A DNA stretch of 64,000 nt from Porphyridium purpureum. Lineage: Eukaryota; Rhodophyta; Bangiophyceae; Porphyridiales; Porphyridiaceae. The position numbers and the translations under genes were made by a program. This document shows, piece after piece, positions 1 through 64,000 of this stretch. The notes beneath the pieces were generated by a model. That model was given only the letters and a program-made list of their open reading frames with translations, was not told the DNA's origin and searched no databases. The stretch covers positions 1,116,001 to 1,180,000 of the forward strand of contig VRMN01000004.1 of NCBI GenBank assembly GCA_008690995.1, written 5' to 3'. The first letter of the stretch is position 1. Every line of letters starts with the position of its first letter.

Positions 1-488
1 ATCGCCAACAGCAGGCAGCTCTTGGCAAAATTGAGACTATTAAGGCCGTGGGGATCAACGCAGAGCACGACGCGGTGCAAGTAGCGGAACGCGAGCTCAA
101 CCGTTGTCCTCGACAGGGTCCAGTCGTACGCTTTTTGAGTGATGTATGCGAGGCACGACTCGAACACGGCCTCTTGTCTGAGATCCAGCGACGCGGCAGC
201 TCGACAGAGATCAGGCTCGTGCAATGCTTGGTGCTGCTGCGCTTTTGCGCGCAGCAACAAGGCTAGGTCCATGTTTTCCTTGTCCTGTTGTTGAAGCCTG
301 CCCATTTCCTCGACTTGCGAGCCAGTCTCGCGGGCAGCTCTGCCGACAATGGCGGCTGCTTGTCGCTGGCAGCTTGCCCTTCTTGCAGCAGGTATCTGCC
401 AGCTTTTGTCGAAGGCGCTTTCTGTCGAATCGCTCAGACGTTCTTTCCTTGGCCGACTGCGTTTGTGGGTTAGCCTCAAATGATCCAT
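1..488 (-). CDS. Cyclin paralogue, N-terminal part, cut by window edge
   Basis: A minus-strand reading frame runs open from an ATG at 488 to the left edge. From about residue 70 it matches the cyclin at 925-1725 almost codon for codon: HEP..CRAAASLDL, QEAVFESCLAY, QKAYDWTLS, LNSLNFAKSCLLLA. This is the first half of a cyclin box. The residues before the match (starting MDHLRLTHKR) are basic and Gln-rich and have no counterpart in the neighbouring copy, so an internal ATG at 305 or 272 could be the true start. The frame is easy to miss because it has no stop inside the window. Cyclins bind and activate cyclin-dependent kinases; the subtype is not clear. Tandem duplication with the next gene is directly visible. 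Confidence 0.65.
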   Translation of the reverse strand, partial: MDHLRLTHKRSRPRKERLSDSTESAFDKSWQIPAARRASCQRQAAAIVGRAARETGSQVEEMGRLQQQDKENMDLALLLRAKAQQHQALHEPDLCRAAASLDLRQEAVFESCLAYITQKAYDWTLSRTTVELAFRYLHRVVLCVDPHGLNSLNFAKSCLLLA

Positions 489-924
489 CGCGTGATATTC
501 TGCGTGAACAAGCAGCGCTGGCCAACGTGAGTGAACTTGCACGCTAAGGCAGAGCCCCCCCCACCCGCCGACGGTCCCATCCGACGCAGCGCGTGAAAAT
601 CAGTAAGTGGAGGTGACTGCCACGAGAAAAAATGAACAAAAAATTCGGTTTGGCGGAGGGAAATAAAAATTAAAAACGGCTCTCGCTAAAATACGGATGT
701 TTCAGTAGGAACACATCTTGAATCATGCGGCAATGTGGGACACAGCCTTGAATGTGACCTGTTGTCCCGGTTGGGAGGGGGTCAGACAACAACACGCGCG
801 CGCACGTCTTGGCTGACAGGGGAATAAGATGTGGCTCGGATGACCAATGAGAAGGGAGGGCGGGAGGAAAGAAGACACACAAGGAAACAGAATAATTAAG
901 CCGACCATCGGCAAGCCGTTACTT
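489..924. other. Spacer between tandem cyclin copies
   Basis: This spacer holds the 5' side of the left cyclin copy and the 3' side of the right copy. It has a C-run near 556-565 and an A/T-rich patch near 628-690. I see no convincing coding frame, RNA gene or promoter motif. Confidence 0.4.
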
Positions 925-1725
925 CTATGGAGACAAGGGGGAAAGCATGTCGCCGTCGTGGGTCAATGATCTGCCGCTCATCAACGATAGGGTGGAGAGC
1001 CGCCTTCGCCCAGTCATTTGTCCAAAGGGCGAGTTTATGAATGCCTCAAGATCTCGCTCCACGAGCTGCACATAAGCCAAGTCGAGCGGAGTCTCTTTTA
1101 ACGCCTCGACGAGAGGGCCCGTGTCTTTGCTGAGAGAAAACGAATTCAGGGCGACAAAGAACGCCGCCGCTCCCAGCTCGCACGCATCCAGACCCACAAA
1201 TTCGCCCTTTCTCAGCGAGCTCAGCACGATCTCGTTTGCTTTGCACACTGTGTACGACGACGGTGACATCTCCAGGTAGTCGGCCAGTGATCCAACCATC
1301 TAGCTACTGCACGGCACATTCATTTTCCATTCGAGAACCCGCAGCACCAGCAGCTCGAGCTTGCACATGTAGTCCACATCCTCGTTCACCAGATTGAAGC
1401 AGAACAGACGGTCCACCGGCTCGTTGAACTTGATCGCCAGCAGTAGGCAGCTCTTGGCAAAGTTCAGACTGTTCACGCCATCAGGATCGACGCGAAGCAG
1501 CACGCGGTGCAAGTAGCGGAGCGCGAGCTCGACGGTCTTTGTCGAGAGGGTCCAATCGTAGGCCTTTTGTGTCATATACGCAAGACACGACTCGAACACA
1601 GCCTCTTGTTTGAGGTCAAGCGACGCGGCAGCCCTACAGATCCCTGGCTCATGAAGTGCTTTTTGCTGCCGCGCCTTGGCCCGCAGCTGAGTGATGAGAT
1701 CGTTCCTCCTCTGCCAGTTGTCCAT
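925..1725 (-). CDS. Cyclin-box protein interrupted by one in-frame TAG
   Basis: Two contiguous minus-strand frames, 1725-1300 (MDNWQRRNDL...) and 1299-925 (MVGSLADYLE...), are in the same phase and separated only by a TAG codon at 1302-1300. The first half carries an N-terminal cyclin box (KSCLLLAIKFNEP, LELLVLRVLEWKMN), the second a C-terminal cyclin fold (SLADYLEMSP, LDACELGAAAFF). Read across the TAG, the product is a normal-sized small cyclin of about 266 residues that would bind a CDK. Possibilities are a recent pseudogene after duplication, stop-codon read-through, an allele or a sequence error. No plausible intron spans the TAG. The ATG directly after the stop could also give a separate C-terminal fragment. 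The intact-looking paralogue to the left makes loss of this copy tolerable. Confidence 0.7.
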
Positions 1726-2557
1726 TTCTCACAGCCGGCTCATTCCCGGGCAATGTATCTGGGCCGCTCTTCTCGAGCCGTCCACATGGTCGCCCGATCG
1801 CCTCCGTTGTCTCCCCCCTGTTCCAAGAATGCCGAGAGTGAGACTACACCTCTTATACGAGGGCTACAAGTGTCCCAAGCAGCGATCGACGCTGGTTTTC
1901 CATGGGACGGCCGTGCGATGCACTACCCTCGCTTGCATCGCGCGTGATCTGCCTCCAGCAGAATCGCGAAATTGGCACCATGAACGGTGGCATGTTGGTG
2001 CGCTCGTGGGCGGGCTGCGTCTCGTCGCCTTTTTCGTAGAATATGAGATGTCAGGTGTCGAACGCGATAGAAATCCTCGCTTTATCATGTGCCCTGCGTC
2101 CTTTGCAGGCTTACGCGTTCGTACGTGTTTTCGTTTTCTGCGCTGCCTTTGCATTGTATGTGCTCACGTACCAGCAGACGTCGGATGTTGTCCACATAGG
2201 AAACAACCACATGGCCGCCGCTCGTCCGGACCCTTCTTAATCTCGTCATATCGAATCCAATTAACTGCAAGAAAGCTATTTCAAACAATCGGATACGGGA
2301 TACCACTGGATATTGTGTAATGGGAATTGATAACCCTTAAAGATATTATGCCTAGGGAAGGGTCCACAAGCCTATACAGTGAGAGTCGTCCGGTTGGACG
2401 GATGCGCGAATGTTTCACCACGCACTGGGTCATCATCGGCAGGAAGAACCAGCGGCGAAGAGGGACAGAAGTTTGAAATCCTTGTTGGGCACACCCACGA
2501 CACACACTCCACAGATTACGAGAGGCAATTGTGGCCGGCCAACGCTCGAAAGCGCCT
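1726..2557. other. Intergenic region between cyclin and fucosyltransferase
   Basis: The region holds the cyclin upstream side and the 3' side of the fucosyltransferase gene. A TATAAG-like sequence in cyclin sense lies near 1854-1860. Open frames here (for example plus strand 1691-2320) show no domain pattern, and I consider them chance. Confidence 0.35.
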
Positions 2558-4039
2558 TCAAGACGAGATCTGGTCGACTCGGCGAGATCCAGACTTTCTA
2601 GCAGGTTGCAACCAGCCTGACGAGCGCAGAGGCGCGTGGCTCGCCGCTGCAGATTGGAGAAAGTCGCACCATGCTCGGTTGACGAGCACCTCGAACGAAT
2701 CCGCGCAGTAGGTTGTGTTGAATGACCGAAACGCGACACCCGGACTCCACGCCGTGTCGAGCGAGATCGACGTTTGCGGTGCCCGTGCGTCACGAAGCGC
2801 AACCACCAGTCGACCCACATTGGAACTAAACGTACCGACGAAGAACGACGCGCGCTGCAGCAAGCTCAACTCCAACAGCAGCTGTGCTGTCATTTCCACA
2901 CCGACCAGCTCGTTTTGTGAGCGAGCATTGTTGGACAAGCGCTGTTCGTGGCCCTCGCGCGAGCTCTGCGAGGTATCAACGATCGCGAGACGCAGACTGG
3001 TAGCCGCGGTACGGGCTCTCACCATGTCCTTGAGCTCATTTATCACCGCGAAGTCATCTGAGCATACATAAACCATGCGCAAGTCGTACCGATTCGCCGC
3101 CCACATAATCGCATTCACATATTGTGCAATTGGTACATACGGTGCGTCTTTGTACTTGTCACCACGTCGAATATGCACGCCCATGTAACCCTGCAAGCGA
3201 GATCCATCAGCCTGAACAAGTAAGGCGTCCAGCTGCATTTCCACATTGCGCTGCAGGACATCAGAGAAGACCCAAAACCGTCGCAGCAGTCTCTGATACA
3301 AGCGCAAGTCGGCGTCACCAGGTACGGCCTGGCGCAATGCACGATACGCCAAAGACTCGCTAGTCTTGTCAGCCGCAGTTAGGCATCTTTTATGTGTGGC
3401 AAGCTCCGCGGCCTGCGTGGTGGCATTGCCTTGCTTCCACTCAGCATATAGATCAAGATCAAACGTGGATGTGGGAATGGCAGCCCGGCAAAGCTCGCGG
3501 CACGACCTGGCATCCTCACTCATTGCAAAGTATGCCGACCATCCGCCGCCGTAATTCCATCTGTGTCTCGGCAAATCCGGGACGAACTTTGCGCCAAGTT
3601 GGTCGGCCAGCGCGGCTGCTTCAACCATACGTAGCATTTGTGCGCCAAAGCCATTTTTCTTGGTGTCACGAAACAAGAGCACGCGGCCAACGCAAGTGCC
3701 GGTACTGGAACCCGGACTCTGCCGCAGCAAGAACGGTGCAATCCGATGACCAAACAATGCTGCTTCATGCCACAGATCCTCGTACTCGACGCCCACCAGC
3801 GCCGTCGTCAAACTGTGTGCTGGACGCGCACGCGACCTGTACAGAGATAATCCGCCGAGCACGAGCGTGATCAAAAGGCTAGAGAAGCCAATGAGCCGAA
3901 GCCGTACGCGGCGCTTTGCAGCGTAGCGCTCGCGGTGTCGCGGCATCGCGACATCTCGCTGCTGCGGGGGCGCTCTTCCGCTGCTTTGCACATTCACGCT
4001 CGGAAAAGGTCCCTTGAAATCATCGGGCGATGATGACAT
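2558..4039 (-). CDS. FUT8-like (GT23) fucosyltransferase, type II membrane protein
   Basis: The 493-residue protein has a short basic cytosolic tail, one membrane anchor at about residues 48-67 (LIGFSSLLITLVLGG) and a long lumenal domain, the layout of Golgi glycosyltransferases. The stretch GVHIRRGDK followed by PIAQYV matches the donor-binding H-x-R-R motif of alpha-1,6-fucosyltransferases, and FVGTFSSNVGRLV matches the downstream T-F-S-S-x-V-x-R motif. Known GT23 enzymes transfer fucose from GDP-fucose, for example to the N-glycan core. In an alga rich in sulfated polysaccharide the acceptor may differ; that is inference. A second ATG at residue 32 (MPRHRERY) is possible. I see no SH3 domain at the C terminus, unlike animal FUT8. 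The related POFUT and NodZ families are alternatives. Confidence 0.7.
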   Translation of the reverse strand: MSSSPDDFKGPFPSVNVQSSGRAPPQQRDVAMPRHRERYAAKRRVRLRLIGFSSLLITLVLGGLSLYRSRARPAHSLTTALVGVEYEDLWHEAALFGHRIAPFLLRQSPGSSTGTCVGRVLLFRDTKKNGFGAQMLRMVEAAALADQLGAKFVPDLPRHRWNYGGGWSAYFAMSEDARSCRELCRAAIPTSTFDLDLYAEWKQGNATTQAAELATHKRCLTAADKTSESLAYRALRQAVPGDADLRLYQRLLRRFWVFSDVLQRNVEMQLDALLVQADGSRLQGYMGVHIRRGDKYKDAPYVPIAQYVNAIMWAANRYDLRMVYVCSDDFAVINELKDMVRARTAATSLRLAIVDTSQSSREGHEQRLSNNARSQNELVGVEMTAQLLLELSLLQRASFFVGTFSSNVGRLVVALRDARAPQTSISLDTAWSPGVAFRSFNTTYCADSFEVLVNRAWCDFLQSAAASHAPLRSSGWLQPARKSGSRRVDQISS

Positions 4040-4369
4040 TCTGACATTATTATAGTCTCAATGATGACACCACACGATGGTCATGTCATAGTCGGATCGG
4101 CTGTTTTCATCGGGATGCAACGCACTGGTGTAGACGCACGCGATGTCAAAGGCTGAAGCAGAAAACGACTCACGCATCGTCCTAAACAAGAACGATGCCA
4201 AGTCGGTGCCGCGAAAGTCGAGCATCAACCTAGAGCACACAGCCCAACAGACGAGAGAGGTTGCCGGTAGCCCGCGGCTGTCTCCAAATGCATGAAAAAG
4301 AATTACCTTTATACGTTTCCATGTACGATCGCCGCAGCCGGGCGCCTCTGCGAATGAACTGGTGGACGG
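4040..4369. other. Spacer upstream of fucosyltransferase, downstream of La gene
   Basis: There are about 330 bases between the fucosyltransferase start and the La stop. I see no coding frame with domain signal. A weak A/T-rich patch (ATTATTATAG, 4047-4056) lies just upstream of the fucosyltransferase start. Confidence 0.3.
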
Positions 4370-5662
4370 TCATCGACGACCTCGCCCGCCACGACCACCA
4401 CCCCGTCCCCGGCCACCACCACGCCCACCGCCACGGCCACCCCCACGCCCGCCTTTGTACCCGCCCTTGCGCCTGGAGTCATTGGAGCCCACTTTGTTTT
4501 GTTTTTGACGGTCATGCACGTTTTTCCAAAACGCGGCTTCCTCTTCGCCCTCAAGCACAGACAATTCCGGAACGTGACCGCCAATCTCTGTTTTGGCTTC
4601 TTCCAATCCAGCCTTGGCAGCTGCCGCGCATTCAGGCGCCGAAAATCGTACCATGGCAACGTTGGAGTCGGCACTTGGACGGTACTCGACGTATGCCACC
4701 ATGCCGAACACTTCCATAACCTTTCGAATGTCATCATGATGCATCCCCGGACCAACATTACCTACGCGTAGCACCATGCCGGGCACAAATTCGATATTTT
4801 CCCGTGCAGGCGGGACCGCAGACTCCTTTTGCTCCTCGACCTCGGGTTGCTCTTCTTTTGATTCCTTGTCCGCGTCGTTGGACTCCTCAACCGCGTCTTT
4901 AGACTCGTTGTGCTCCGCTTTCGACTCCTTGTGGTCCTCTGCTTTGCCTTCTTTTTCGGTCTTCCTCTTCTTCTTCAGCTTGGCTTCACCATCGTCTGTG
5001 CCTTCTCGCTTGAGCTTTCGGTCCTGTTTCGGCAATTCTTGAGCACGCAGCTCGATTTTCTGTCCATTGTGTTCAAACTGAAACACCTCTTCGGCTAGCA
5101 CCCGCGCGAGCGCTTCTTCCGACTCCATCTCCAGATGAACCGTACCATTGAAGAGCATCACCTTGCGTGGCGCTGGCTCGTCAGCCGATGCAGCCGGGAC
5201 ATCTTGAGACGCGGGACTTCGTCTTCGAATGACGCTCAGAACGTCGCCATAAGGCTCAAACAAGACAGCAATCTCGTCGATGTCTGGCTCAAGCTCAATG
5301 CCCGGCTCGGTACTGGGCGGAAAGCCGGTCAAGAGCGCCACGCGCTTGAAGAAATCGGAGCGCTTTGGCAGCTTTGTCTTTCTTTTGACCTTGGCGCTCG
5401 TCTGCTCGTCCACCTCCACAAGCTCGGAGCCCTGCAGCGCCTCAACGACTTCGGCGGCATCTGTGGTGATCATTTTCAGCCTCTTAAAGCACAGCAAGGT
5501 CTCAATCGGCACATATCCTTCATTCGCCTCCATGACCTCTCGCAGAAATTTGTCGCGCGGAATATTCGAATCGCTGAAATAAAACTCGATTTGCTTGCGT
5601 GCTTTGCGCAGCCGCTCCGCCTTGTCACTATCTGCCGCCATACCGGGCATATCTACATCCAC
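4370..5662 (-). CDS. SSB: La protein (RNA polymerase III transcript chaperone)
   Basis: The 430-residue protein has the order of genuine La proteins. A La motif at about 15-95 contains QIEFYFSDSNIPRDKFL and GYVPIETLLCFKRLK. An RRM follows at about 106-205. A charged Lys/Glu linker at about 215-285 is likely nuclear localising. A second RRM lies at about 290-375 (MVLRVGNVGP, VAMVRFSAPE), and the C-terminal tail is built of RGG/GRG repeats (about 395-430). La binds 3' UUU-OH ends of new pol III transcripts such as pre-tRNAs and protects them in the nucleus. The RGG tail is unusual for human La but known in other eukaryotes. The start could be residue 1 or the ATG at residue 9 (5638). The AGGTACAGT element lies about 365 bases upstream. 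Confidence 0.9.
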   Translation of the reverse strand: MDVDMPGMAADSDKAERLRKARKQIEFYFSDSNIPRDKFLREVMEANEGYVPIETLLCFKRLKMITTDAAEVVEALQGSELVEVDEQTSAKVKRKTKLPKRSDFFKRVALLTGFPPSTEPGIELEPDIDEIAVLFEPYGDVLSVIRRRSPASQDVPAASADEPAPRKVMLFNGTVHLEMESEEALARVLAEEVFQFEHNGQKIELRAQELPKQDRKLKREGTDDGEAKLKKKRKTEKEGKAEDHKESKAEHNESKDAVEESNDADKESKEEQPEVEEQKESAVPPARENIEFVPGMVLRVGNVGPGMHHDDIRKVMEVFGMVAYVEYRPSADSNVAMVRFSAPECAAAAKAGLEEAKTEIGGHVPELSVLEGEEEAAFWKNVHDRQKQNKVGSNDSRRKGGYKGGRGGGRGGGRGGGRGRGGGRGGRGRR

Positions 5663-6830
5663 GCACGGCCCTCAATTCTCCCCCGCACTCACGCTCCCAC
5701 TCTTTCTCCCCTTACCACACGAACCACGCAACCGGTTTGCCCAAATCGGCGACTACGCCACGTCGTGCGTCGCCGCACAACACCAAAAAGCCCTTCCGTG
5801 GCCGTACCGCGCGCGATATCACACACCACAGCGCCCGCTCTTCAATTGCACCCCAACGCACCGCTGCTCCCTGTCCACCACCCACACACCCACACACCTC
5901 CACACAAACACATATACACACACAAGCTTTTGCATCAACACCCGCGTCGCCCCTTCGTTCCTCTTCCTTTCGACCACCACCGACCGACTCACACCGCCGG
6001 CCTTCTGAAAAAGAAACAGACGCCAACTGTACCTCCGCGATTGAATCGGCGTTCCCGAGAGGTACAGCCGTGCGCGTTTCGTATCTCCCGATCTCTGCAC
6101 TAAGAAAACGCGCTCAAACAATCAGCACACCTCCGAGCTGTACTTTTATATATTAAAATGGCCTGTTTTGAATTGCAACGTGCTCGCGCATGTAACGGAA
6201 ACGAAAAGCGCCATTTCGAAACGGACATGCAGACGGACACAGCCGAATCGAGCAGAGAGCCGAGCAGAGCTTGGGAAGAACAGTGATGATGGCAGAACGG
6301 AACTGGCCGTCGCGGCGAAATGGGACGCGCGCGCCTGGAGGTTTCCGTTTGGAACGGCGGATTTGGTAGGTGATTGGCCGGCGTCGATGTGACGCCAAGG
6401 GATGGTTTGGTCATAGGGGGGTTTGGGGTTTGGATTGGATTGCGGCACCTCAGCCTGCGCGGCTGCTGGTGGTTTGTGGAGCAAAGGTAGGAATGGATGG
6501 AAACAGTGCGTGGCTCTGCGTCAGGTGCTCGAAGGACGTACGTTGCGAAGCGAGTCGCGACGCATCAGGTATAAATGCACAGTGTGGTTGCACACAGGGC
6601 GACTGAGTGAAGGTGCGGGTGCGGACAAGGAAAAGGTCAGACAGAAAGTATTGCCGCGCACATACTTATTTCAGCAGAGGCCTTGATAGCTACGGGTACG
6701 TAGACATCAAAAGTGCAGAGCGTGTGCCCTGGTACGGATGTTTTGTCGCATCGTAGCGCACATGTTCCGACCCCCGAGGACGATTGACAAGAGACTCACT
6801 GACGACGTACCGGAATAGAAAGACAGCACG
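5663..6830. promoter_or_regulatory. Divergent La / CDC20 intergenic region
   Basis: The La side (5663-6020) is C- and CA-rich on the plus strand, so G/GT-rich in La sense, with short CA repeats at 5880-5930. ACTGTACCT at 6026 and an inverted partner at 6059 sit at its end. A TATATATTAAAA stretch lies at 6146-6157. The CDC20 side has a TATAAAT at 6570-6576, about 255 bases before the CDC20 ATG. I see no convincing gene inside. Confidence 0.5.
6026..6034 (-). promoter_or_regulatory. AGGTACAGT element, La gene
   Basis: An exact ACTGTACCT on the plus strand, AGGTACAGT in La sense, about 365 bases before the La ATG. An imperfect inverted copy (AGGTACAGC on plus, 6059-6067) lies next to it. It is one of a window-wide set in intergenic DNA. 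Confidence 0.55.
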
Positions 6831-8501
6831 ATGTTTGGCAGCCAGCTTTCAGAGGTGGACGAGTTCCAAAGCTTCGATGGGCCGATGGAAAACGCGCCAC
6901 TGGCGCGATGGGAGCGCAAGGCCAAGGCCCTCGAGTCGTCCAGAAGCTTGAACATGAACAGCGCCGTGACAAGTGGCACAACCTCGCGCGCAAAGACGCC
7001 AAACAACCGCACGCCGCGCAAGACGCCGCAAGCCGACCGCTTTATTCCAAACCGAAGCAACATGAACATGGATGTGAGTCGCATGCAGCTGAATTTTGGA
7101 GACAAGGAAAATGGCAGCGGCTCTCTCGCAGCTATGGACTCTGGCCTTTGCGCTGCGGCCGATTCGGATGACAACACGCTCGGGAGCGTTGACTATGATA
7201 TGGCGCTGGCCAATTCTCTGCTGGGCAAGCGCCCCTTCGCCACATCTAGTGGCTCGATCGGTGCCGCCATGAACGACGAGCTGGACGACCATGAAAGCGG
7301 TCCCGAACGCGGTCCGGAACTCGGGCCCGATGAGCTCGGCAGCAAGATTTTGTCTTTCAAGAGCAAAGCTCCAGAGCCCAAGCAAGGATACGTCAATTCG
7401 CTGCGTGTACTGTACTCTCAAAGCGCGGCGTCCACAATGGCCGCGCCGGCGCGCAAGCGCACGCTCCGCCACGTGCCAACAGCGCCGGAGAAAATCCTTG
7501 ACGCGCCAGATATTCTGGATGACTACTACCTCAACCTGCTGGACTGGAACAAGCAGAACATTCTAGCGGTCGCGCTGGGGCAGATCGTGTACCTGTGGAA
7601 CGCGTCGTCAGGAACCATTGAACAGTTGTGCGAGGTCCCCTCTGACACACCAGACGACTATATCAGTTCAGTGTCATGGATCCAGGACGGAAATGTGCTG
7701 GCCGTGGGTACCGGCAGCTGCGACCTGCAGCTGTGGGACACTGACCGGCTGAGCATGATCCGCTCCATGAAGTCGCACGCGGCCCGTGTTAGCTCCTTAG
7801 CATGGAATGGGCCGTTACTGTCGAGCGGGTCTCGGGACGCCACCATCCACAATCACGACGTCCGCATTGCGCAGCACGTGGTGGCCGAGCTAGCTGGTGC
7901 GCATCAACAGGAAATTTGCGGGCTCAAGTGGAACTCGCAGGGCACGCAGCTCGCATCAGGCGGCAACGACAACCTCCTTTGTATCTGGGATGCCGGACAA
8001 CGCACGCCGCGACACACGCTCAATCACCACACTGCGGCCGTCAAGGCGCTGGCGTGGTGCCCCTGGCAGCCTGGCCTGCTGGCGTCTGGCGGAGGTACCG
8101 CGGACCGCATGCTGCGCTTCTGGAATACTCAGTCGGGCGCGTGTGTGAACAGCATAGACACCAAGTCGCAGGTTTGCTCGATTGTGTGGAACCCGCACGA
8201 CAAGGAGCTGCTCACGAGCCACGGATTTTCACAAAACCAGCTCACCTTGTGGAAATATCCCAGTCTCATGCGTGTCGCGGAGCTGCCAGGCCACACGTCC
8301 AGAGTGCTGCACACTGCGCTCAGCGCGGACGGTCAGACCGTCGTTTCAGCTGCCGCTGATGAGACGCTGCGCTTTTGGCGTGTGTTCGAGGGCCAAAACG
8401 CGAGCAAGAAGAGCAAGACAACGGCCGGCTCGGGCTCCACGCACGGCGGCGTGTCCTCTCAGTCCAACCGGACAGGGCTGCGCGGGCTGCAGATCCGCTG
8501 A
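6831..8501 (+). CDS. CDC20: CDC20, anaphase-promoting complex activator
   Basis: The 556-residue WD40 protein activates APC/C and recruits substrates for ubiquitination in mitosis. The N terminus carries the family signature DRFIPNRS at 69-76 and a KEN triplet at about 93-95. Then come KAPEPKQGYVNSLRVLYSQ and RHVPTAPEKILDAP, typical of CDC20. WD40 repeats run from about 230 to 520 (LLDWNKQNILAVALG, VYLWNASSG, WIQDGNVLAVGTG). The last two residues are Ile-Arg, the IR tail that docks on APC3/CDC27. The C-box is not obvious. The TPxK-type sites near residue 55-65 (KTPNNRTPRKTPQ) look like CDK sites; that is inference. Cdh1/FZR1 is the main alternative, but the motif order favours CDC20. Confidence 0.93.
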   Translation: MFGSQLSEVDEFQSFDGPMENAPLARWERKAKALESSRSLNMNSAVTSGTTSRAKTPNNRTPRKTPQADRFIPNRSNMNMDVSRMQLNFGDKENGSGSLAAMDSGLCAAADSDDNTLGSVDYDMALANSLLGKRPFATSSGSIGAAMNDELDDHESGPERGPELGPDELGSKILSFKSKAPEPKQGYVNSLRVLYSQSAASTMAAPARKRTLRHVPTAPEKILDAPDILDDYYLNLLDWNKQNILAVALGQIVYLWNASSGTIEQLCEVPSDTPDDYISSVSWIQDGNVLAVGTGSCDLQLWDTDRLSMIRSMKSHAARVSSLAWNGPLLSSGSRDATIHNHDVRIAQHVVAELAGAHQQEICGLKWNSQGTQLASGGNDNLLCIWDAGQRTPRHTLNHHTAAVKALAWCPWQPGLLASGGGTADRMLRFWNTQSGACVNSIDTKSQVCSIVWNPHDKELLTSHGFSQNQLTLWKYPSLMRVAELPGHTSRVLHTALSADGQTVVSAAADETLRFWRVFEGQNASKKSKTTAGSGSTHGGVSSQSNRTGLRGLQIR

Positions 8502-9198
8502 AAGGGCGTGCGCCGCCGCATCTGGCTGTCGGCTTCGACGGGCTAGCGGTGGTCGTGCGTCCCACCGAGGGCGTGACGGTGTGACGAATATGACTTGTAC
8601 TGCATTGATAGTGAAGGAAACACTCTCTAACTCTGATCGTAAATTAACGAATCCAGTAAACTCTCGCGCAATTGTAGAAGTTTCCGAGATGTGTGCCCGT
8701 ACAGCATTCTGTGCAAGAGTGGCTCGCATCGGCGGGTGAGTTGCTGAACATGTGTCCGTGTCTGTGAGAGAGAGAATCGTTGGGTAGGCTATCGAAGCAG
8801 ATTCTAAACAAGAGGAGGATTTAACTCAGACTCGGCAACAAGTTTTGCGTCCGTCTCTTCAATATCTGACATTCTGCCAAAGCTTTCCTTCACAAACTAT
8901 CACCGATCAAACTACATTGTCAAGGCGTTGTAGCTTTTTTTTTTTTTTTTTTCTTTCCTACTGCTCTTGTCTCATCGGGTCACGCACGGACCGTTTTTGC
9001 CAACGACAGTTGCGAACATCAAAGGCATCAAAACAGTCTGGGCCGGTAATACACTCTACACGACGCAAGCCGGATCACCGGGAGCACGAGCAGACAAACA
9101 AGAGACACGGGCGCATGAAGCAAAAATGATTTACGACACCCGAGCTGACGTGGATTTCCGCAGGCCGCTGCCAGCCGAGACGCGCTAGCTCTGATCCT
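8502..9198. other. Convergent 3' region between CDC20 and glutamine synthetase
   Basis: Both flanking genes end here. A 17-base T run at about 8937-8953 is the main feature. I see no convincing gene. Confidence 0.4.
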
Positions 9199-10437
9199 CT
9201 ACACGAGACTAGTCTCCATGATCTTCAAGGTAACTGCGTACGGACAAATGTTGCTGCCCGGGCGCCTGTCCTCAAAGTATCCCTTGTTTTCTGCCTCTGT
9301 CGTTCTCGGGATACGCACGGACGCGCCGCGGTTCGCCACACCCCACGAGAACTTTGTGATGGGAGCTGTCTCGCAAGCGCCTGTCAGACGCTTGTCATTA
9401 TCAAATCCATACACCTTGATGTGCTCTTCATGCTTCTTGGCAAAGTTCTCCATCACCTTCTTAATGATCTCGTAGCCGCCTTCCTCGCGCATGGGTTTGG
9501 TCGAGAAGTTGGTGTGGCAGCCAGCACCGTTCCACTCTCCCGGCATCGGCTTCACATCTAGGGAGACCTTGATCCCGTACTCCTCAGACATGCGCGACAT
9601 GATGTACCTTGACATCCAGATGTGGTCTCCGGACTCGATGCCTTCACACGGTCCGACCTGGTACTCCCACTGCGACATCATGACCTCGGCGTTCACGCCG
9701 CTGAGCTTGATGCCTGCGTACAGGCAGGCGGCGGCGTGGGCCTCCGCCAGCTCGCGGCCGTAGATTCTTGTGGCTCCGTTTCCGCAGTAGTACGGACCTT
9801 GCGGTGCCGGATAACCCTGCTTGGGCCAGCCGAGCGGGTGGCCGTCCAGCCCCAGAAGCGTGTATTCCTGTTCGATTCCGAACCACGGCACCAGATCCTT
9901 GTGCTTGTCAAAGATCTGAGCCGCCGGGTAGCGCATATTTGAAGGCAGGGGCGTGCCCGCGGGGGTGTATGTGTCACAGAGGACGAGAATGTTATTGCCG
10001 CCGCGGAACGGATCCTTGAAGATCGCCTGGGGCTTGAGCATGACCTCCGAGTCGGTACCCGGTGCCTGTTCCGTGGACGATCCGTCGTAGTTCCAGAGGG
10101 GCAAATCTGCGACGGACTTTGGCGCGGAGCTGAGCACCTTTGTCTTGGACCTGATATCCAACGGATCCATGCACACCGGCACGCCGTCGACCATCTGCGC
10201 GGCCCTGCCGCCCAACCACACGTACTCCGCGAAGATCTGCCCGCCCAGGTCGAGCTTCTCGTACTTATCCTTCAGCTTCTGATCGTACAGCTCCCTGCCG
10301 ATGTTCTCCACCTTCATGCTGAGCGGCGCTGCCGCGGCGCGGCCGGCTCCCGCACGCGCGGCGCCGCGCGGCACGCACATCGCCGCGCGCACCGCCGGCG
10401 TCATCACCGCCGCTCCCGCTCCCACAAATGCCGCCAT
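9199..10437 (-). CDS. GLN2: Glutamine synthetase type II, plastid-targeted
   Basis: The enzyme joins ammonium to glutamate using ATP. The catalytic part begins at [10 protein letters not shown] and shows GSII hallmarks: [71 protein letters not shown] and [18 protein letters not shown] place the start at the ATG at 10437. The preceding 46 codons to an ATG at 10575 lie in a low-complexity leader and look spurious. From 10437 the first roughly 45 residues are rich in Ala and Arg with no acidic residues, like a plastid transit peptide. The length of 412 residues fits GSII plus a leader. A mitochondrial location is the alternative. An AGGTACAGT element lies about 445 bases upstream. Confidence 0.93.
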
Positions 10438-11340
10438 CGTGTCCCCTCTACCAACCCCCTTCTTCAACCTTACACCCACCCTCCCTACCAAAAACACCCT
10501 CTCTCCCTCTCTCCTCCTCCCCTTCCCTCCCCCCTCTTCAAACCTTCTTATCCCAATCCTCGAAAAACCCAACACCCACGCTCTTCACACCCAAACCCAA
10601 ACCAATTTATCCCTCAAACCCCCACCACTGCCAATACAAAACACCGAAACCCCCACCAACCACCACCACCACCACAACAACAACAAGACCAACAAGAACA
10701 CAACCTCGATCTCGCTTTACGATACATCGATTGGACAGGCTGCCGCGCGCGCGCCGCGCATCGAGCCGCGTTTTGTTCACACGCACCACGAATCATCACC
10801 ACACGAATACGCACACGCGCCGCGGCACCGCGTGCGCGCTCGCTCGGCATACACAAACGCACACCATTTGACGACGCAACCACTGTACCTCTGTGTGCAT
10901 CTACATGTTTTGTGCGTGGGTTCTTGCGTGCTGATGGTGCGGTTGGTCGACACGCGCGGTGGCGAGTGCAATGGAGAAAGTACAGTTGTGGCTTCAGGCA
11001 AAGGGGGAGCGCATGGCCGATGAGGATGACACAGGGGGTTTTTGCACGCGGATGCGATGCATGGGCAAGTATGAATGGGACACGGCGCGTTCGCTGCGTG
11101 GGGGTGAAGACCTGGACGCGCGTGGGTGCGATCATCTGGCGCTGGCTCGCGCGTGGTGGTTCGTGATGGCGGGTTGGGTGCGTGCGTGCAGACGGGCCGT
11201 TACGGCTTGGCAATGCGGTCGTGGCATGGGCGGCTACATTCGAGCGTGACGGAACGGCGCATGGATGCCGGGACTTCTATGAGCATATGTACTTCGCACG
11301 GCCATTGGTACCAGGAATGAACACGCGCGCGATCGAATGA
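10438..11340. promoter_or_regulatory. Long glutamine synthetase leader and downstream side of BTB gene
   Basis: From 10438 to 10730 the plus strand is nearly G-free (C/A/T with CAC and CAA runs), so the GS sense strand is G-rich. ACTGTACCT at 10882 and an inverted AAGTACAGT at 10986 follow. The rest (11000-11340) is GC-rich without a convincing gene. Plus-strand frames at 10301-11023 and 10959-11249 have no domain signal. Confidence 0.45.
10882..10890 (-). promoter_or_regulatory. AGGTACAGT element, glutamine synthetase gene
   Basis: An exact ACTGTACCT on the plus strand, sense-oriented for glutamine synthetase, at the outer end of its G-rich leader. A near-inverted copy follows about 100 bases further out. 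Confidence 0.5.
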
Positions 11341-12966
11341 CTAGACTTCAGGCGTGCACACAAAGCGGTAGCCCCACTCGGCCTCAAAGTTGGCCGGCGA
11401 GTACCACGTGTAGTAGAACGATCTCGCCTGGATGACAAACGACTTGATCGCCGTGGCTGAACCAAGCTGGTCGCGTGTGGAATGCGTGCTGACTGAATGC
11501 AACGGCAACTGCGACGATGACTGCGACTGCCGCTCTTGTTGTTGTTGCTGCTGCTGCTGCTGCTGCAGCTGGCGGTTCTTGTCCGACAGGACGCGCTTCA
11601 GTTCTAGCGCCATGGCGTGCGGGTTGTTGCTGAACTCATTGTCTCTGCGCTTGCTCCGGAAGAACGCCCATATCGGGTCTGTCGCAAGGTCGCCCACGCG
11701 CTGCGCGTTCAAGGCATTATACAGTGAGAATACCTTGTCCGTGCACTCTTCGTCTCGATAAAAGCACAGATCGCTGTACTTGCCGAGTCGGCATCGCACA
11801 TCAAACGTAACGCGCGTCTCGTTCCACCAGCTGGGCACGTCAATGCGTCTCTTCGACTGGCTTGTCTGCACGCCGCGCGCGTGGGGGTGTTCCGACTCGA
11901 ACACGAGCCGAAGGCGCCGAAGACGCGCCTCAAACTCCCATTGCGGGCCACTGTACCGCAACTGCCGCGCACGCGACAAGTCCAATTTGGCCTGCAGCAC
12001 CAGCAGTGAAATGGTATCCACCTTGTACTTCAGCGCGCACTCCTTGATGCTTGCTACACCCAGCGGCTCGGTCTGTCGTGCAAACGTTCCGGGCGAGATG
12101 TTCAAAATTCGCAGGAAACCTGGCTGGAGAAGTGGCGCCAGATAGCTGCGCACTGCGTCCTGCCCCTCAGCACCTAGCTCGTCAAGCACGGCTCGGGGAC
12201 CGATCGGCAGCTCGCAGGATTCGGCTACCCCTGAGATGACGGATGCCCACTCAACCACACGTTGCCAAATGCGGTCCTCCGGGCAGCTCAGCGAGTCATG
12301 CAGGAGAAAGCGCTCCATCTCGCGAACGGAAAGGTGCAAAAAGTCATGCTGCATAATGGCAAACTCAGTGTGGTCGAGAATGAAACCGCTGAGCATATTC
12401 TGGAGCTCTCGATGGTTTGCGACCATTTTGGAGCGCTGCATGGCCCACACGCTCAACGCGCCTCCTGACAACAGCAAGTTCTTCATATGCTTGAGCGCAG
12501 TGAGCTGCAAACTCGCAATGCCCAGATGGCCCGCACTCACATACATGGCCATCACACACTCGTCGCGCATGCTCACGCGGCCGGTATACACGAATCGCAG
12601 GATTTCATCCCACAGTTCTTTGGGAGCCGTGCTGAACGGCACCACCACGCGCGACATCGAGGCCATGGTCCCCGGTCTACTGGCGCCTTCACCTGTCATT
12701 TCGGCTTCATGAGCCTGCTGCTCAGCCTCAATGAGGCGTTTTAAGTATGGGCTCCGCAGCTTGAGCATGACTCCATGCGCTCGAATCACTGTCGGCTTGG
12801 CGTCCTGACCTGCGTGAGAGAACACGACAAGTTCCACGTCTGGCGGAATGGCGCGCCCCGCATTACGTTGCGCGTCTGAGCTCCATAATGCACTCGCGCT
12901 GACCGTCGCCACGATCCCGGACCGCGAAGTCACCGACTGCACGCGCCAATCCCTCAAACTTGCCAT
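11341..12966 (-). CDS. BTB-BACK domain protein with polyglutamine tract
   Basis: The 541-residue protein has a BTB/POZ domain at about 42-170 (DVELVVFSH, IRAHGVMLKLRSPYLKRLI, LWDEILRFVYTGRV) and then a BACK-like helical region at about 180-310 (WAMQRSKMV, ILDHTEFAIMQHDFLHLS, WQRVVEWA). The C-terminal half has a possible beta-sandwich region (VTFDVRCRLGKYSDLCFY) and no Kelch repeats. A run of 10-11 Gln lies at about 485-497. BTB-BACK proteins are commonly substrate adaptors for CUL3 ubiquitin ligases; that role is inferred. The gene is head-to-head with the CPPED1-like gene, with only about 27 bases between the outermost start codons, so the two must share a promoter region. Confidence 0.75.
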   Translation of the reverse strand: MASLRDWRVQSVTSRSGIVATVSASALWSSDAQRNAGRAIPPDVELVVFSHAGQDAKPTVIRAHGVMLKLRSPYLKRLIEAEQQAHEAEMTGEGASRPGTMASMSRVVVPFSTAPKELWDEILRFVYTGRVSMRDECVMAMYVSAGHLGIASLQLTALKHMKNLLLSGGALSVWAMQRSKMVANHRELQNMLSGFILDHTEFAIMQHDFLHLSVREMERFLLHDSLSCPEDRIWQRVVEWASVISGVAESCELPIGPRAVLDELGAEGQDAVRSYLAPLLQPGFLRILNISPGTFARQTEPLGVASIKECALKYKVDTISLLVLQAKLDLSRARQLRYSGPQWEFEARLRRLRLVFESEHPHARGVQTSQSKRRIDVPSWWNETRVTFDVRCRLGKYSDLCFYRDEECTDKVFSLYNALNAQRVGDLATDPIWAFFRSKRRDNEFSNNPHAMALELKRVLSDKNRQLQQQQQQQQQQERQSQSSSQLPLHSVSTHSTRDQLGSATAIKSFVIQARSFYYTWYSPANFEAEWGYRFVCTPEV

Positions 12967-12993
12967 GAGAGAATTTCACGTTGCGCTCGCCAA

Positions 12994-13956
12994 TTGACAT
13001 GCAAGCTTTATGTGGGCGCAGACACAGGCACCAGAGACAGAATGGGTCTTGTGCGCGTACAAGGACGCTGTGCGCAGCTTGCTTCGTCGGACAACGACGC
13101 GGCGCAGAAATCGTACGAGTTCGTAGTGGTGGCCGACCCGCAGCTCGGGATGACGCACGCAAATGCCGGGTGGGACGATGATGTGAAGTTGTGCAATGCG
13201 ATGGTGGCGCAGATCAACGCGCGTGTCCCGCCACCAGAGTTCGTTGTGGTTGTAGGTGACTTGGCGCATGCACATCGCGACATTGACGGCGACGAGTTGC
13301 AGCATACAGCTGAAGCGCAGCACGCGGATTTCAAGAGGTGCTTTGACCAGCTGAGCTGCGCGACTTTTGTTCTCCCGGGAAACCATGACGTGGGGAACGT
13401 GGTGAAACGAAGCAATGTGCGAGAATATACAGATCGCTACGGAGACGACTTTTACACGTTTTGGGCTCCCAACAAGGTCTGGTGTGTTGTGCTAAACTCG
13501 CAGTATCTTGTCGATCCCGGCGAGGAACAATCGATGAAGGAGGAGCACGAGACTTGGATGAAGCAGGCGTTGAAAGAGGGCGTGGATAGTGGCGCCAAAG
13601 CCATCTTTGTCTTCATGCACGTTCCGCCTTTCTTACGCGATGCAGACGAACCAGACCTCCTCGAGACAGTGTCGCACTGGAAGACATTTGCGATTCCCGA
13701 CGGATATTTTCATCTCTCAGGAGGCATTCGGCGAGAACTGCTGCAGCTTTTCGATAAGTTTCACGTATCGGCTGTGTTTTGTGGTCACTGGCATCAAAAT
13801 AATGCACCCGGGACCAGGTACAACAATATCGAGGTGATCATCACGTCTGCAGCATGTGCACAGCTCTCTCTGGACACCAAGCCAGGGTTTCGCGTCATCC
13901 AAGTCTCTGAAACAGGCAGTTCGTACACCCACGAATACATCGAGATCAAGCAGTAG
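12994..13956 (+). CDS. CPPED1: CPPED1-like calcineurin-type phosphoesterase
   Basis: The 320-residue metallophosphoesterase carries the metal-ligand motifs of the calcineurin-like fold in order: VVVADPQLGM (D-x-Q variant), VVVGDLAHA, VLPGNHDVGN, VFMHVPPF and FCGHWHQN. The D-P-Q-L-G-M start and the GHWHQNN end are typical of CPPED1/CSTP1, a protein phosphatase known to act on Akt in animals. The substrate here is unknown. I kept the ATG at 12994, but the ATG at 13042 (MGLVRVQGR) is equally possible. It is divergently paired with the BTB gene and ends about 70 bases before the convergent sirtuin gene. Confidence 0.85.
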   Translation: MTCKLYVGADTGTRDRMGLVRVQGRCAQLASSDNDAAQKSYEFVVVADPQLGMTHANAGWDDDVKLCNAMVAQINARVPPPEFVVVVGDLAHAHRDIDGDELQHTAEAQHADFKRCFDQLSCATFVLPGNHDVGNVVKRSNVREYTDRYGDDFYTFWAPNKVWCVVLNSQYLVDPGEEQSMKEEHETWMKQALKEGVDSGAKAIFVFMHVPPFLRDADEPDLLETVSHWKTFAIPDGYFHLSGGIRRELLQLFDKFHVSAVFCGHWHQNNAPGTRYNNIEVIITSAACAQLSLDTKPGFRVIQVSETGSSYTHEYIEIKQ

Positions 13957-14028
13957 CCAATCATAGCTGGTCGGGGTGTAGTCGATGCCGAGATCTTGAC
14001 AAGCTGCCCAAGAGTTAATTTTTCTGTG

Positions 14029-15126
14029 TCAAGGATCATGTTCGCCCGTGCGTGGGCTACCCACACATGTGCAGACACTTTGCAAAAGATTGGGTATGAG
14101 CTGCTCGGCACTCTCTTGAAAGAAAACCAAGCGCTCTAGCACGCTGTCCGGGTCGTGAAGGGCAGAGAGCAAATTCCAAACGCAGTCTTCGTCGGGATTG
14201 CAAATAATGTGGGTCAGCGGGTGTGCTGACCGCGCGTGGAGCTCGAGCTCGCGAAAGTACCCAACCGTGGCGGATTGCATGAATGACACACCTATCCAAA
14301 CCACAGCGTCGATACGAGCCGCGTCACTCTGCATGAGGTGCAAAATAGTGCTGGTCGCGATCAAGTATTCCGCTTCTTCGTCGTCGTACAGAAGCATTCC
14401 GAATCGCATGACCGAGTCAGCAGGGTGGGCCTTGCTTCTGTTCGGACACACTACATCTTTGCGCTGCGTCATACGCAAAAGCTGGTGTTTTTGCGCAGCA
14501 CCTTTGTACCCGCAGACCGGGCATACGAGACGCGTCACATTTCCGTGCATTTCAATGACATGCGGTGACAACGCTTCTTGAGATTTCGAGCACGCAGAAC
14601 CTGAAAGCCCATCTATGTTCATGGTGTAATGGCGGACCATCTGCAGTCCGGCGTGTCCCGAGGCGTAAATGCATGTGTCGACGTGCGTGCCTGGACACCG
14701 ACAGACTAATCGGTCGAGTGCTCGATGCGCTTTTCCAGGGACGCAAGCCAAGGCGACGCGAGCAATCTCGGCGTAAAACGCTCTTGCGGCGCGAGGATGC
14801 TTCTTATACACCTTGTACGAGAAAACGGCGCTGCCTTGCGTCCCCGCTCCCGAGAGCTTCAGTTGCGCGGCGCGTTGGTACAGGCCATCACCCGTAAAGG
14901 TGCTCATCCCTGTCGCCTTGGAGATCCCACTCCCTGTCACGCATATAAAAAGCGCATTTTCGCCTTTCTGCGATTCATGCGGCAAGCCGTTCGACACACG
15001 CACCGAACTGTCGCGGAGCTCTTGCGCGAGGTCTTTCCCTCTGCGTATCGCTGCGCTCGACGAAGTGCTCGTGGCGGGCGCTCGTCTTGCGCGTTTGGAT
15101 CGTCGCGGTGCTGCTGTGTCTGCCAT
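14029..15126 (-). CDS. Atypical sirtuin (SIR2-like deacetylase)
   Basis: The roughly 365-residue protein has the sirtuin layout: a variant NAD-binding motif TGSGISKATGMSTF (usually GAGIS), TMNIDGLSG (usually TQNIDxL), the catalytic His in VIEMHGN, a zinc CxxC (LVCPVCGY), then VVCPN and VMRFGMLLYDD. The second zinc CxxC seems reduced to one Cys, and the usual GTS loop reads GVSFMQSA. Sirtuins remove acyl groups from lysine using NAD; these substitutions may alter or weaken activity. A basic N terminus (RRSKRARRAPA) suggests a nuclear location. I chose the ATG at 15126 because further extension to 15249 would lie antisense to the conserved ATPase domain of the neighbouring gene. This ATG overlaps that gene's ATG by two bases. 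Confidence 0.7.
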   Translation of the reverse strand: MADTAAPRRSKRARRAPATSTSSSAAIRRGKDLAQELRDSSVRVSNGLPHESQKGENALFICVTGSGISKATGMSTFTGDGLYQRAAQLKLSGAGTQGSAVFSYKVYKKHPRAARAFYAEIARVALACVPGKAHRALDRLVCRCPGTHVDTCIYASGHAGLQMVRHYTMNIDGLSGSACSKSQEALSPHVIEMHGNVTRLVCPVCGYKGAAQKHQLLRMTQRKDVVCPNRSKAHPADSVMRFGMLLYDDEEAEYLIATSTILHLMQSDAARIDAVVWIGVSFMQSATVGYFRELELHARSAHPLTHIICNPDEDCVWNLLSALHDPDSVLERLVFFQESAEQLIPNLLQSVCTCVGSPRTGEHDP

Positions 15127-18100
15127 GGACGATCGCACGCGGCTAGCTCTGCTGGGCGAAATCCACGCGACGGGCACCAGCGCGGAAGTCAAGGCGAACA
15201 CGCGGCACCTTGTGGACAAAATTCTGGCGCGATACTGCAGTGCGTTCACAATCTACCGCGAGCTTGCGCAAAATAGCGACGACGCACACGCAGACACCAT
15301 TCGGCTCCACTTCTCGTCGCGTGGGAGCGCTGACGAAACCAGAAAGGATCGTCCAAACGATCAGAGCGAAAAGGTTGCGAGCGGTCGAGAGCTAGTGACA
15401 CAAGTATTGTACGAGAACAATGGATTCCCTTTTCGGGAGCAAGACTGGGCGCGGCTCAAGTCGATTGCAGAAGGCAACCCAGACGAGACATCGATCGGCA
15501 TGTTTGGCGTTGGCTTTTACTCTGTGTTCAGCATATGTGAATCGCCCATTGTGGTCTCAGACAGGTCGGCCATGGCATTCACCTGGGAAAAGGACCAGCT
15601 GTTTGCGCGACGCGCAGATAATCTGGCATTGCTGGACAAGAATGCAGCCACCAAGAACGGTAAAGAGACGCGCTTTGTCTTGAACGTCCGGGAACCATTT
15701 CCGTTTCCGGCGCCACTCGAGTTTGGTAGCTTTTTGGCCGCAGCGCTGACTTTCACGAAGCACGTCAAGCATGCGTACGTCTACTTTGACGAGAGCGAGA
15801 AGCTTGCATTTACAAAGAGCGTGAGCTCCACACATATTGTGTACGATCGAGACGGCGCGGTGTCCAAGTCGGCCTCCGGCCGACCGACAAGCGGAAAGGG
15901 TTCGGGCCATTCCAGTGGCATGTTTGGTGGGATCTTCACGCGGTTCTTGAATGTGGCGGTAGGAGCGGAAGCCGAAGAGTACAAATCAGGTCAGGGAATG
16001 ATGAGTGTGTGTCGAGTGTCAAATTCAGAGATCCAAGTGAGCGCGTTGTACGCGGGTTCGTCGGAAGGTTCAGTTTCGGCGCACATTTCCCAAGTTGAGA
16101 TCGAGACATCGGTCCCTGAAGACCTTCAGACCCGTATTGAAAGGGTAACCAAGAAAAGGCCTCCTCGGCGTGCACTGCTGCAATTCATTTCAGCCTCCGC
16201 CGATGACGGGATATACGTGGCAGAGTCGGTGGGGAAGGGAATGGGTACAGCAGCGACCGCGACTGGTGCGGAAAGTAGCCGCGGCTCTGGGATGTCGTCC
16301 TTGTCTTCTCCCGTGCGCGACATTTTGTCGAGCTTTTGTCCGTCTCAGTACGACGGGCGAATATTTATTGGATTTAAAACGCACCAAACAACAGGGCTTG
16401 CCGTCCACTTGAGTGCGCCATTTTACTGCACGATGGAACGTGAAAACATTGACTTTGTGGATCCAGCGCTGGCGGTATGGAACTCTGAGATGGCACATAT
16501 CTCGGGCATTGCGGTGCGCCTCATTTACGAAGGTGTGATGCAGCGGCTGAACGAGGAGTACCAAAAAGATCCTGTCCAGATTAGCGACGCTGTGCTGCTC
16601 GAGCATTCGGAGAATATTGATAGGACGCAGCGCCAGAATGAGGATCAGAAGCAGAGTGCGGGATTCTTGCAGAGCTTGGCGAATTTTGTAAGTAGTGGGA
16701 TCGGAACGGTCATGGAAGCAGCGCAGTCGCAAAAAGAGCAAGAAGATGTCCTGGACCAAAAATATGACCCTGAGCCCCTACGCGATGCTGAAATCAAGGC
16801 TCTCTTTTGGATGAATGCGCACGCCTTTGCTGAGCGTTCCACGCCAAGCGAGCTGGTGGGCAACCTGATTAGAGCTGGCTTCCAAACAGCGCGCGCTCCA
16901 GAGCGCATGCCATCAGTGTTGACTGTTCGGGGTGTGGTGGAAGCACAGCACGCACGTTTGCCTTATCACGGTGCTGAACTGTTTGTCTCGGAAATGGCTG
17001 TGGTTCGGCGGCGCGTAGCGCGCGCGTGTCCGTCGTTTTTATCAAGAATTGCTTGCGTGGCGCAACTTTCTATCCCAGAGCTCATCAAAGACTTGGCCCA
17101 GCAGAAACCGTTGTCTGTGGATCGGGCCAAATGTTTGCTAAAGTGGTGGATAGGCCACATGCGCAAGCACCCACAAGATGCTCAGTACAGCCCTTCGTTG
17201 CGATCTACTTTGAAGGTGCTCATTGGATCGTCATGCGTCTTTCTGAACCAATTTTCATCGTATGCCGGAAAGAACATTCCCATGGATCTGGGCGCAGGAT
17301 CAACATCATCACCGCTGCCGCCAGAAACGTGCCCAAGAGTGCTCGTTGAGCACTTGTCCGCACGAGAACTAGCTGAACTCAAATGGATGAACCCGCTTCC
17401 TTACGTGCGCTTTGCTGCGTACGTGGTGAACGAAGCGAACATGTTTTCAAGGCCGGAGCACGGCGAGGTAGCACTCCGCGCATTTGCCAAATATTTCAAC
17501 TCTGGCATTTCAAAAGCGGAGCGCGAAGAGCTTGTCTCAATCCTTTCGTCGCTTTTGAGCGACAAAGCATGCATTCCGACTGGGAATACTGGATTGTACT
17601 ATCGACCAGAAGACTCCTACCTCACGTCAGCGGCGTTGGTGGTAGAAGACTTGCCACGTGTGACTCAAGTCTTTCAGGCTGATGTGGGCAAGACATTCCT
17701 CACCTCGCTGGGTGTGCGTGAGCACGTGCCGCCGGCACTTGTGTTCTCAAGGCTGGAGAGCCTGCAATGGGACGCGCCTACGCTCATTCGCTATCTCACA
17801 AGCATTCAGAGCCAGATCTCAGCCCAAGAGATGAAGGATTTGCAGTCTAACAAATACCTCGCCGCTGCACAGAAGGGTGCGAAGAGCGATGGGGCTCTGT
17901 TTGCGCCTTGTGAGCTTTTCATGCCGGACCAGGAACTCTTCGACCTGGGATTTCGGATGTTAGATTGGGATATGAAGGCCCGGGTGAAGGATTCTGGCGG
18001 TTCGAAGATCAGCAGCGGAAAGTTTCGCAAAGACAGTGCTGAAGGCAAGTTTTGCTTTTCTCTTGGGATGCGCGAGAAGCCGAACGAGCGCGATGTGATT

Positions 18101-20737
18101 CTCATGGTGAGCCGAGAGGAAGACAAAAATCGACAAATAGCACTGCTCGAGTACCTGGTTGCCAACGCTCCCAAGTCACAAGGGGCGAACCCGGCGAACC
18201 TAGCCATGATATGGAAGGTCCCACTGACTACAGCTTTTATCCCGACCGATGATGGCACTCTCCGAAAACCAGCCGATGTCTACATCCAGCCGGCGTGTGC
18301 CGTGCTTGGACTTCCGTGCGTGGATGCCCGAGTTCGCCATCTTGCCGCCAGACTTGGCGTGGCCGAAGTGCCGCCGATCTCTGTCGCGTTGCGCGAGTTT
18401 CATCGAATAACGCAAGCTTTAGCGAATGGCACTCTGTCCGAGGACCCCATGAACAAGCTTGTGCCTATTTGGGAATATCTAGGCTCCCGAGCGTCAGACT
18501 TTCAAGCAGGCACTTGGGAAAAGTTGAGAAAGATGCCTCTCGTTCCCGTTTCTACCGTATCTGTAGAGCAGAACTCTGTTGCGCGACAAGTGGTGGTTTG
18601 GAGAGAGCCCATGAATGTTTTCTTCGGTGGTGAAGAAGAACTGATGACCTCTGACAGCGCTCTTCGCGTCGGACTCGCTCTGGAAACTGTCGCGGTGCCG
18701 ACCAAACCGGCCGAAAGCTTTCTGCGAAACTGTGGAGTGAAGCAGTCGCCACCCCCGGGCGAAGTTGCAGCCCGACTTTTGAAGGAGCCCGAAACCGTGT
18801 TTCGCCGCTTAGGGCGCGATCCTGTGCGCTATGTCGAGCTTTTGCGTTACCTTGCCTTTCATGTCGAACGCCTTGGTGAACCCATGTTGAAGCAGATGAG
18901 AACGATTTCCTTTCTGCTCGGAGTGAAGAGGATGTCAATGGCTGCTGATGACCAGGCGAGCGATCTGGACCGTAGTGACCGTATTTTTCTGGTTGACGAC
19001 ACGGTTTTATCGCAGTTGTTCACTGGAGTCATAAAGGAATGTCCCTCGGAATCAATCTTGGAGACATTCTACGCGCGGTTGGGCTCATCGTGGTTGTCCA
19101 CGTCTGTGCAGCGCGAGTACTTCAGAACACCGTTTTCCAGTCTTGAACAGCTGGGGTCTTCCGCAGAATCATCGACAGCAGCCGCGCTTGACTTGAATGA
19201 ACGCATTGTTCATCGCTCGGCGCTGCTGGTCACAACGGTATTCAACAAGACAAGAAGTGTGAACAGCGACAAGCTTTCGGCGTTACTGAAGGGTGTAAAA
19301 GTGCAAGCAATGAAAAAGCTTGAGATTATGCTGACGTTGCAAGGCCACAAGAGAGTACAGGCGGTAACCGCAGCGGCAGAGATTACCAATGTGGGCCGAG
19401 TGGCTGGGACTCTGACGCTCAGTATTTCCATCACTCATCCTTTTGATTATTTTGACGTCGCACGTGCGCTGGAGAGCGTTTTAACGCAAGACCGCTTTAC
19501 AATGGAGCAGGCGCTGACTACGGCAACTATCTTGGAGACGACGCTAGAACGACTCAAAGCTCGTGGATTTCCCGTCGATAGGCTCGTCGGGACGCCAGAA
19601 AGTATTCGCAAGCATGAGAGGCAGCTGGAGGTGGATACAGCGCGAGCGATGGCCACGGCTACGTCGGCTGTAGCACTCGACAATAATGACGCAGCCCGCG
19701 GTGTGAAAAATATGACGGTGACTCCAGCAGAAGACGGGGCAGCGGTCGGGAGAGAACAGACGGGCCTGTCAACTTCCAGAAAGGACCCGCAGGGCCCGGA
19801 AAAAGGGTCCAGCTCGCACCCGACCACCCATCCGAATCCAGTCATGGAGCGGCAACCGAGTGCCTTGGCGTCTGCGGGATCAAAAAAGAACAAATCCGTC
19901 CTGTCTGCACTCCGCAAAGTGATGACAGGCGGGCGATCACACCACGCTCTTCCAGGCGAAGGCTCATCATCGAAGGACCAGAATCAGCTGTTGCACAAAG
20001 CGAATGAGAGTAATTCTGGCTCTGTTACCACCGCAGTCAATCCAAGTGGAGACTTGTCGGTGCCTCGAAATCCTGACTTGGATCAGAAAGTGCGGGACCA
20101 CGTTGCGCGGTCGCTCAAAGACGCAGTGAATGCGTGCCAAAACCGATCGGCGTCGTCGATCACGACACAGTCGCAGCTCGCTCATGGTGCACCCAGTACG
20201 GCGGAGCGCAGTACGTGTGAGCTGATTCCCGGGCATGAGCTGGAGCTAGTTCCAAGGCCTGCGGACGGTTCGCAGCGAGACATGCTGGATGTGTTTTGTG
20301 TGAAGAATGCACGTTCGCGACAGGAATTGGTGCAGAAGTGGACCGACGCGCAGCACTTTAGCCGGTTGCTCAGATACCTTTGCGGCGTGTTTGGGCTAGA
20401 TCCAAGAGCCGTTTGCATATACTATGACCCACAAGGACGATCCATCGCGTTCAATGCCAACCGCACGCTCCATTTCAACTTCAGCTTTTACTTGTCGCTG
20501 CATGCAGCTGCATTTGGTGCGGCTACGCTTGGTTTGCAAGGCAGCGTTAGCAGCAGCGATGGTCTGGCAGCAAAAGTCATTGATGCGTTCTCGTACTGGT
20601 ACACCGTATATTGCCATGAACTAGCGCACAACTTTGTTTCGCTGCACAACCGTGACCACGAGTTCTACCTCGAATCCTTTGTGCAGCAGTACTTTGGCGA
20701 CTTTATACGTTTGATGAGTGCCCTGCGTTTGTGCTGA
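15125..20737 (+). CDS. Giant sacsin/NOV-type Hsp90-like ATPase protein (DUF3684-like)
   Basis: The intronless 1870-residue protein begins with a GHKL ATPase domain. AFTIYRELAQNSDDAHADTI carries the E-x-x-Q-N-x-D-D-A box at about residues 41-60, and GMFGVGFYSVFSICES is the glycine box at about 125-140. This resembles the sacsin/NO VEIN N terminus and the fungal DUF3684 family. The very long middle has no domain I recognise. A low-complexity Ser-rich stretch lies at about 1550-1680. The C terminus (about 1830) contains CHELAHNFVSLHNRDHEFYLES, with an HExxH motif and downstream acidic residue. I chose the ATG at 15125 because conserved sequence starts immediately after. The 312 bases before it are antisense to the sirtuin gene. 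A chaperone-like role is inferred. Confidence 0.82.
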   Translation: MDDRTRLALLGEIHATGTSAEVKANTRHLVDKILARYCSAFTIYRELAQNSDDAHADTIRLHFSSRGSADETRKDRPNDQSEKVASGRELVTQVLYENNGFPFREQDWARLKSIAEGNPDETSIGMFGVGFYSVFSICESPIVVSDRSAMAFTWEKDQLFARRADNLALLDKNAATKNGKETRFVLNVREPFPFPAPLEFGSFLAAALTFTKHVKHAYVYFDESEKLAFTKSVSSTHIVYDRDGAVSKSASGRPTSGKGSGHSSGMFGGIFTRFLNVAVGAEAEEYKSGQGMMSVCRVSNSEIQVSALYAGSSEGSVSAHISQVEIETSVPEDLQTRIERVTKKRPPRRALLQFISASADDGIYVAESVGKGMGTAATATGAESSRGSGMSSLSSPVRDILSSFCPSQYDGRIFIGFKTHQTTGLAVHLSAPFYCTMERENIDFVDPALAVWNSEMAHISGIAVRLIYEGVMQRLNEEYQKDPVQISDAVLLEHSENIDRTQRQNEDQKQSAGFLQSLANFVSSGIGTVMEAAQSQKEQEDVLDQKYDPEPLRDAEIKALFWMNAHAFAERSTPSELVGNLIRAGFQTARAPERMPSVLTVRGVVEAQHARLPYHGAELFVSEMAVVRRRVARACPSFLSRIACVAQLSIPELIKDLAQQKPLSVDRAKCLLKWWIGHMRKHPQDAQYSPSLRSTLKVLIGSSCVFLNQFSSYAGKNIPMDLGAGSTSSPLPPETCPRVLVEHLSARELAELKWMNPLPYVRFAAYVVNEANMFSRPEHGEVALRAFAKYFNSGISKAEREELVSILSSLLSDKACIPTGNTGLYYRPEDSYLTSAALVVEDLPRVTQVFQADVGKTFLTSLGVREHVPPALVFSRLESLQWDAPTLIRYLTSIQSQISAQEMKDLQSNKYLAAAQKGAKSDGALFAPCELFMPDQELFDLGFRMLDWDMKARVKDSGGSKISSGKFRKDSAEGKFCFSLGMREKPNERDVILMVSREEDKNRQIALLEYLVANAPKSQGANPANLAMIWKVPLTTAFIPTDDGTLRKPADVYIQPACAVLGLPCVDARVRHLAARLGVAEVPPISVALREFHRITQALANGTLSEDPMNKLVPIWEYLGSRASDFQAGTWEKLRKMPLVPVSTVSVEQNSVARQVVVWREPMNVFFGGEEELMTSDSALRVGLALETVAVPTKPAESFLRNCGVKQSPPPGEVAARLLKEPETVFRRLGRDPVRYVELLRYLAFHVERLGEPMLKQMRTISFLLGVKRMSMAADDQASDLDRSDRIFLVDDTVLSQLFTGVIKECPSESILETFYARLGSSWLSTSVQREYFRTPFSSLEQLGSSAESSTAAALDLNERIVHRSALLVTTVFNKTRSVNSDKLSALLKGVKVQAMKKLEIMLTLQGHKRVQAVTAAAEITNVGRVAGTLTLSISITHPFDYFDVARALESVLTQDRFTMEQALTTATILETTLERLKARGFPVDRLVGTPESIRKHERQLEVDTARAMATATSAVALDNNDAARGVKNMTVTPAEDGAAVGREQTGLSTSRKDPQGPEKGSSSHPTTHPNPVMERQPSALASAGSKKNKSVLSALRKVMTGGRSHHALPGEGSSSKDQNQLLHKANESNSGSVTTAVNPSGDLSVPRNPDLDQKVRDHVARSLKDAVNACQNRSASSITTQSQLAHGAPSTAERSTCELIPGHELELVPRPADGSQRDMLDVFCVKNARSRQELVQKWTDAQHFSRLLRYLCGVFGLDPRAVCIYYDPQGRSIAFNANRTLHFNFSFYLSLHAAAFGAATLGLQGSVSSSDGLAAKVIDAFSYWYTVYCHELAHNFVSLHNRDHEFYLESFVQQYFGDFIRLMSALRLC

Positions 20738-20943
20738 GTTGCAGCGCACCGAAATTGCTACTGACAGGACGCAGGCAGCGTTGTCTGCTTCGAAGCCTCA
20801 ACACTGTGTCTCGCTTGGGTTGGGTGTAGCATCGCAATTTAGCAGCCCGCGTGGCCCGGTGCTGGAGTCGAGCACATCTGCACAAAGATTGATTTATCGC
20901 TTTTGGTTCATCAAAGTTTAGCGATGTCTTTATCTTGGTTTGT

Positions 20944-22086
20944 TCATTTGACGTAGATCTGCTTCGAGTAAGAGTATAAGAAGGTCCCGAGCACGGCGAC
21001 AGCAGAGCCAACGGCGTTGAGCGGGAGGATCTTGGTCTTGAACACGATGATGGAAGTCAGAATGATGATCACGCGCTTGATTGTGTTGCCGACGGAGAAG
21101 GTGATGGGCGACACGTTGTCCAGCGCAGAGTAGGACACCTCGTTGTAAAGGTGGTACAGCAACGAGCAAGCCAGGAGATACTTGAGCACCGTCTGATCTG
21201 GTACGGGCACCTTGGCCGTGGACGTCAGCTTGGGAATGCCCTTGTCGAAGAACAGGCAAAATGGCAGCTCCATCAAGAACGACATGATGCTGATGAGACC
21301 GTACTGGTTCGCCGGCGTCAGCTCGCTCTTGTAGTCCTTCATCGACACCTTGGAGAACACGTTACGCATCGCAAACGCAAAGTTGGAAGCCATGGCGGTG
21401 GCAAAGCCCGCCATAGTAAAGGTGAGCTCGCTGGCGGAGGACATGGCCACACCCAGGCAGATTGGAATCAGCGTCAGGTACACCGGCAGCGGGTAGGTTT
21501 CGCCGAGGAAAAGCGCGGCGGCCATGGCGCCAACCACAGGCTCGGCCGACTTGACAATGTGGGTGAACGAGATTGCCACCAAGGAGAACGAGATGCAGGA
21601 CATCACATGACCCAGCGTGTGTCCAAACGACGGCAAGATCAGGGCCTTGAGGAGCCCCCAGGAGACCTTTGGCGGCTTCCTGAGGCCGACGATCCACGCC
21701 AGCGAGCAGTACAGCGCGCCGACGCCGAGCTGGACTGTCGAGAGCGTCCACGGGTAGCTCCACATGTTGAGCGCCTTCTTGTTCACGATATTAAAAATCA
21801 CGTTGAAAAAGTACCACAGCGCGAAGAAACCGCCCACGACCAACTTGGACGGCGCGGCGGGCTCCTGCTTGTCGCCCTGCGCGGCGGATCCGGACGCCGC
21901 CATGCAGATCGTCGCCCTTGCGGCAGCGCGCGCTCCGTCCTTCTGCGCGTCCGGCGCGCGCGCGCATCGCACGCGGCGCGACGGCGCGCCTCCTGCCGCG
22001 GCCGATCGCGCGCGGCCGCTCAGCGCGCGCTTCCCGCTGGCGGCCAGCACGCCATAACTGCCTCCCACGAAACAAACTCCGTCCAT
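20944..22086 (-). CDS. TPT: Plastid triose-phosphate/phosphate translocator
   Basis: The 380-residue member of the plastid phosphate translocator (DMT) family exchanges triose phosphate for phosphate across the inner plastid envelope. It has an Ala/Arg-rich leader of about 65 residues, then about eight to ten membrane helices. Family motifs are FFALWYFFNVIFNIVNKKALN, HTLGHVMSCISFSLVAISFTHIVKSAEPVV, NFAFAMRNVFSKV, YHLYNEVSYSALDNVSPITFSVGNTIKRV and the closing SYSKQIYVK. The Lys and Arg of SFTHIVKS and NTIKRV are known substrate contacts. The ATG at 22086 is chosen; the earlier one at 22221 lies in a low-complexity leader. A GGTACAGT variant lies 626 bases upstream, just outside the retrotransposon insertion. 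Confidence 0.92.
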   Translation of the reverse strand: MDGVCFVGGSYGVLAASGKRALSGRARSAAAGGAPSRRVRCARAPDAQKDGARAAARATICMAASGSAAQGDKQEPAAPSKLVVGGFFALWYFFNVIFNIVNKKALNMWSYPWTLSTVQLGVGALYCSLAWIVGLRKPPKVSWGLLKALILPSFGHTLGHVMSCISFSLVAISFTHIVKSAEPVVGAMAAALFLGETYPLPVYLTLIPICLGVAMSSASELTFTMAGFATAMASNFAFAMRNVFSKVSMKDYKSELTPANQYGLISIMSFLMELPFCLFFDKGIPKLTSTAKVPVPDQTVLKYLLACSLLYHLYNEVSYSALDNVSPITFSVGNTIKRVIIILTSIIVFKTKILPLNAVGSAVAVLGTFLYSYSKQIYVK

Positions 22087-22758
22087 CGCCACACCGATCC
22101 AACCACAACCACCCTTCTTCCCTTCCCTCTCAACGCCCACACACTCCGGTCCACACCCCTTGCTCTCTAACTTCCACCTCACTCCCTCTCCTTCTCTCTC
22201 CCCCTTCGCCCTCTTCTCCACAACCCCACAACCCGAAACCGCTCCAACCGCTTTCGAAAACCCGCCACAACCACTAAAATCCCCTCAAAAAATCACCACA
22301 ACCAAACCCTACCCTAACGCCACCCGTTCCCCAATGGTCAACGTTATAGCGTTCGCGTCCTGGGTGGGTAAGTAGGGGGGCTGCTGTGATCGATACTGAA
22401 TACCGGATGATCTAGCTGCGCGGCGCTGAGATTCGTCGCGCGTCGGTTTGTAGTGTCGTTGCCGTCGTTTGCGCGTCTCGATCGTCCCCCGAGTCTTCTT
22501 GTCGCTGTGGGGATTCTTCAGTCCCTGGATCCTCTCTCGTATTGCCGTGCGGCGGGTTTACGGCGTCATTGAACGTGCGGCTTCCACGTGTCTATACGCG
22601 CGTGTGTTTTTGTATACAGGGCTGTTCGATCAGATACTGCGGTGTGGGCGCGTGTAACGGTAGCTCAAAGAAAGAGCCGTAGGGTTTCTCCGTTAAGAGG
22701 CGTTCGGTGGGGGTACAGTGGAAACTGGGTTGGTGGTTATTGGGGGACATGCAGAAGG
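22087..22758. promoter_or_regulatory. Translocator upstream region, ending at a retroelement insertion
   Basis: Bases 22087-22330 are C-rich and G-poor on the plus strand, like the leaders of other genes here. GGTACAGT at 22712-22719 (CACTGTACC in minus sense) is in inverse orientation to the usual arrangement. The copia-type element is inserted at 22754-22758, so about 10.9 kb of inserted DNA separates this region from whatever promoter sequence lay beyond. Confidence 0.4.
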
Positions 22759-23060
22759 CGTGGGTTTTCTGTTAACGATCAACGAAGAACCCTTTTACTA
22801 TTCCCCTTCCCTTACCTTCTCTCTTTTCTTCTAGGCTTATCCGTCTGCCATCTCTGCGCGACCGCACCCACTATATAGACGCCCGCCGGGTCCTTGTTGA
22901 TGCAATCTGACCACATCGAGTCACGTCACATCGGCATCCGGCGGGACGCTAGTCGAGTCACATCGCATTACACCCGCTGAATCCCCGTCACGACGTCCCG
23001 GTACGTTCGCACTCGCCCTTCCGCACGCCCATCGACGAGTGGGACGGGCAACTTTCCACG
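22759..23060 (-). repeat. Copia-type 3' LTR
   Basis: The 302-base repeat starts CGTGGG and ends TCCACG on the plus strand. A CTATATAG TATA-like box lies at 22871-22878. Two GAGTCAC motifs (AP-1/Gcn4-like in shape) lie near 22918 and 22953. Confidence 0.9.
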
Positions 23061-23410
23061 CGCCCCGTGCACGTCTCGCTCTCGATCGTTGGAAGCGCCC
23101 TTCCTAAGGTTGGCAATAGCACGTGTAAATGCCACTCGTTCCATCGGCTTCGTGAAGATGTCTGCGCAATTCGATATTCCGGGGACAGACACGAGGTTCG
23201 AGTCTTCTCCATCAAAAGCGTCCGAGAGGGTGGCTACAGTGACGCCGTGTGTCTTCCCGAGACTTGCCATCTTGGCGGAGTATCCTCGTCGAACGGCCTT
23301 CACCGCTGCTTCGCTGTCGCAACACACAGCGAGCGGTACGCGCGTTCCAACGAGCCCTCGGATTACAACTTCGGCGTTAGGAATCGTAGTTCGCATGATC
23401 CTGCCAAGGG
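23061..23410 (-). mobile_element. Copia-type element: RNase H C-terminal part, beyond the nested insertion
   Basis: The minus-strand frame contains VPLAVCCDSEAAVKAVRRGYS and ADIFTKPMERVAF, the typical end of a copia RNase H with the D-I-x-T-K motif. It is separated from the rest of the polyprotein by the gypsy insertion. Confidence 0.85.
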
Positions 23411-23415
23411 CGGTG

Positions 23416-23716
23416 TGTTATCCGTTCGACCCCAGTCACCTAGAACGGTTCGGTTAATCCGAAACCGGTAAGCCGTTAAACCGGTAGACCGTTTAACCGT
23501 TTCTAGAAGCTTCTAGAGGTTCCAGAACCTTCTAGACGCGCGCAGAAATGCCAATGGTTTGCATTGTCATTTCTCTTGGCGCCTTGCTGTCCCTGGCGGA
23601 AGTAAGGGTATAAAAAGGCGACGCGCCTGCCCGGACTAGCCGGTCAGGTCTTGCTCGGAGAGAGAAGAGGTAAGAAGAAGACGCAGAGAGTAAAAAAAGG
23701 CACAGCATTGGTAACA
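23416..23716 (+). repeat. Gypsy 5' LTR with heat-shock-element-like arrays
   Basis: The 301-base LTR begins TGTTATCC and ends GGTAACA. It has a TATAAAAA at 23609-23616. Upstream, at 23501-23537, alternating TTC and GAA units spaced five bases form two four-unit blocks (starts 23501, 06, 11, 16 and 23520, 25, 30, 35). A stretch of related AACCGGTT/AACGGTT repeats lies at 23446-23500. Confidence 0.95.
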
Positions 23717-24284
23717 TTTGGTATCATCGCTGGTTACCTGGGGTTGCTCTAAGGTTCTCTTAGAGTTTCTCTGGGGTTGCCTGGGTGGGAGAGTCTGCGG
23801 GTAAGGGGGTTCGAGTAAGTCGATCCGGAGGGTGCGACGGGTGGAAGCGGGTCTCAGTCTTGGCTGTACGATAGGCCTAGGCCTTGACGGCGGACTCGCT
23901 CTCTGCCTTAGCACGTATTAGTAGGCAAGAGCCGTAACGGTCAGCCTTCACTAGGATTCATCTTAGTGTCGCACGACCACCTTTGCGAAGGTAGGCGCCG
24001 AACACCTCCATACAAGATCGCATCTATAATCCCCGCCCCAGTGCAAAGGCCCGGGCCGCTCCCCATCCAGCGCAACAGAGGAGGATTGCTGTGTGCTTTG
24101 TTGTGTGTGCGTGAGCGGATTGCTGTGCGTGTGTGTGAGTGAGAGGACTGCTTCGTGTGTCGGTTCGTGTTCGTGAGGGCAATCGAAGCCCGTTCGTGTT
24201 GCGCGCAGCTGTTCGAGAGTGTGAGCAGCGGAGACTCGCTGTTTGTGTCGTTGTCGTCGTTGAGTGTGCTTGTTTCCAGAAAGC
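23717..24284 (+). mobile_element. Gypsy leader with primer-binding site
   Basis: About 570 bases lie between the 5' LTR and the Gag ATG. TGGTATCATCGCTGGTTAC at 23719-23737 fits the complement of a tRNA 3' end ending in CCA. The remainder has a GT-rich tract at 24090-24260 and no long coding frame in sense. Confidence 0.75.
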
Positions 24285-25091
24285 ATGGAGATTGATTCGG
24301 AGACGCTGGGACCACGTGGCCCGAAGGAGGCCCGTCTGATGAGGTTCGACGGGAAGAGGGACCTTCTGGTTGTGAAGACGTGGTTGTTCCAGGCGAGAAA
24401 GAAGATCTTGGGCCGGCTGTTGGAGAGCATCCACCCGGACGATTTGGAGAAACGTCTGCTTGCGGAGAGGCGTGCTGTGGACTTGGCATCAGACTACTTC
24501 GAGGGAGAGGCGCTTCATTGGTGGGTTCTAAACTGCGAACGCTACCCGCAGGAGATCCCCACGACGTGGAATGATTTTGCTGCCCTCGTCAGTGCTCGGT
24601 TCACGCCGCAGGATTCGATCAGGCGTGCAAGGGACAAGTTGACGCGTCTTTCGCAGAAAGGCCCGGCCCATGCGTATGTGGCGGCTTTTCAGGACGCGGC
24701 ACTTGTGATTCCGGACTTGTCGGACGCAGAAATGATGGACCGCTTTGTGAGGGGTCTGAAGCCCGAGGTCCGCTTGGAAGTGTACAAGCGAGGAGTGAGT
24801 ACGTTCGCGGAGGCTGCGCAGGTGGCGGTGGTCGTGGATGACGCCATTCATGCGACTCGCGGCGTGCGTGATTCAAGTGTGAGGACGCCATTTTTCGGTC
24901 GCGCAGCGCAGGAAGGACCCGTCCCGATGGAGCTGGGACATGTGCAGGGTCAGAGGCGTGCTCGTACCGAGGTCATGTGCTGGAATTGTGGAAAGCTGGG
25001 ACACATCGCCAGGAAGTGTCCCGAGGCAAGGAAGACTATCCAGCAGCTGGAAGGAGACTCGCCGGAGTCAAAAAACGAGGAGCTCGAGTAG
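24285..25091 (+). mobile_element. Gypsy Gag
   Basis: The roughly 268-residue Gag starts MEIDSETLG. It has a Retrotrans_gag-type capsid core (EGEALHWWVLN, FAALVSARFTPQD, VAAFQDAALVIPDLSDAE, FVRGLKPEVRLEV) and a C-terminal CCHC zinc knuckle CWNCGKLGHIARKC. It packages the element RNA. Confidence 0.9.
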
Positions 25092-28000
25092 AGAGGTTCC
25101 TCGGACAGTCAGAGGGAAAGGAGGCTCGCAGACGTTACGAGACCTCTAGGGGCGGCAATGAAGACCGCTGTGGTGGCCTTGGTAAGCCAAGGTCTGGCTG
25201 TCCGACACCTTGTGGGCGAAACTCGAGCGCAAATCAGCCCGTGATCAAGGAACTTGGAGGAATGGGAGCTGCCATGCTTCTTCGAGTTCGAGGAAAAGTG
25301 CACAAGTCCGACGGAGAGGCCACGTTTTTGATCGACAGTGGCGCGACGGACAACTTTATGAGCGTGGACTTTGTGCTGAAATCCGACGGCCTGAAGCAGA
25401 AGGCGTCGTGGAAGAGAGATCATGTGACCCTGGCAGACGGGTCTGTATTGGAGACAGCCGGAGAAGTTTCCAATGTCAAGTTTACACTGAGCGATGGGTA
25501 CTCAGGAACCGCTAACTTTGCCATTTGCCGGATCGCGGGACAAGACGCAATTCTGGGCATGGAGTGGCTGAAGCGGGAGAACCCAGTGATTGATTGGCAG
25601 TCTGGCATGTTGGCCTACGGAGAGAAGAGGGCCTGGAGCATGACGCAGATGCTGGTGCCGCGGAAAGAGCTCCGTCGGCTGTTGAAGAGTCAGGAGGTAG
25701 AAGAGTGCTACCTCGGCGTGCTGAAAGGAAGGGAAGAGCCCTGTTCAGTGGAGCGCAAAGAAGCTGACTCTGTGAAGAAGATGCTCAATGATTTCGAAAA
25801 TCTGTTCGAGGAGCCGCGAGGGCTGCCTGAGAGCCGAACAGTGGAGCATGTGATTAGGCTGAAAGATGAAAAGCCTGTGAGAGTGGGCAGGGTCTACCGA
25901 CTGAGCCCTGCGGAGTTGAAAGTCCTCCGAGAGACTTTGGATGACTTGCTGGACAAAGGATTCGTCCAGCCGAGTCAGAGCCCGTTTGGAGCACCCGTGC
26001 TGCTCGTGAAGAAGAAAGACGGCAGCATGAGGATGTGCGTCGATTATCGGGCGTTGAACGACGCAACTGTGAAGGACCGGTATCCGTTGCCAAACATGGA
26101 TGAGTTGCTGGATCGACTGGGCGCAGCTCATTGTTTTTCAAAGTTGGATTTGGCATCGGGATACCACCAGTTGCGTGTTCGGAGAGAGGACGTGCCGAAG
26201 ACCGCGTTCCAGACCAGGTACGGACAGTTCGAGTTCCGTGTGATGCCGTTTGGTCTTTGCAACGCGCCGGCAACTTTTCAGAGGGCCATGAACGAGCTGT
26301 TTGCAGATCTGCTGGACAAGACCGTCATTGTCTACTTGGACGATATTTTGGTCTTTACCAAGGATAGGCAGTCGCATGCTGAGGTCCTGAAGGAAGTGTT
26401 GTCGCGCTTGCAAAAGGCGGGGTATCGTTTGAAGCGCAAGAAGTGCAGCTTCTTCGTTTCTGAAGTCGAATACCTGGGGAACATTGTGGGAAACGGTTGC
26501 GTGAAGATGGATCCACGGAAGGTGGAAGCTTTGAGAGATTGGCCAGTGCCAAAGACGGTGACAGAGTTGAGATCCTTTTTGGGAATGACAAACTGGTTTC
26601 GCAGGTTTGTCAAAGGATACTCTACCGTCGTGGCGCCGCTGACTTCGCTGTTGCAGAACGCAAAGTCGAAGAAGCAGCTGATCGAACTGGGGGATGAAGG
26701 CAAGTCGGCCTTCAAGAAGATTGTCGGGATGTTGACGGAAGCGCCGGTGTTGGCCTTGCCAGACCCTGAAAAGCCATTTGAGGTGTACACGGACCGCTCT
26801 GAAGTCGCGGTGGGGGGATGGCTGGCACAGGAAGGCAGACCGGTCGCGTTTACGTCAAGGAAGCTGCTGGACCGAGAGACCAGGTACAGCAGTTATGAAG
26901 GTGAGCTCATGGCCGTCATTCACTGTCTGCGAGAGTTTCGACCTTATCTATACGGAGCAAAGTTTGTGCTGCATACAGATCATGAGGCGTTGAAACATTT
27001 GATGACGCAGAAGGAGCTGAATGGCCGGCAAGCACGGTGGCTGGACTTTTTAGCCGAGTTTGATATCATAATCGACTATGTGAAGGGAAAGTCGAACGTG
27101 GTAGCCGATGCTTTGTCGAGGAAGCCAGAGTTACATGCGCTAGAGTACCAGGTTCGATGTGATGAATTTGGTACGAGTTTCCAAGCATTCGTGGGTTCGT
27201 ACTCGAGTGACCCAGACTTTGGTACTTTGATGGGTAATTTACCGACCCACCAGGGTTTTCGAACCGAAGCTGGGCTCTTGTACTTGAGGAATCGCGTTTG
27301 CGTGCCGAGGAAGTTCAGAGAGCGTGTCATGCAACTCCACCACGATATCCCGACAGCAGGACACCGTGGGGCAGACACGACGTATGCATCTTTGATCACT
27401 CGCTTCTACTGGCCAAAGATGAAGCGAGACGTGAGCCGTTTTGTGAAGACTTGTCATGCATGCCAAGTGACAAAGTCAGAGAATCGGTCGTTTGGAAAGC
27501 TGAAGCCCTTGTCGATCCCAGAAGGACCTTGGGTCGACATCTCGATGGACTTCGTGACGGAGCTGCCTCGGAGCGAAGGCAGCTGTGATGCAATCATGAC
27601 TGTGGTGGATCGCTATTCGAAGATGGCGCTGTTTATCCCGACGCGCAAGGACTTGACAGCAAAGCGTTGCGCTGACTTGTTCGTGAAGCACGTCGTGAGC
27701 CGCTTCGGATACCCCAAGTCGATTGTATCGGACCGAGATCCGCTGTTTACGTCAACATTTTGGCAGCAGCTGAGCAAGCGGGTGGGCATGAAGTTGGCAA
27801 TGTCTACCGCCAACCACCCGCAGACAGATGGCCAAACTGAGCGAGTGAACCGCGTGATTCGGGAAATGCTCAAGTTAATGGCGACGAATAGTGGCTGGGT
27901 GCGAGACTTGCCGTTGTACGAGTTTGCGTACAACTCTGCACCAAGCAGTGCCACTGGATTCGCGCCGTTCAAAGTGGTATATGGAAGGGATCCTTGGTTT

Positions 28001-28468
28001 CCACCGAGCGAAGGGTGGAGGCCTGCGCGCGACGGACAGACAAAGGACATGGCGGAGCACTGGTTTCGCCTGTGCAAAGTCCATGAAGAAGTCCGCGACA
28101 ATTTGATCGAAGCCCAGGGGAGAATGCAGAAGTTCTTCGATCGACGCAAGGATGCCCGGGAGTTTCAAGTTGGTGATCAAGTGTTGGTCACGGCGCCGCA
28201 ACTGCGGCCGAACAAGAGTGATTTGGAGGCACCAAAGTTTCTTGGTCCGGTGCCTGTCATTGAGAAGGTAAGCTCGCATGCTTACCGAGTGGTTTTGCCT
28301 GAGGGTGTGGCTTGTCATGATGTTTTTCCGATCCAACATCTGAAGCCATACTATGGACGCGAAGACTACATGGCAGGGGAAAATGATGAAGAAGTACCCG
28401 ACGAAATGCCGGCGTCCGATTCTGAGCCAGACTTGTTGAAAATTATCGAAGAGTCTGACTCTGAATGA
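24977..28468 (+). mobile_element. Gypsy Pol (protease, RT, RNase H, integrase)
   Basis: The 1163-codon frame has the protease DSGATDNFM; RT with FSKLDLASGYHQLRV and YLDDILVFTK; RNase H starting FEVYTDRSEVAVGG; an integrase HHCC zinc finger (HHDIPTAGHRG, CHACQ); and a DDE core with SMDFVTELP, VSDRDPLFTS and QTERVNRVIREML. A GPY-like module (KFLGPVPVIEKV) follows. The protein ends in an acidic tail without a chromodomain. Confidence 0.93.
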
Positions 28469-28587
28469 CTTGGGAATTGTGAGAAGTTTGCTAGGCAGAG
28501 GTTTTCTCCCGGAGCGCGGGTTCCTCGAGCCAAGAATGCAACTTAGTTTGAAGTCTCGCCGAGACGTCGAGCCAAGAGGGGGGGAGA

Positions 28588-28888
28588 TGTTATCCGTTCG
28601 ACCCCAGTCACCTAGAACGGTTCGGTTAATCCGAAACCGGTAAGCCGTTAAACCGGTAGACCGTTTAACCGTTTCTAGAAGCTTCTAGAGGTTCCAGAAC
28701 CTTCTAGACGCGCGCAGAAATGCCAATGGTTTGCATTGTCATTTCTCTTGGCGCCTTGCTGTCCCTGGCGGAAGTAAGGGTATAAAAAGGCGACGCGCCT
28801 GCCCGGACTAGCCGGTCAGGTCTTGCTCGGAGAGAGAAGAGGTAAGAAGAAGACGCAGAGAGTAAAAAAAGGCACAGCATTGGTAACA
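28588..28888 (+). repeat. Gypsy 3' LTR
   Basis: The 301 bases match the 5' LTR exactly by eye, including the TTC/GAA arrays at 28673-28709. A purine tract rich in G immediately precedes it. CGGTG follows as the target duplication. Confidence 0.95.
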
Positions 28889-28893
28889 CGGTG

Positions 28894-31800
28894 AGTTCCG
28901 CCTCCGCGGTGGATAATACCGAGGCCCGTTGTGCTTTCGAAAACCAATCTACCAAGTAGTTCTCTTCTCCGTTTGAGAAGTATACGCAACCGCCGGAAGT
29001 TGACCGCCGCGTCGCGGGACAGCCTGCATGGTCGCTATCTGAAAAGGCGACTATTCGTACCTGATCTCCCAGGCGCCCCGCGCTGCCGTATTCCAAGACA
29101 CTATCCTGGCTCCCGTGCACGTACCGCACGATTCGGTCGAGAATCGCCGATGCTGCCTTGCTCCACTTGTCCACAAAGCGCGAGACATATGCGACCGAGT
29201 ATGCTATTTCGGGCTTTACCGTGCGTGCGAGCCACATTAGGCGTCCGACGTGTTGCCGGCAAGTCGTACTGACTTCCGCTTCGTCGTAGAGCGCCGCCTC
29301 TGGAAATACCATGGGGGTTGCCGCATCGCGCGTGCCCCTCGTCCTCACAGTCGAGTCGCGCTCGTACTCATCTATAATGGTCTTTGCGTAGTCCGTACCA
29401 TCAATCTTTACCCTTCCGTTCGTTCTGGAAATCCGCATGCCAAGGTGAAGGACCGGGCTCTCGCCGAGCCACTGCGGTTGCTCGTCGATCACGAATTCTT
29501 GATATAACTCACTCATGGCATTCCGTGCCTCGTCTTTCCGCCCCGCTAAGACCACGTCGTCAACGTACATTACCAAGACGAGTCCTGCCGCGTTCCCCTC
29601 GAGGCTTCTACGGATATACACTCCTGCTGTGACCTCCACCCATCCGAGACGCAACAAGCGACTACGAGCTTCGCGCGCGAAGTCCGCTCCCGCTCTCGGT
29701 AATCCGTACATTGCCTTGCGGAGATGATGGGCGGTGCCCGTCTTCCCGCCTGCCTCGCTGGGAAGGATTACATACACCGGTCCCCCGCTGCACTCGGCCT
29801 GCAGGTAGGCGCTGGTGATGTCAACAAAGCCCACTTCTAATTCGTTCATCTGCGCCCACGCCAGCACGATCCTTAGCGCAGCTAAAGATGCCGGCGCCTC
29901 GTAGGGAACGGTAAGAGACACTGGGACCCCCGTCATGTCCGTAATGCGATCCCCCCCGGCCACGAGCCTTGCCTTGATCTTGCGCTCCTCAACAGGACGC
30001 TCCGTGTGCTTTTCGGCTACCACCATGTGCGCCCTTACAATAAGTCCCTCGGTAATGGAGTTCAGAGTGACCGGTTCCGGATCCCACACGCCGAAGCGCC
30101 GCATTTGCCCGAGCTCATTCTCAATGGCCTCAGCTGCCCTTCCATCCGTGGTGGCTTCTCGTCTGCTCATTACCCTGGTAACATTTATGGTCACGGAAGG
30201 AAAGCGCGCCGCTATTCGGGCCGAGCGACGGGCGTTCTTCTTTGTACGCCTGATTTCTTTGCCCTCCTTAGCCGCCCGCCGCGCCGCGACCTCCTGGCTT
30301 AGCTGCTTTTCCCGCTCGTCGATGGCCTTCAGGCGTTCCGTGATTGCTTCAACCCTCGCTTTGATTCCCGTCTCTTCCGACGCGACGTTGTCGCGCTGTG
30401 CGACTGCCAAATCCCCGTCCGGATCGTACGCGATCACCTTTTCCATTTCTGCGAGCGGTTCTGCGCCCGGCACGCGCATGGTGAAGTCTTTGAATACTCT
30501 GAAATCTCTTGTCCACGTCGTCGCTCCAGACCCTGTCTCGAGAACTTCGAGGGCGGCGGGGTGGTCCCGAGCCCCGACGACCACTCCCTCGCGCGTGGTA
30601 GGAGCGAACTTGTTGGCTACGTCGTCCACTTTATAGACCACCCGCGATCCGAATGGAGCCATCAGCCATGGCTTGCCGCTCTCGACCCATCCCTGTCCGT
30701 ATCTGCGCTCAAAGGGAGTTAGTCCGTCCCTACCCAGGTGCACCCGATTGTACCAGAACGCGAAGAATTTGGCTGCTCTGAAAAACCAGACGACGTGCAA
30801 ACCCGATTGCCATAAGAGGCAACGAATGACGGCATTCAACGTGTGGTGCAGTCTTTCCAGTCGCGCGTGTCCGTTCGGTCTATGAGGGATGCAGAGGGTA
30901 TGTTCAACGTTCCTCTCGCGCAGAACGCGCGCGAACGCGCCCCTAAACTCGCTGCCCGAATCTGTGCGCATCCGTTTCGGCCAATCTCTCCCAGCTTGGC
31001 ACTCGACAAGCGCCTCGCGGCAGGCCAGGGCAGTCTTATCGACGACTCCCGCGACTTCTATCCACCCCGTGTGCTCGTCGACATGTGTCAGGATGTATCG
31101 ATATCCTTCCCGCGAACGGACCTTGGCGCCGGCGTCGACCAGGTCCACCCCTATTTCTTCGTCAAAGCGTGCAGCGACCCCAGGTGCTCGCGCGTGCGCG
31201 TCGACATCAATTCGGTAAGACGGCCGCATTTTCAGCTTCGCCCTTGTACAAACCTCGCACGACGTGCGAGCAGGCATGTGCAGGAGCGCGTGTCCGTCGG
31301 GCACATTTGAAACTGTGGTGCCAAGGGCGAGACGATCGACCCATGTCATTGCGCGTCGAATACCTCGTATCGCATTTGGCGCTCCATCGTCGCTTGAACT
31401 TGACGCTATGTCGCCGGTTTGTGCCTCCCCCGGCGAATCAGGTTCTGGGATCAGGCTACAGTCTCCGGAAGGGTATGCGGTTTCCTTCAACGCACTGCCG
31501 CCATGCCGCGACCCGATTTTACTCCTGACTAGCGAGTCTTGCGCAGGGTCCGTGTTGCTCCTCGCCTTCGTTTTGCCCATCACTTGGTCCCTTCCTCGCG
31601 TCCGTACCTCCGTTTCGCGGCACTCAGCCGACTTCGCCAACGGGGTGCCTTTGCATGCTTGGTTCGAATGGACCTCGACATTCGCCCCCATGTTCGGCCT
31701 ATCTGTTTCGCAATCTACGCGCTCCGGGCTCATATTCCCGTTCTCGTAACCGTTCGCTCCTGTCGAGCATGCGTTGGAGCTCCCCGCGCTCTCTTCATCG

Positions 31801-32795
31801 CTCAGCCCTGATGACTTTCCGACGTTCTTTTCATGCACGCGCCCCGCGCTTGTGTCTCGGTTCACGCATGGCCCGTCCACATGTACGCTCGAGCGCCCCG
31901 CGCTCCGTCCTTGATTTCGCGGCTGCGGATTGACAGAGCTTGCTTCCACGTGCCCTGCGCTCCCGTTCTGCTCTCTGCCCGGCCCAGCCGTTCGTCCGCT
32001 CGTGCGCCCTGCGCTCCCGTTCTGCTCTCTGCCCGGCCCAGCCGTTCCTCCGCTCGTGCGCCCTGCGCTCTCGTTCTGCTCTCTGCCCGGCCCAGCCGTT
32101 CCTCCGCTCGTGCGCCCTGCGCTCCCGTTCTGCTCCTTGTCCCTTTTCAAGTTCATATCTTCCCGCTTACGCATGAAAATGCTCCCGTCCTCGTAATCAA
32201 TGACCATCCCAGTACGCGTCAGGAACTCCATACCGATGACGAGGTCGGTCATCAGTGCCGGACATACAATCGCACGGCAGCGACGTGACCCGATGCCGTT
32301 CAGCTCCAAATGACCGAGAAGGCTCCCGACAACATTAGTCTTGCGCCCGTCGGCAAGGACGGCCTGAAGTCCCGGTGTCGCTTCGCAAAATGATAATAAC
32401 CCTGAATGGCGCACCCATGCCTTATCCACAAAGACATGTGTGGCGCCACAGTCTACGATTGCCATCGCACGTTTCCCGCAGAAGCGAACGTGCAACGTCA
32501 GAAGTTCTGACGGCTCCCGCGCCGACACCTGCCCTAGTCTCGGCGCGGGGCGCCTTTTCCCGGCTGCGCCTGCGCTCGCGCGCGGTGCGGCTTGGGGCAG
32601 TCTCGCGCAAAGTGCCCGCGTTCCTCGCAGTTGTAACAGGTTACCTCCATAGCCTGCGCCCCGATTTCCATTGGTGCCGAGCTCTCTCCATACGGCACGT
32701 CGAAAGCGCGCGTCGGGCCTGAGCGATGGTGGATCCCAAGACCCTGGGATGATGGCGAACCGCGACGCGCCGCCACGAATGCGTCCTCCGCGCAA
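28894..32795 (-). mobile_element. Copia-type element: protease, integrase, RT and first part of RNase H
   Basis: The minus-strand frame of about 1300 codons overlaps Gag in another phase. From its start it has a protease DCGATHVFVDKAW with DLVIGMEFLTRTGMVIDY (Ty3-like), a linker with 18-residue tandem repeats, an integrase with a zinc finger (CEVCTRAKL) and core (GVDLVDAGAK, RTDSGSEFRG), then RT (FVDITSAYLQAE, VMYVDDVVLAG) and the start of RNase H (FSDSDHAGCPATRRSTSG). Integrase before RT makes it copia-type. Confidence 0.9.
31955..32135 (-). repeat. 54-base tandem repeat in the copia-type polyprotein
   Basis: There are a little over three near-identical 54-base units encoding about 18 residues each (core GPGREQNGSAGRTSG) between the protease and integrase regions. 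The units keep the reading frame. Confidence 0.9.
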
Positions 32796-33274
32796 AGGGC
32801 AACTCGGCAGGCCTCATCGAGGCTACTTGGATTCTCCTTCATAACTTCGAACGCTATGGCGGGCTTAAGTCCACGCGTGAACTTGTCCAACGCCTCCGCG
32901 GCACCCACGTCCTCACACGCTAGGACCAGGTCCCTGAACTCGGCCGCGTACACCGCTACGCCCCTCGTCTGGCGCCATCCATGCAGCGCATCTCGCGCGC
33001 GACGCTTGTAGTCCGCCGGCAAGAACTGTTCCATAAACACCGTTCGAAACCCGGCCCAATTCTCTGGACGGACCGGCAGGCCACGCAACCACTGCAATGC
33101 AGTATCCGTCAAGTAGCTCATGGCTACGTTGACTCCTTCGCGCTCAGAGCTGGCGAACGGCAGAACCTTCGTCTCCACTTCGAACAACCAGTTCATCACC
33201 ACTCGCTGGTTCCGCTGCCCCGCGAACTGGCTGAGCCGCGCCGGCCTCACAACTGGCCCCGTCTCCTCGTCCAT
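32534..33274 (-). mobile_element. Copia-type element: Gag
   Basis: The 246-residue Gag begins MDEETGPVVRP and ends after a CCHC knuckle CYNCEERGHFARDC. The core (ALQWLRGL, FMEQFLPADYKRRARDAL, AEFRDLVLA, DKFTRGLKPAIAFEV) is like the Retrotrans_gag fold of Ty3 elements and resembles the Gag of the nested gypsy element far more than a UBN2-type copia Gag. Confidence 0.88.
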
Positions 33275-33316
33275 CCCGACAGGCCCCGCACCAGAGACTA
33301 CCGCTCCTCACCCGCC

Positions 33317-33334
33317 GAACCGGCGATGATACCA
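33317..33334 (-). mobile_element. Copia-type primer-binding site
   Basis: In element sense TGGTATCATCGCCGGTTC directly follows the 5' LTR. It shares its first 12 bases with the gypsy primer site. Confidence 0.75.
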
Positions 33335-33636
33335 CGTGGGTTTTCTGTTAACGACCAACGAAGAACCCTTTTACTATTCCCCTTCCCTTACCTTCTCTCT
33401 TTTCTTCTAGGCTTATCCGTCTGCCATCTCTGCGCGACCGCACCCACTATATAGACGCCCGCCGGGTCCTTGTTGATGCAATCTGACCACATCGAGTCAC
33501 GTCACATCGGCATCCGGCGGGACGCTAGTCGAGTCACATCGCATTACACCCGCTGAATCCCCGTCACGACGTCCCGGTACGTTCGCACTCGCCCTTCCGC
33601 ACGCCCATCGACGAGTGGGACGGGCAACTTTCCACG
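33335..33636 (-). repeat. Copia-type 5' LTR
   Basis: The 302-base partner of 22759-23060 has a CTATATAG box at 33447-33454. About one difference from the other LTR is visible by eye. The duplication GAAGG follows at 33637-33641. Confidence 0.9.
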
Positions 33637-33834
33637 GAAGGGGTAGCAAGGGTGGTGGTGGAGTAGATAGTCGCTGGAGACGGACGTGATATCTATCGGT
33701 CGCGAGCGACTGGTAGATCCCGCGTGTGGATTACATACGTGGATGTAGAGAGATGGAGTGCGTTGGGTGCGAGGCGGAACGATAGGAGGGAGGAACAGTC
33801 GCCTGAGAAGAGTGCATGCGAAGTCTTTCGAAGG

Positions 33835-36800
33835 TTACCAGAAACGCGTCTCGCGAATGCGCGTGAGACTGGCTTGCGCGTCCACCGCGACCGTCACACC
33901 GGTCAGCGTTGGCTTGTTCAGAAATGTCACGTACGCAAAGAAGAAGCTGTTGAAGCGCAAAAAGTCGTCCGACTGGAACACGCGGATGTGCTCCGCCACC
34001 GTGCTGCGGCCGCTCAGAATGGGCGCCATGAGCTCCTTGCGACGCGCCAGGAAGCGCTCGCGGAACTTCTCGCGGCTCATCTCCAGCTCAGCGAGCGCGA
34101 GCTCCAACTCTATGACGCTGTCTGAAATCGCGTCGTCAAAGTCCCAGCCGAGCGCCAGCCGCCGGAAGAAGACAGGCGCAGACGAATACACCAAAGTATT
34201 CAGCACGGACTCAGTGGCAAGTAGCACTTTCTCCGCTACCATCATGCAGAGCTCCTGCTCACTTTCCATGTGCTGCCAGTAAGCCACATAGTCGCTGCCC
34301 TGGTACTGACCTGTGACGACCGGGCTGCGCAGCAAACACGTTCGCATTCCCTGCAGGCTTACAAACATCTGGTAAGCCGCAATAGAAACACGCAGCAACG
34401 AACTCGAAATCGCGCTCAGATCCTTCTGCATGGTGGTCTGGCTGTCGTCCAGCATTTTTTGGATGTCTGACAAGTTAGGCATGCTGCTCATGTCCACAAA
34501 GCCAGCGCTTGTCTGTAGTCTGCTTTCCCCCACACCGCTTGCTGTCCTGACCGCCGCCTCCTGTGCCGCGCCACGGATGAGACGGTACCCGGCAAGCGCC
34601 CACTTCAAGGATGCCAAGGACGCGCATACGATGTCCTGTCGCACTGTATCTGTCGCAAAGCGAGGCCAGGCGACGCTGTTCACGCCGAGCGCGAACAAAA
34701 TTCCGATCACATTGAGCACGGTGCGCTGCAGCGCAAATGAAAATGTACCGGCCGACAAGCCGTCAAACTGACAGAATACCACGATCACGTATGTCAGTAG
34801 AAATAGCATGTACCCATACTGCTTAGAAGGCGCCACCACGTAGAAGCAATACCCACACACGCCCGAGATCCAGAAGCTCAAAAGACCCACAAGTAGCGCA
34901 GACGTGGCAACAGTGTGATTGAGCATCACTAAATACGCCGCGACACCGCCGAGAACAGTTCCTGCCAAACGCAGCACGCTCAGCGACCATGATGCATCCA
35001 CCTCAGGTAAAAAGACAATGGCAACTGCCGTCTGCATCCAATTCAGGTTATAACTTTGGAAAGCCTCCAGGGGTTGCAGCCAAAAACACAACACCCACGC
35101 AACCCACAGCGCGACCCACAGCTTTATGCCATACTTCAGGTCATCCAATGTCTGCGCACGCGACATGTCCGACTGGGCTCCGGCTCGAAACTTCTTCACC
35201 GCTTTGTACACTGTAACCAGGTATTCCCACATTGTCGCACGGCGAAAGAAACGCCGCCACGCTTGCTGCACCAGAGTAGCTCGCGTAGCAAGCCATCGAA
35301 ACAACAGTCCACAATCAAGGTGGAAAGTGTTGTGCGAAAAGTTTGCACTGTGGGTTTGCTCTCGTTCGCGATTCCTTACGCCTGTCGAACGCTGGTGACT
35401 TGGAGGAGACGTCTGTCTTCGAACGATCACGTACATTTCTTGCTCGATACCGAACGCGTCTACGGCAGCATCGAGCCGCTCCAAATCCGAATAAATCGAG
35501 TGGATCATGACCAAGAGATAATGGAGTACGCGCATCTCGCCGGCGCGCGAAGCGTACAGATTGGATTGAGCACCATACAGTGTCTCAAAGTACATAAAGA
35601 GGGAGCGGCGCAAGTATGCAACAGCATGCTGCCGCTGCTTCGGAAGTCTTGGGAAGGCTTCATGTGTGGCTCCCAGGACACCATCCGGTGCCGCTCCTGG
35701 ATGCTGATCGGGCGGCAATAGTGTCTCAAGGACTTCAAAAACCTCAAAATCTTCGTCTTCAATACGCTTGGAAAAGCGGCACGTACGCGGAGGCTGTCCA
35801 GGACGTACTTCTACTAGCGGAAGCTTCAATGCCATGAGCGGAAGCATTCGCCGACATCGCTCCAAATGTGCCACAAGCAACGCACAGAACTCGCGGTGTA
35901 GGTCACGCGCTTCAGGCGTCAGGAGCTGACACAACGTCTTTCGGCTGTACCGGCGCCCGTTCGCTCCGTCAATGCATAGCTGTAAACATTGCATCGTGTA
36001 AAGCAGGCTGTGCAGAATGTTGATGACATTTTGCCACAGCTCAGGTGCTCCCTTTGTGTACGCCGCTGGTTCCCACGCCAGTGAGCTGCAAAATGTCTCG
36101 GAATCTAGAAGACACGCACGACCATCGCTGTCGCGCGCTAAAGTCACGGGCTGCATGCCAAGCCACTTGGCGCGCCGTTGCGGAATTGCACCAATCCAGC
36201 CGCCGTCTACCTCATCTTCTTCATCAGAAAGATCTTCCTTGTCATGTCCGTTGGGATCATTGCCACCATGCTGTCTGTACACACTGTTGCTGGTCCGCGC
36301 GAGGTCCTTTTTGGAGCGATCAATCGCAGTATCCATGGACGAGCGTCTTTGGTGCAGAATGCCACCAGAAAGAAGCTGCTCGGTGGGGTGCATGAGCGAA
36401 TCCTCACCGTGCAACAGTTCTTTGGATGTGGAGCTCACGATCCCACCACCACCGCCGCCGCCAAGAGATGACGTGTTGCGCGATTCCAAAAACTCTTGAG
36501 CTCCGCCAAACGTTGGCGCCAGCTGCCAATGTGGTTTGCGGTTGCTCTTGTTCTTCTCTCGTGCGGTCACGCCCGGATTATCACCGATCGACCGCGGCTC
36601 CGATAGACTGGGACTTGCACTCGGGATGAACATGTCCGTCCCACCATGAATCGACGCGGACTTGGCTTCTGTGTCTTCTCGACCGTGTTGGCCATCTTCG
36701 TGGATCTTCGATGGCCCTTCTTCTGACTCATCAAGCAGTGTTGAAAGCAAAGTTCCCATTTTCGAGTCCAGGCTTCGCAACATAAATCGGTCGATATTTC

Positions 36801-37482
36801 GCACCAACGCCTCTGAGCTGAGAAGTGGAAACAAGAACATGGACACGCTGACGATGACAGCGGCGGCCCACAGACCAGACAGCATGCGCCATGCGGCGAC
36901 TTTCCAGGCCTCGGTCACAACGTCACGAGTTGAGTCCCATGAAATAATATATGAGCCGCTGGTGGCATCAGTCCCGGCGCCAAATAATGAGCGCACGCGC
37001 ACATCGGTGGTCAAGACCATTCCGGGCAACAAGAAGGACATGAGCGTGCCAAACGTTCGTGTGACATCGGCAACGTCACTCCACGCGCGCAGAACAGTGA
37101 CGGGAATCAGGCTAAGGAGCATACCCACGCTCATCGCAATCATGTAAGCCAAGCCAGAGAAGCCAAAGATGCCAGCGACAATGGAGTAAAGGATGGCGCC
37201 CAACGCATCGCTTGCAATACTGCCGGCCACAATCACCGCCGCACCGCTCATGCGCCCGCCGAGCGTAGCATTTGGTGCAAAGCGCGTCGAGCCGAGCAGC
37301 GTGAACAGTGGTGCCCAGCATGCGCCAATCCATCCGTCAAGATTGTCTCGGCAACACCTGCTCCCGCCCAGCAGCACAGGAAGTGCCCCGAGAACGCCAA
37401 CCATCACCCCGACCTGCAGTGCTAGCTTGACATATTCCGTGCGCGCAACTACACGCCGCCACACGTCTCGAGCAAGCCTCAT
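33835..37482 (-). CDS. FUSC/aromatic-acid-exporter-type membrane protein
   Basis: The intronless 1215-residue protein has two membrane clusters. The N-terminal one is at about 18-225 (VGVMVGVLGALPVLL, MIAMSVGMLLSLIPVTVL, GLWAAAVIVSVSMFLFPLL), the second at about 775-950 (LWVALWVAWVLCFWL, VAIVFLPEVDASWSLSVLRLAGTVLGG, VVFCQF). The second cluster, with its P-E-x-D and R-x-x-G-T-x-x-G pattern, is typical of the FUSC_2 half of aromatic acid exporter/fusaric-acid-resistance proteins (related to plant ALMT). A Ser- and His-rich cytosolic loop with poly-Gly lies in between. It probably exports organic anions; the substrate and membrane are unknown. Its 3' end is about 200 bases from the retrotransposon. 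Confidence 0.75.
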   Translation of the reverse strand: MRLARDVWRRVVARTEYVKLALQVGVMVGVLGALPVLLGGSRCCRDNLDGWIGACWAPLFTLLGSTRFAPNATLGGRMSGAAVIVAGSIASDALGAILYSIVAGIFGFSGLAYMIAMSVGMLLSLIPVTVLRAWSDVADVTRTFGTLMSFLLPGMVLTTDVRVRSLFGAGTDATSGSYIISWDSTRDVVTEAWKVAAWRMLSGLWAAAVIVSVSMFLFPLLSSEALVRNIDRFMLRSLDSKMGTLLSTLLDESEEGPSKIHEDGQHGREDTEAKSASIHGGTDMFIPSASPSLSEPRSIGDNPGVTAREKNKSNRKPHWQLAPTFGGAQEFLESRNTSSLGGGGGGGIVSSTSKELLHGEDSLMHPTEQLLSGGILHQRRSSMDTAIDRSKKDLARTSNSVYRQHGGNDPNGHDKEDLSDEEDEVDGGWIGAIPQRRAKWLGMQPVTLARDSDGRACLLDSETFCSSLAWEPAAYTKGAPELWQNVINILHSLLYTMQCLQLCIDGANGRRYSRKTLCQLLTPEARDLHREFCALLVAHLERCRRMLPLMALKLPLVEVRPGQPPRTCRFSKRIEDEDFEVFEVLETLLPPDQHPGAAPDGVLGATHEAFPRLPKQRQHAVAYLRRSLFMYFETLYGAQSNLYASRAGEMRVLHYLLVMIHSIYSDLERLDAAVDAFGIEQEMYVIVRRQTSPPSHQRSTGVRNREREQTHSANFSHNTFHLDCGLLFRWLATRATLVQQAWRRFFRRATMWEYLVTVYKAVKKFRAGAQSDMSRAQTLDDLKYGIKLWVALWVAWVLCFWLQPLEAFQSYNLNWMQTAVAIVFLPEVDASWSLSVLRLAGTVLGGVAAYLVMLNHTVATSALLVGLLSFWISGVCGYCFYVVAPSKQYGYMLFLLTYVIVVFCQFDGLSAGTFSFALQRTVLNVIGILFALGVNSVAWPRFATDTVRQDIVCASLASLKWALAGYRLIRGAAQEAAVRTASGVGESRLQTSAGFVDMSSMPNLSDIQKMLDDSQTTMQKDLSAISSSLLRVSIAAYQMFVSLQGMRTCLLRSPVVTGQYQGSDYVAYWQHMESEQELCMMVAEKVLLATESVLNTLVYSSAPVFFRRLALGWDFDDAISDSVIELELALAELEMSREKFRERFLARRKELMAPILSGRSTVAEHIRVFQSDDFLRFNSFFFAYVTFLNKPTLTGVTVAVDAQASLTRIRETRFW

Positions 37483-37663
37483 GTCTGCATCATTAACGTG
37501 CAGTCACGCTTCACTCATCCCCTCCTCATCAAGTGGTTATGTCCCAGTGAGGTGCGCAATTCCAGTTTCCAGTGAGCGAACGGAAAGATTTGAAGACTCG
37601 AATAAACATCAGCAACGATGCTCGCGCGTTTAGTTTCTCCCAAAGCGCACGTGACGACCGTGT

Positions 37664-39412
37664 CTACACAGCCGTGGACAACAGCTCGGGAAACAGATTC
37701 CCGAGGAAGGGCGTAAGGGTGTACTTGGTAGTAAAGTTGAACAGGATGCCAAAGCAGATGCTGATGGGCAGCGCCGGCAGCGGCTTGCGGAACATGACGA
37801 GCAAGAACAAGGTGAGGCAGAGTCCCGCAAGAATGGCAACGAAAGATGCGATGGTGGTCATAACACCAGCTTCAGAGTCGCGCGAGGCTGTCGCAACCAG
37901 CAGACTGTAAAACACAAAGTCACCGAGCCCTAGCTTCAAGTGCGCGCCCAAGAACCCGATTTGCTCGCCATTCACCGCCGCCGCGGGTGTCTTTGCTATC
38001 TCTGGCTTCTCCTCCCATCGTTGGCGTGGACTGGCCGCCACGGGGCTCTGGACGCCAGATGCTGTGTTCGTGAGGTCGGTCGTACTTGTCATCGTCGTTG
38101 CCGTCGGGCTCATTACGTCTCCGGTCGGTGCGCTGGCTGACTGACTGGCGGCCTGCGGAACCGTCTCATCCGCCATCTCATGCGTCACAGGCGGCTCTGC
38201 GCTGGGTGAAATGTCAATATTACCCACCTCGACGCACATACCCACCGCCCCGGCCGCAGACACGCCCGAGTCCGCCGCAGCATCCCCAGCGGCTTCATCG
38301 CCAGAATCCTCGTTCGTGGGCCGCTTTTTCTTGCGGAACTGGATTACCGACAGCATTGACTTTGCCTCATGATCGCGACCTACATCCTCTGGATTGGTAT
38401 CATACACGAGCGCCGGAATCGGGTCCCCTCTTTCCTTAGCGGCCTTAATAAGCATTTGCAGCGGTCCGCACGGCGTCAGAACCGCAATCAAGTCCCAAAC
38501 AACCAAAATGCCCAGAAGAACCCACGATGCCCACACCTCCCAGGTCGTGAATACCCACGCAAGAAGTCCGGACAGCACAATCAGAAATGCCTGCTGGATG
38601 ATGCGTGTTGATTTCCAGAAAATGGCGCACATGCCGCCCAAAGCAAAGTTCCACGCAAGCAGAGCAAGCGTGATCCAATCTATAGGATAGCATATGGAAC
38701 GGGCCCACTCGTACAAGTACAGCCCTCCTTCGTACCCAAGTACAATAATCACGGCAATGACAAGCCATAGGAACAGAATCCACTCGCAGTGATACTTGTA
38801 CAAGAGCACGAGCACAAACGTCATCACCACGATGGCCGCCGCAAAGCTGGATAATAAAATGATCGAAACAAGCCTGGTCGTGTCCTCTGGATCCTGTGGT
38901 GGAGAGGGGACCGGCGGGAAGACATCCGAGCTGATGAATTGGTCGAGGTCTGGTGGCGTGTACGACCTAGCGGGCAGGCTCTCCTCACGTCGGCAATCGC
39001 CGGAGCCCTGGCTATGCACAAGATAGATGGAAAGGCCCATGCACAGGACCACGGGCGCCACCACACGCACCAATGCCACTGAAATCTGCTTGTGCAGTGC
39101 CTTGGTCCGCATGCGCTGCTCGCGTGCCACTTGCTCCGGCGTTTTCGCGGCACGTGCCTCGAGGTGTCGCTGCATTGCCGCGGGCAATCTCGCATTCGAC
39201 GGCAGCCCGCGCGCCGCCTGCGGCAGCTTCTTATCCTCGTTCTCATTTCTACGTTCGGCGCTCACACCATCTTGCTGAACTCCCGCACTTCCCGCACTCC
39301 CAGCGGGCGGATTCAACTCCGTACCTTCCGTGGGTACAGGCACGGTCGCGGCGCCTTCTTCTCCTGCGGGCGGTTCGCGCGCTTCGTGCGCTTCCCCATC
39401 CCTCCCGTCCAT
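37664..39412 (-). CDS. PSEN: Presenilin, catalytic subunit of gamma-secretase
   Basis: The 582-residue intramembrane aspartyl protease has nine predicted membrane helices. Catalytic motifs are VVWDLIAVLTPCGPLQML with Asp307, LGLGDFVFYSLLV with Asp498 (GxGD) and PAL at 546-548. The first motif is W-D where animal presenilins have Y-D. A long hydrophilic loop at about 350-480 carries the usual site of autocleavage between the two aspartates. The N-terminal 105 residues are an acidic, Pro/Ala-rich cytosolic tail. Presenilin cuts single-pass membrane proteins together with nicastrin, APH-1 and PEN-2, none of which lie in this window. The gene is head-to-head with the FKBP gene across 138 bases. 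Confidence 0.93.
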   Translation of the reverse strand: MDGRDGEAHEAREPPAGEEGAATVPVPTEGTELNPPAGSAGSAGVQQDGVSAERRNENEDKKLPQAARGLPSNARLPAAMQRHLEARAAKTPEQVAREQRMRTKALHKQISVALVRVVAPVVLCMGLSIYLVHSQGSGDCRREESLPARSYTPPDLDQFISSDVFPPVPSPPQDPEDTTRLVSIILLSSFAAAIVVMTFVLVLLYKYHCEWILFLWLVIAVIIVLGYEGGLYLYEWARSICYPIDWITLALLAWNFALGGMCAIFWKSTRIIQQAFLIVLSGLLAWVFTTWEVWASWVLLGILVVWDLIAVLTPCGPLQMLIKAAKERGDPIPALVYDTNPEDVGRDHEAKSMLSVIQFRKKKRPTNEDSGDEAAGDAAADSGVSAAGAVGMCVEVGNIDISPSAEPPVTHEMADETVPQAASQSASAPTGDVMSPTATTMTSTTDLTNTASGVQSPVAASPRQRWEEKPEIAKTPAAAVNGEQIGFLGAHLKLGLGDFVFYSLLVATASRDSEAGVMTTIASFVAILAGLCLTLFLLVMFRKPLPALPISICFGILFNFTTKYTLTPFLGNLFPELLSTAV

Positions 39413-39550
39413 GACGACCGTGCGTTCTCTTCAACGCCCTCTTTCGGTCCTTGCAGCTCTTTACGTTCCACAGACTTTCACCCCAGTTTTCACGGACACG
39501 TGTCCAGAAGGGAAAGATCGGGGAGACAGCACAGGCATTCAGGACGAAAG

Positions 39551-40192
39551 ATGGCATTTGTTAGCGGGCAAGTTTGGTTCTCTAGGACCGGAACTGGGTC
39601 TGCGCCGTTGCGCTGCTTGCAGGCGCCGCAGCCGCTGGTGTGCAACGCAGCACATGAGGACGGTGCCGAGAGCGCGAAGCTCTCGCGCGCCGATTTTGTG
39701 CGCCTGGTTGGTACGTTTACAGCAGGAGTTGCAGTGAGTGGGATCCAGGGCCACTCCTTCCGCGCAGCACGCGCAGTGGAAACAAATGCGGTGGCGGTTC
39801 CGGATATGCCTAGTAAGTCGCTCGAAGTTGAACAGTTCGAGGAAGGCACCGGCGCGCAAGTCGTGGCCCCAGGCTCACTGGTGTCGTGCCAGTACGTGAT
39901 TCGCAGGCGAAATGGGTACTTTGTTGATCAGAACGATGGCGCGGATGGTGCCGACTTTCTGTTTCGCGTCGGCGCAAATCAGGCAGTTCAAGGTCTGGAG
40001 CTCGCACTCATGGGACGCAAGAGGGGCGCGAGGGTGCGATTTGTACTGCCACCAGAGCTCGGCTACGTCCAAGGCGTGAAGGAGAAAGGGGCCCCTGGTC
40101 CAATCCCGAAACGATGGGATCATCGACAGAACCTCTGGAAGCACCACCTTGAACCGCTTGTTTTCGAAGTTCGCGTGACACGCGTTAGCTAG
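39551..40192 (+). CDS. FKBP-type peptidyl-prolyl isomerase, plastid/thylakoid lumen type
   Basis: The 213-residue protein has a leader of about 85 residues and one FKBP domain (about 95-213): GTGAQVVAPGSLVSCQYVIRR, YFVDQN, FLFRVGANQAVQGLELALMGRKRGARVRFVLPPELGY and a closing LEPLVFEVRVTRV. FKBPs catalyse prolyl cis-trans isomerisation. The leader contains a basic transit-like part, then a hydrophobic stretch (VRLVGTFTAGVAVSG) ending near ARAVE, as in bipartite lumen-targeting leaders. I chose the ATG at 39551; codons further upstream to 39092 overlap the presenilin gene on the other strand and are spurious. Some active-site aromatic residues are replaced, as is common in lumenal FKBPs. Confidence 0.85.
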   Translation: MAFVSGQVWFSRTGTGSAPLRCLQAPQPLVCNAAHEDGAESAKLSRADFVRLVGTFTAGVAVSGIQGHSFRAARAVETNAVAVPDMPSKSLEVEQFEEGTGAQVVAPGSLVSCQYVIRRRNGYFVDQNDGADGADFLFRVGANQAVQGLELALMGRKRGARVRFVLPPELGYVQGVKEKGAPGPIPKRWDHRQNLWKHHLEPLVFEVRVTRVS

Positions 40193-40316
40193 CACAGTTT
40201 GGACAAGTAGAATTGATAGAGCAGTAGCACGTTTTGCTTGTGGTATTTCATTTTGGCTGAAAGCGGTGTTTACTTTTTTACTCTACAGGAAGCGGCGTGC
40301 CTTCACCAATTCATGG

Positions 40317-41132
40317 CTAGCGCGGAATGATGATCTGGCAAGTCATAAACACGATCCTCATCCATTGGCTCCTGATAGAGGCCTGTGCGCGGCTCATTTG
40401 CGCTGCGCGCGGGTCTGGAGACGCAGTGTCCGGACTCCCCGTGGACGTTGAAGTCGATGACGCGTTCAGGCTCTGCTCGAGTTTCATGCCATCCAGGGTG
40501 AAGCCGCGCTTGTATTGGTCAACGACAAAACGCACGAGCTGGTCGAGCTTCTGTGGGTCTGCCGGCGGTGGGAGCGGCGGCGTTGGCGGCGTGTGACGAA
40601 GGTAGCTTAGCGTCAGGTACACGAGCTGAAGCCAGTACTCGCGGGTCTTCTTGTCCGAGTCGCTTAAACTGGCGTTTGCAATCTGATCGTCCGACAGACC
40701 GAGCTTGCGCGCGTTTTGTGTAAAAGAGCTGTTGATCTGAAGCTCTAGCAGCACCGCGCTCAGCGTGTAACCACGCTCATATGCCGCGATTGTCGCAAGG
40801 ATGAATGCCTTCAGCGCATTCAAGTAATCCTCCCCAACACCCTTGGTGCCCAATGCGACCCACACACCCACGTAACTCAGCTCCAACGCCTGCACGAGCC
40901 TCTCGTCGTCCGGCTTGCTGTTCTCATCCCGCCTTTCCTTATCCTTTTTCGAGCCCTCACCACCCCCACCATCATTTCCCACCATTCTCACGCCAACTTT
41001 CCGGCACTTCGAGCTTCGCGCCACGGTCCGGGTCCGACCCGCCTTGTCCAATTTCTCTCCGCCTCCATATCCACGCGCGCGCACTGAGGCGCCCGAAATC
41101 ACAGGCCAACCGGATACACTCACAAACGCCAT
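40317..41132 (-). CDS. Hypothetical plastid-targeted protein
   Basis: The roughly 271-residue product does not match a family I can name. The first 50 residues from the ATG at 41132 (MAFVSVSGWP) are rich in Arg, Gly and Ser and look like a plastid transit peptide. A charged linker follows, then an alpha-helical region with two similar segments, AYERGYTLSAVLLELQINSS and QYKRGFTLDGMKLEQSLNAS, each preceded by a Tyr/Leu-rich helix. This hints at an internal duplication. There are no clear membrane segments. An upstream ATG at 41159 would add nine residues. It ends tail-to-tail with the FKBP gene. Confidence 0.6.
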   Translation of the reverse strand: MAFVSVSGWPVISGASVRARGYGGGEKLDKAGRTRTVARSSKCRKVGVRMVGNDGGGGEGSKKDKERRDENSKPDDERLVQALELSYVGVWVALGTKGVGEDYLNALKAFILATIAAYERGYTLSAVLLELQINSSFTQNARKLGLSDDQIANASLSDSDKKTREYWLQLVYLTLSYLRHTPPTPPLPPPADPQKLDQLVRFVVDQYKRGFTLDGMKLEQSLNASSTSTSTGSPDTASPDPRAAQMSRAQASIRSQWMRIVFMTCQIIIPR

Positions 41133-41271
41133 GCCTTCTTGACCTCCGCTCTCCACCACCTCTTCGCTCTCCCCATTCCTTCCCCCCTCTCCCTCTCTCC
41201 CCCCCTTCCAATGCCCGACTTTAAATCTGCGGCATCTTCCAACATGAGCTTATTAAAACAGCGCCATTTAC

Positions 41272-41955
41272 TTATGAAGATTGCGCGCAAGGTTGGGGTG
41301 TTGACACCGTGTACGCGAGTTGTTGTAAATGAGCGTCCCACGAGACAATTCCCTTGCGCAACATGTAGAGGAACCACGGCGTGAATACGTCCGGGCAGTC
41401 TGAGAGTTGCGAGTGGAGCTCCTCAATTGGGATCCATTTGATAGACTCCACCTCCACCGCGTCGTGCCGCGGCTCGTTATCAAGCCGCAGTAAGGTACCA
41501 AAGCAGCAAACAAACTCGTTGTCGATCATGTCGACTTCCGGGTAGCGGAGACTGTGGGCGTGCACCGGTTCGAGAACGTGCAGGCTCGTCTCGCTTATGT
41601 TCAGCCCGAGTTCTTCGTGTACCCCACGCACGGCGGCTTGTAAGTACTGCTCATCGCAGCTCAGGTGTTCCGCACAGCTCAGATCCCACTTCAACGGCGC
41701 AAGCGACTTATCGGCCGAGCGCTGTTGAAGGAGAAGTTGTACTTGGTCGTCTTCACCACGGCCGTGCCCCGGTGCCTGTACCTTAACCACGCGCGCGATC
41801 AGTATGTGAACGGCGCGGTGCCAGAGCCCGAGGGTGTGCACGCGGCGGCGCGTGTCCACACCGATCTTCACATTGTCCGTGTCCACAACATCCAACATCT
41901 CGGCATGATTATCAGCCGTACGCGGCTCTTCGTGAGCTTTCATCTGTGAAGCCAT
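41272..41955 (-). CDS. Nudix hydrolase, isopentenyl-isomerase-like subgroup
   Basis: The 227-residue protein has a Nudix box in the form SCDEQYLQAAVRGVHEELGL, retaining the R-x-x-x-E-E-L-G core; the usual first glycine is not obvious. Upstream, GLWHRAVHILIARV, then LLQQRSADKSLAPLKWDLSCAEHL resembles plant and fungal Nudix proteins related to IPP isomerase. The W-x-x-C...H pattern is IDI-like, but the catalytic Cys-Glu pair of real IPP isomerase is not certain. It probably hydrolyses a nucleotide- or prenyl-diphosphate. Confidence 0.75.
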   Translation of the reverse strand: MASQMKAHEEPRTADNHAEMLDVVDTDNVKIGVDTRRRVHTLGLWHRAVHILIARVVKVQAPGHGRGEDDQVQLLLQQRSADKSLAPLKWDLSCAEHLSCDEQYLQAAVRGVHEELGLNISETSLHVLEPVHAHSLRYPEVDMIDNEFVCCFGTLLRLDNEPRHDAVEVESIKWIPIEELHSQLSDCPDVFTPWFLYMLRKGIVSWDAHLQQLAYTVSTPQPCAQSS

Positions 41956-41994
41956 ACGTAGCGCGCCTCTACAATGATTGACACGTTCCCTCGC

Positions 41995-42756
41995 CTACAG
42001 TTTGGCGATGTATTTCCAACCGTCTTGCGTGCCGAGCGAAAGATTTCTCATGAACACACAAACCTCTGTCACTTTGGCTGGTTCGTCCCGAGCGCCGGCG
42101 AGCAGCTTTTTGCTGCCGCCGCTTTCTTCAATATAAAGGATGCGCTCGTAGCTGAAGCGGAGCGTAATCTGCGCCATGCGCATGTAATCACCGGGCTTGC
42201 CGGACTGGTCGATCACGCGTAATCTGAACGTGCGCGCCTGTAAGAACTCGTTCTGGCCCGGCGGCAGCGGCTGTTCACCATCGTGAGGATACGCCTGCCA
42301 GACATGCTCTTCACTCGGCGAGCGTTGCTGGATGCTGCGTATGAGCACTTGCGCTGGCTGTGGTGCGCATAGGTCCTGAAGGGTCCGCACGTCGCCGCGC
42401 GCATACGCTACATTAACTCGCCGGTAGATCTGCCACGCAGTTTGCTTGAACTCCTGTAGCGAAAATGCACGATCCGCCTGTTGAATCTTGCTCAACGAGT
42501 AGGCCGACTTAGCCGCACGAACTAGCGCGCGCCGTTTGGCACTCCACCATGCCGGCGTTAGCGGGAACGGGCGTGCAAGCGTGTCCACCTTGTACGGATC
42601 GACAACGCCGGTTTCCAACACTTCCACGCGCTTGTTCCGTGCGCCATTTGACAGCGCGCGTCGCGGCGCCTGTTTATATGCCTGGCTCTGCTGCAAATGG
42701 CGCACGGCACCGCCAACCCACTTTACGATCGCGCGCTCCAATCCCATCTTGGCCAC
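41995..42756 (-). CDS. MRPL45: Mitochondrial ribosomal protein mL45 / Tim44-like domain protein
   Basis: The 253-residue protein has a basic N terminus fit for mitochondrial import. VVDPYKVDTLARPFPLTPAWWSAKRRA is a pattern I associate with mL45/Mba1 family proteins. A Tim44-like fold follows from about 105 to 250 (DVRTLQDLCAPQ, FLQARTFRLRVIDQ, QITLRFSYERILYIEE, WKYIAKL). mL45 anchors the mitochondrial ribosome to the inner membrane near the exit tunnel. It is separated by about 40 bases from the Nudix gene on the same strand. Identification is by pattern and could be tested by profile search. Confidence 0.72.
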   Translation of the reverse strand: MAKMGLERAIVKWVGGAVRHLQQSQAYKQAPRRALSNGARNKRVEVLETGVVDPYKVDTLARPFPLTPAWWSAKRRALVRAAKSAYSLSKIQQADRAFSLQEFKQTAWQIYRRVNVAYARGDVRTLQDLCAPQPAQVLIRSIQQRSPSEEHVWQAYPHDGEQPLPPGQNEFLQARTFRLRVIDQSGKPGDYMRMAQITLRFSYERILYIEESGGSKKLLAGARDEPAKVTEVCVFMRNLSLGTQDGWKYIAKL

Positions 42757-42909
42757 GCTTGGCGCACCAAGGCGTCTACTTTTCAGACACTGACGTACTT
42801 GAGCTGAACAACAGCGGCAAGTACGAATGACATTTAATATCTCGCTGTCTGCGTGAGTGAGTATCTGCTATTCTTCCGCGCTCGCTTCATTCGATGCTGC
42901 CCACCGCCA

Positions 42910-43905
42910 TCACTGGAAAGACGGAAGCGACGGAAACGCTAATCCTGAGAAAACCGAGCCTGTCGTATCCATTTCGATCTCGTCACCAGACACAGCTTCA
43001 AGCGGTTTGTGGAAGGCCGAATGAACAAGGCAGACAAACATGCCACCCGTGAGTGCGCCAATGACTGCGCTGCCGACACCTGTTGCAAGCATGATGATGA
43101 AAGTGAGCACGGCAACACCTGTAATCCGCCGCGACAGCGTGCTGTCCTGAGCGCGCATCGCACTGCCCAGACGTGTCGAAATGAAGAAGCCCAGAAGCGC
43201 GAATATCACAAACATGAGCGGCTGTTGGTAGATCGCCAGTGCCATGAACGCAAAGGAGACCAGTGTGTAATTCGACCAATAGAACACGACATTGTGCCTT
43301 ACTCTGCCCAGTCCTTCCAAGGGCGCCGGGATCGAAAACTCCGACGGCCAGAAAAACGGCTTCCACGGCTGACACGCCGTCCAGAATGCCGCGCCGCGAT
43401 CCTTGAGCGAAACAATGAATGCGCGACTTCGCGCCACAAACACTTCGCGGCTGTGAAATAGCGGCAGCTGTGAGTAAGCACCAGAGGTTCCATCTAGATC
43501 GAGGTCGCCCGCGCTTTCATCCGAGAATGGCACCACAGAAGTACCGCCGCCTCCACCACTCCCTGAGCCGGCACCTCCGGCCGTCTGTGCAATCACACCG
43601 CTCACTTTGTCCGGCAATGACGCGATCGTTTCGGTCACTCCGTTCCACCAGCTCGAGACATCGAACGACTGAGGCGGCGCGTCGAACACATACACGTTCG
43701 CTTCCCGCATCGTCGCGTCTGCCGTGGCTGGCGCACTCGGACTTGGTTCGACTGGCGGGATTGCGCTTTCCCTACTGCTTGGATGATCACTTCGCGAGAA
43801 GGTCGAGGCGTCACCAACGCCGCCCGTTTGCCGAATCGTTACTGGAGTCGAAGTGGGAGGAAGTTCGGCGTCGTCAAATGAAAGCTCTGGGAACTTAAAG
43901 TCCAT
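42910..43905 (-). CDS. PRA1-family Rab acceptor
   Basis: The roughly 331-residue protein has a disordered, Ser/Pro/Gly-rich N-terminal half and a C-terminal PRA1 domain at about 190-320. The domain has the RxRxNVxFYxxNY-type entry (GRVRHNVVFYWSNYTLVSFAFM) and two hydrophobic hairpins (ALAIYQQPLMFVIFALLGFF and VLTFIIMLATGVGSAVIGALTGGMF). The end is VHSAFHKP. PRA1 proteins sit in ER/Golgi membranes and bind prenylated Rab GTPases. I favour the ATG at 43905 (MDFKFPELSF); the earlier one at 44010 adds 35 basic residues. Confidence 0.82.
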   Translation of the reverse strand: MDFKFPELSFDDAELPPTSTPVTIRQTGGVGDASTFSRSDHPSSRESAIPPVEPSPSAPATADATMREANVYVFDAPPQSFDVSSWWNGVTETIASLPDKVSGVIAQTAGGAGSGSGGGGGTSVVPFSDESAGDLDLDGTSGAYSQLPLFHSREVFVARSRAFIVSLKDRGAAFWTACQPWKPFFWPSEFSIPAPLEGLGRVRHNVVFYWSNYTLVSFAFMALAIYQQPLMFVIFALLGFFISTRLGSAMRAQDSTLSRRITGVAVLTFIIMLATGVGSAVIGALTGGMFVCLVHSAFHKPLEAVSGDEIEMDTTGSVFSGLAFPSLPSFQ

Positions 43906-44174
43906 GACGGTGGCACTCGCGCGCCGGGCCGTGGTTTGCTTCAACGCTGCCCGCTCTTTCCTCTCTTTCGAACTTTGGATTTGCCATTTGAACGCGCCGA
44001 CAGCTGGCACGTCGCACTAGGAGTTTTGCATGCTTCTGAAGTAGCGACGCGTCCGATCACGAGTGCACGGGCAGCAACCCGCCGGAGACACGAACGCGCA
44101 GAGTTTAATACAACGCTGAAAACCCAGACCGGATCGTTAGCTCCACATTTACTCGCAGGTGACGAGTGGGGTTT

Positions 44175-44674
44175 TCACACATTGAAGCCTTCGGCGCGAA
44201 GGCATGCCTTGTGTGCTTCGATAAGTGCTGCGCACGCTGAGGAGTGGCAAGAAAGACGGAATTTGCGCGGACAAAACAGCAGACATGCGTGTTAGTAGCG
44301 CCCCTGCATCGACTTCCCACATGAAGGCGATCCACTCAGCCCATGTGGCCCGTCAACCTACCGTCCGACCAGCTTCTAGTAGCCGAGCCCAGACCAGGCA
44401 TTCGAGGATTATCGCTTCAGAAATACGACCGCGACACATGTACACACATGTGCCCGCATGAAGAATCAAATGCTCTGTTCAACGTACCTTCCTCGCCATT
44501 CTCTACCATGCACTCATCTCGCGCCTTCTTGGTCTCCGGGCACGCGCAGCACATTTTCTTCTTTGGCTTGGGCGCGTCGCTTTCGCCCGCGCTGCTTGCG
44601 ACGGTCGCGGCTTGCGCGGTTGTCGCAGCCGCCGTTGGCGCAGCGTGTGTCTGTGCGTCGGGTTTCATGGCCAC
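44175..44674 (-). CDS. COX17: COX17 copper chaperone, two exons
   Basis: Exon 1 is 44674-44488, exon 2 is 44236-44175, and the joined product is 82 residues. Exon 1 ends in [21 protein letters not shown], and exon 2 supplies [19 protein letters not shown]. The copper-binding CC-x-C and both CX9C halves are present, which is the complete COX17 fold. The protein carries Cu(I) in the mitochondrial intermembrane space to SCO1 and COX11 for cytochrome oxidase. The N-terminal 35 residues are Ala-rich and extra compared with animal COX17. Read unspliced, the frame would lose the second CX9C, so splicing is needed. An ATG two codons in is an alternative start. Confidence 0.92.
44237..44487 (-). other. 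Spliceosomal intron in COX17
   Basis: The 251-base intron is deduced from protein continuity. The donor is GAAG/GTACGT and the acceptor is CTCCTCAG/CGTGC in gene sense. It splits an Ala codon after its first base. It is the only intron I could resolve in the window. Confidence 0.88.
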
Positions 44675-45070
44675 ACCAATGTGCTCACGCTGACTCTTGA
44701 CTTTTCACACGCACAACACACACACACACACACACACACTCACTCACACACCCACCTGCTCGTTTACACCCTTCGTCATTTTCCAGGGGACACTTGTGAG
44801 ACGCCGCAGGCGCTCGAACTTGTGAACGTGGCTGAGATGGAGATACAGTGGTGCAATCCGATAATTTGGGGGTGTTTTTATATGGAAGGGAGTGTAGGTA
44901 CAGTGAGTTCTGGAATTTTTGAATTGGAGCGGCGCGTGGCAAGTGCGCAGGTGGTGGTGTTGTGTGGTGCCGAGGAAGAAAGAGGAGCAGAGCGACAGGC
45001 AGGGAGGGAGGGAGGGACGGAGAGAGAGTAAGAGCGATAGAGGGTGGAAGGGGTTTGGAACGAGGCGAGA
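44675..45070. promoter_or_regulatory. COX17 / SERF divergent promoter region
   Basis: A CA microsatellite lies at 44713-44752. AGGTACAGT at 44896 is in SERF sense. A purine-rich leader (GGGAGGGAGGGACGGAGAG and following) runs from about 44990 to the SERF ATG. Confidence 0.5.
44896..44904 (+). promoter_or_regulatory. AGGTACAGT element, SERF gene
   Basis: An exact copy on the plus strand, 166 bases before the SERF ATG, again followed by a G-rich sense leader. It is the only exact copy serving a plus-strand gene, and its orientation flips accordingly. Confidence 0.55.
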
Positions 45071-45271
45071 ATGACACGAGGAAACCAGCGCGAAATTGAT
45101 CGTGCGAGGGCGCAGGCACGGGCGGAGAAGAACGCCGGGAAGAAGAAGGAGAAGGGCGACGGCAACCAGGCGCAGAAGTTGTCAAATAAGAAGGAGGCCG
45201 ACGCGGAGATCATGCGCAAGAAGCAGCAGGCGGCTGCGGAGAAGGCGGCCGCGCAGCAGGCCGGAAAGTAG
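45071..45271 (+). CDS. SERF: SERF/4F5-type small basic protein
   Basis: The 66-residue protein begins MTRGNQREIDRARAQARAEK, the conserved 4F5/SERF start, followed by a Lys/Gln/Ala-rich helix. SERF proteins are small, charged, mostly disordered; in animals they promote amyloid aggregation and bind RNA. I set the start at 45071, not the upstream ATG at 45044, because the family begins M-T-R-G-N-Q. Confidence 0.88.
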   Translation: MTRGNQREIDRARAQARAEKNAGKKKEKGDGNQAQKLSNKKEADAEIMRKKQQAAAEKAAAQQAGK

Positions 45272-45469
45272 ATAAGGGTCTCACTGGATTTCCTTGACAG
45301 TAGACCATGCGGTGGGCGAAAAGGTGAATTGAACCGTAGAAAGGGAAATCTTTTTTCTCTCGATGATTCTCTCTATCTTTCATGTCAACACACGTTTGCT
45401 CTTTTTTCTCGTTCTCTGATACATACAAAAGTGGCTCTCACTCACCAGCTTGGCTGACCAGCCCACTGG

Positions 45470-47998
45470 CTAGGCTAGCGCGGGTCGACGCCTGGACTTG
45501 ATGTGGAGCTGTGGCTGCGACGTTGCAGTTCCACTTGGACTTTCGGGACTTGATGCTTCGCACCCCAAATCATCTCCGTTATTCCTGCCTTCGTCATCCT
45601 CATTTTCGCTGCCGCTGTACAAGCTCTCACTTCCGCGCGGTACGCGCAGCGTACCGTGGTCGTCAAACGCCTCGAGTGGCGGTGCAGACGGAGTGTACAG
45701 ATGCTTTCGATAAGCAAGGGGCACGTCTCCATCGCTGCTGCTAGTGCCAAGGTTACCTGGACCGTCATCATGATACGTGCCCTTCATTACAGCTCCTTGC
45801 TCGAGGTCGTGCTCGAAATGATTACCGGATGGTCCGCGCGCATTTGATAGACCTGAGTCAGTCTTCGCCGACGGTGCTGCACCTGTCGTCGCTCTGGTAT
45901 CGGGTTTGCCACCATTCTGCTTCCCACCATCATCTCCTTCCACCGCGTCTCGAATTTCGTCAAGCTCCTTTTGGTGTCGTCGTTTGGCGAGCCGCTTCTT
46001 TGCCATGGGGATTCCGAATTTGACGACCACAAAGACAATGATTAGCACAATTATCCCAATCAAGCCCAAGTAGAGCAGATTCCGCCAGCACCCCAGACGC
46101 ACAAAGCAAGTGATACTGAAAAAGGATGGGCAGTCGGCCAAACACTGCAATGCGCCCGATGTGGATGCAGAATCCGACCCTTGTGGACCGCTGCTTTCCC
46201 CGCCTTGTTCTTCCCGATCCTGGTCGACAGAGAAACTCGTAAAGTTTGCGCGGAATGATGACACATTCTGACCAATCGCGTCGGAAAGCAGCACATCACA
46301 GGAATGTTGCCCTCCAAGAATGGTCTCGGCCTCGACCTGAAACTCCACCGTTTTGTTCTCCCGCGAAGTCAGAAAGACGCTCTTGGCAAGAATTGGTGCA
46401 ATGTCCGGTCCGCAGAAACTGCTCAGCGTGTACTCGGCCGTGCGGTAGCCTGTGTTTTCAATACCGACCCGAAGCAGCCCATCCTTTGAAAACGCAGCGA
46501 ACGGAAGGATGGTCGCATTCAAAATTAAGCCGGGGGACACAGTGACTTGAGTGAACAGGGCGTCTGCTGCAAAAGACAACAGAAGCTCGGCGTTCTGGTA
46601 CCGCTCCGTTTCAAAGTATAGCTTGGGCTGCTGAGAAAACATGTCCCTCGCGGAAAGCATGCCAAAATTGGAGAGAAAATAGGAGCCCTTGAGCCCCTTG
46701 GCTTCGCGTTCCAGGTCTTCTTGGTAGTAATCTTCCAGCTGGTTGCGCAGGCAACCGCCTTGCGGTTGTTCGCATGCGTTCGCCTGGTTTCGGTACGCAC
46801 TGTGCGCAACGCCTATCTTGTCGCATTCTGAGCCATCGAGCGTCACCAAGTGCCGGTCGACCAGCATCCATCGCTGATGCTCGGGGCCTGTCGGGTCCCT
46901 CGAAATGCGCGCAATGCATTCTTCGGTAAACTGATCACACGTAACCGGCCACATAAAGTACTTGGAAGACAGATCAAGCGTACCTTGCCATGCTGCATAG
47001 TCACCGAGCAGCCGTACCTGCAGCGTGCCGTTTGAAGCCAAAAGAATCGGTTGTTCGGGCGACACCACGACTTGTTCACTGTAGCAACTGATAGAGTCTT
47101 TGGCTGAGGCATGTATCCAAGTTGTCCGGCCTATAGTCACATTGGTCTCGTTGTTGTTGTTCTTCTTGTTGTTGTTGTTGTTGTTGCCGCTGCTGCTGCT
47201 GCTATTCAACGGAAGATCACCAGAAGTCGGGTGGTCTAGGACATTGCAGTGCGTGATGTTGAGGGTGACGGTGTAAAGAACGTCCGGTGCCCGCACTTCA
47301 AACGCCGAGTACCACAGATTGCCAAACCTCAGGCAATGTGCAGAATAGTCAGACGAGCCCCCAAAGACAGAGAAAAAGGAACATTCGATTGCCGAGCGCG
47401 GGGCATCGTTCGATGTTCCCAAGTAGTCATCGAGCCCGCACTTACAGCAGAAACCCTGACTGTCCCAGACGCGGTCGTCCGCGTTCCGCGAGGATGGTGG
47501 GTCATAGAAGAAGCCACAAGATGCCGCATCGTCTTCCCATCCATCCCGACACGGATTGTACAACCAGTTGAAGGGGCCGTTCGTGTTTGTCTGCTTGGTG
47601 ACTTCGAACGGCTTGTTGTTGACATCGCGGAGGTAGAAGAGCGGGTATCGAAGCACAATCTTGGAGCGCGACATCGAGATTTCGCTTCGCTGCCTAAACT
47701 TGTACCCAACATTTGGGTCGGCATTGTCTAGTTCACCTGCTTTCTCCGTCAAGCTTCCGAACACAAGCTTTTCCGTGCCAGCCAGTGCGCCGTTTTGCAG
47801 TGCCACGGTGACAATGTACTTCTTTTCACATGTCAGCGACACGTTGGTGGTTGACGCTTCGTCCAGGCACTGCACAATTTGGCCGACGCCGGATACAACT
47901 GCGCGAGCGCTTGGTACACAAAGACGCATCACGGTTACGCCAAGCAACACGACAAGAGCGAGACGATGTCGGCTTGAGTCTACAGATAACATTCGCAT
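45470..47998 (-). CDS. HAP2: HAP2/GCS1 gamete fusogen
   Basis: The 842-residue type I membrane protein has a signal peptide at about 1-33 (LALVVLLGVTVMRLC..ARA). A Cys-rich ectodomain at 34-620 carries the HAP2 hallmarks CGFFYDPPSS, GFCCKCG, SAHCLRFGNLWYSAFEV and many paired Cys. The membrane helix is at 641-660, followed by a basic stop-transfer (AKKRLAKRRHQKE) and a cytosolic tail of about 180 residues. An Asn-rich insertion lies at about 271-283. HAP2 merges gamete membranes during fertilisation and has a class II fusion-protein fold. The single exon is intact. The ectodomain continues with an IgG-like domain III (CGPDIAPILAKSVFLTS). Its presence implies a sexual cycle, at least ancestrally. 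Confidence 0.93.
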   Translation of the reverse strand: MRMLSVDSSRHRLALVVLLGVTVMRLCVPSARAVVSGVGQIVQCLDEASTTNVSLTCEKKYIVTVALQNGALAGTEKLVFGSLTEKAGELDNADPNVGYKFRQRSEISMSRSKIVLRYPLFYLRDVNNKPFEVTKQTNTNGPFNWLYNPCRDGWEDDAASCGFFYDPPSSRNADDRVWDSQGFCCKCGLDDYLGTSNDAPRSAIECSFFSVFGGSSDYSAHCLRFGNLWYSAFEVRAPDVLYTVTLNITHCNVLDHPTSGDLPLNSSSSSGNNNNNNKKNNNNETNVTIGRTTWIHASAKDSISCYSEQVVVSPEQPILLASNGTLQVRLLGDYAAWQGTLDLSSKYFMWPVTCDQFTEECIARISRDPTGPEHQRWMLVDRHLVTLDGSECDKIGVAHSAYRNQANACEQPQGGCLRNQLEDYYQEDLEREAKGLKGSYFLSNFGMLSARDMFSQQPKLYFETERYQNAELLLSFAADALFTQVTVSPGLILNATILPFAAFSKDGLLRVGIENTGYRTAEYTLSSFCGPDIAPILAKSVFLTSRENKTVEFQVEAETILGGQHSCDVLLSDAIGQNVSSFRANFTSFSVDQDREEQGGESSGPQGSDSASTSGALQCLADCPSFFSITCFVRLGCWRNLLYLGLIGIIVLIIVFVVVKFGIPMAKKRLAKRRHQKELDEIRDAVEGDDGGKQNGGKPDTRATTGAAPSAKTDSGLSNARGPSGNHFEHDLEQGAVMKGTYHDDGPGNLGTSSSDGDVPLAYRKHLYTPSAPPLEAFDDHGTLRVPRGSESLYSGSENEDDEGRNNGDDLGCEASSPESPSGTATSQPQLHIKSRRRPALA

Positions 47999-48673
47999 GG
48001 TTGCTTTCGCTCTTTACAAGCACAGATACGCACACATACACTTTCAGGGGCACTCGGGCGCACTGCATGCGCTTTCAGTGCAAGTCTTGGTCTCGTCCGT
48101 CCTCCTCAAGGCCACTGCTCCTGTCCTTTTCCTCGTCTTGCTCTGGATTCACGTAAGTAGACTCAACACGAATAGACGAGAAGAGTCGTCCTCATGGTTT
48201 ACCAACGAAAGCCTGAACACTATCGACCACCTTTTCCACACACACTAGTGTTTTGAGCACACTAAGAACACGGAGGGACCAAAGAGCAATCGTCGCACGG
48301 GTCTGACATGAGTGCCAGGAGCGGCGAATGTGCCGCAGAATTCTGCGGTCAAGCCACAGTGACTGCTTCAGCAGCACTATTTGAGATCCCTTCTTTTGAT
48401 CTCTAGTCTTCCGCGACCGGTCGCGCATGATTTCGAATCGCCTGCATCTTGCGACATCACATCTAGCATTCCTGCCCCGGGGACCACTGCGGCGCGGCGC
48501 ACTCACGTTCTGTGCAACGGCTCACTGCCATCTATGTTATGGCGTGTCGAGGGACCGAGCCCCGAGCCACGAACCACGGGCCGCGCTTGGCGTCCGCGCT
48601 CTGGCACGCGCGACGGCAGGAAGCCAAGTTGGTCAGCACGAAGCGCTGGTGGCGCGAGATGCGTCCGCAACCT
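47999..48673. other. Intergenic region between HAP2 and COA5
   Basis: This is the HAP2 upstream side and the COA5 3' side. I find no exact AGGTACAGT element and no convincing gene. A plus-strand frame at 48427-49065 is Arg/Pro-rich chance sequence. Confidence 0.35.
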
Positions 48674-48898
48674 CTAGTACCCGGGGTTTCCGCGAATACG
48701 ACGGCGCCGATCCAGCATATCACGCCTACACTGAGAATGTGCGATCTGGACGGAGCGGCACTCCTCTGACACCCCCGACGCCTCGGACTTGGCGCACTCC
48801 TCGAGCGCCTTTGATTGATCTGGGTGGTTGCGCACACACTCGCTGTCACTCAGGCACTGGAGCAGCCGCTGAAACAGCCCGGCGCACGACGACGACAT
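48674..48898 (-). CDS. COA5: COA5/PET191 cytochrome oxidase assembly factor
   Basis: The 74-residue twin-CX9C protein has CAGLFQRLLQC and CRSVQIAHSQC as the two CX9C arms, with SDCV-like SECVRNH between. The closing DMLDRRRRIRGNPGY matches the PET191 R-x-R-x-x-G-x-x-G-Y tail. It is imported into the mitochondrial intermembrane space by the disulfide relay and needed for complex IV assembly. The start at 48898 (MSSSCAG) puts the first Cys at residue 5, as in the family; an ATG at 48910 adds four residues. It lies 4 kb from COX17, a second complex IV assembly gene. Confidence 0.9.
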   Translation of the reverse strand: MSSSCAGLFQRLLQCLSDSECVRNHPDQSKALEECAKSEASGVSEECRSVQIAHSQCRRDMLDRRRRIRGNPGY

Positions 48899-50478
48899 GG
48901 CGCCCCCCAAACCCTCGAGGTGCCTTCTCTCCCGCTCTCACACTCACCGTCTACCATCCCGCCTTTCCCCAGACACCGTCGCTCCCCTCAAACCAGAGGA
49001 AACTGTACCTCCACCGCGCATTCACGATACCCTACTGTACCTACCACAACCCTAGAGTACAGTGAGCAGATCCTCCTGCCACTCACGTCAGCAGGCACGA
49101 ATTCAAAGCAGCACGCCATGATTGAAAAGCACGCTGCGGCGCCGCTCCTGCGGTGCTAGTTTCAACTAACGAACGCACCACGCAGCCAGCCAGCGGAGCC
49201 TGCTTCACCTTGTTGCCGGCGGCTCATCGGCGACGCACAGCGCCACTTACCGTCGTTCCTTTTCGCGGCGGGTGTCCCCTTGCATTTACCACAACCGACC
49301 GAGCCGGCGCATATGCGTTGCAGGCCAGGACACTTTTTTGTTACGGTACGTTCTGCACTGTGTCACTATGAACAAAACACGCCTACAGGCTGTATATGTG
49401 TGTCGGTGTGTGTATTTTGAGCAAGGATTCAAATAAACCTCATTGGTTGAGCAGCAGATACATATCATGATGATATGGAAAGTGTGTGTATACATGAGTG
49501 TGTATGTTTTGATATGAAAGACAAGTAGGAATGGCTAAAGAAATGACCCGATGTTGTGAGTTTGGCAGTCCGGTCTGGAAGAATGATTTCCGATTACGGG
49601 CGCTATTTCCAAAAGTAAAATACACGCGACAAAAACACCCTATTCTGAGCGTAAGTAGAGACGGTGACAAAATCAATAAGACTCTAAGAAGATCGAGCGC
49701 GCTCTGAAAACGATGGATACTATGGGAGGAAAGAGAGAGAGAGAGAGAAAAGGGGGGGAACGCCGCAAGAAGAGGAAAATGGGGGAAATTCAAACTGCCG
49801 CATTCATCATGCTTGTCGGGACGGACGGGCATGAAATCAAGCGGATTCATGGAAACCCATGTGTGCTGCTGCTGCTGCTGCTGCTGCTCCAGCATCATCC
49901 GATTCATCTACTCATCCAAGTCATCTCGTCATTCATCTATGCCAAAAACGTATGCAATAAGATATGCCGTTTTGGGGGGGTGGGGGGGCTAAACAGACAA
50001 GTGAGTCGTTTCTAGTTTGTTGTGTGGAGCGACGAACCAACACGTGGCTGTGTAAATGAGAGTCGTTCGTGTATGAGCTTTGTGCGCGAATCGCGAAACG
50101 AGCTCGGTAGTGATACTACATACATACATACATTCGCTAGTAACTTCGTACGCCGCATGGAATTCGTCCACCACGCGCGCAGAGTCCTCAGTGCCGTGTC
50201 AGTTGTGCAAGCCGGCGCGTGTCGCGCCCTGCGTATATAAACGTGGGCCGTTCTTAACGTAGCTTCCGTTCCACAGCCTGACGGGTTGGGCCGACGCGGC
50301 GGGAGCGACGGGGTTGGGCTTCTCAGTCATCGTGTCTCTGGCTCAGGTACCGAAACGCGGGACACGCGGCTTGGGAGAGCACACAGCGGAAAGAGGCACA
50401 GCGCGCGAGCTAAATAAATGCGGACGGAACGCGCCGGTCAAACGGGGAAGTGACAAAGACTAGCGTGATAATCTTGAC
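48899..50478. promoter_or_regulatory. COA5 / CDCA7-type gene divergent region
   Basis: This is the longest gene-free stretch outside the transposons. It holds two COA5 elements (49012, 49034), a CTG run at 49864-49888, GA-rich sequence at 49735-49760, G runs at 49974-49988 and a TATATAAA at 50234-50241, about 240-280 bases before the next gene's ATG. The minus-strand polyGln frame at 49440-49907 is probably chance. Confidence 0.4.
49012..49042 (-). promoter_or_regulatory. Two AGGTACAGT elements, COA5 gene
   Basis: Exact copies lie at 49012-49020 and 49034-49042, 22 bases apart (about two helix turns), 114 and 136 bases before the COA5 ATG. An inverted near-copy (GAGTACAGT) follows at 49056. 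Confidence 0.6.
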
Positions 50479-52197
50479 TTGGACGACGCGACGCGCACAC
50501 ACGCCGCACGGGACATGCTTGTTCACGGAGCGACTCGAGGCGACGGCGAAGGAAAGGCGTACCGGACAGCAGCAGCCGTGCCGTTGTCGCCTTCTTCGAT
50601 GGAACCTTACCCGCAGCAACACGGAGCGTCGCGAACCGCACATTTTCCGGTAGTCCAGGGCCGCGACAGCGTCATACCGGGCCAGCAGCCCCTCCACGCG
50701 GTCGGGTTCAGTGGCGCCTCGCGATTAGGTACATGGGGCGCCGCCACGGCCGCCACCAACGAGTGTAACCGAGGCCCATCGACAAGCGCGCCGACATACA
50801 AGAATAGCCCCACACCCGCTTCGTTTGGGGGCACACCCACGTCTCTAGATTCGCTGGAGCACAAGAGGGCGCCCACGGGGGCACCCGTGTTCGGAAGCTA
50901 TCACGCGGGCGGGGATCCTACTCAAGCTGTGATGTTGGGTGGCGTGGGCTCGCTGCAAGACGAGCAGCTAGCCAGGCAGCCTTCCCAGCAGGAGCAACAG
51001 CTCTCGTCTGCCTTTCAAGACCGTGCACGCTCGCGGGAGCGCGACCGCGGCCGTCCTCTGCGCATGCAGGACCTCGTGAACGAAGAGGATGATGATCGAT
51101 TCTTGCCTATGGAAGAGGACGATGATACGTTCCGGTCAGTCAGGTGGCGGGGCTACCAGGGCGTCAGCTCACTGCGCGAAAATGCATTCCCAGACGGACC
51201 GTCGTCTCGGACCTCGCTGCCACCCGTTTCCGCGCTGAGCGCAAATAGCCAGAGTTACTGTACCGGCGCACCAGAGTCGTTTGGCGGGGTAGGCCCTACT
51301 CACGCGGATGGGCCAAGGTCAAACAACAGCAACTATTACTCGCAGCAGCTGCTTGCGCTCGGCACCTTGGCGCTGAATGACTCTCAACACCAGTCGTACA
51401 GTGCAGCGCCTCGGCCTGCGCCGTCGCCGCAATCCTACTCGCATATGCCTACCAACTATTTTGTCGCGCCTGCCGCAGTGAGCGCGTATCCGACGCAGGC
51501 ACAACAACAGCCGCTGCAGCCTGCGTACATGCATGGCGTGCCGCCGTCGGTGCCGGAGACACCACCGCGCAGTACAAATAGCATTCACAGCATGCCTGCG
51601 CAGTCTTATGGCATTCGCAAGTCGCTCAACACGCCACGCTCCATGTCACGAGCGGCTGAGCGTGCTGCGCTGGTATCGTCGCTGCCGAGTCCGCGGCGGA
51701 AGCAGCCATCAGATTCGCTTGGTTCGCTTGATACGAATGTTCACCACGGCACGCCCATCATTACGATGGAGAGGCCAAGCTCGTCGAATGCGTCGTTTGA
51801 ATTAAGCGGACCGTCGAGCTCGAACGGCAGCAAGCCGGCAATGCGCAAATGCTACATCGGAGCCAAGTCGAGCCAATTTTGTCACGTGTGCCGCCGCAGC
51901 AACAAGGCGGAATTTGCATTGTGCAGCAACCTTACGGATGGCAGCTGCCGCAAGGTCGTGTGCGACCGCTGTTTCTGCCGCTACGGATGGAGCTGGCAGG
52001 AATACCAGGACAATCCAGGTACGTGGAAATGCGCGCACTGCCTGGAACTTTGTCCCCCCAAAGCGTCGTGCCACTTGTATTCGAGAATCAACGCCGGCAG
52101 GGCGCAGAAAAAAGAGGCCAAGGAAAACATCAAGGCGGCCGGCAGTACCACCGCTGCTGCGCAAATAGATAATCACCAACGGCGTCCTCACCACTGA
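50479..52197 (+). CDS. CDCA7-type 4CXXC zinc-finger protein
   Basis: The roughly 572-residue protein (the start may instead be 50515 or 50599) has a long Ser/Pro/Gln-rich disordered region and a C-terminal zinc domain at about 455-540. The domain contains FCHVCRRSNK, LCSNLTDGSCRKVVCDRCFCRYGW and WKCAHCLELCPPKASC, matching the zf-4CXXC_R1 pattern. CDCA7 binds hemimethylated CpG and recruits the remodeller HELLS to support DNA methylation. Spacing differs slightly from animal CDCA7, and the final Cys cluster reads CPPKASC rather than CNCSxC, so plant JmjC-associated versions are an alternative. Confidence 0.7.
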   Translation: MDDATRTHAARDMLVHGATRGDGEGKAYRTAAAVPLSPSSMEPYPQQHGASRTAHFPVVQGRDSVIPGQQPLHAVGFSGASRLGTWGAATAATNECNRGPSTSAPTYKNSPTPASFGGTPTSLDSLEHKRAPTGAPVFGSYHAGGDPTQAVMLGGVGSLQDEQLARQPSQQEQQLSSAFQDRARSRERDRGRPLRMQDLVNEEDDDRFLPMEEDDDTFRSVRWRGYQGVSSLRENAFPDGPSSRTSLPPVSALSANSQSYCTGAPESFGGVGPTHADGPRSNNSNYYSQQLLALGTLALNDSQHQSYSAAPRPAPSPQSYSHMPTNYFVAPAAVSAYPTQAQQQPLQPAYMHGVPPSVPETPPRSTNSIHSMPAQSYGIRKSLNTPRSMSRAAERAALVSSLPSPRRKQPSDSLGSLDTNVHHGTPIITMERPSSSNASFELSGPSSSNGSKPAMRKCYIGAKSSQFCHVCRRSNKAEFALCSNLTDGSCRKVVCDRCFCRYGWSWQEYQDNPGTWKCAHCLELCPPKASCHLYSRINAGRAQKKEAKENIKAAGSTTAAAQIDNHQRRPHH

Positions 52198-52443
52198 TCG
52201 AACGAACCCTAACACTTGAATAACAAACGCGCTGTTTTACGTTAATACTTTCCAGCTTCTCAGCACGGCTACACCCCAAGCGGCCAAACCTTCCAAACGT
52301 TCTTCTTCATCGCAATCGGTTTATCGGCTTCTTCCATGAAACCGACAAGGGTTAATTGTCGTGCGGCGTTGCGGAGAAGAAAAGACGAGGGGAAGGCGCA
52401 AAAAACATGTGCAGACGAACGCGTAAGCCACTAATCATATTTA

Positions 52444-53934
52444 TTGTCTAGTGGACGTCGAGGTGTTTCTTTCTTCCCTGTTCATTGCGACATGGGCATT
52501 CCTGCACGTGCGCCAGCAACCGCCGGCGCGAGAAAACTCGGCTCGAGTTTGTATAGGATTTTGCTGAAGGAGCTTCGTGAGTTACGTCACGCGCAGGCCG
52601 CCGCATGGCGTGATGAGTCATACTTGAGGTTACGGCGGCCTCTGAGCGAGCAGATGCGTATGATGCCGCTGCAGCAATACCAGACGCTCGCGTCTGGTTA
52701 TGGTGCGATCTCGTCGCGCTTCTTGCGCGAGCTCTTTCCGCCAGACGTCACGAGCCGCGTCTTCTGGCTCTGGCAGCGAGTGGCCGTCAAGCGTGGTGTG
52801 CGCATTTCAGATATGCCAGGCATTCCGTGGCACGTCGTGTACGAGTCTGCGCGGCAGCTGTTCGAGGAGCAGCCATCCAGCGCTCAGGATACGGCGTCGC
52901 CGGCAGAGAAAAAGCGCCTGCAGCAGCGCCTGGATGACGCGCTGGACTCGATTCGCAAAGTTTCTCAGCAGACGCACATTGCAGAGAGGACGTCGCACTG
53001 TGTGACGGTGTTGCCGGCTGAAATCAAACAGCAGATCGAGCAAGACCGCGCCGCTGCGTTCCAAACCTTCTCGGACTTGCTTGCCAACCTGCATGACGGG
53101 TTCCGAAATCAACCGGAGTTTTTGGCCGAGCTGCACCGCGTCGAGCGCGCGTGCAACCACTTGGCACAGCCTGCATTTCATCGCGCTTATGCAACGCTCG
53201 AATCCCACTCGCGCGTCAGAATCGCGGAGCAGCTGAAGACCTTGTCGGAGCGCCTGCTGGTCGTGACTCGAAGTATGGAACGTGACCTACAGAGGCTCGA
53301 GCGGGACCGCGCGCCGAGCAGTGAGAGTCGCGTTGATGATGTGGATGTACCACTCGCAGTCACCCACGACGGAGGACTAGTGTCGAGTCACTCAGAGAGC
53401 GTAAGACGCGGGATGGAAGGCATTCGAGCGGTGTTTAGTGAGTTTTGGCGGGTTTGTTCTGTTGAAACGAGCGAGAATTTTCTCGAGTTGAGCTTGCCAG
53501 CTGGTTCCACGGAACCGGGCTCCGTGCCGCTTATGAATAACCTGAGCAGCGAGGAGCCACTGGTCGGCATTGAAGCGACGAGTGAGTTCTGGCCCCAGCA
53601 GGACCGCTTCCTCTTCGTGTATAGAATACTGATCGAGAATTTGTCGCCCAGTCATGACGTTCGCATTGATGCACGGCACTGGGTGATCAGAAGCGGGGAG
53701 ACGGTTGTAGCAGAAGTACCGAAATTCTCGCCTGGAGTGCTCGGTAAGGTGCCGACGCTCGCCCCGGGTGAGAGTTTCGAATACTTTAGCAGTGTGAGCA
53801 TTCCGTCCACCAACCCGCGCGGCAGCATGGAAGGCTGTATGCAGGTTGTGGTGCGCTCATCGTCCAGTGCGAAAGAACCATTTTGCGTGGAAGCCAAAGT
53901 CGCGCGTTTTGCACTCATTGCAAGGCCGTCATGA
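52444..53934 (+). CDS. LYR-like plus ApaG-domain protein
   Basis: The roughly 496-residue protein has an N-terminal LYR motif region (SSLYRILLKELREL, about 32-46) followed by helical sequence with RxFWLWQR, as in complex-I LYR proteins. The middle is coiled. An ApaG/DUF525 domain lies at about 385-495: FVYRILIENLSPS, RHWVIRSGE, VPKFSPGVLGKVPTLAPGESFEYFS and GSMEGCMQVV. ApaG folds as a fibronectin-like beta sandwich and is known in FBXO3 and POLDIP2. LYR proteins are usually mitochondrial and bind acyl-ACP. A second ATG at 52492 gives MGIPARAPAT, a plausible mitochondrial leader. Confidence 0.75.
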   Translation: MSSGRRGVSFFPVHCDMGIPARAPATAGARKLGSSLYRILLKELRELRHAQAAAWRDESYLRLRRPLSEQMRMMPLQQYQTLASGYGAISSRFLRELFPPDVTSRVFWLWQRVAVKRGVRISDMPGIPWHVVYESARQLFEEQPSSAQDTASPAEKKRLQQRLDDALDSIRKVSQQTHIAERTSHCVTVLPAEIKQQIEQDRAAAFQTFSDLLANLHDGFRNQPEFLAELHRVERACNHLAQPAFHRAYATLESHSRVRIAEQLKTLSERLLVVTRSMERDLQRLERDRAPSSESRVDDVDVPLAVTHDGGLVSSHSESVRRGMEGIRAVFSEFWRVCSVETSENFLELSLPAGSTEPGSVPLMNNLSSEEPLVGIEATSEFWPQQDRFLFVYRILIENLSPSHDVRIDARHWVIRSGETVVAEVPKFSPGVLGKVPTLAPGESFEYFSSVSIPSTNPRGSMEGCMQVVVRSSSSAKEPFCVEAKVARFALIARPS

Positions 53935-54081
53935 GCTGAGCGTTTTCCCGTGGCTCGTGTTTTCAGGACGCATCGTAGTTGCTAGGCTTGAAGCGCAACG
54001 AAGCACATCAGATAAAGATGCGAGAGCAGACTTCTTTCCGCCTTTTTCCTCTCACCTTCCCCATCCATTCACTCTTCACTT

Positions 54082-54285
54082 TTACAGGTGCAGCTCGGCC
54101 AGAAGATTGTCCAGCTCCTCGGTGAGCGATACCACGTTTGGCTGCGCAGGGCTCTCGCATATAGCCGTAGCCAGCTGAAGAGCGCGCTCCACTTGCCTTA
54201 AACGGTGCTGCGCGTACCTTGACCCGTGCGGAAGTTTCAGTAGACGCGCACGCTCTACGTGCAGCGCCTCCACTCTCGGGTCCAT
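54082..54285 (-). CDS. Small hypothetical helical protein
   Basis: The 67-codon frame is MDPRVEALHVERARLLK..., predicted fully alpha-helical with Leu/Arg repeats, ending LTEELDNLLAELHL. It lies head-to-head with the USP gene. The last codons read CCT/GTAAAA, so a downstream spliced exon is possible. I recognise no family. It could be a small coiled-coil subunit or chance. Confidence 0.35.
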   Translation of the reverse strand: MDPRVEALHVERARLLKLPHGSRYAQHRLRQVERALQLATAICESPAQPNVVSLTEELDNLLAELHL

Positions 54286-54516
54286 ACGGCTCTCTCCCTA
54301 ACGCTTGTTCACTCGTCAGAGGCTCCGGCGCGTAAGCACGTCGAGGCGGGCCAATCAGTCAACCGCGTGGCACGCGGGGATCCTTCGAGCAGGCGGATGA
54401 GAGCTGGAGCGTGGATATCCTGAGCCTGAAGCCGAGCAGGAACGGTGCACGTTCGAGCGCGTCAGCGGTGAGGTCGCCCACACGTGGCAGAAACCATCGA
54501 TTGGCTTTGAGACGCC

Positions 54517-56871
54517 ATGGAAGGAAATGGACACGATGGAAGTCTGGAGATGCGGGGAGAGTCTACCGACGCGCAGAAGTTGGGTCGGAGGAATGAAGGA
54601 CAGATTCGAGAGGAGAAACTCGAGCACTTATCAGAACCGGCCCGACCGAACGGCAGTTGCGAAGTGTTCTTGCCTTTGGCTTCTGTGGCAGAGAGTGATG
54701 CAGATGCGAGATGTGGGATGGTCACGAATCATGAGCGAATGCAGGATACCGCGCCGCGCAACCCGTTCAGGATGTGCATTCATGACCCTTTGTCGGAACG
54801 AGCAGAGTCGCTGAAACTGCTGCGCCCAGTTGCAGCTGTACTGAGTAACCTGGCCTTTGCGAGACGATTACAACTCAAAGCGGGCCACGGGGCTCAGCGG
54901 TCCGGTCACGGTGATCCTCCCAGTTTGCGCATTGTTGGCGGGAAGAATGCGGACATTCCCGAAAATGATCAGCACCTGGTCCCGACGGTGTGGGGTTTAC
55001 AATGTTTTACTTGCAATCGTGCTTCTAGAAGCAACGATAAACCGGTTGAGACAGAGTCTGAGTTGTACTTGTGCATGAGCTGTGTTTTTGTGGCATGCAA
55101 AACAGGTCAAACCCAGCGCTTTCTCGGGAAGAATCGCTCACATATGGAGTGTCACACCTTGCAGTCCAATCACCGCTTCTGGGTGTCTGTTGATACAGGG
55201 TTGATCTACTGTGTCACGTGTGAGTGTCATGTCATGGACTTGGGTGCTTTTGGAGGACTTATGGAAGTCAGCGACTGGAGTGCTAGCGACCAGAAAACCA
55301 GCAATGGCCTGCGTGGTCGGATTAAGACGAAGAGAAGAAAGATGGACGACCTCAACTATTGGCTTCCATCCGGATACGAACAAGAAACAATTGAAAAGTA
55401 TGGTGCGATCGATTTCCCCACCGATTGCACTGGGATGGGTGGTGATCGTCTACCGGGGATGTACAACCTGGGCAACACTTGCTACATGAACTCTGTGCTG
55501 CAGGCTTTCATGTATGCGCCGCCTCTTCGCAACTATTTTTTGAGTGGCGGGCATGCTGCGAGCTGCAAAAGGCAAGAGTCTGGCACTTGTGTGCTCTGCA
55601 TAATGGATAAGCTGGTGTGTGACGCATACTCGGGCGCCGCTGTCGAACGCGGTTTCCTGATTCCGCAGAAGATGATGGAACTGGTTTGGAAAAGCGCCGA
55701 GAATCTGGCCTCATACGCACAGCACGATGCGCACGAGCTCTTGCTCAGCATTCTCAATATCCACCCGGGCGACGATACAGATCAGCAGGCATCTCAGGCC
55801 CCTGCTGTTTTGGGAAATGGTGGTTTTAAGCACGATTCAGTATCGCCTCCAGATCGTGAGGGTGAAGACAAGGCGACAAATGGTGAGAACGCCCGATTCT
55901 TTGGATCAGTTTTGGAACTGAAAGGTCTGGATGCGCCTGCAGATGCGCAGCCGGTATCAGGGGCCGCGACGCTTTCGTCTTCTAAGGGTAGCGTTTCGGA
56001 CGCAGACTTTATTCGCAGTATCTTCGCTGGTCATCTGCAGTCAGATGTTATTTGCTGCGTATGTCAGAATCGGTCGGCCACATTGGAGCCATTCTTTGAT
56101 CTTTCGCTGGACCTGGAAAAAGAGTCGACGAGCGATGATCATGCATCTATAGCATCTACTTCTGGAGGAGTCCCTCCACAAAGCACTGGTGTTCCTTCGA
56201 ATGAACGTTTGAAGGCCCAATTTGATGAGGAAGCTGTGACCACCTTGTACGATTCTTTGATCCGCTTTACAGAGCCGGAAGTCTTTGAGTCGAGCCTACG
56301 ATTGCATTGCTCGTATTGTGGAAAGAAGCAAGAAGCCGTGAAGCAGACGAGTATTCGAAGCCTACCGCCAATCTTGTGTGTCCATCTCAAGCGGTTTGAG
56401 CATGATTCTCGTCAATCCGTGTACCACAAGCTCGAAAGTTTGGTTGAGTTTCCAGTGGTGGGACTTGACTTGACCCCGCACCTGACCTCTACTTTGCGCA
56501 AGTCGAGACGTGATCGTGCGGCTCCCAGTTTGGAGAACGATTGCGTCGTTTCTGGAAGATCACGTGACGGGCCAACCGCTCCACATCCTCCCGGGCACGA
56601 AAGTCCGTCAAACGGCCCGCTTCAGGACGTGAATCAAAGCACTGCCGTGCCGATGCTCGGGGATTCAGTCAGAGAGCCGTCATGTCTTTATGATCTGTTT
56701 GCAGTAGTTAATCATCAAGGCAAGATTGATCGGGGTCACTACACAACGTTGGTACGCTGGCGTGACCATTGGTATGACCTGGATGATGATAAGGTCTCGA
56801 AAGTGCAGATCGAAGGCAAGAGTATCCGGAGCCGAGAGGCGTACCTGCTGTTTTACACACAGCGATGTTGA
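54517..56871 (+). CDS. UBP8: USP22/Ubp8-like deubiquitinase
   Basis: The 784-residue cysteine protease has an N-terminal ZnF-UBP domain at about 165-245 (LQCFTCNRASRS, LYLCMSCVFVACK, NRSHMECHTLQSNHRFWVSVDTG, YCVTCECHVMD). The USP core then runs from about 310 to 783: Cys box GMYNLGNTCYMNSVLQAF, SYAQHDAHELLLSIL, the zinc-binding CCVCQNRSATLEPF, and LRLHCSYCGKKQEA. The His box is DRGHYTTLVRWRDHWYDLDDDKV. The ZnF plus the CVLCIMDKLV segment after the Cys box are typical of SAGA-bound Ubp8/USP22, which removes ubiquitin from histone H2B. Disordered insertions in the core are extra. Confidence 0.88.
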   Translation: MEGNGHDGSLEMRGESTDAQKLGRRNEGQIREEKLEHLSEPARPNGSCEVFLPLASVAESDADARCGMVTNHERMQDTAPRNPFRMCIHDPLSERAESLKLLRPVAAVLSNLAFARRLQLKAGHGAQRSGHGDPPSLRIVGGKNADIPENDQHLVPTVWGLQCFTCNRASRSNDKPVETESELYLCMSCVFVACKTGQTQRFLGKNRSHMECHTLQSNHRFWVSVDTGLIYCVTCECHVMDLGAFGGLMEVSDWSASDQKTSNGLRGRIKTKRRKMDDLNYWLPSGYEQETIEKYGAIDFPTDCTGMGGDRLPGMYNLGNTCYMNSVLQAFMYAPPLRNYFLSGGHAASCKRQESGTCVLCIMDKLVCDAYSGAAVERGFLIPQKMMELVWKSAENLASYAQHDAHELLLSILNIHPGDDTDQQASQAPAVLGNGGFKHDSVSPPDREGEDKATNGENARFFGSVLELKGLDAPADAQPVSGAATLSSSKGSVSDADFIRSIFAGHLQSDVICCVCQNRSATLEPFFDLSLDLEKESTSDDHASIASTSGGVPPQSTGVPSNERLKAQFDEEAVTTLYDSLIRFTEPEVFESSLRLHCSYCGKKQEAVKQTSIRSLPPILCVHLKRFEHDSRQSVYHKLESLVEFPVVGLDLTPHLTSTLRKSRRDRAAPSLENDCVVSGRSRDGPTAPHPPGHESPSNGPLQDVNQSTAVPMLGDSVREPSCLYDLFAVVNHQGKIDRGHYTTLVRWRDHWYDLDDDKVSKVQIEGKSIRSREAYLLFYTQRC

Positions 56872-57084
56872 TGCACCATGTTCGTCCGAGAAGGATGCGC
56901 CGCAGATCTGCTCAAACTTTTTACGTCGCATGAGGAATTCGCTTGACTCTTGCCCTTTGATGAGGGAGGACTTCAAAATTCCATGGTCAAAAGGCGAATC
57001 TCAAACTGCGCGGTCTGATTCGCGCCGATGAATGAACTGCCTCGATGCGATTTCGCAGGCACATTGCTTCTAGATAAGACCTAA

Positions 57085-57858
57085 TCACGGCAGTAGGTCA
57101 TCGGCGAACACGACGTGCCCCCAATGGTGCGGCAAATGCACATCAATTTTGCCAGTGGGTGCCCACACCCAATTATCTTCTGTTGTGTTCGGCCGCTTGA
57201 CGTATTCTCTTCTCCCATTGTTGTAATCTAGGTGCCACTGCACGCGAGAAAAGTTTACGCGCCATTCATCGCCAGCAGTTGGGCGCGGATTTGGCGATCC
57301 GCTCGCTCTTTTTCGTTGATCATATCTTGCGAGCGTCGCAAACGGAAAGGCGAGTTCCACCGACCATCCCTGGTTTGGCATTTGGGTCGGATCATTAATT
57401 GTACCGTGCACATAAACTTTGGCAAGCACATCGGTTTCGATGAAGGTATAATTGCCGCCCTCGCAGTACGGCCGGTCCATCGTGAGCTCCATGATTGTGC
57501 CCAATGCATTGATTTCGAATTCATAGTAATTAAGCGCGTCGCCATCCGGATCGATGAATACTTCAATGTCATTATCGCGATAAATGATGCTGTTTCTCGA
57601 GGTCAGCGTCGCCCAAAGTTGCGGCTCTTCCATCTGCAAACCCACGTAGAAATACGTGTCATCCCACACCATTTTGGCGCGCGTGCGAAAGCGCGGTGGC
57701 GGCACTCCCGGCACGTCGGCGCCTCGTATGTCTACAAAGTCGTCTGTCCACGCCGCACTATCCCATGCAGAATCCTGTACGCGGCCATCCAAACGCTTGT
57801 AGAACCCGTTTCCCACGCGGCGACACACATACATCGGTGGCGCGCTTGCTTCAGTCAT
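57085..57858 (-). CDS. CBM9-like carbohydrate-binding protein
   Basis: The roughly 257-residue protein has a single CBM9/DOMON-like beta-sandwich: DGRVQDSAWDSAAWTDDFVDIRG, TRAKMVWDDTYFYVGLQMEEPQLWATLT, NDIEVFIDPDGDALNYYEFEINALGT, WSVELAFPF and EWRVNFSRVQW. Such domains bind sugars; here no catalytic domain or signal peptide is attached from the ATG at 57858 (MTEASAPP). The outer ATG at 57948 adds a weakly hydrophobic Cys-rich stretch. Stand-alone versions are best known from bacteria, so transfer is possible but unproven. Confidence 0.8.
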   Translation of the reverse strand: MTEASAPPMYVCRRVGNGFYKRLDGRVQDSAWDSAAWTDDFVDIRGADVPGVPPPRFRTRAKMVWDDTYFYVGLQMEEPQLWATLTSRNSIIYRDNDIEVFIDPDGDALNYYEFEINALGTIMELTMDRPYCEGGNYTFIETDVLAKVYVHGTINDPTQMPNQGWSVELAFPFATLARYDQRKRASGSPNPRPTAGDEWRVNFSRVQWHLDYNNGRREYVKRPNTTEDNWVWAPTGKIDVHLPHHWGHVVFADDLLP

Positions 57859-58302
57859 CTTGGAACGTCCTTGGACTCTCACAATCAACGCGGAACCAGC
57901 GCTACACGGCGGCTCGCATATCTTCACATCCAGCATGCAGCACAACACACACCTGCCTTACTCATGCAGGTCCGTCAGCCCGTCGGTCGGTCCGTCAGAC
58001 CGTCAGACCGTCAGTCTGTCTGTCAGGCCGTCTTTCGCATGTCGGTCTCGCTACATTCAACGTTCATAACCAGGGCTGATGGACCCGCACGACATCGTTA
58101 AACCCCGAAAAACTTAATTAACTTTGCAGTTCTTGTGCTTCTACTTAAAATAACGCTGTTTTATGAAGATCGCAGGTCAGCTTCTTGGATGGAAGTTTTC
58201 GCGGGCTTCCTCCACTTGTTCGTGCGTGCGGGTGGGTGCTTGGGAGAGAGCGGGAAGGGGCGAAGAGGCGTGCGTAGCTGTAGGAGCGACTGAGCAGGTG
58301 AG
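57859..58302. other. Divergent spacer with GTCAGACC-type short repeats
   Basis: Bases 57968-58030 consist of degenerate tandem CCGTCAG/GGTC units. The rest holds no recognised gene or the AGGTACAGT element. Confidence 0.5.
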
Positions 58303-59004
58303 ATGGATACTATGGCAGCTGGGCAAATGGGGTTCGTGCTGGCGAGCAGTTCTGCGCGCGCAGACGCGAGCGGGCGGCGGTGGACATGTGAGCTCAGGTC
58401 TGGCCGGCCAGCTATGCACGCGCGTGCGCCTGGCGCTTGGGCAGGAACAGGACAGCTGACAAGGTCACAGGTTAGGCGCGCATCACGGTCGTCTTGGCGA
58501 AACGTGCAGATGGGAGGGAGTTCAAGTGCGGACCCGGACGACGAGGTCCAGAGGAGAAATCGGTTGGCTATCGAGCAAGAGTTCAATTTGGGATCGAAAA
58601 CGAGCACGGCCACGTCACCCGAGGCGTCCCAGTCTAGTTCGTCCGGGAAGGCTGCGTCCGCTGCTGCGACTATGGACTCGGAAGATGCGGAGCGCGAGCA
58701 GCAGGAAAGCAATAAGAAGCAATCCCCGAATACTAGCAAGGCAGAACCACCGTCAGACTCGCTGGATGAAGGCACGCGAAAAGCATTGCGGGAGAGGATC
58801 GAGCTGCAGGCAACGACCCAGCGTCAGTGGGCGGAAATCTGTGCAATGTTTGTGACCCTAGAAGGGATGAGCGGCATCGAATTGATGGACCGTAAGTCGG
58901 GCAACCCATCGTTCAAAGCGTGGGTCTTTGTGCTGCTCTGGTGGACGGTGCCGATTGGTCTCGTGTACTATTTGTACAAGTTTAGCAGCGGAATTCACTT
59001 CTGA
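58303..59004 (+). CDS. Hypothetical plastid membrane protein
   Basis: The 233-residue protein has a basic Ser/Ala/Arg-rich leader of about 70 residues (transit-like), an acidic and Ser-rich linker, a helical segment (RKALRERIELQATTQRQWAEICAMFVTLEGMSGIELMD) and one C-terminal membrane helix (WVFVLLWWTVPIGLVYYLY) with a seven-residue tail. The layout suggests an inner-envelope or thylakoid tail-anchored subunit. I recognise no family. Confidence 0.6.
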   Translation: MDTMAAGQMGFVLASSSARADASGRRWTCELRSGRPAMHARAPGAWAGTGQLTRSQVRRASRSSWRNVQMGGSSSADPDDEVQRRNRLAIEQEFNLGSKTSTATSPEASQSSSSGKAASAAATMDSEDAEREQQESNKKQSPNTSKAEPPSDSLDEGTRKALRERIELQATTQRQWAEICAMFVTLEGMSGIELMDRKSGNPSFKAWVFVLLWWTVPIGLVYYLYKFSSGIHF

Positions 59005-59111
59005 AACAGTACGTTTGGCGGCGGCAATCGGGTCCTAAGCGAAATGCGGAGCGAATGTCAACTGCAAATTTTAAATAAATCCTGGAACGAGAGCCAGTCC
59101 ATCCTGCTCTT

Positions 59112-60134
59112 TCACGCGCGCAGAGGCCTTTCTGCCAGATGACTTGCTGCCGAGAGCTGGGTTTGAACTGTGTCTGCGATACGGGACGCAACTTCGCGCC
59201 TCGTCATATCTTTGACGTCAACTCCTTGCCTAGCGCATTCTTCGCAGACCAAGGAAATGGACACCGGGTCAATGGGGATGGAGCGCGCGTTCAGTAGCAA
59301 AATCGCGTTGCGGGCGCGCGCAACGCGAAGATGGGCTTCGGGGCCCACAGATAATGGCGTTATGTAGCGTTCCTCAGAGAGTGGGGCGTCGCTTCTGCTT
59401 CCCGCTTTTTTCGTCTTATCCTCGTTCTGCGCGGTTTCAAGATCGTGCGGGCTAAGCCAAATATATCCGTTGGTCCCCAGGATGGCCGAAACGCCCAAGG
59501 ACAGCCGCACGTAATGCTTTTTTGCGCGCGCAATGAGAGAAGGAGACACTTGTAAAAGCACGCCATTCCTCAAGGCGCCGAATTTGTTTGAGCGCGTATG
59601 CAAGGCGATGGATGCGTCGCTGCGAATTTCCTGAACCTCCGCGCTAATTGGATCGCCCTCTGCAAAAAAGGCGCGCATGTTAAGCTCATCCTCGTACGTG
59701 CGCTTGCGCTGTTCGCCGAGTGGCAACGTGATGGCAGACAGCAGAAGCGAGGCCTCCTGGACGGCGTTAATGTCGACGAGCCAGCGCTTCCCGGCAACCT
59801 GGAGCACTCGACCGACCACCACGTCGCCCACTTCCGGCACGTAGCGCGATCGAAAGGGACGGACAGTGACCAACCGATTTACAGTCAACACCGTCCCTGC
59901 TTGCGACGACACCAGCCTACCATTTCGAACATGCGTTCCGTGTCCGCGCACGTAAGTTCCGTCCGCAAACAAATCATTTCCAGGCAACACCAAATCGTGC
60001 GGCTCCTCCGAACCACCTTCATATCGCCTCTTTCCCAATAGTAAAGTACCCGGGCCAGCATATGAGCCTGTCCCGGACACGTGCTCCAGTCGAGCCACGT
60101 GCGCGCGCGCCACACGCGATTCACTCGCCGCCAT
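59112..60134 (-). CDS. RRP4: RRP4 exosome subunit
   Basis: The roughly 340-residue RNA exosome cap protein has an N-terminal beta domain (LVLPGNDLFADGTYVRGHGTHV), an S1 domain at about 85-170 (YVPEVGDVVVGRVLQVAGKRWLVDINAVQEASLLLS, GDPISAEVQEIRSD) and a KH domain (VSAILGTNGYIWLS, with G-x-N-G). It guides RNA into the exosome core. Start chosen at 60134 (MAASESRVAR); the earlier ATG at 60200 lies in the leader. An AGGTACAGT element lies 78 bases upstream. Confidence 0.92.
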   Translation of the reverse strand: MAASESRVARAHVARLEHVSGTGSYAGPGTLLLGKRRYEGGSEEPHDLVLPGNDLFADGTYVRGHGTHVRNGRLVSSQAGTVLTVNRLVTVRPFRSRYVPEVGDVVVGRVLQVAGKRWLVDINAVQEASLLLSAITLPLGEQRKRTYEDELNMRAFFAEGDPISAEVQEIRSDASIALHTRSNKFGALRNGVLLQVSPSLIARAKKHYVRLSLGVSAILGTNGYIWLSPHDLETAQNEDKTKKAGSRSDAPLSEERYITPLSVGPEAHLRVARARNAILLLNARSIPIDPVSISLVCEECARQGVDVKDMTRREVASRIADTVQTQLSAASHLAERPLRA

Positions 60135-60211
60135 CTCGTTTCTTTCTCCAACCAACTGCTCCCCCCTCCCGGTCCATCCATCCGACCGTGCCGCCACCAT
60201 CGCTTGTGCCC

Positions 60212-60220
60212 ACTGTACCT
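60212..60220 (-). promoter_or_regulatory. AGGTACAGT element, RRP4 gene
   Basis: Exact copy; a second near-copy (ACTGTACTT) follows at 60233, 21 bases further out. This repeats the two-helix-turn spacing seen upstream of COA5. Confidence 0.6.
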
Positions 60221-60319
60221 CTCATCAATGTCAACTGTACTTGATGATGATGATGACATTGTAATGACGCAGTGCATTGGAATGCGGTGGCTGCGTGAGG
60301 CTGCAGGGGCGGTGAAAGT

Positions 60320-61249
60320 GTGCGTGAAGCGCGGGAACTGGCGGCGATGCAACCTTGCTCTGTTGCTGGTTTTGGTGCGGCAGCTGCTGCTGCGTACGTC
60401 GTGCTGCTCGAGCCGCTGACCACACGCGGCTCTGCTTTGCGCAAGGGACAATGTCAGATCTGTATGCAGGCAGAAGATCCGGGTGGACGCCGCAGAAGGC
60501 GTGTGCCGCCGGCTGAGCGCGACGACACAAAAAGTGACGACGCGTTACAAGACAGTGGTATGAGTCCGGCGCTCAAGCGCAAAGGTAGGCATTCGTATCG
60601 ATGTTCGTACTGCGGGGTCTTGGGGCACAATATTGTCACATGCGCAGAGATCAAGAAGCTCCAGGAGACAAAGGGCTCTCTGTACATCAATGTGCTTGCT
60701 GTGCCGAACGCCAAAGAAAAGAAGAGGCTTCGAAAGCGCGATCGAAGCCTGGAAGGTGCAAATCAAGCGGCTTCAAGCCAAGACCGGCAAGCATCCGGTA
60801 CTGCTGCATTGCCGCACCCACACTCCAATTCGCGCAATGAAGCAGCGCGTCGACATTTACCAGCATGCAGTACGTGCAAGGACGAGTTTGTTGTTCGGTG
60901 TCGCACGTGTCTTGGAAGCGGCAGGCTTGCCAAAGCGACAACACACGATTCGGCTCCATCTCATATATCAACCGAAAGAAATACTAAGGAGGACCAGAAG
61001 AAGAGGGTTCGTGAGCATGCACAAGAGTGGTTGCGGAAGGATAAGGGCATTGAACTCCCCAGCAGCGATACATTTTTGGGTGACCGGGGAATCATTGGCG
61101 AGGGCAAAAATGTGGACGACTTCTCTGCAAAGTTAAGCGAAGCGAGCGCCGCGTCAGCTGTGGTGTTGCCGAGGGACATGACGACCAAGTGCAAAGACTG
61201 CGGCGGAGCCGGATGGATTCTCTGCGATGAATGCGCGAAAGCAGATTAG
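60320..61249 (+). CDS. Zinc-knuckle and DnaJ-type Cys-rich protein
   Basis: The 309-residue protein (the start may be 60347, MQPCSVAG) has a zinc knuckle CSYCGVLGHNIVTC at about 95-108. Two DnaJ-like CxxCxGxG half-sites follow: CSTCKDEFVVRCRTCLGSG at about 183-201 and CKDCGGAGWILCDEC near the C terminus. The three together can form a split DnaJ-type zinc domain, as in plastid BSD2-like and PSA2-like assembly factors. The N terminus is Ala-rich and could be a plastid leader. Partners and role are unknown. Confidence 0.65.
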   Translation: MREARELAAMQPCSVAGFGAAAAAAYVVLLEPLTTRGSALRKGQCQICMQAEDPGGRRRRRVPPAERDDTKSDDALQDSGMSPALKRKGRHSYRCSYCGVLGHNIVTCAEIKKLQETKGSLYINVLAVPNAKEKKRLRKRDRSLEGANQAASSQDRQASGTAALPHPHSNSRNEAARRHLPACSTCKDEFVVRCRTCLGSGRLAKATTHDSAPSHISTERNTKEDQKKRVREHAQEWLRKDKGIELPSSDTFLGDRGIIGEGKNVDDFSAKLSEASAASAVVLPRDMTTKCKDCGGAGWILCDECAKAD

Positions 61250-61473
61250 AGCTGTCGCTGGCTGGCGGGGTGACTTGTTTTTGTTGAAGATCCTGCTGCT
61301 GGTACTACCGACGAGACACCAGCCGCCGGGCTTGGGCGAGCACAAGCCAGCGGAACATTACAAAGAGTAAGGAAAAAATGGGTGCTTGCTTGGATGTCCC
61401 GCCCCACACCCTGGGCGAAAATTTCTTGCGTTTGAAAACCCATGATTCAGTTTCTTCTATCCTGAGCGTTCCG

Positions 61474-62631
61474 CTAAAGCGTTGCCGAGCCTCTTGCCGC
61501 TACTTTTTCGTTATCTTCTCCCAGACCTTGTCGTTCTGGGTCCGGGATGTGAACAGTGCTCTTTTCTGTCCATTCCTTGGCTTGCGTCGCTTCGCCGCCA
61601 AATGGTTTCTTACCGTGGAGCCCCAGCATCGAAAACAATGCTTCATCCTCGTTGATCTTGACATTTGGCGTCGTCAAAAGCTTATCGCCCGTGAAAATAG
61701 AATTGGCACCAGCGAGGAAGCACAAAGCCTGTTCAATGCTGCCAAGAGAATTACGCCCAGCAGAAAGACGCACCATTGACGCCGGCATGACGATACGGGC
61801 CGTCGCAATCATGCGTACCAACGAAATCGGTTCCAGAGGCTTCATGTCCTCGAAGGGAGTGCCCTTGTTGGCGACGAGGGCATTGATGGGCACCGACTCG
61901 GGGTGAGCGGGTAGCGTAGCTAGTGTGTGCAGCATAGATACACGATCATCGTCGGTCTCTCCCATACCAATGATGCCACCACAACAAACCGACAAGCCTG
62001 CGCTGCGAACCGCCTGCAACGTCTGCAGGCGGTCTTGAAACGAGCGCGTCGAGATGACTTTTGGATAGTACTCCTCCGAAGTATCAATATTGTGATTATA
62101 TGCTGTTAGCCCAGCCTGCTTAAGTCGACTGGCCTGCTCTTCGTTCACCATACCCAAGGTGGCGCATACTTCCATATCCATAGCGCGAATCTCCGAAATC
62201 ATATCGAGCACGCGATTGAACTGGTTCTTTCCCGCCGACGACACACCACGCCAGGCCGCACCCATGCAGAAGCGGGTGCTGCCGGACGCCTTTGCGTTGC
62301 GGGCTGCCTCCAGAACGTCGGCTCCGTCCATGAGTTTCTCGGCCTTCACGTCGGTTTTGTACTTGGACGACTGCGAGCAGTACGAGCAGTCCTCGGCGCA
62401 ACCGCCGGTCTTAATCGATAGCAAGGTACAACGCTGCACCTGTGATGGCGAGAAGTATGCGCGGTGCGCGCTCGCGCCGGCGTACACGAGCTCGAGCAGC
62501 GGCATCTCAAACAACGAGCGCACTTCGGCCACTTCCCAGTCGCGCCGGACGGGGTACTTGACGCGCAGCGCGTGCTGCTCCGCTTGCGTCATACTTTGAA
62601 GCGCATGCCTGGCCACCCGATTGGCCGCCAT
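61474..62631 (-). CDS. BIO2: Biotin synthase
   Basis: The 385-residue radical SAM enzyme inserts sulfur into dethiobiotin. The S-adenosylmethionine cluster motif is GGCAEDCSYCSQSSKY (Cx3Cx2C). MGAAWRG, GLTAYNHNIDTSEEYYPKV, GGIIGMGE and the Arg of RLSAGR (Fe2S2 ligand) are all present. Start chosen at 62631 (MAANRVARHALQ), which gives a basic mitochondrial leader; an earlier ATG at 62727 lies within 15 bases of the promoter-type motif and is less likely. The tail contains an extra hydrophilic region (ATQAKEWTEKS..RQGLGEDNEKVA) beyond bacterial BioB. Confidence 0.93.
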   Translation of the reverse strand: MAANRVARHALQSMTQAEQHALRVKYPVRRDWEVAEVRSLFEMPLLELVYAGASAHRAYFSPSQVQRCTLLSIKTGGCAEDCSYCSQSSKYKTDVKAEKLMDGADVLEAARNAKASGSTRFCMGAAWRGVSSAGKNQFNRVLDMISEIRAMDMEVCATLGMVNEEQASRLKQAGLTAYNHNIDTSEEYYPKVISTRSFQDRLQTLQAVRSAGLSVCCGGIIGMGETDDDRVSMLHTLATLPAHPESVPINALVANKGTPFEDMKPLEPISLVRMIATARIVMPASMVRLSAGRNSLGSIEQALCFLAGANSIFTGDKLLTTPNVKINEDEALFSMLGLHGKKPFGGEATQAKEWTEKSTVHIPDPERQGLGEDNEKVAARGSATL

Positions 62632-62740
62632 CTTCGATCTTTCCGTCACGAATCCGTCCAAATGTCTCGCGCAAGTCGTTCGAGGCGTGCACATAAATCT
62701 CTCCGTCACACGTACGAACGCGATCACCGCCGAAGTGACT

Positions 62741-62749
62741 CACTGTACC
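62741..62749 (-). promoter_or_regulatory. AGGTACAGT element, biotin synthase gene
   Basis: Exact copy 110 bases before the chosen ATG, matching its distance in the TIC21-like and COA5 genes. It supports 62631 as the start. Confidence 0.55.
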
Positions 62750-62912
62750 TGTCTTGAGCGTTGCATCTGGCGCATGCAAGTTGCAAGAAGCGTCGATGGC
62801 ACTGAGACTGAATGGATGACGACCGACTTCGGCACCTTGCTCGGAAACAAAATAACGCTGTATCCTTTCTGTTTACTCTTCTCATCCCTCGTACCCACTC
62901 CGAGCACCCAAG

Positions 62913-63710
62913 CTAGTACTGGGTCTTGAGCCACAGGGTGACAATAAGGCCAATCAGAAGCGACAGGAGCGAGTTTGACGCGGCCTGGATGACAAGAAGG
63001 TCGATAGGCTGTAAACTCGCAGTGAGGTTTGCGTATGCGCCACTAGAGTAGCGGTTGGTGTTGGTGAAGATTCGAGTCAGAAGGGTGCCGTTGAGTCCCT
63101 GAAGCCCAATCACGGTTGCCAGCAGCCCTGCCAAGCAGACCAGCGTGCCCACGTACAGCGAGCGCGAGATAAAGGGTCGAGAGATCTTGTCCCTCTGGTT
63201 CGCAATGTCCTTGAGCTGGAGCATGCAACGGTATCCGATACGCGTGTACCCATAGGTCCACAGAATCGCGACGATCGAGAAACACGCGCCGACGGTTGTG
63301 AACACCATCGCGAGCTTGGTTATACCGTTGATCGACACAGAACCCTCGACGGAAGGAAACGCTAGCGCAAAGCCGAGGATCACGGCCGAGACGATGGTCA
63401 GTGCGAGCTGCAGCCAAAACGCAATCCAGCCGAGCTTCCAAAAGACGACAGACGCCCGCTTAAAATTAATTTCCTGGGCACCCTTTCCCACTGCCATGGA
63501 CGGAGCAACGTCCTTTGCCAGCTTCTGCTCTTCATTGCTCATGCGCAGCGCAGCAGCTGATCGCACGCACGGCACACGCGTGCGCTCCCGTCGGCGCAGC
63601 ACGACATCACCTCGCGATCCCGCGCAAACCAACGACGTCCTTTGCCGCGAGTGTGCGAAATATCCACCGGGCGCTTGCAGGAGCCCGTTCACAAATGCCA
63701 CCGGCGCCAT
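62913..63710 (-). CDS. TIC21: TIC21-like inner-envelope protein (DUF3611)
   Basis: The 265-residue protein has an Arg/Ala-rich plastid leader of about 65 residues and four membrane helices (FWLQLALTIVSAVILGFALAF, LAMVFTTVGACFSIVAILWTYGY, LYVGTLVCLAGLLATVIGLQG, ASNSLLSLLIGLIVTLWL). The segment RASVVFWKLGWIAFWLQL opens the DUF3611 domain shared with plant TIC21/PIC1 and cyanobacterial homologues. Plant TIC21 is linked to protein import or iron transport in the plastid envelope; which applies here is unknown. The AGGTACAGT element lies 109 bases upstream. Confidence 0.85.
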   Translation of the reverse strand: MAPVAFVNGLLQAPGGYFAHSRQRTSLVCAGSRGDVVLRRRERTRVPCVRSAAALRMSNEEQKLAKDVAPSMAVGKGAQEINFKRASVVFWKLGWIAFWLQLALTIVSAVILGFALAFPSVEGSVSINGITKLAMVFTTVGACFSIVAILWTYGYTRIGYRCMLQLKDIANQRDKISRPFISRSLYVGTLVCLAGLLATVIGLQGLNGTLLTRIFTNTNRYSSGAYANLTASLQPIDLLVIQAASNSLLSLLIGLIVTLWLKTQY

Positions 63711-63808
63711 TGACTCGTCACACTCTCACACCCGCACGTCTCATCGCTTCTCCCACGCTCGCGTCTCGCAACCAACCCAAACTCTCGCGCTTCACACCCA
63801 ACCAACCC

Positions 63809-63827
63809 ACTGTACCGTACTGTACCT
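63809..63827 (-). promoter_or_regulatory. Tandem AGGTACAGT elements, TIC21-like gene
   Basis: One near-copy (ACTGTACCG, 63809) and one exact copy (63819) overlap head-to-tail at 10-base spacing; a third near-copy (ACTGTACTC) lies at 63842. Confidence 0.6.
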
Positions 63828-64000
63828 TCACACCAAAACATCACTGTACTCCACGTTCAGTTGCTATGATCAATCGAGCCATTTTTATGGCGAGGCAGCG
63901 GTTTCAAATCGTCTAGTAGAACGCAATGCTTTTTGCAGTAATGTGGTAAGCTGGTGAACGGAGTAGATTTTTTGCGGGGAAAGGTGGTGTGTGTTTGTGT
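63828..64000. other. Distal upstream region, to window edge
   Basis: No gene is seen. AT-richer sequence begins at about 63870. Confidence 0.3.

What the first reader, a model, noticed from the sequence alone, without database searches (positions are those of the whole stretch)
6026..63827. A 9-base AGGTACAGT promoter element shared by at least seven unrelated genes
Exact AGGTACAGT (gene sense) occurs upstream of La, glutamine synthetase, SERF, COA5 (twice), RRP4, biotin synthase and TIC21-like, at 6026, 10882, 44896, 49012, 49034, 60212, 62741 and 63819. I found eight exact copies by eye, all intergenic, where about 0.5 would be expected in 64 kb on both strands with equal base use. In each case the motif points the same way relative to the gene, and for five genes it lies 78-167 bases before the ATG. 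Near-copies recur at 10- or 21-22-base spacing. This looks like a core-promoter or transcription-start element of this lineage.
Basis: partly seen in the sequence, partly recalled or inferred. Interest (0 to 1): 0.85.

Follow-up and report, generated by a model that had tools for sequence, protein, structure and literature searches.

The report
Dominant promoter motif of red alga Porphyridium
A nine-letter DNA word that recurs in front of many unrelated genes of a single-celled red alga is real, sits near where transcripts seem to begin, and most likely marks where an unidentified gene-switching protein binds, in a group of organisms whose promoters are almost uncharted.

Summary
AGGTACAGT occurs 8 times in the window (0.13 expected) and 1178 times in the 22.16-Mb genome, against 297 for the reversed word. 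A linker identical over 490 of 490 residues to PDB 6kgx LRC2 makes the organism Porphyridium purpureum (species of 6kgx recalled). The working unit is shorter and looser: R-D-GTACAGT-K. Among 9-mers seen 15 times or more in 264 kb it is the most over-represented after simple repeats. In 200 kb fetched without regard to the motif, the core lies 49 times in promoter-type spacers, 3 in tail-to-tail spacers, 9 in genes, 2 unclassified. It forms clusters with broad spacing. Orientation is biased (44 sense: 13 antisense within 300 bp of the ATG), not strict. No fixed distance to ATG or TATA was found. Its position nevertheless follows an estimated start of the transcribed leader, median 28-47 bp upstream. 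I read it as a proximal-promoter binding site of a sequence-specific activator, marking a mostly TATA-less promoter class, not an initiator. The bound factor is unknown, and no transcript 5' ends were available.

The parts
6026..6034 (-). AGGTACAGT, upstream of La-protein gene (4370-5650 -)
   Evidence: core 382 bases before first ATG
10882..10890 (-). AGGTACAGT, upstream of glutamine synthetase gene (9199-10437 -)
   Evidence: 451 bases before first ATG
44896..44904 (+). AGGTACAGT, upstream of SERF-like gene (45071-45271 +); a TATAT lies about 20 bases upstream
   Evidence: 173 bases before ATG
49002..49010 (-). AGGTACAGT, upstream of COA5/PET191 gene (48674-48898 -)
   Evidence: 110 bases before ATG
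49034..49042 (-). AGGTACAGT, second copy upstream of COA5/PET191
   Evidence: 142 bases before ATG
49057..49063 (+). core GTACAGT in opposite orientation in the COA5 promoter cluster
60212..60220 (-). AGGTACAGT, upstream of RRP4 gene (59112-60200 -)
   Evidence: 18 bases before the first ATG; the RRP4 N-terminal domain begins at residue 70, so the real start may lie further in
60234..60242 (-). AAGTACAGT, second copy upstream of RRP4
62742..62750 (-). AGGTACAGT, upstream of biotin synthase gene (61474-62694 -)
   Evidence: 54 bases before ATG
63809..63817 (-). CGGTACAGT, copy upstream of DUF3611/TIC21-like gene (62913-63710 -)
63819..63827 (-). AGGTACAGT, copy upstream of DUF3611/TIC21-like gene
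63843..63849 (-). core GTACAGT, third copy upstream of DUF3611/TIC21-like gene

Best explanation
AGGTACAGT is the best version of an asymmetric site of about 9-10 bp, R-D-GTACAGT-K. A sequence-specific DNA-binding activator of the red alga Porphyridium purpureum reads it in the proximal promoter, typically a few tens of bases upstream of transcription start. The protein binds as a separate unit with a footprint of about 9 bp. Several sites can sit side by side in either orientation, sense preferred. Bound protein opens the promoter and places the polymerase downstream, giving a mostly TATA-less promoter class used by about a quarter to a third of genes, with no common pathway seen. Shown here: the sequence, its enrichment, promoter location, orientation bias, clustering, absence of core-to-core gaps of 0 or 1 base in the listed pairs, and tracking of the estimated leader start. 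Inferred: that a protein binds it, that it activates, and that the protein may be a C2H2 zinc-finger (the commonest red-algal factor class in print; a 9-bp asymmetric site suits three fingers) or a MYB/SANT-type protein.
For: Genome-wide AGGTACAGT 1178 vs 297 reversed control; DGTACAGTK 4207 vs 1200. Among 9-mers with 15 or more copies in 264 kb, most over-represented after simple repeats, 21 vs 1.1. Core in promoter-type spacers 87, tail-to-tail spacers 4, genes 15, edges 5 of 111; promoter-type vs tail-to-tail per base, Fisher p 4e-4. In the blind 200 kb: 49, 3, 9 and 2 unclassified of 63. Promoters with a core within 400 bp: 24 of 84 vs 1 of 84 for the reversed word. Substitution scan on GGTACAGT: changing any core base drops promoter counts from 38 to 0-11. 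Direct pairs 299 vs 1 control, inverted 186 vs 3; no gap of 0 or 1 base in the 100 listed rows of each. Sense:antisense within 300 bp 44:13, 23:9 in the blind stretch (p 0.02). Position correlates with a masked, leave-one-out composition change point: rho 0.68 in 36 promoters, median nearest offset 33 vs 109 permuted, 0 of 5000; stable for word sizes 2-5. No repeated flanks among 87 sites. Human NRF1 sites are likewise preferentially upstream of the start, with position-dependent function (PMC11269187, passages).
Against: No factor, binding or reporter data. Start sites are estimated from composition, not measured. Gene models are ORF-based and ignore introns. The wider sample includes the window and 50 kb of C1 chosen after seeing hits; in the blind stretch alone the correlation is weaker (rho 0.47-0.65, 20 promoters). 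Of 199 control 6-mers 3 reach rho 0.68: two are pieces of the motif, one (TCACGC) is unrelated. The footprint argument is blind to overlapping cores, and one listed row holds two cores 5 bp apart (C2:1133092). Genome-wide adjacency to GAGAGAG leaders is only weakly oriented: 30 matches sense vs 14 antisense, with repeats and overlapping rows, against reversed-word controls of 7 each. Motif and TATA avoidance within promoters is not significant (1 of 12 TATA promoters vs 39 of 109 others, p 0.10; a looser TATA gives p 0.11), while genome-wide TATAW upstream of the core is commoner than the control (179 vs 78). No other species could be examined.
Confidence: 0.75

Rival explanations
1. It is the initiator or another core-promoter element of this lineage: the general transcription machinery contacts it at the start site itself, with CAGT around +1, as in metazoan TCAGT-type initiators (resemblance recalled).
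For: Position tracks the estimated leader start; sense preferred; 20 of 58 sense copies fall at or inside the estimated leader; GTTCAGTG also looks promoter-enriched (19 promoter, 8 genic); TATAW with a core 17-47 bases downstream occurs 179 times vs 78 for the reversed control.
Against: Several copies per promoter and both orientations; TATA-to-motif distances show no peak: of the 100 listed rows (of 179), with repeat copies kept once (88), 26 fall at 27-34 bases against 22.7 if flat; only 24 of 84 promoters in the blind stretch carry the core within 400 bp.
Confidence: 0.13
2. It acts in RNA: a 5'-leader element, or a 5' splice site (AG|GTACAGT) of leader introns.
For: Sense bias close to the ATG; AG|GT fits the first bases of an intron.
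Against: 13 of 57 proximal copies are antisense; 28 of 31 antisense and 38 of 58 sense copies lie upstream of the estimated leader; several promoters hold two or more sense copies; few inside genes (15 of 111).
Confidence: 0.06
3. It is spread by repeats or reflects base composition, with no regulatory role.
For: Some copies sit in repeats: an element seen at seven places and a 13-bp tandem array.
Against: No flank similarity among 87 promoter sites; reversed and single-base-changed words are not enriched in promoters; promoter-restricted.
Confidence: 0.04

Closest known systems
Proximal 'housekeeping' promoter motifs read by one sequence-specific factor (human NRF1, YY1, NFY; Drosophila DRE and Ohler motif 1, the fly examples recalled)
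   Same: Short word over-represented in promoters of unrelated genes, preferred position upstream of the start (for NRF1: PMC11269187, passages), several copies allowed; TATA seen in few of the motif promoters here.
   Different: Different sequence, different kingdom, cognate factor unknown, no functional data.
Initiator (Inr)
   Same: CAGT-like core, sense bias, near the estimated start.
   Different: Multiple copies, both orientations, no fixed distance to TATA.
GTAC copper-response element / SBP-domain site of green plants and Chlamydomonas (recalled)
   Same: Contains GTAC.
   Different: C before GTAC, typical of plant SBP sites by recall, is disfavoured here (2 promoter vs 5 genic); no SBP domain found, though that search had no positive control.

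Membership tests
Sequence-specific proximal promoter (TF-binding) motif | Enriched in promoters over genes and 3' spacers | tested here: met
   87 promoter-type, 4 tail-to-tail, 15 genic, 5 edge of 111; 49, 3, 9, 2 of 63 in the blind 200 kb
Sequence-specific proximal promoter (TF-binding) motif | Defined word with position-specific tolerance | tested here: met
   single-substitution scan, RDGTACAGTK
Sequence-specific proximal promoter (TF-binding) motif | Occurs in clusters and either orientation | tested here: met
   direct 299 vs 1, inverted 186 vs 3; occurrence only, function not tested
Sequence-specific proximal promoter (TF-binding) motif | Preferred position relative to transcription start | tested here: inconclusive
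   tracks a composition-based estimate of the start; real starts not available
Sequence-specific proximal promoter (TF-binding) motif | Bound by a factor that changes transcription | not testable with these tools
   no binding or expression data
Initiator (Inr) | Fixed distance (about 30) downstream of TATA where both exist | tested here: not met
   no peak over 17-47 bases; 26 of 88 at 27-34 vs 22.7 if flat; 100 listed of 179 matches, 12 repeat copies dropped
Initiator (Inr) | Sense orientation only | tested here: not met
   44 sense, 13 antisense within 300 bp
SBP-domain GTAC site | SBP-domain protein in the genome | tested here: inconclusive
   no PF03110 match, but none in the 14 controls either
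5' splice site of leader introns | Strictly sense and within transcripts | tested here: not met
   antisense copies and mostly upstream of the estimated leader; transcripts themselves not seen

The most novel reading that the evidence does not exclude
RDGTACAGTK is the main non-TATA promoter signal of Porphyridium, and possibly of a wider red-algal group. It is read by a red-algal factor with no described binding site and divides the genome into a GTACAGT class of mostly basic cellular genes and a TATA class.
Probability: 0.4. Interest if true: 0.7.

Novelty: new member of a known kind. Interest (0 to 1): 0.55.

Why it matters
[quoted passage not shown] Strong promoters in Porphyridium have been cloned as whole 0.5-1.5 kb fragments (PMC10866757, passages; the words TATA and transcription start do not occur in its text, motif once). 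A dominant element gives a direct handle for finding the factor, for dissecting the promoters, and for asking how an ancient, reduced algal lineage selects start sites without TATA. I searched the open-access library for the motif or for promoter-motif terms with Porphyridium or red algae. One search (GTACAGT as a whole word with motif, promoter, enriched) returned 0 papers; the others showed listings only, in part capped (for example 20 of 166), and none of the listed titles or abstract openings reports this element. Subscription papers and preprints were not covered.

Tried and rejected
Initiator with fixed TATA spacing: tested genome-wide. A first look at TATAAA alone (47 vs 18 control) hinted by eye at a peak near 31 bases, and 8 of its 47 rows read TATAAAGTACAGT without a gap; the broader TATAW pattern shows no peak.

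Helical phasing: pair spacings show no clear 10.5-bp period.

Upstream-ATG avoidance as a start-site marker: uninformative, because ATG is only mildly depleted near genes. CAT, GAGA and CTCT shift instead, which led to the change-point test.

GAGAGAG adjacency as genome-wide orientation evidence: weak and inflated by repeats.

Gene-function theme: 20 motif genes (12 with a Pfam match) and 20 motif-less genes (15 with a match; picked by hand from 45 listed of 94) show no common pathway. I have an impression of more basic-cell functions in the first set, not tested.

SBP family: no match, but no positive control.

Rows dropped: 8 of 100 rows (nested rows, repeat copies, four rows of a tandem array). 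For one search, a first histogram used 73 of 100 rows and left out not only nested and repeated rows but also nine rows of contig C3; one search redoes it with all 100 rows and with 12 repeat copies dropped, and the report uses. A mis-framed COA5 entry was corrected; later counts use the corrected set.
Full report
What was claimed and what is there. The word AGGTACAGT occurs exactly 8 times in the window on both strands, against a mean of 0.13 in 100 dinucleotide-preserving shuffles, none above 2. With one mismatch allowed there are 21, against 6.4 expected. The listed positions are right apart from 49012 (really 49002) and 62741 (62742). The seven genes are as named: La, glutamine synthetase, SERF-like, PET191/COA5, RRP4, biotin synthase, and a DUF3611 protein, whose TIC21 kinship I recall rather than tested. 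All eight copies lie outside predicted genes and point towards the assigned gene. Distances to the first ATG are 382, 451, 173, 110 and 142, 18, 54 and 115 bases, so the 78-167 range given for five genes does not hold with these models.

Which organism. The genome has 22,164,627 bases in 46 contigs. One of its phycobilisome linkers is identical over 490 of 490 residues to chain LRC2 of PDB 6kgx, which I recall to be the Porphyridium purpureum phycobilisome. The published assembly of that species is 22.1 Mbp in 52 contigs (PMC6811547, passages seen).

Genome-wide check. AGGTACAGT occurs 1178 times in the genome; the same word read backwards, as control, 297 times. The looser word DGTACAGTK occurs 4207 times against 1200. 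In a continuous 264 kb (200 kb of contig C11 plus the window), among 9-mers with at least 15 copies, AGGTACAGT is the most over-represented apart from simple repeats: 21 seen, 1.1 expected from a third-order model.

Samples and their bias. The main blind sample is C11:916001-1116000 (200 kb), picked only because it adjoins the window. The window itself was chosen for the motif, and C1:260001-310000 (50 kb) was picked after hits on C1 had been listed; both inflate densities. Genes were called as open reading frames by hexamer coding score, without introns (149 genes in 314 kb, plus COA5 by hand). I therefore give the main counts for the blind sample too.

What the element is. In a scan of GGTACAGT, changing any base of the core GTACAGT lowers the promoter count from 38 to between 0 and 11, whereas the base before it may be A, G or T (17, 38, 30 against 2 for C) and the base after it is mostly G or T (38, 33 against 9 and 7). 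Aligning 87 promoter sites gives R-D-GTACAGT-K with little further flanking signal, and no two sites share flanks. Of 111 cores, 87 lie in spacers that precede a gene, 4 in tail-to-tail spacers, 15 in genes and 5 at edges. In the blind 200 kb the numbers are 49, 3, 9 and 2 of 63, although genes make up 69% of the bases. There, 24 of 84 promoters carry a core within 400 bp on either strand, against 1 of 84 for the reversed word. Head-to-head spacers are favoured: 28 of 74 divergent and 12 of 67 tandem promoters carry it (p 0.009; the two promoters of one spacer can share a site).

Orientation, spacing, position. Within 300 bp of the ATG (in head-to-head spacers the nearer half only), 44 cores are sense and 13 antisense (23 and 9 in the blind stretch, p 0.02). 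Copies cluster: GGTACAGT followed within 30 bases by a second core in the same direction occurs 299 times (control 1), and by an inverted core 186 times (control 3). An inverted pair can be counted twice in this scheme, so same-direction pairs are favoured by more than the raw ratio. Spacing is broad, from 9 bp start to start upwards, in 92 of the 100 listed direct pairs after dropping 8 nested or repeated rows. In the 100 listed rows of each search none has a gap of 0 or 1 base between cores, which fits a footprint of about 9 bp whose neighbours may touch. The pattern cannot see overlapping cores; one listed row (C2:1133092) does contain two that overlap, 5 bp apart. There is no clear helical period and no preferred 10- or 21-22-base spacing in that list.

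Relation to the start of transcription. No transcript 5' ends were at hand. Leaders in this genome are rich in GAGA and poor in CTCT and CAT on the sense strand, so I estimated the leader start of each promoter from composition, with the motif masked and the promoter itself left out of training. The motif position follows this estimate: Spearman rho 0.68 for 36 promoters; median nearest distance 33 bases against 109 when estimates are shuffled, 0 of 5000 shuffles as low. After correction for spacer length it is 0.65; in the blind stretch 0.62, corrected 0.56, for 20 promoters. Among 199 control 6-mers the mean is 0.19 (sd 0.20). Three reach 0.68: two are pieces of the motif, and one, TCACGC, is unrelated and lies much further from the estimate (median offset 130 against 40 for the core). 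Word sizes 2-5 give rho 0.68-0.73 overall and 0.47-0.65 in the blind stretch (5 to 24 of 2000 shuffles as low there), with sense copies a median of 28-47 bases upstream of the estimate. In one search, 38 of 58 sense and 28 of 31 antisense copies lie upstream. The estimate is indirect and its offset is uncertain by tens of bases.

Core promoter or factor site. TATAW upstream of the core at 17-47 bases occurs 179 times against 78 for the reversed control, as expected if both sit in promoters, but the distances show no peak: 26 of 88 listed cases at 27-34 bases, 22.7 if flat. In the sample, TATA promoters rarely carry the motif (1 of 12, against 39 of 109 without TATA), but this is not significant (p 0.10). 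Multiple copies, tolerated inversion, free spacing and absence from most promoters fit a binding site of a sequence-specific factor next to the start better than an initiator. Human NRF1 gives the closest working parallel: its sites are preferentially upstream of starts and its effect depends on position (PMC11269187, passages). Which protein binds is unknown. C2H2 zinc-fingers are the commonest factor class inferred in most red algae including Porphyridiophyceae (PMC12567131, passages), and an asymmetric 9-bp site suits such a protein; this is inference only. No SBP domain was found, but that search had no positive control.

Which genes. Of 33 genes with a sense core within 400 bp, 20 were scanned are window genes, and 8 crossed locus ends and were not scanned. 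Of the 20, 12 have a Pfam match, among them Exportin-T, a transketolase-type subunit, a PALP plus CBS enzyme, V-ATPase d, a proteasome-type ATPase, DapB, a replication factor C subunit, fibrillin and Sec7. Twenty motif-less genes, picked by hand from the 45 listed of 94, have 15 matches. No shared pathway appears; a bias to basic cell functions is an impression, not a test.

Verdict. As a kind it is familiar. As an instance it is new as far as I could search, and useful because red-algal promoters are nearly undescribed (PMC12770821, passages).

Noticed in passing
L024:1969-3630 (-): Carbonic anhydrase domain fused to a Hint (hedgehog-type autoprocessing) module.
   Followed up: no
L029:1417-2175 (-) and L030:1486-2229 (-): Two genes in the nuclear assembly for divergent phycobiliprotein-like proteins (PF00502) with N-terminal extensions; only weak matches in the PDB.
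   Followed up: partly
G000:C1:2134715, C8:674538, C11:176105, C11:378738 and others: Several TATA-type sequences in the listing are followed about 17 bases later by a TTTNRNTAG/TAT-like string; possibly a second core element of TATA promoters (by eye).
   Followed up: no
G000:C1:2110424, C20:319573, C24:136058, C30:182883, C43:785979, C43:3804646, C43:3946189, C43:4923130: TATAAAGTACAGT without a gap in 8 of the 47 rows; flanks not seen, so a repeat is not excluded.
   Followed up: no
G000:C2:339894-339958, C9:40970, C12:16656, C14:84095, C14:466643, C18:502710, C22:630737: A repeat seen at seven places carries a TATA-like sequence and GTACAGT cores (in three listed places a cluster of four), as if a mobile element had taken up the host promoter word.
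   Followed up: no
G000:C2:2243007-2243120: Tandem array of 13-bp units each containing GGTACAGT.
   Followed up: no
window 45470-47998 (-): HAP2/GCS1 gamete-fusion protein gene, suggesting a sexual cycle.
   Followed up: no
window 24285-28468 (+): Ty3-like retrotransposon gag (24285-25091) with a long open frame behind it (25262-28468); an AGGTACAGC context in that frame recurs about 219 kb away inside another long predicted frame, suggesting a second copy.
   Followed up: no
5' spacers across the 314-kb sample: Leaders are strongly GAGA-rich and CTCT-poor on the sense strand for about 160 bases before the ATG.
   Followed up: partly
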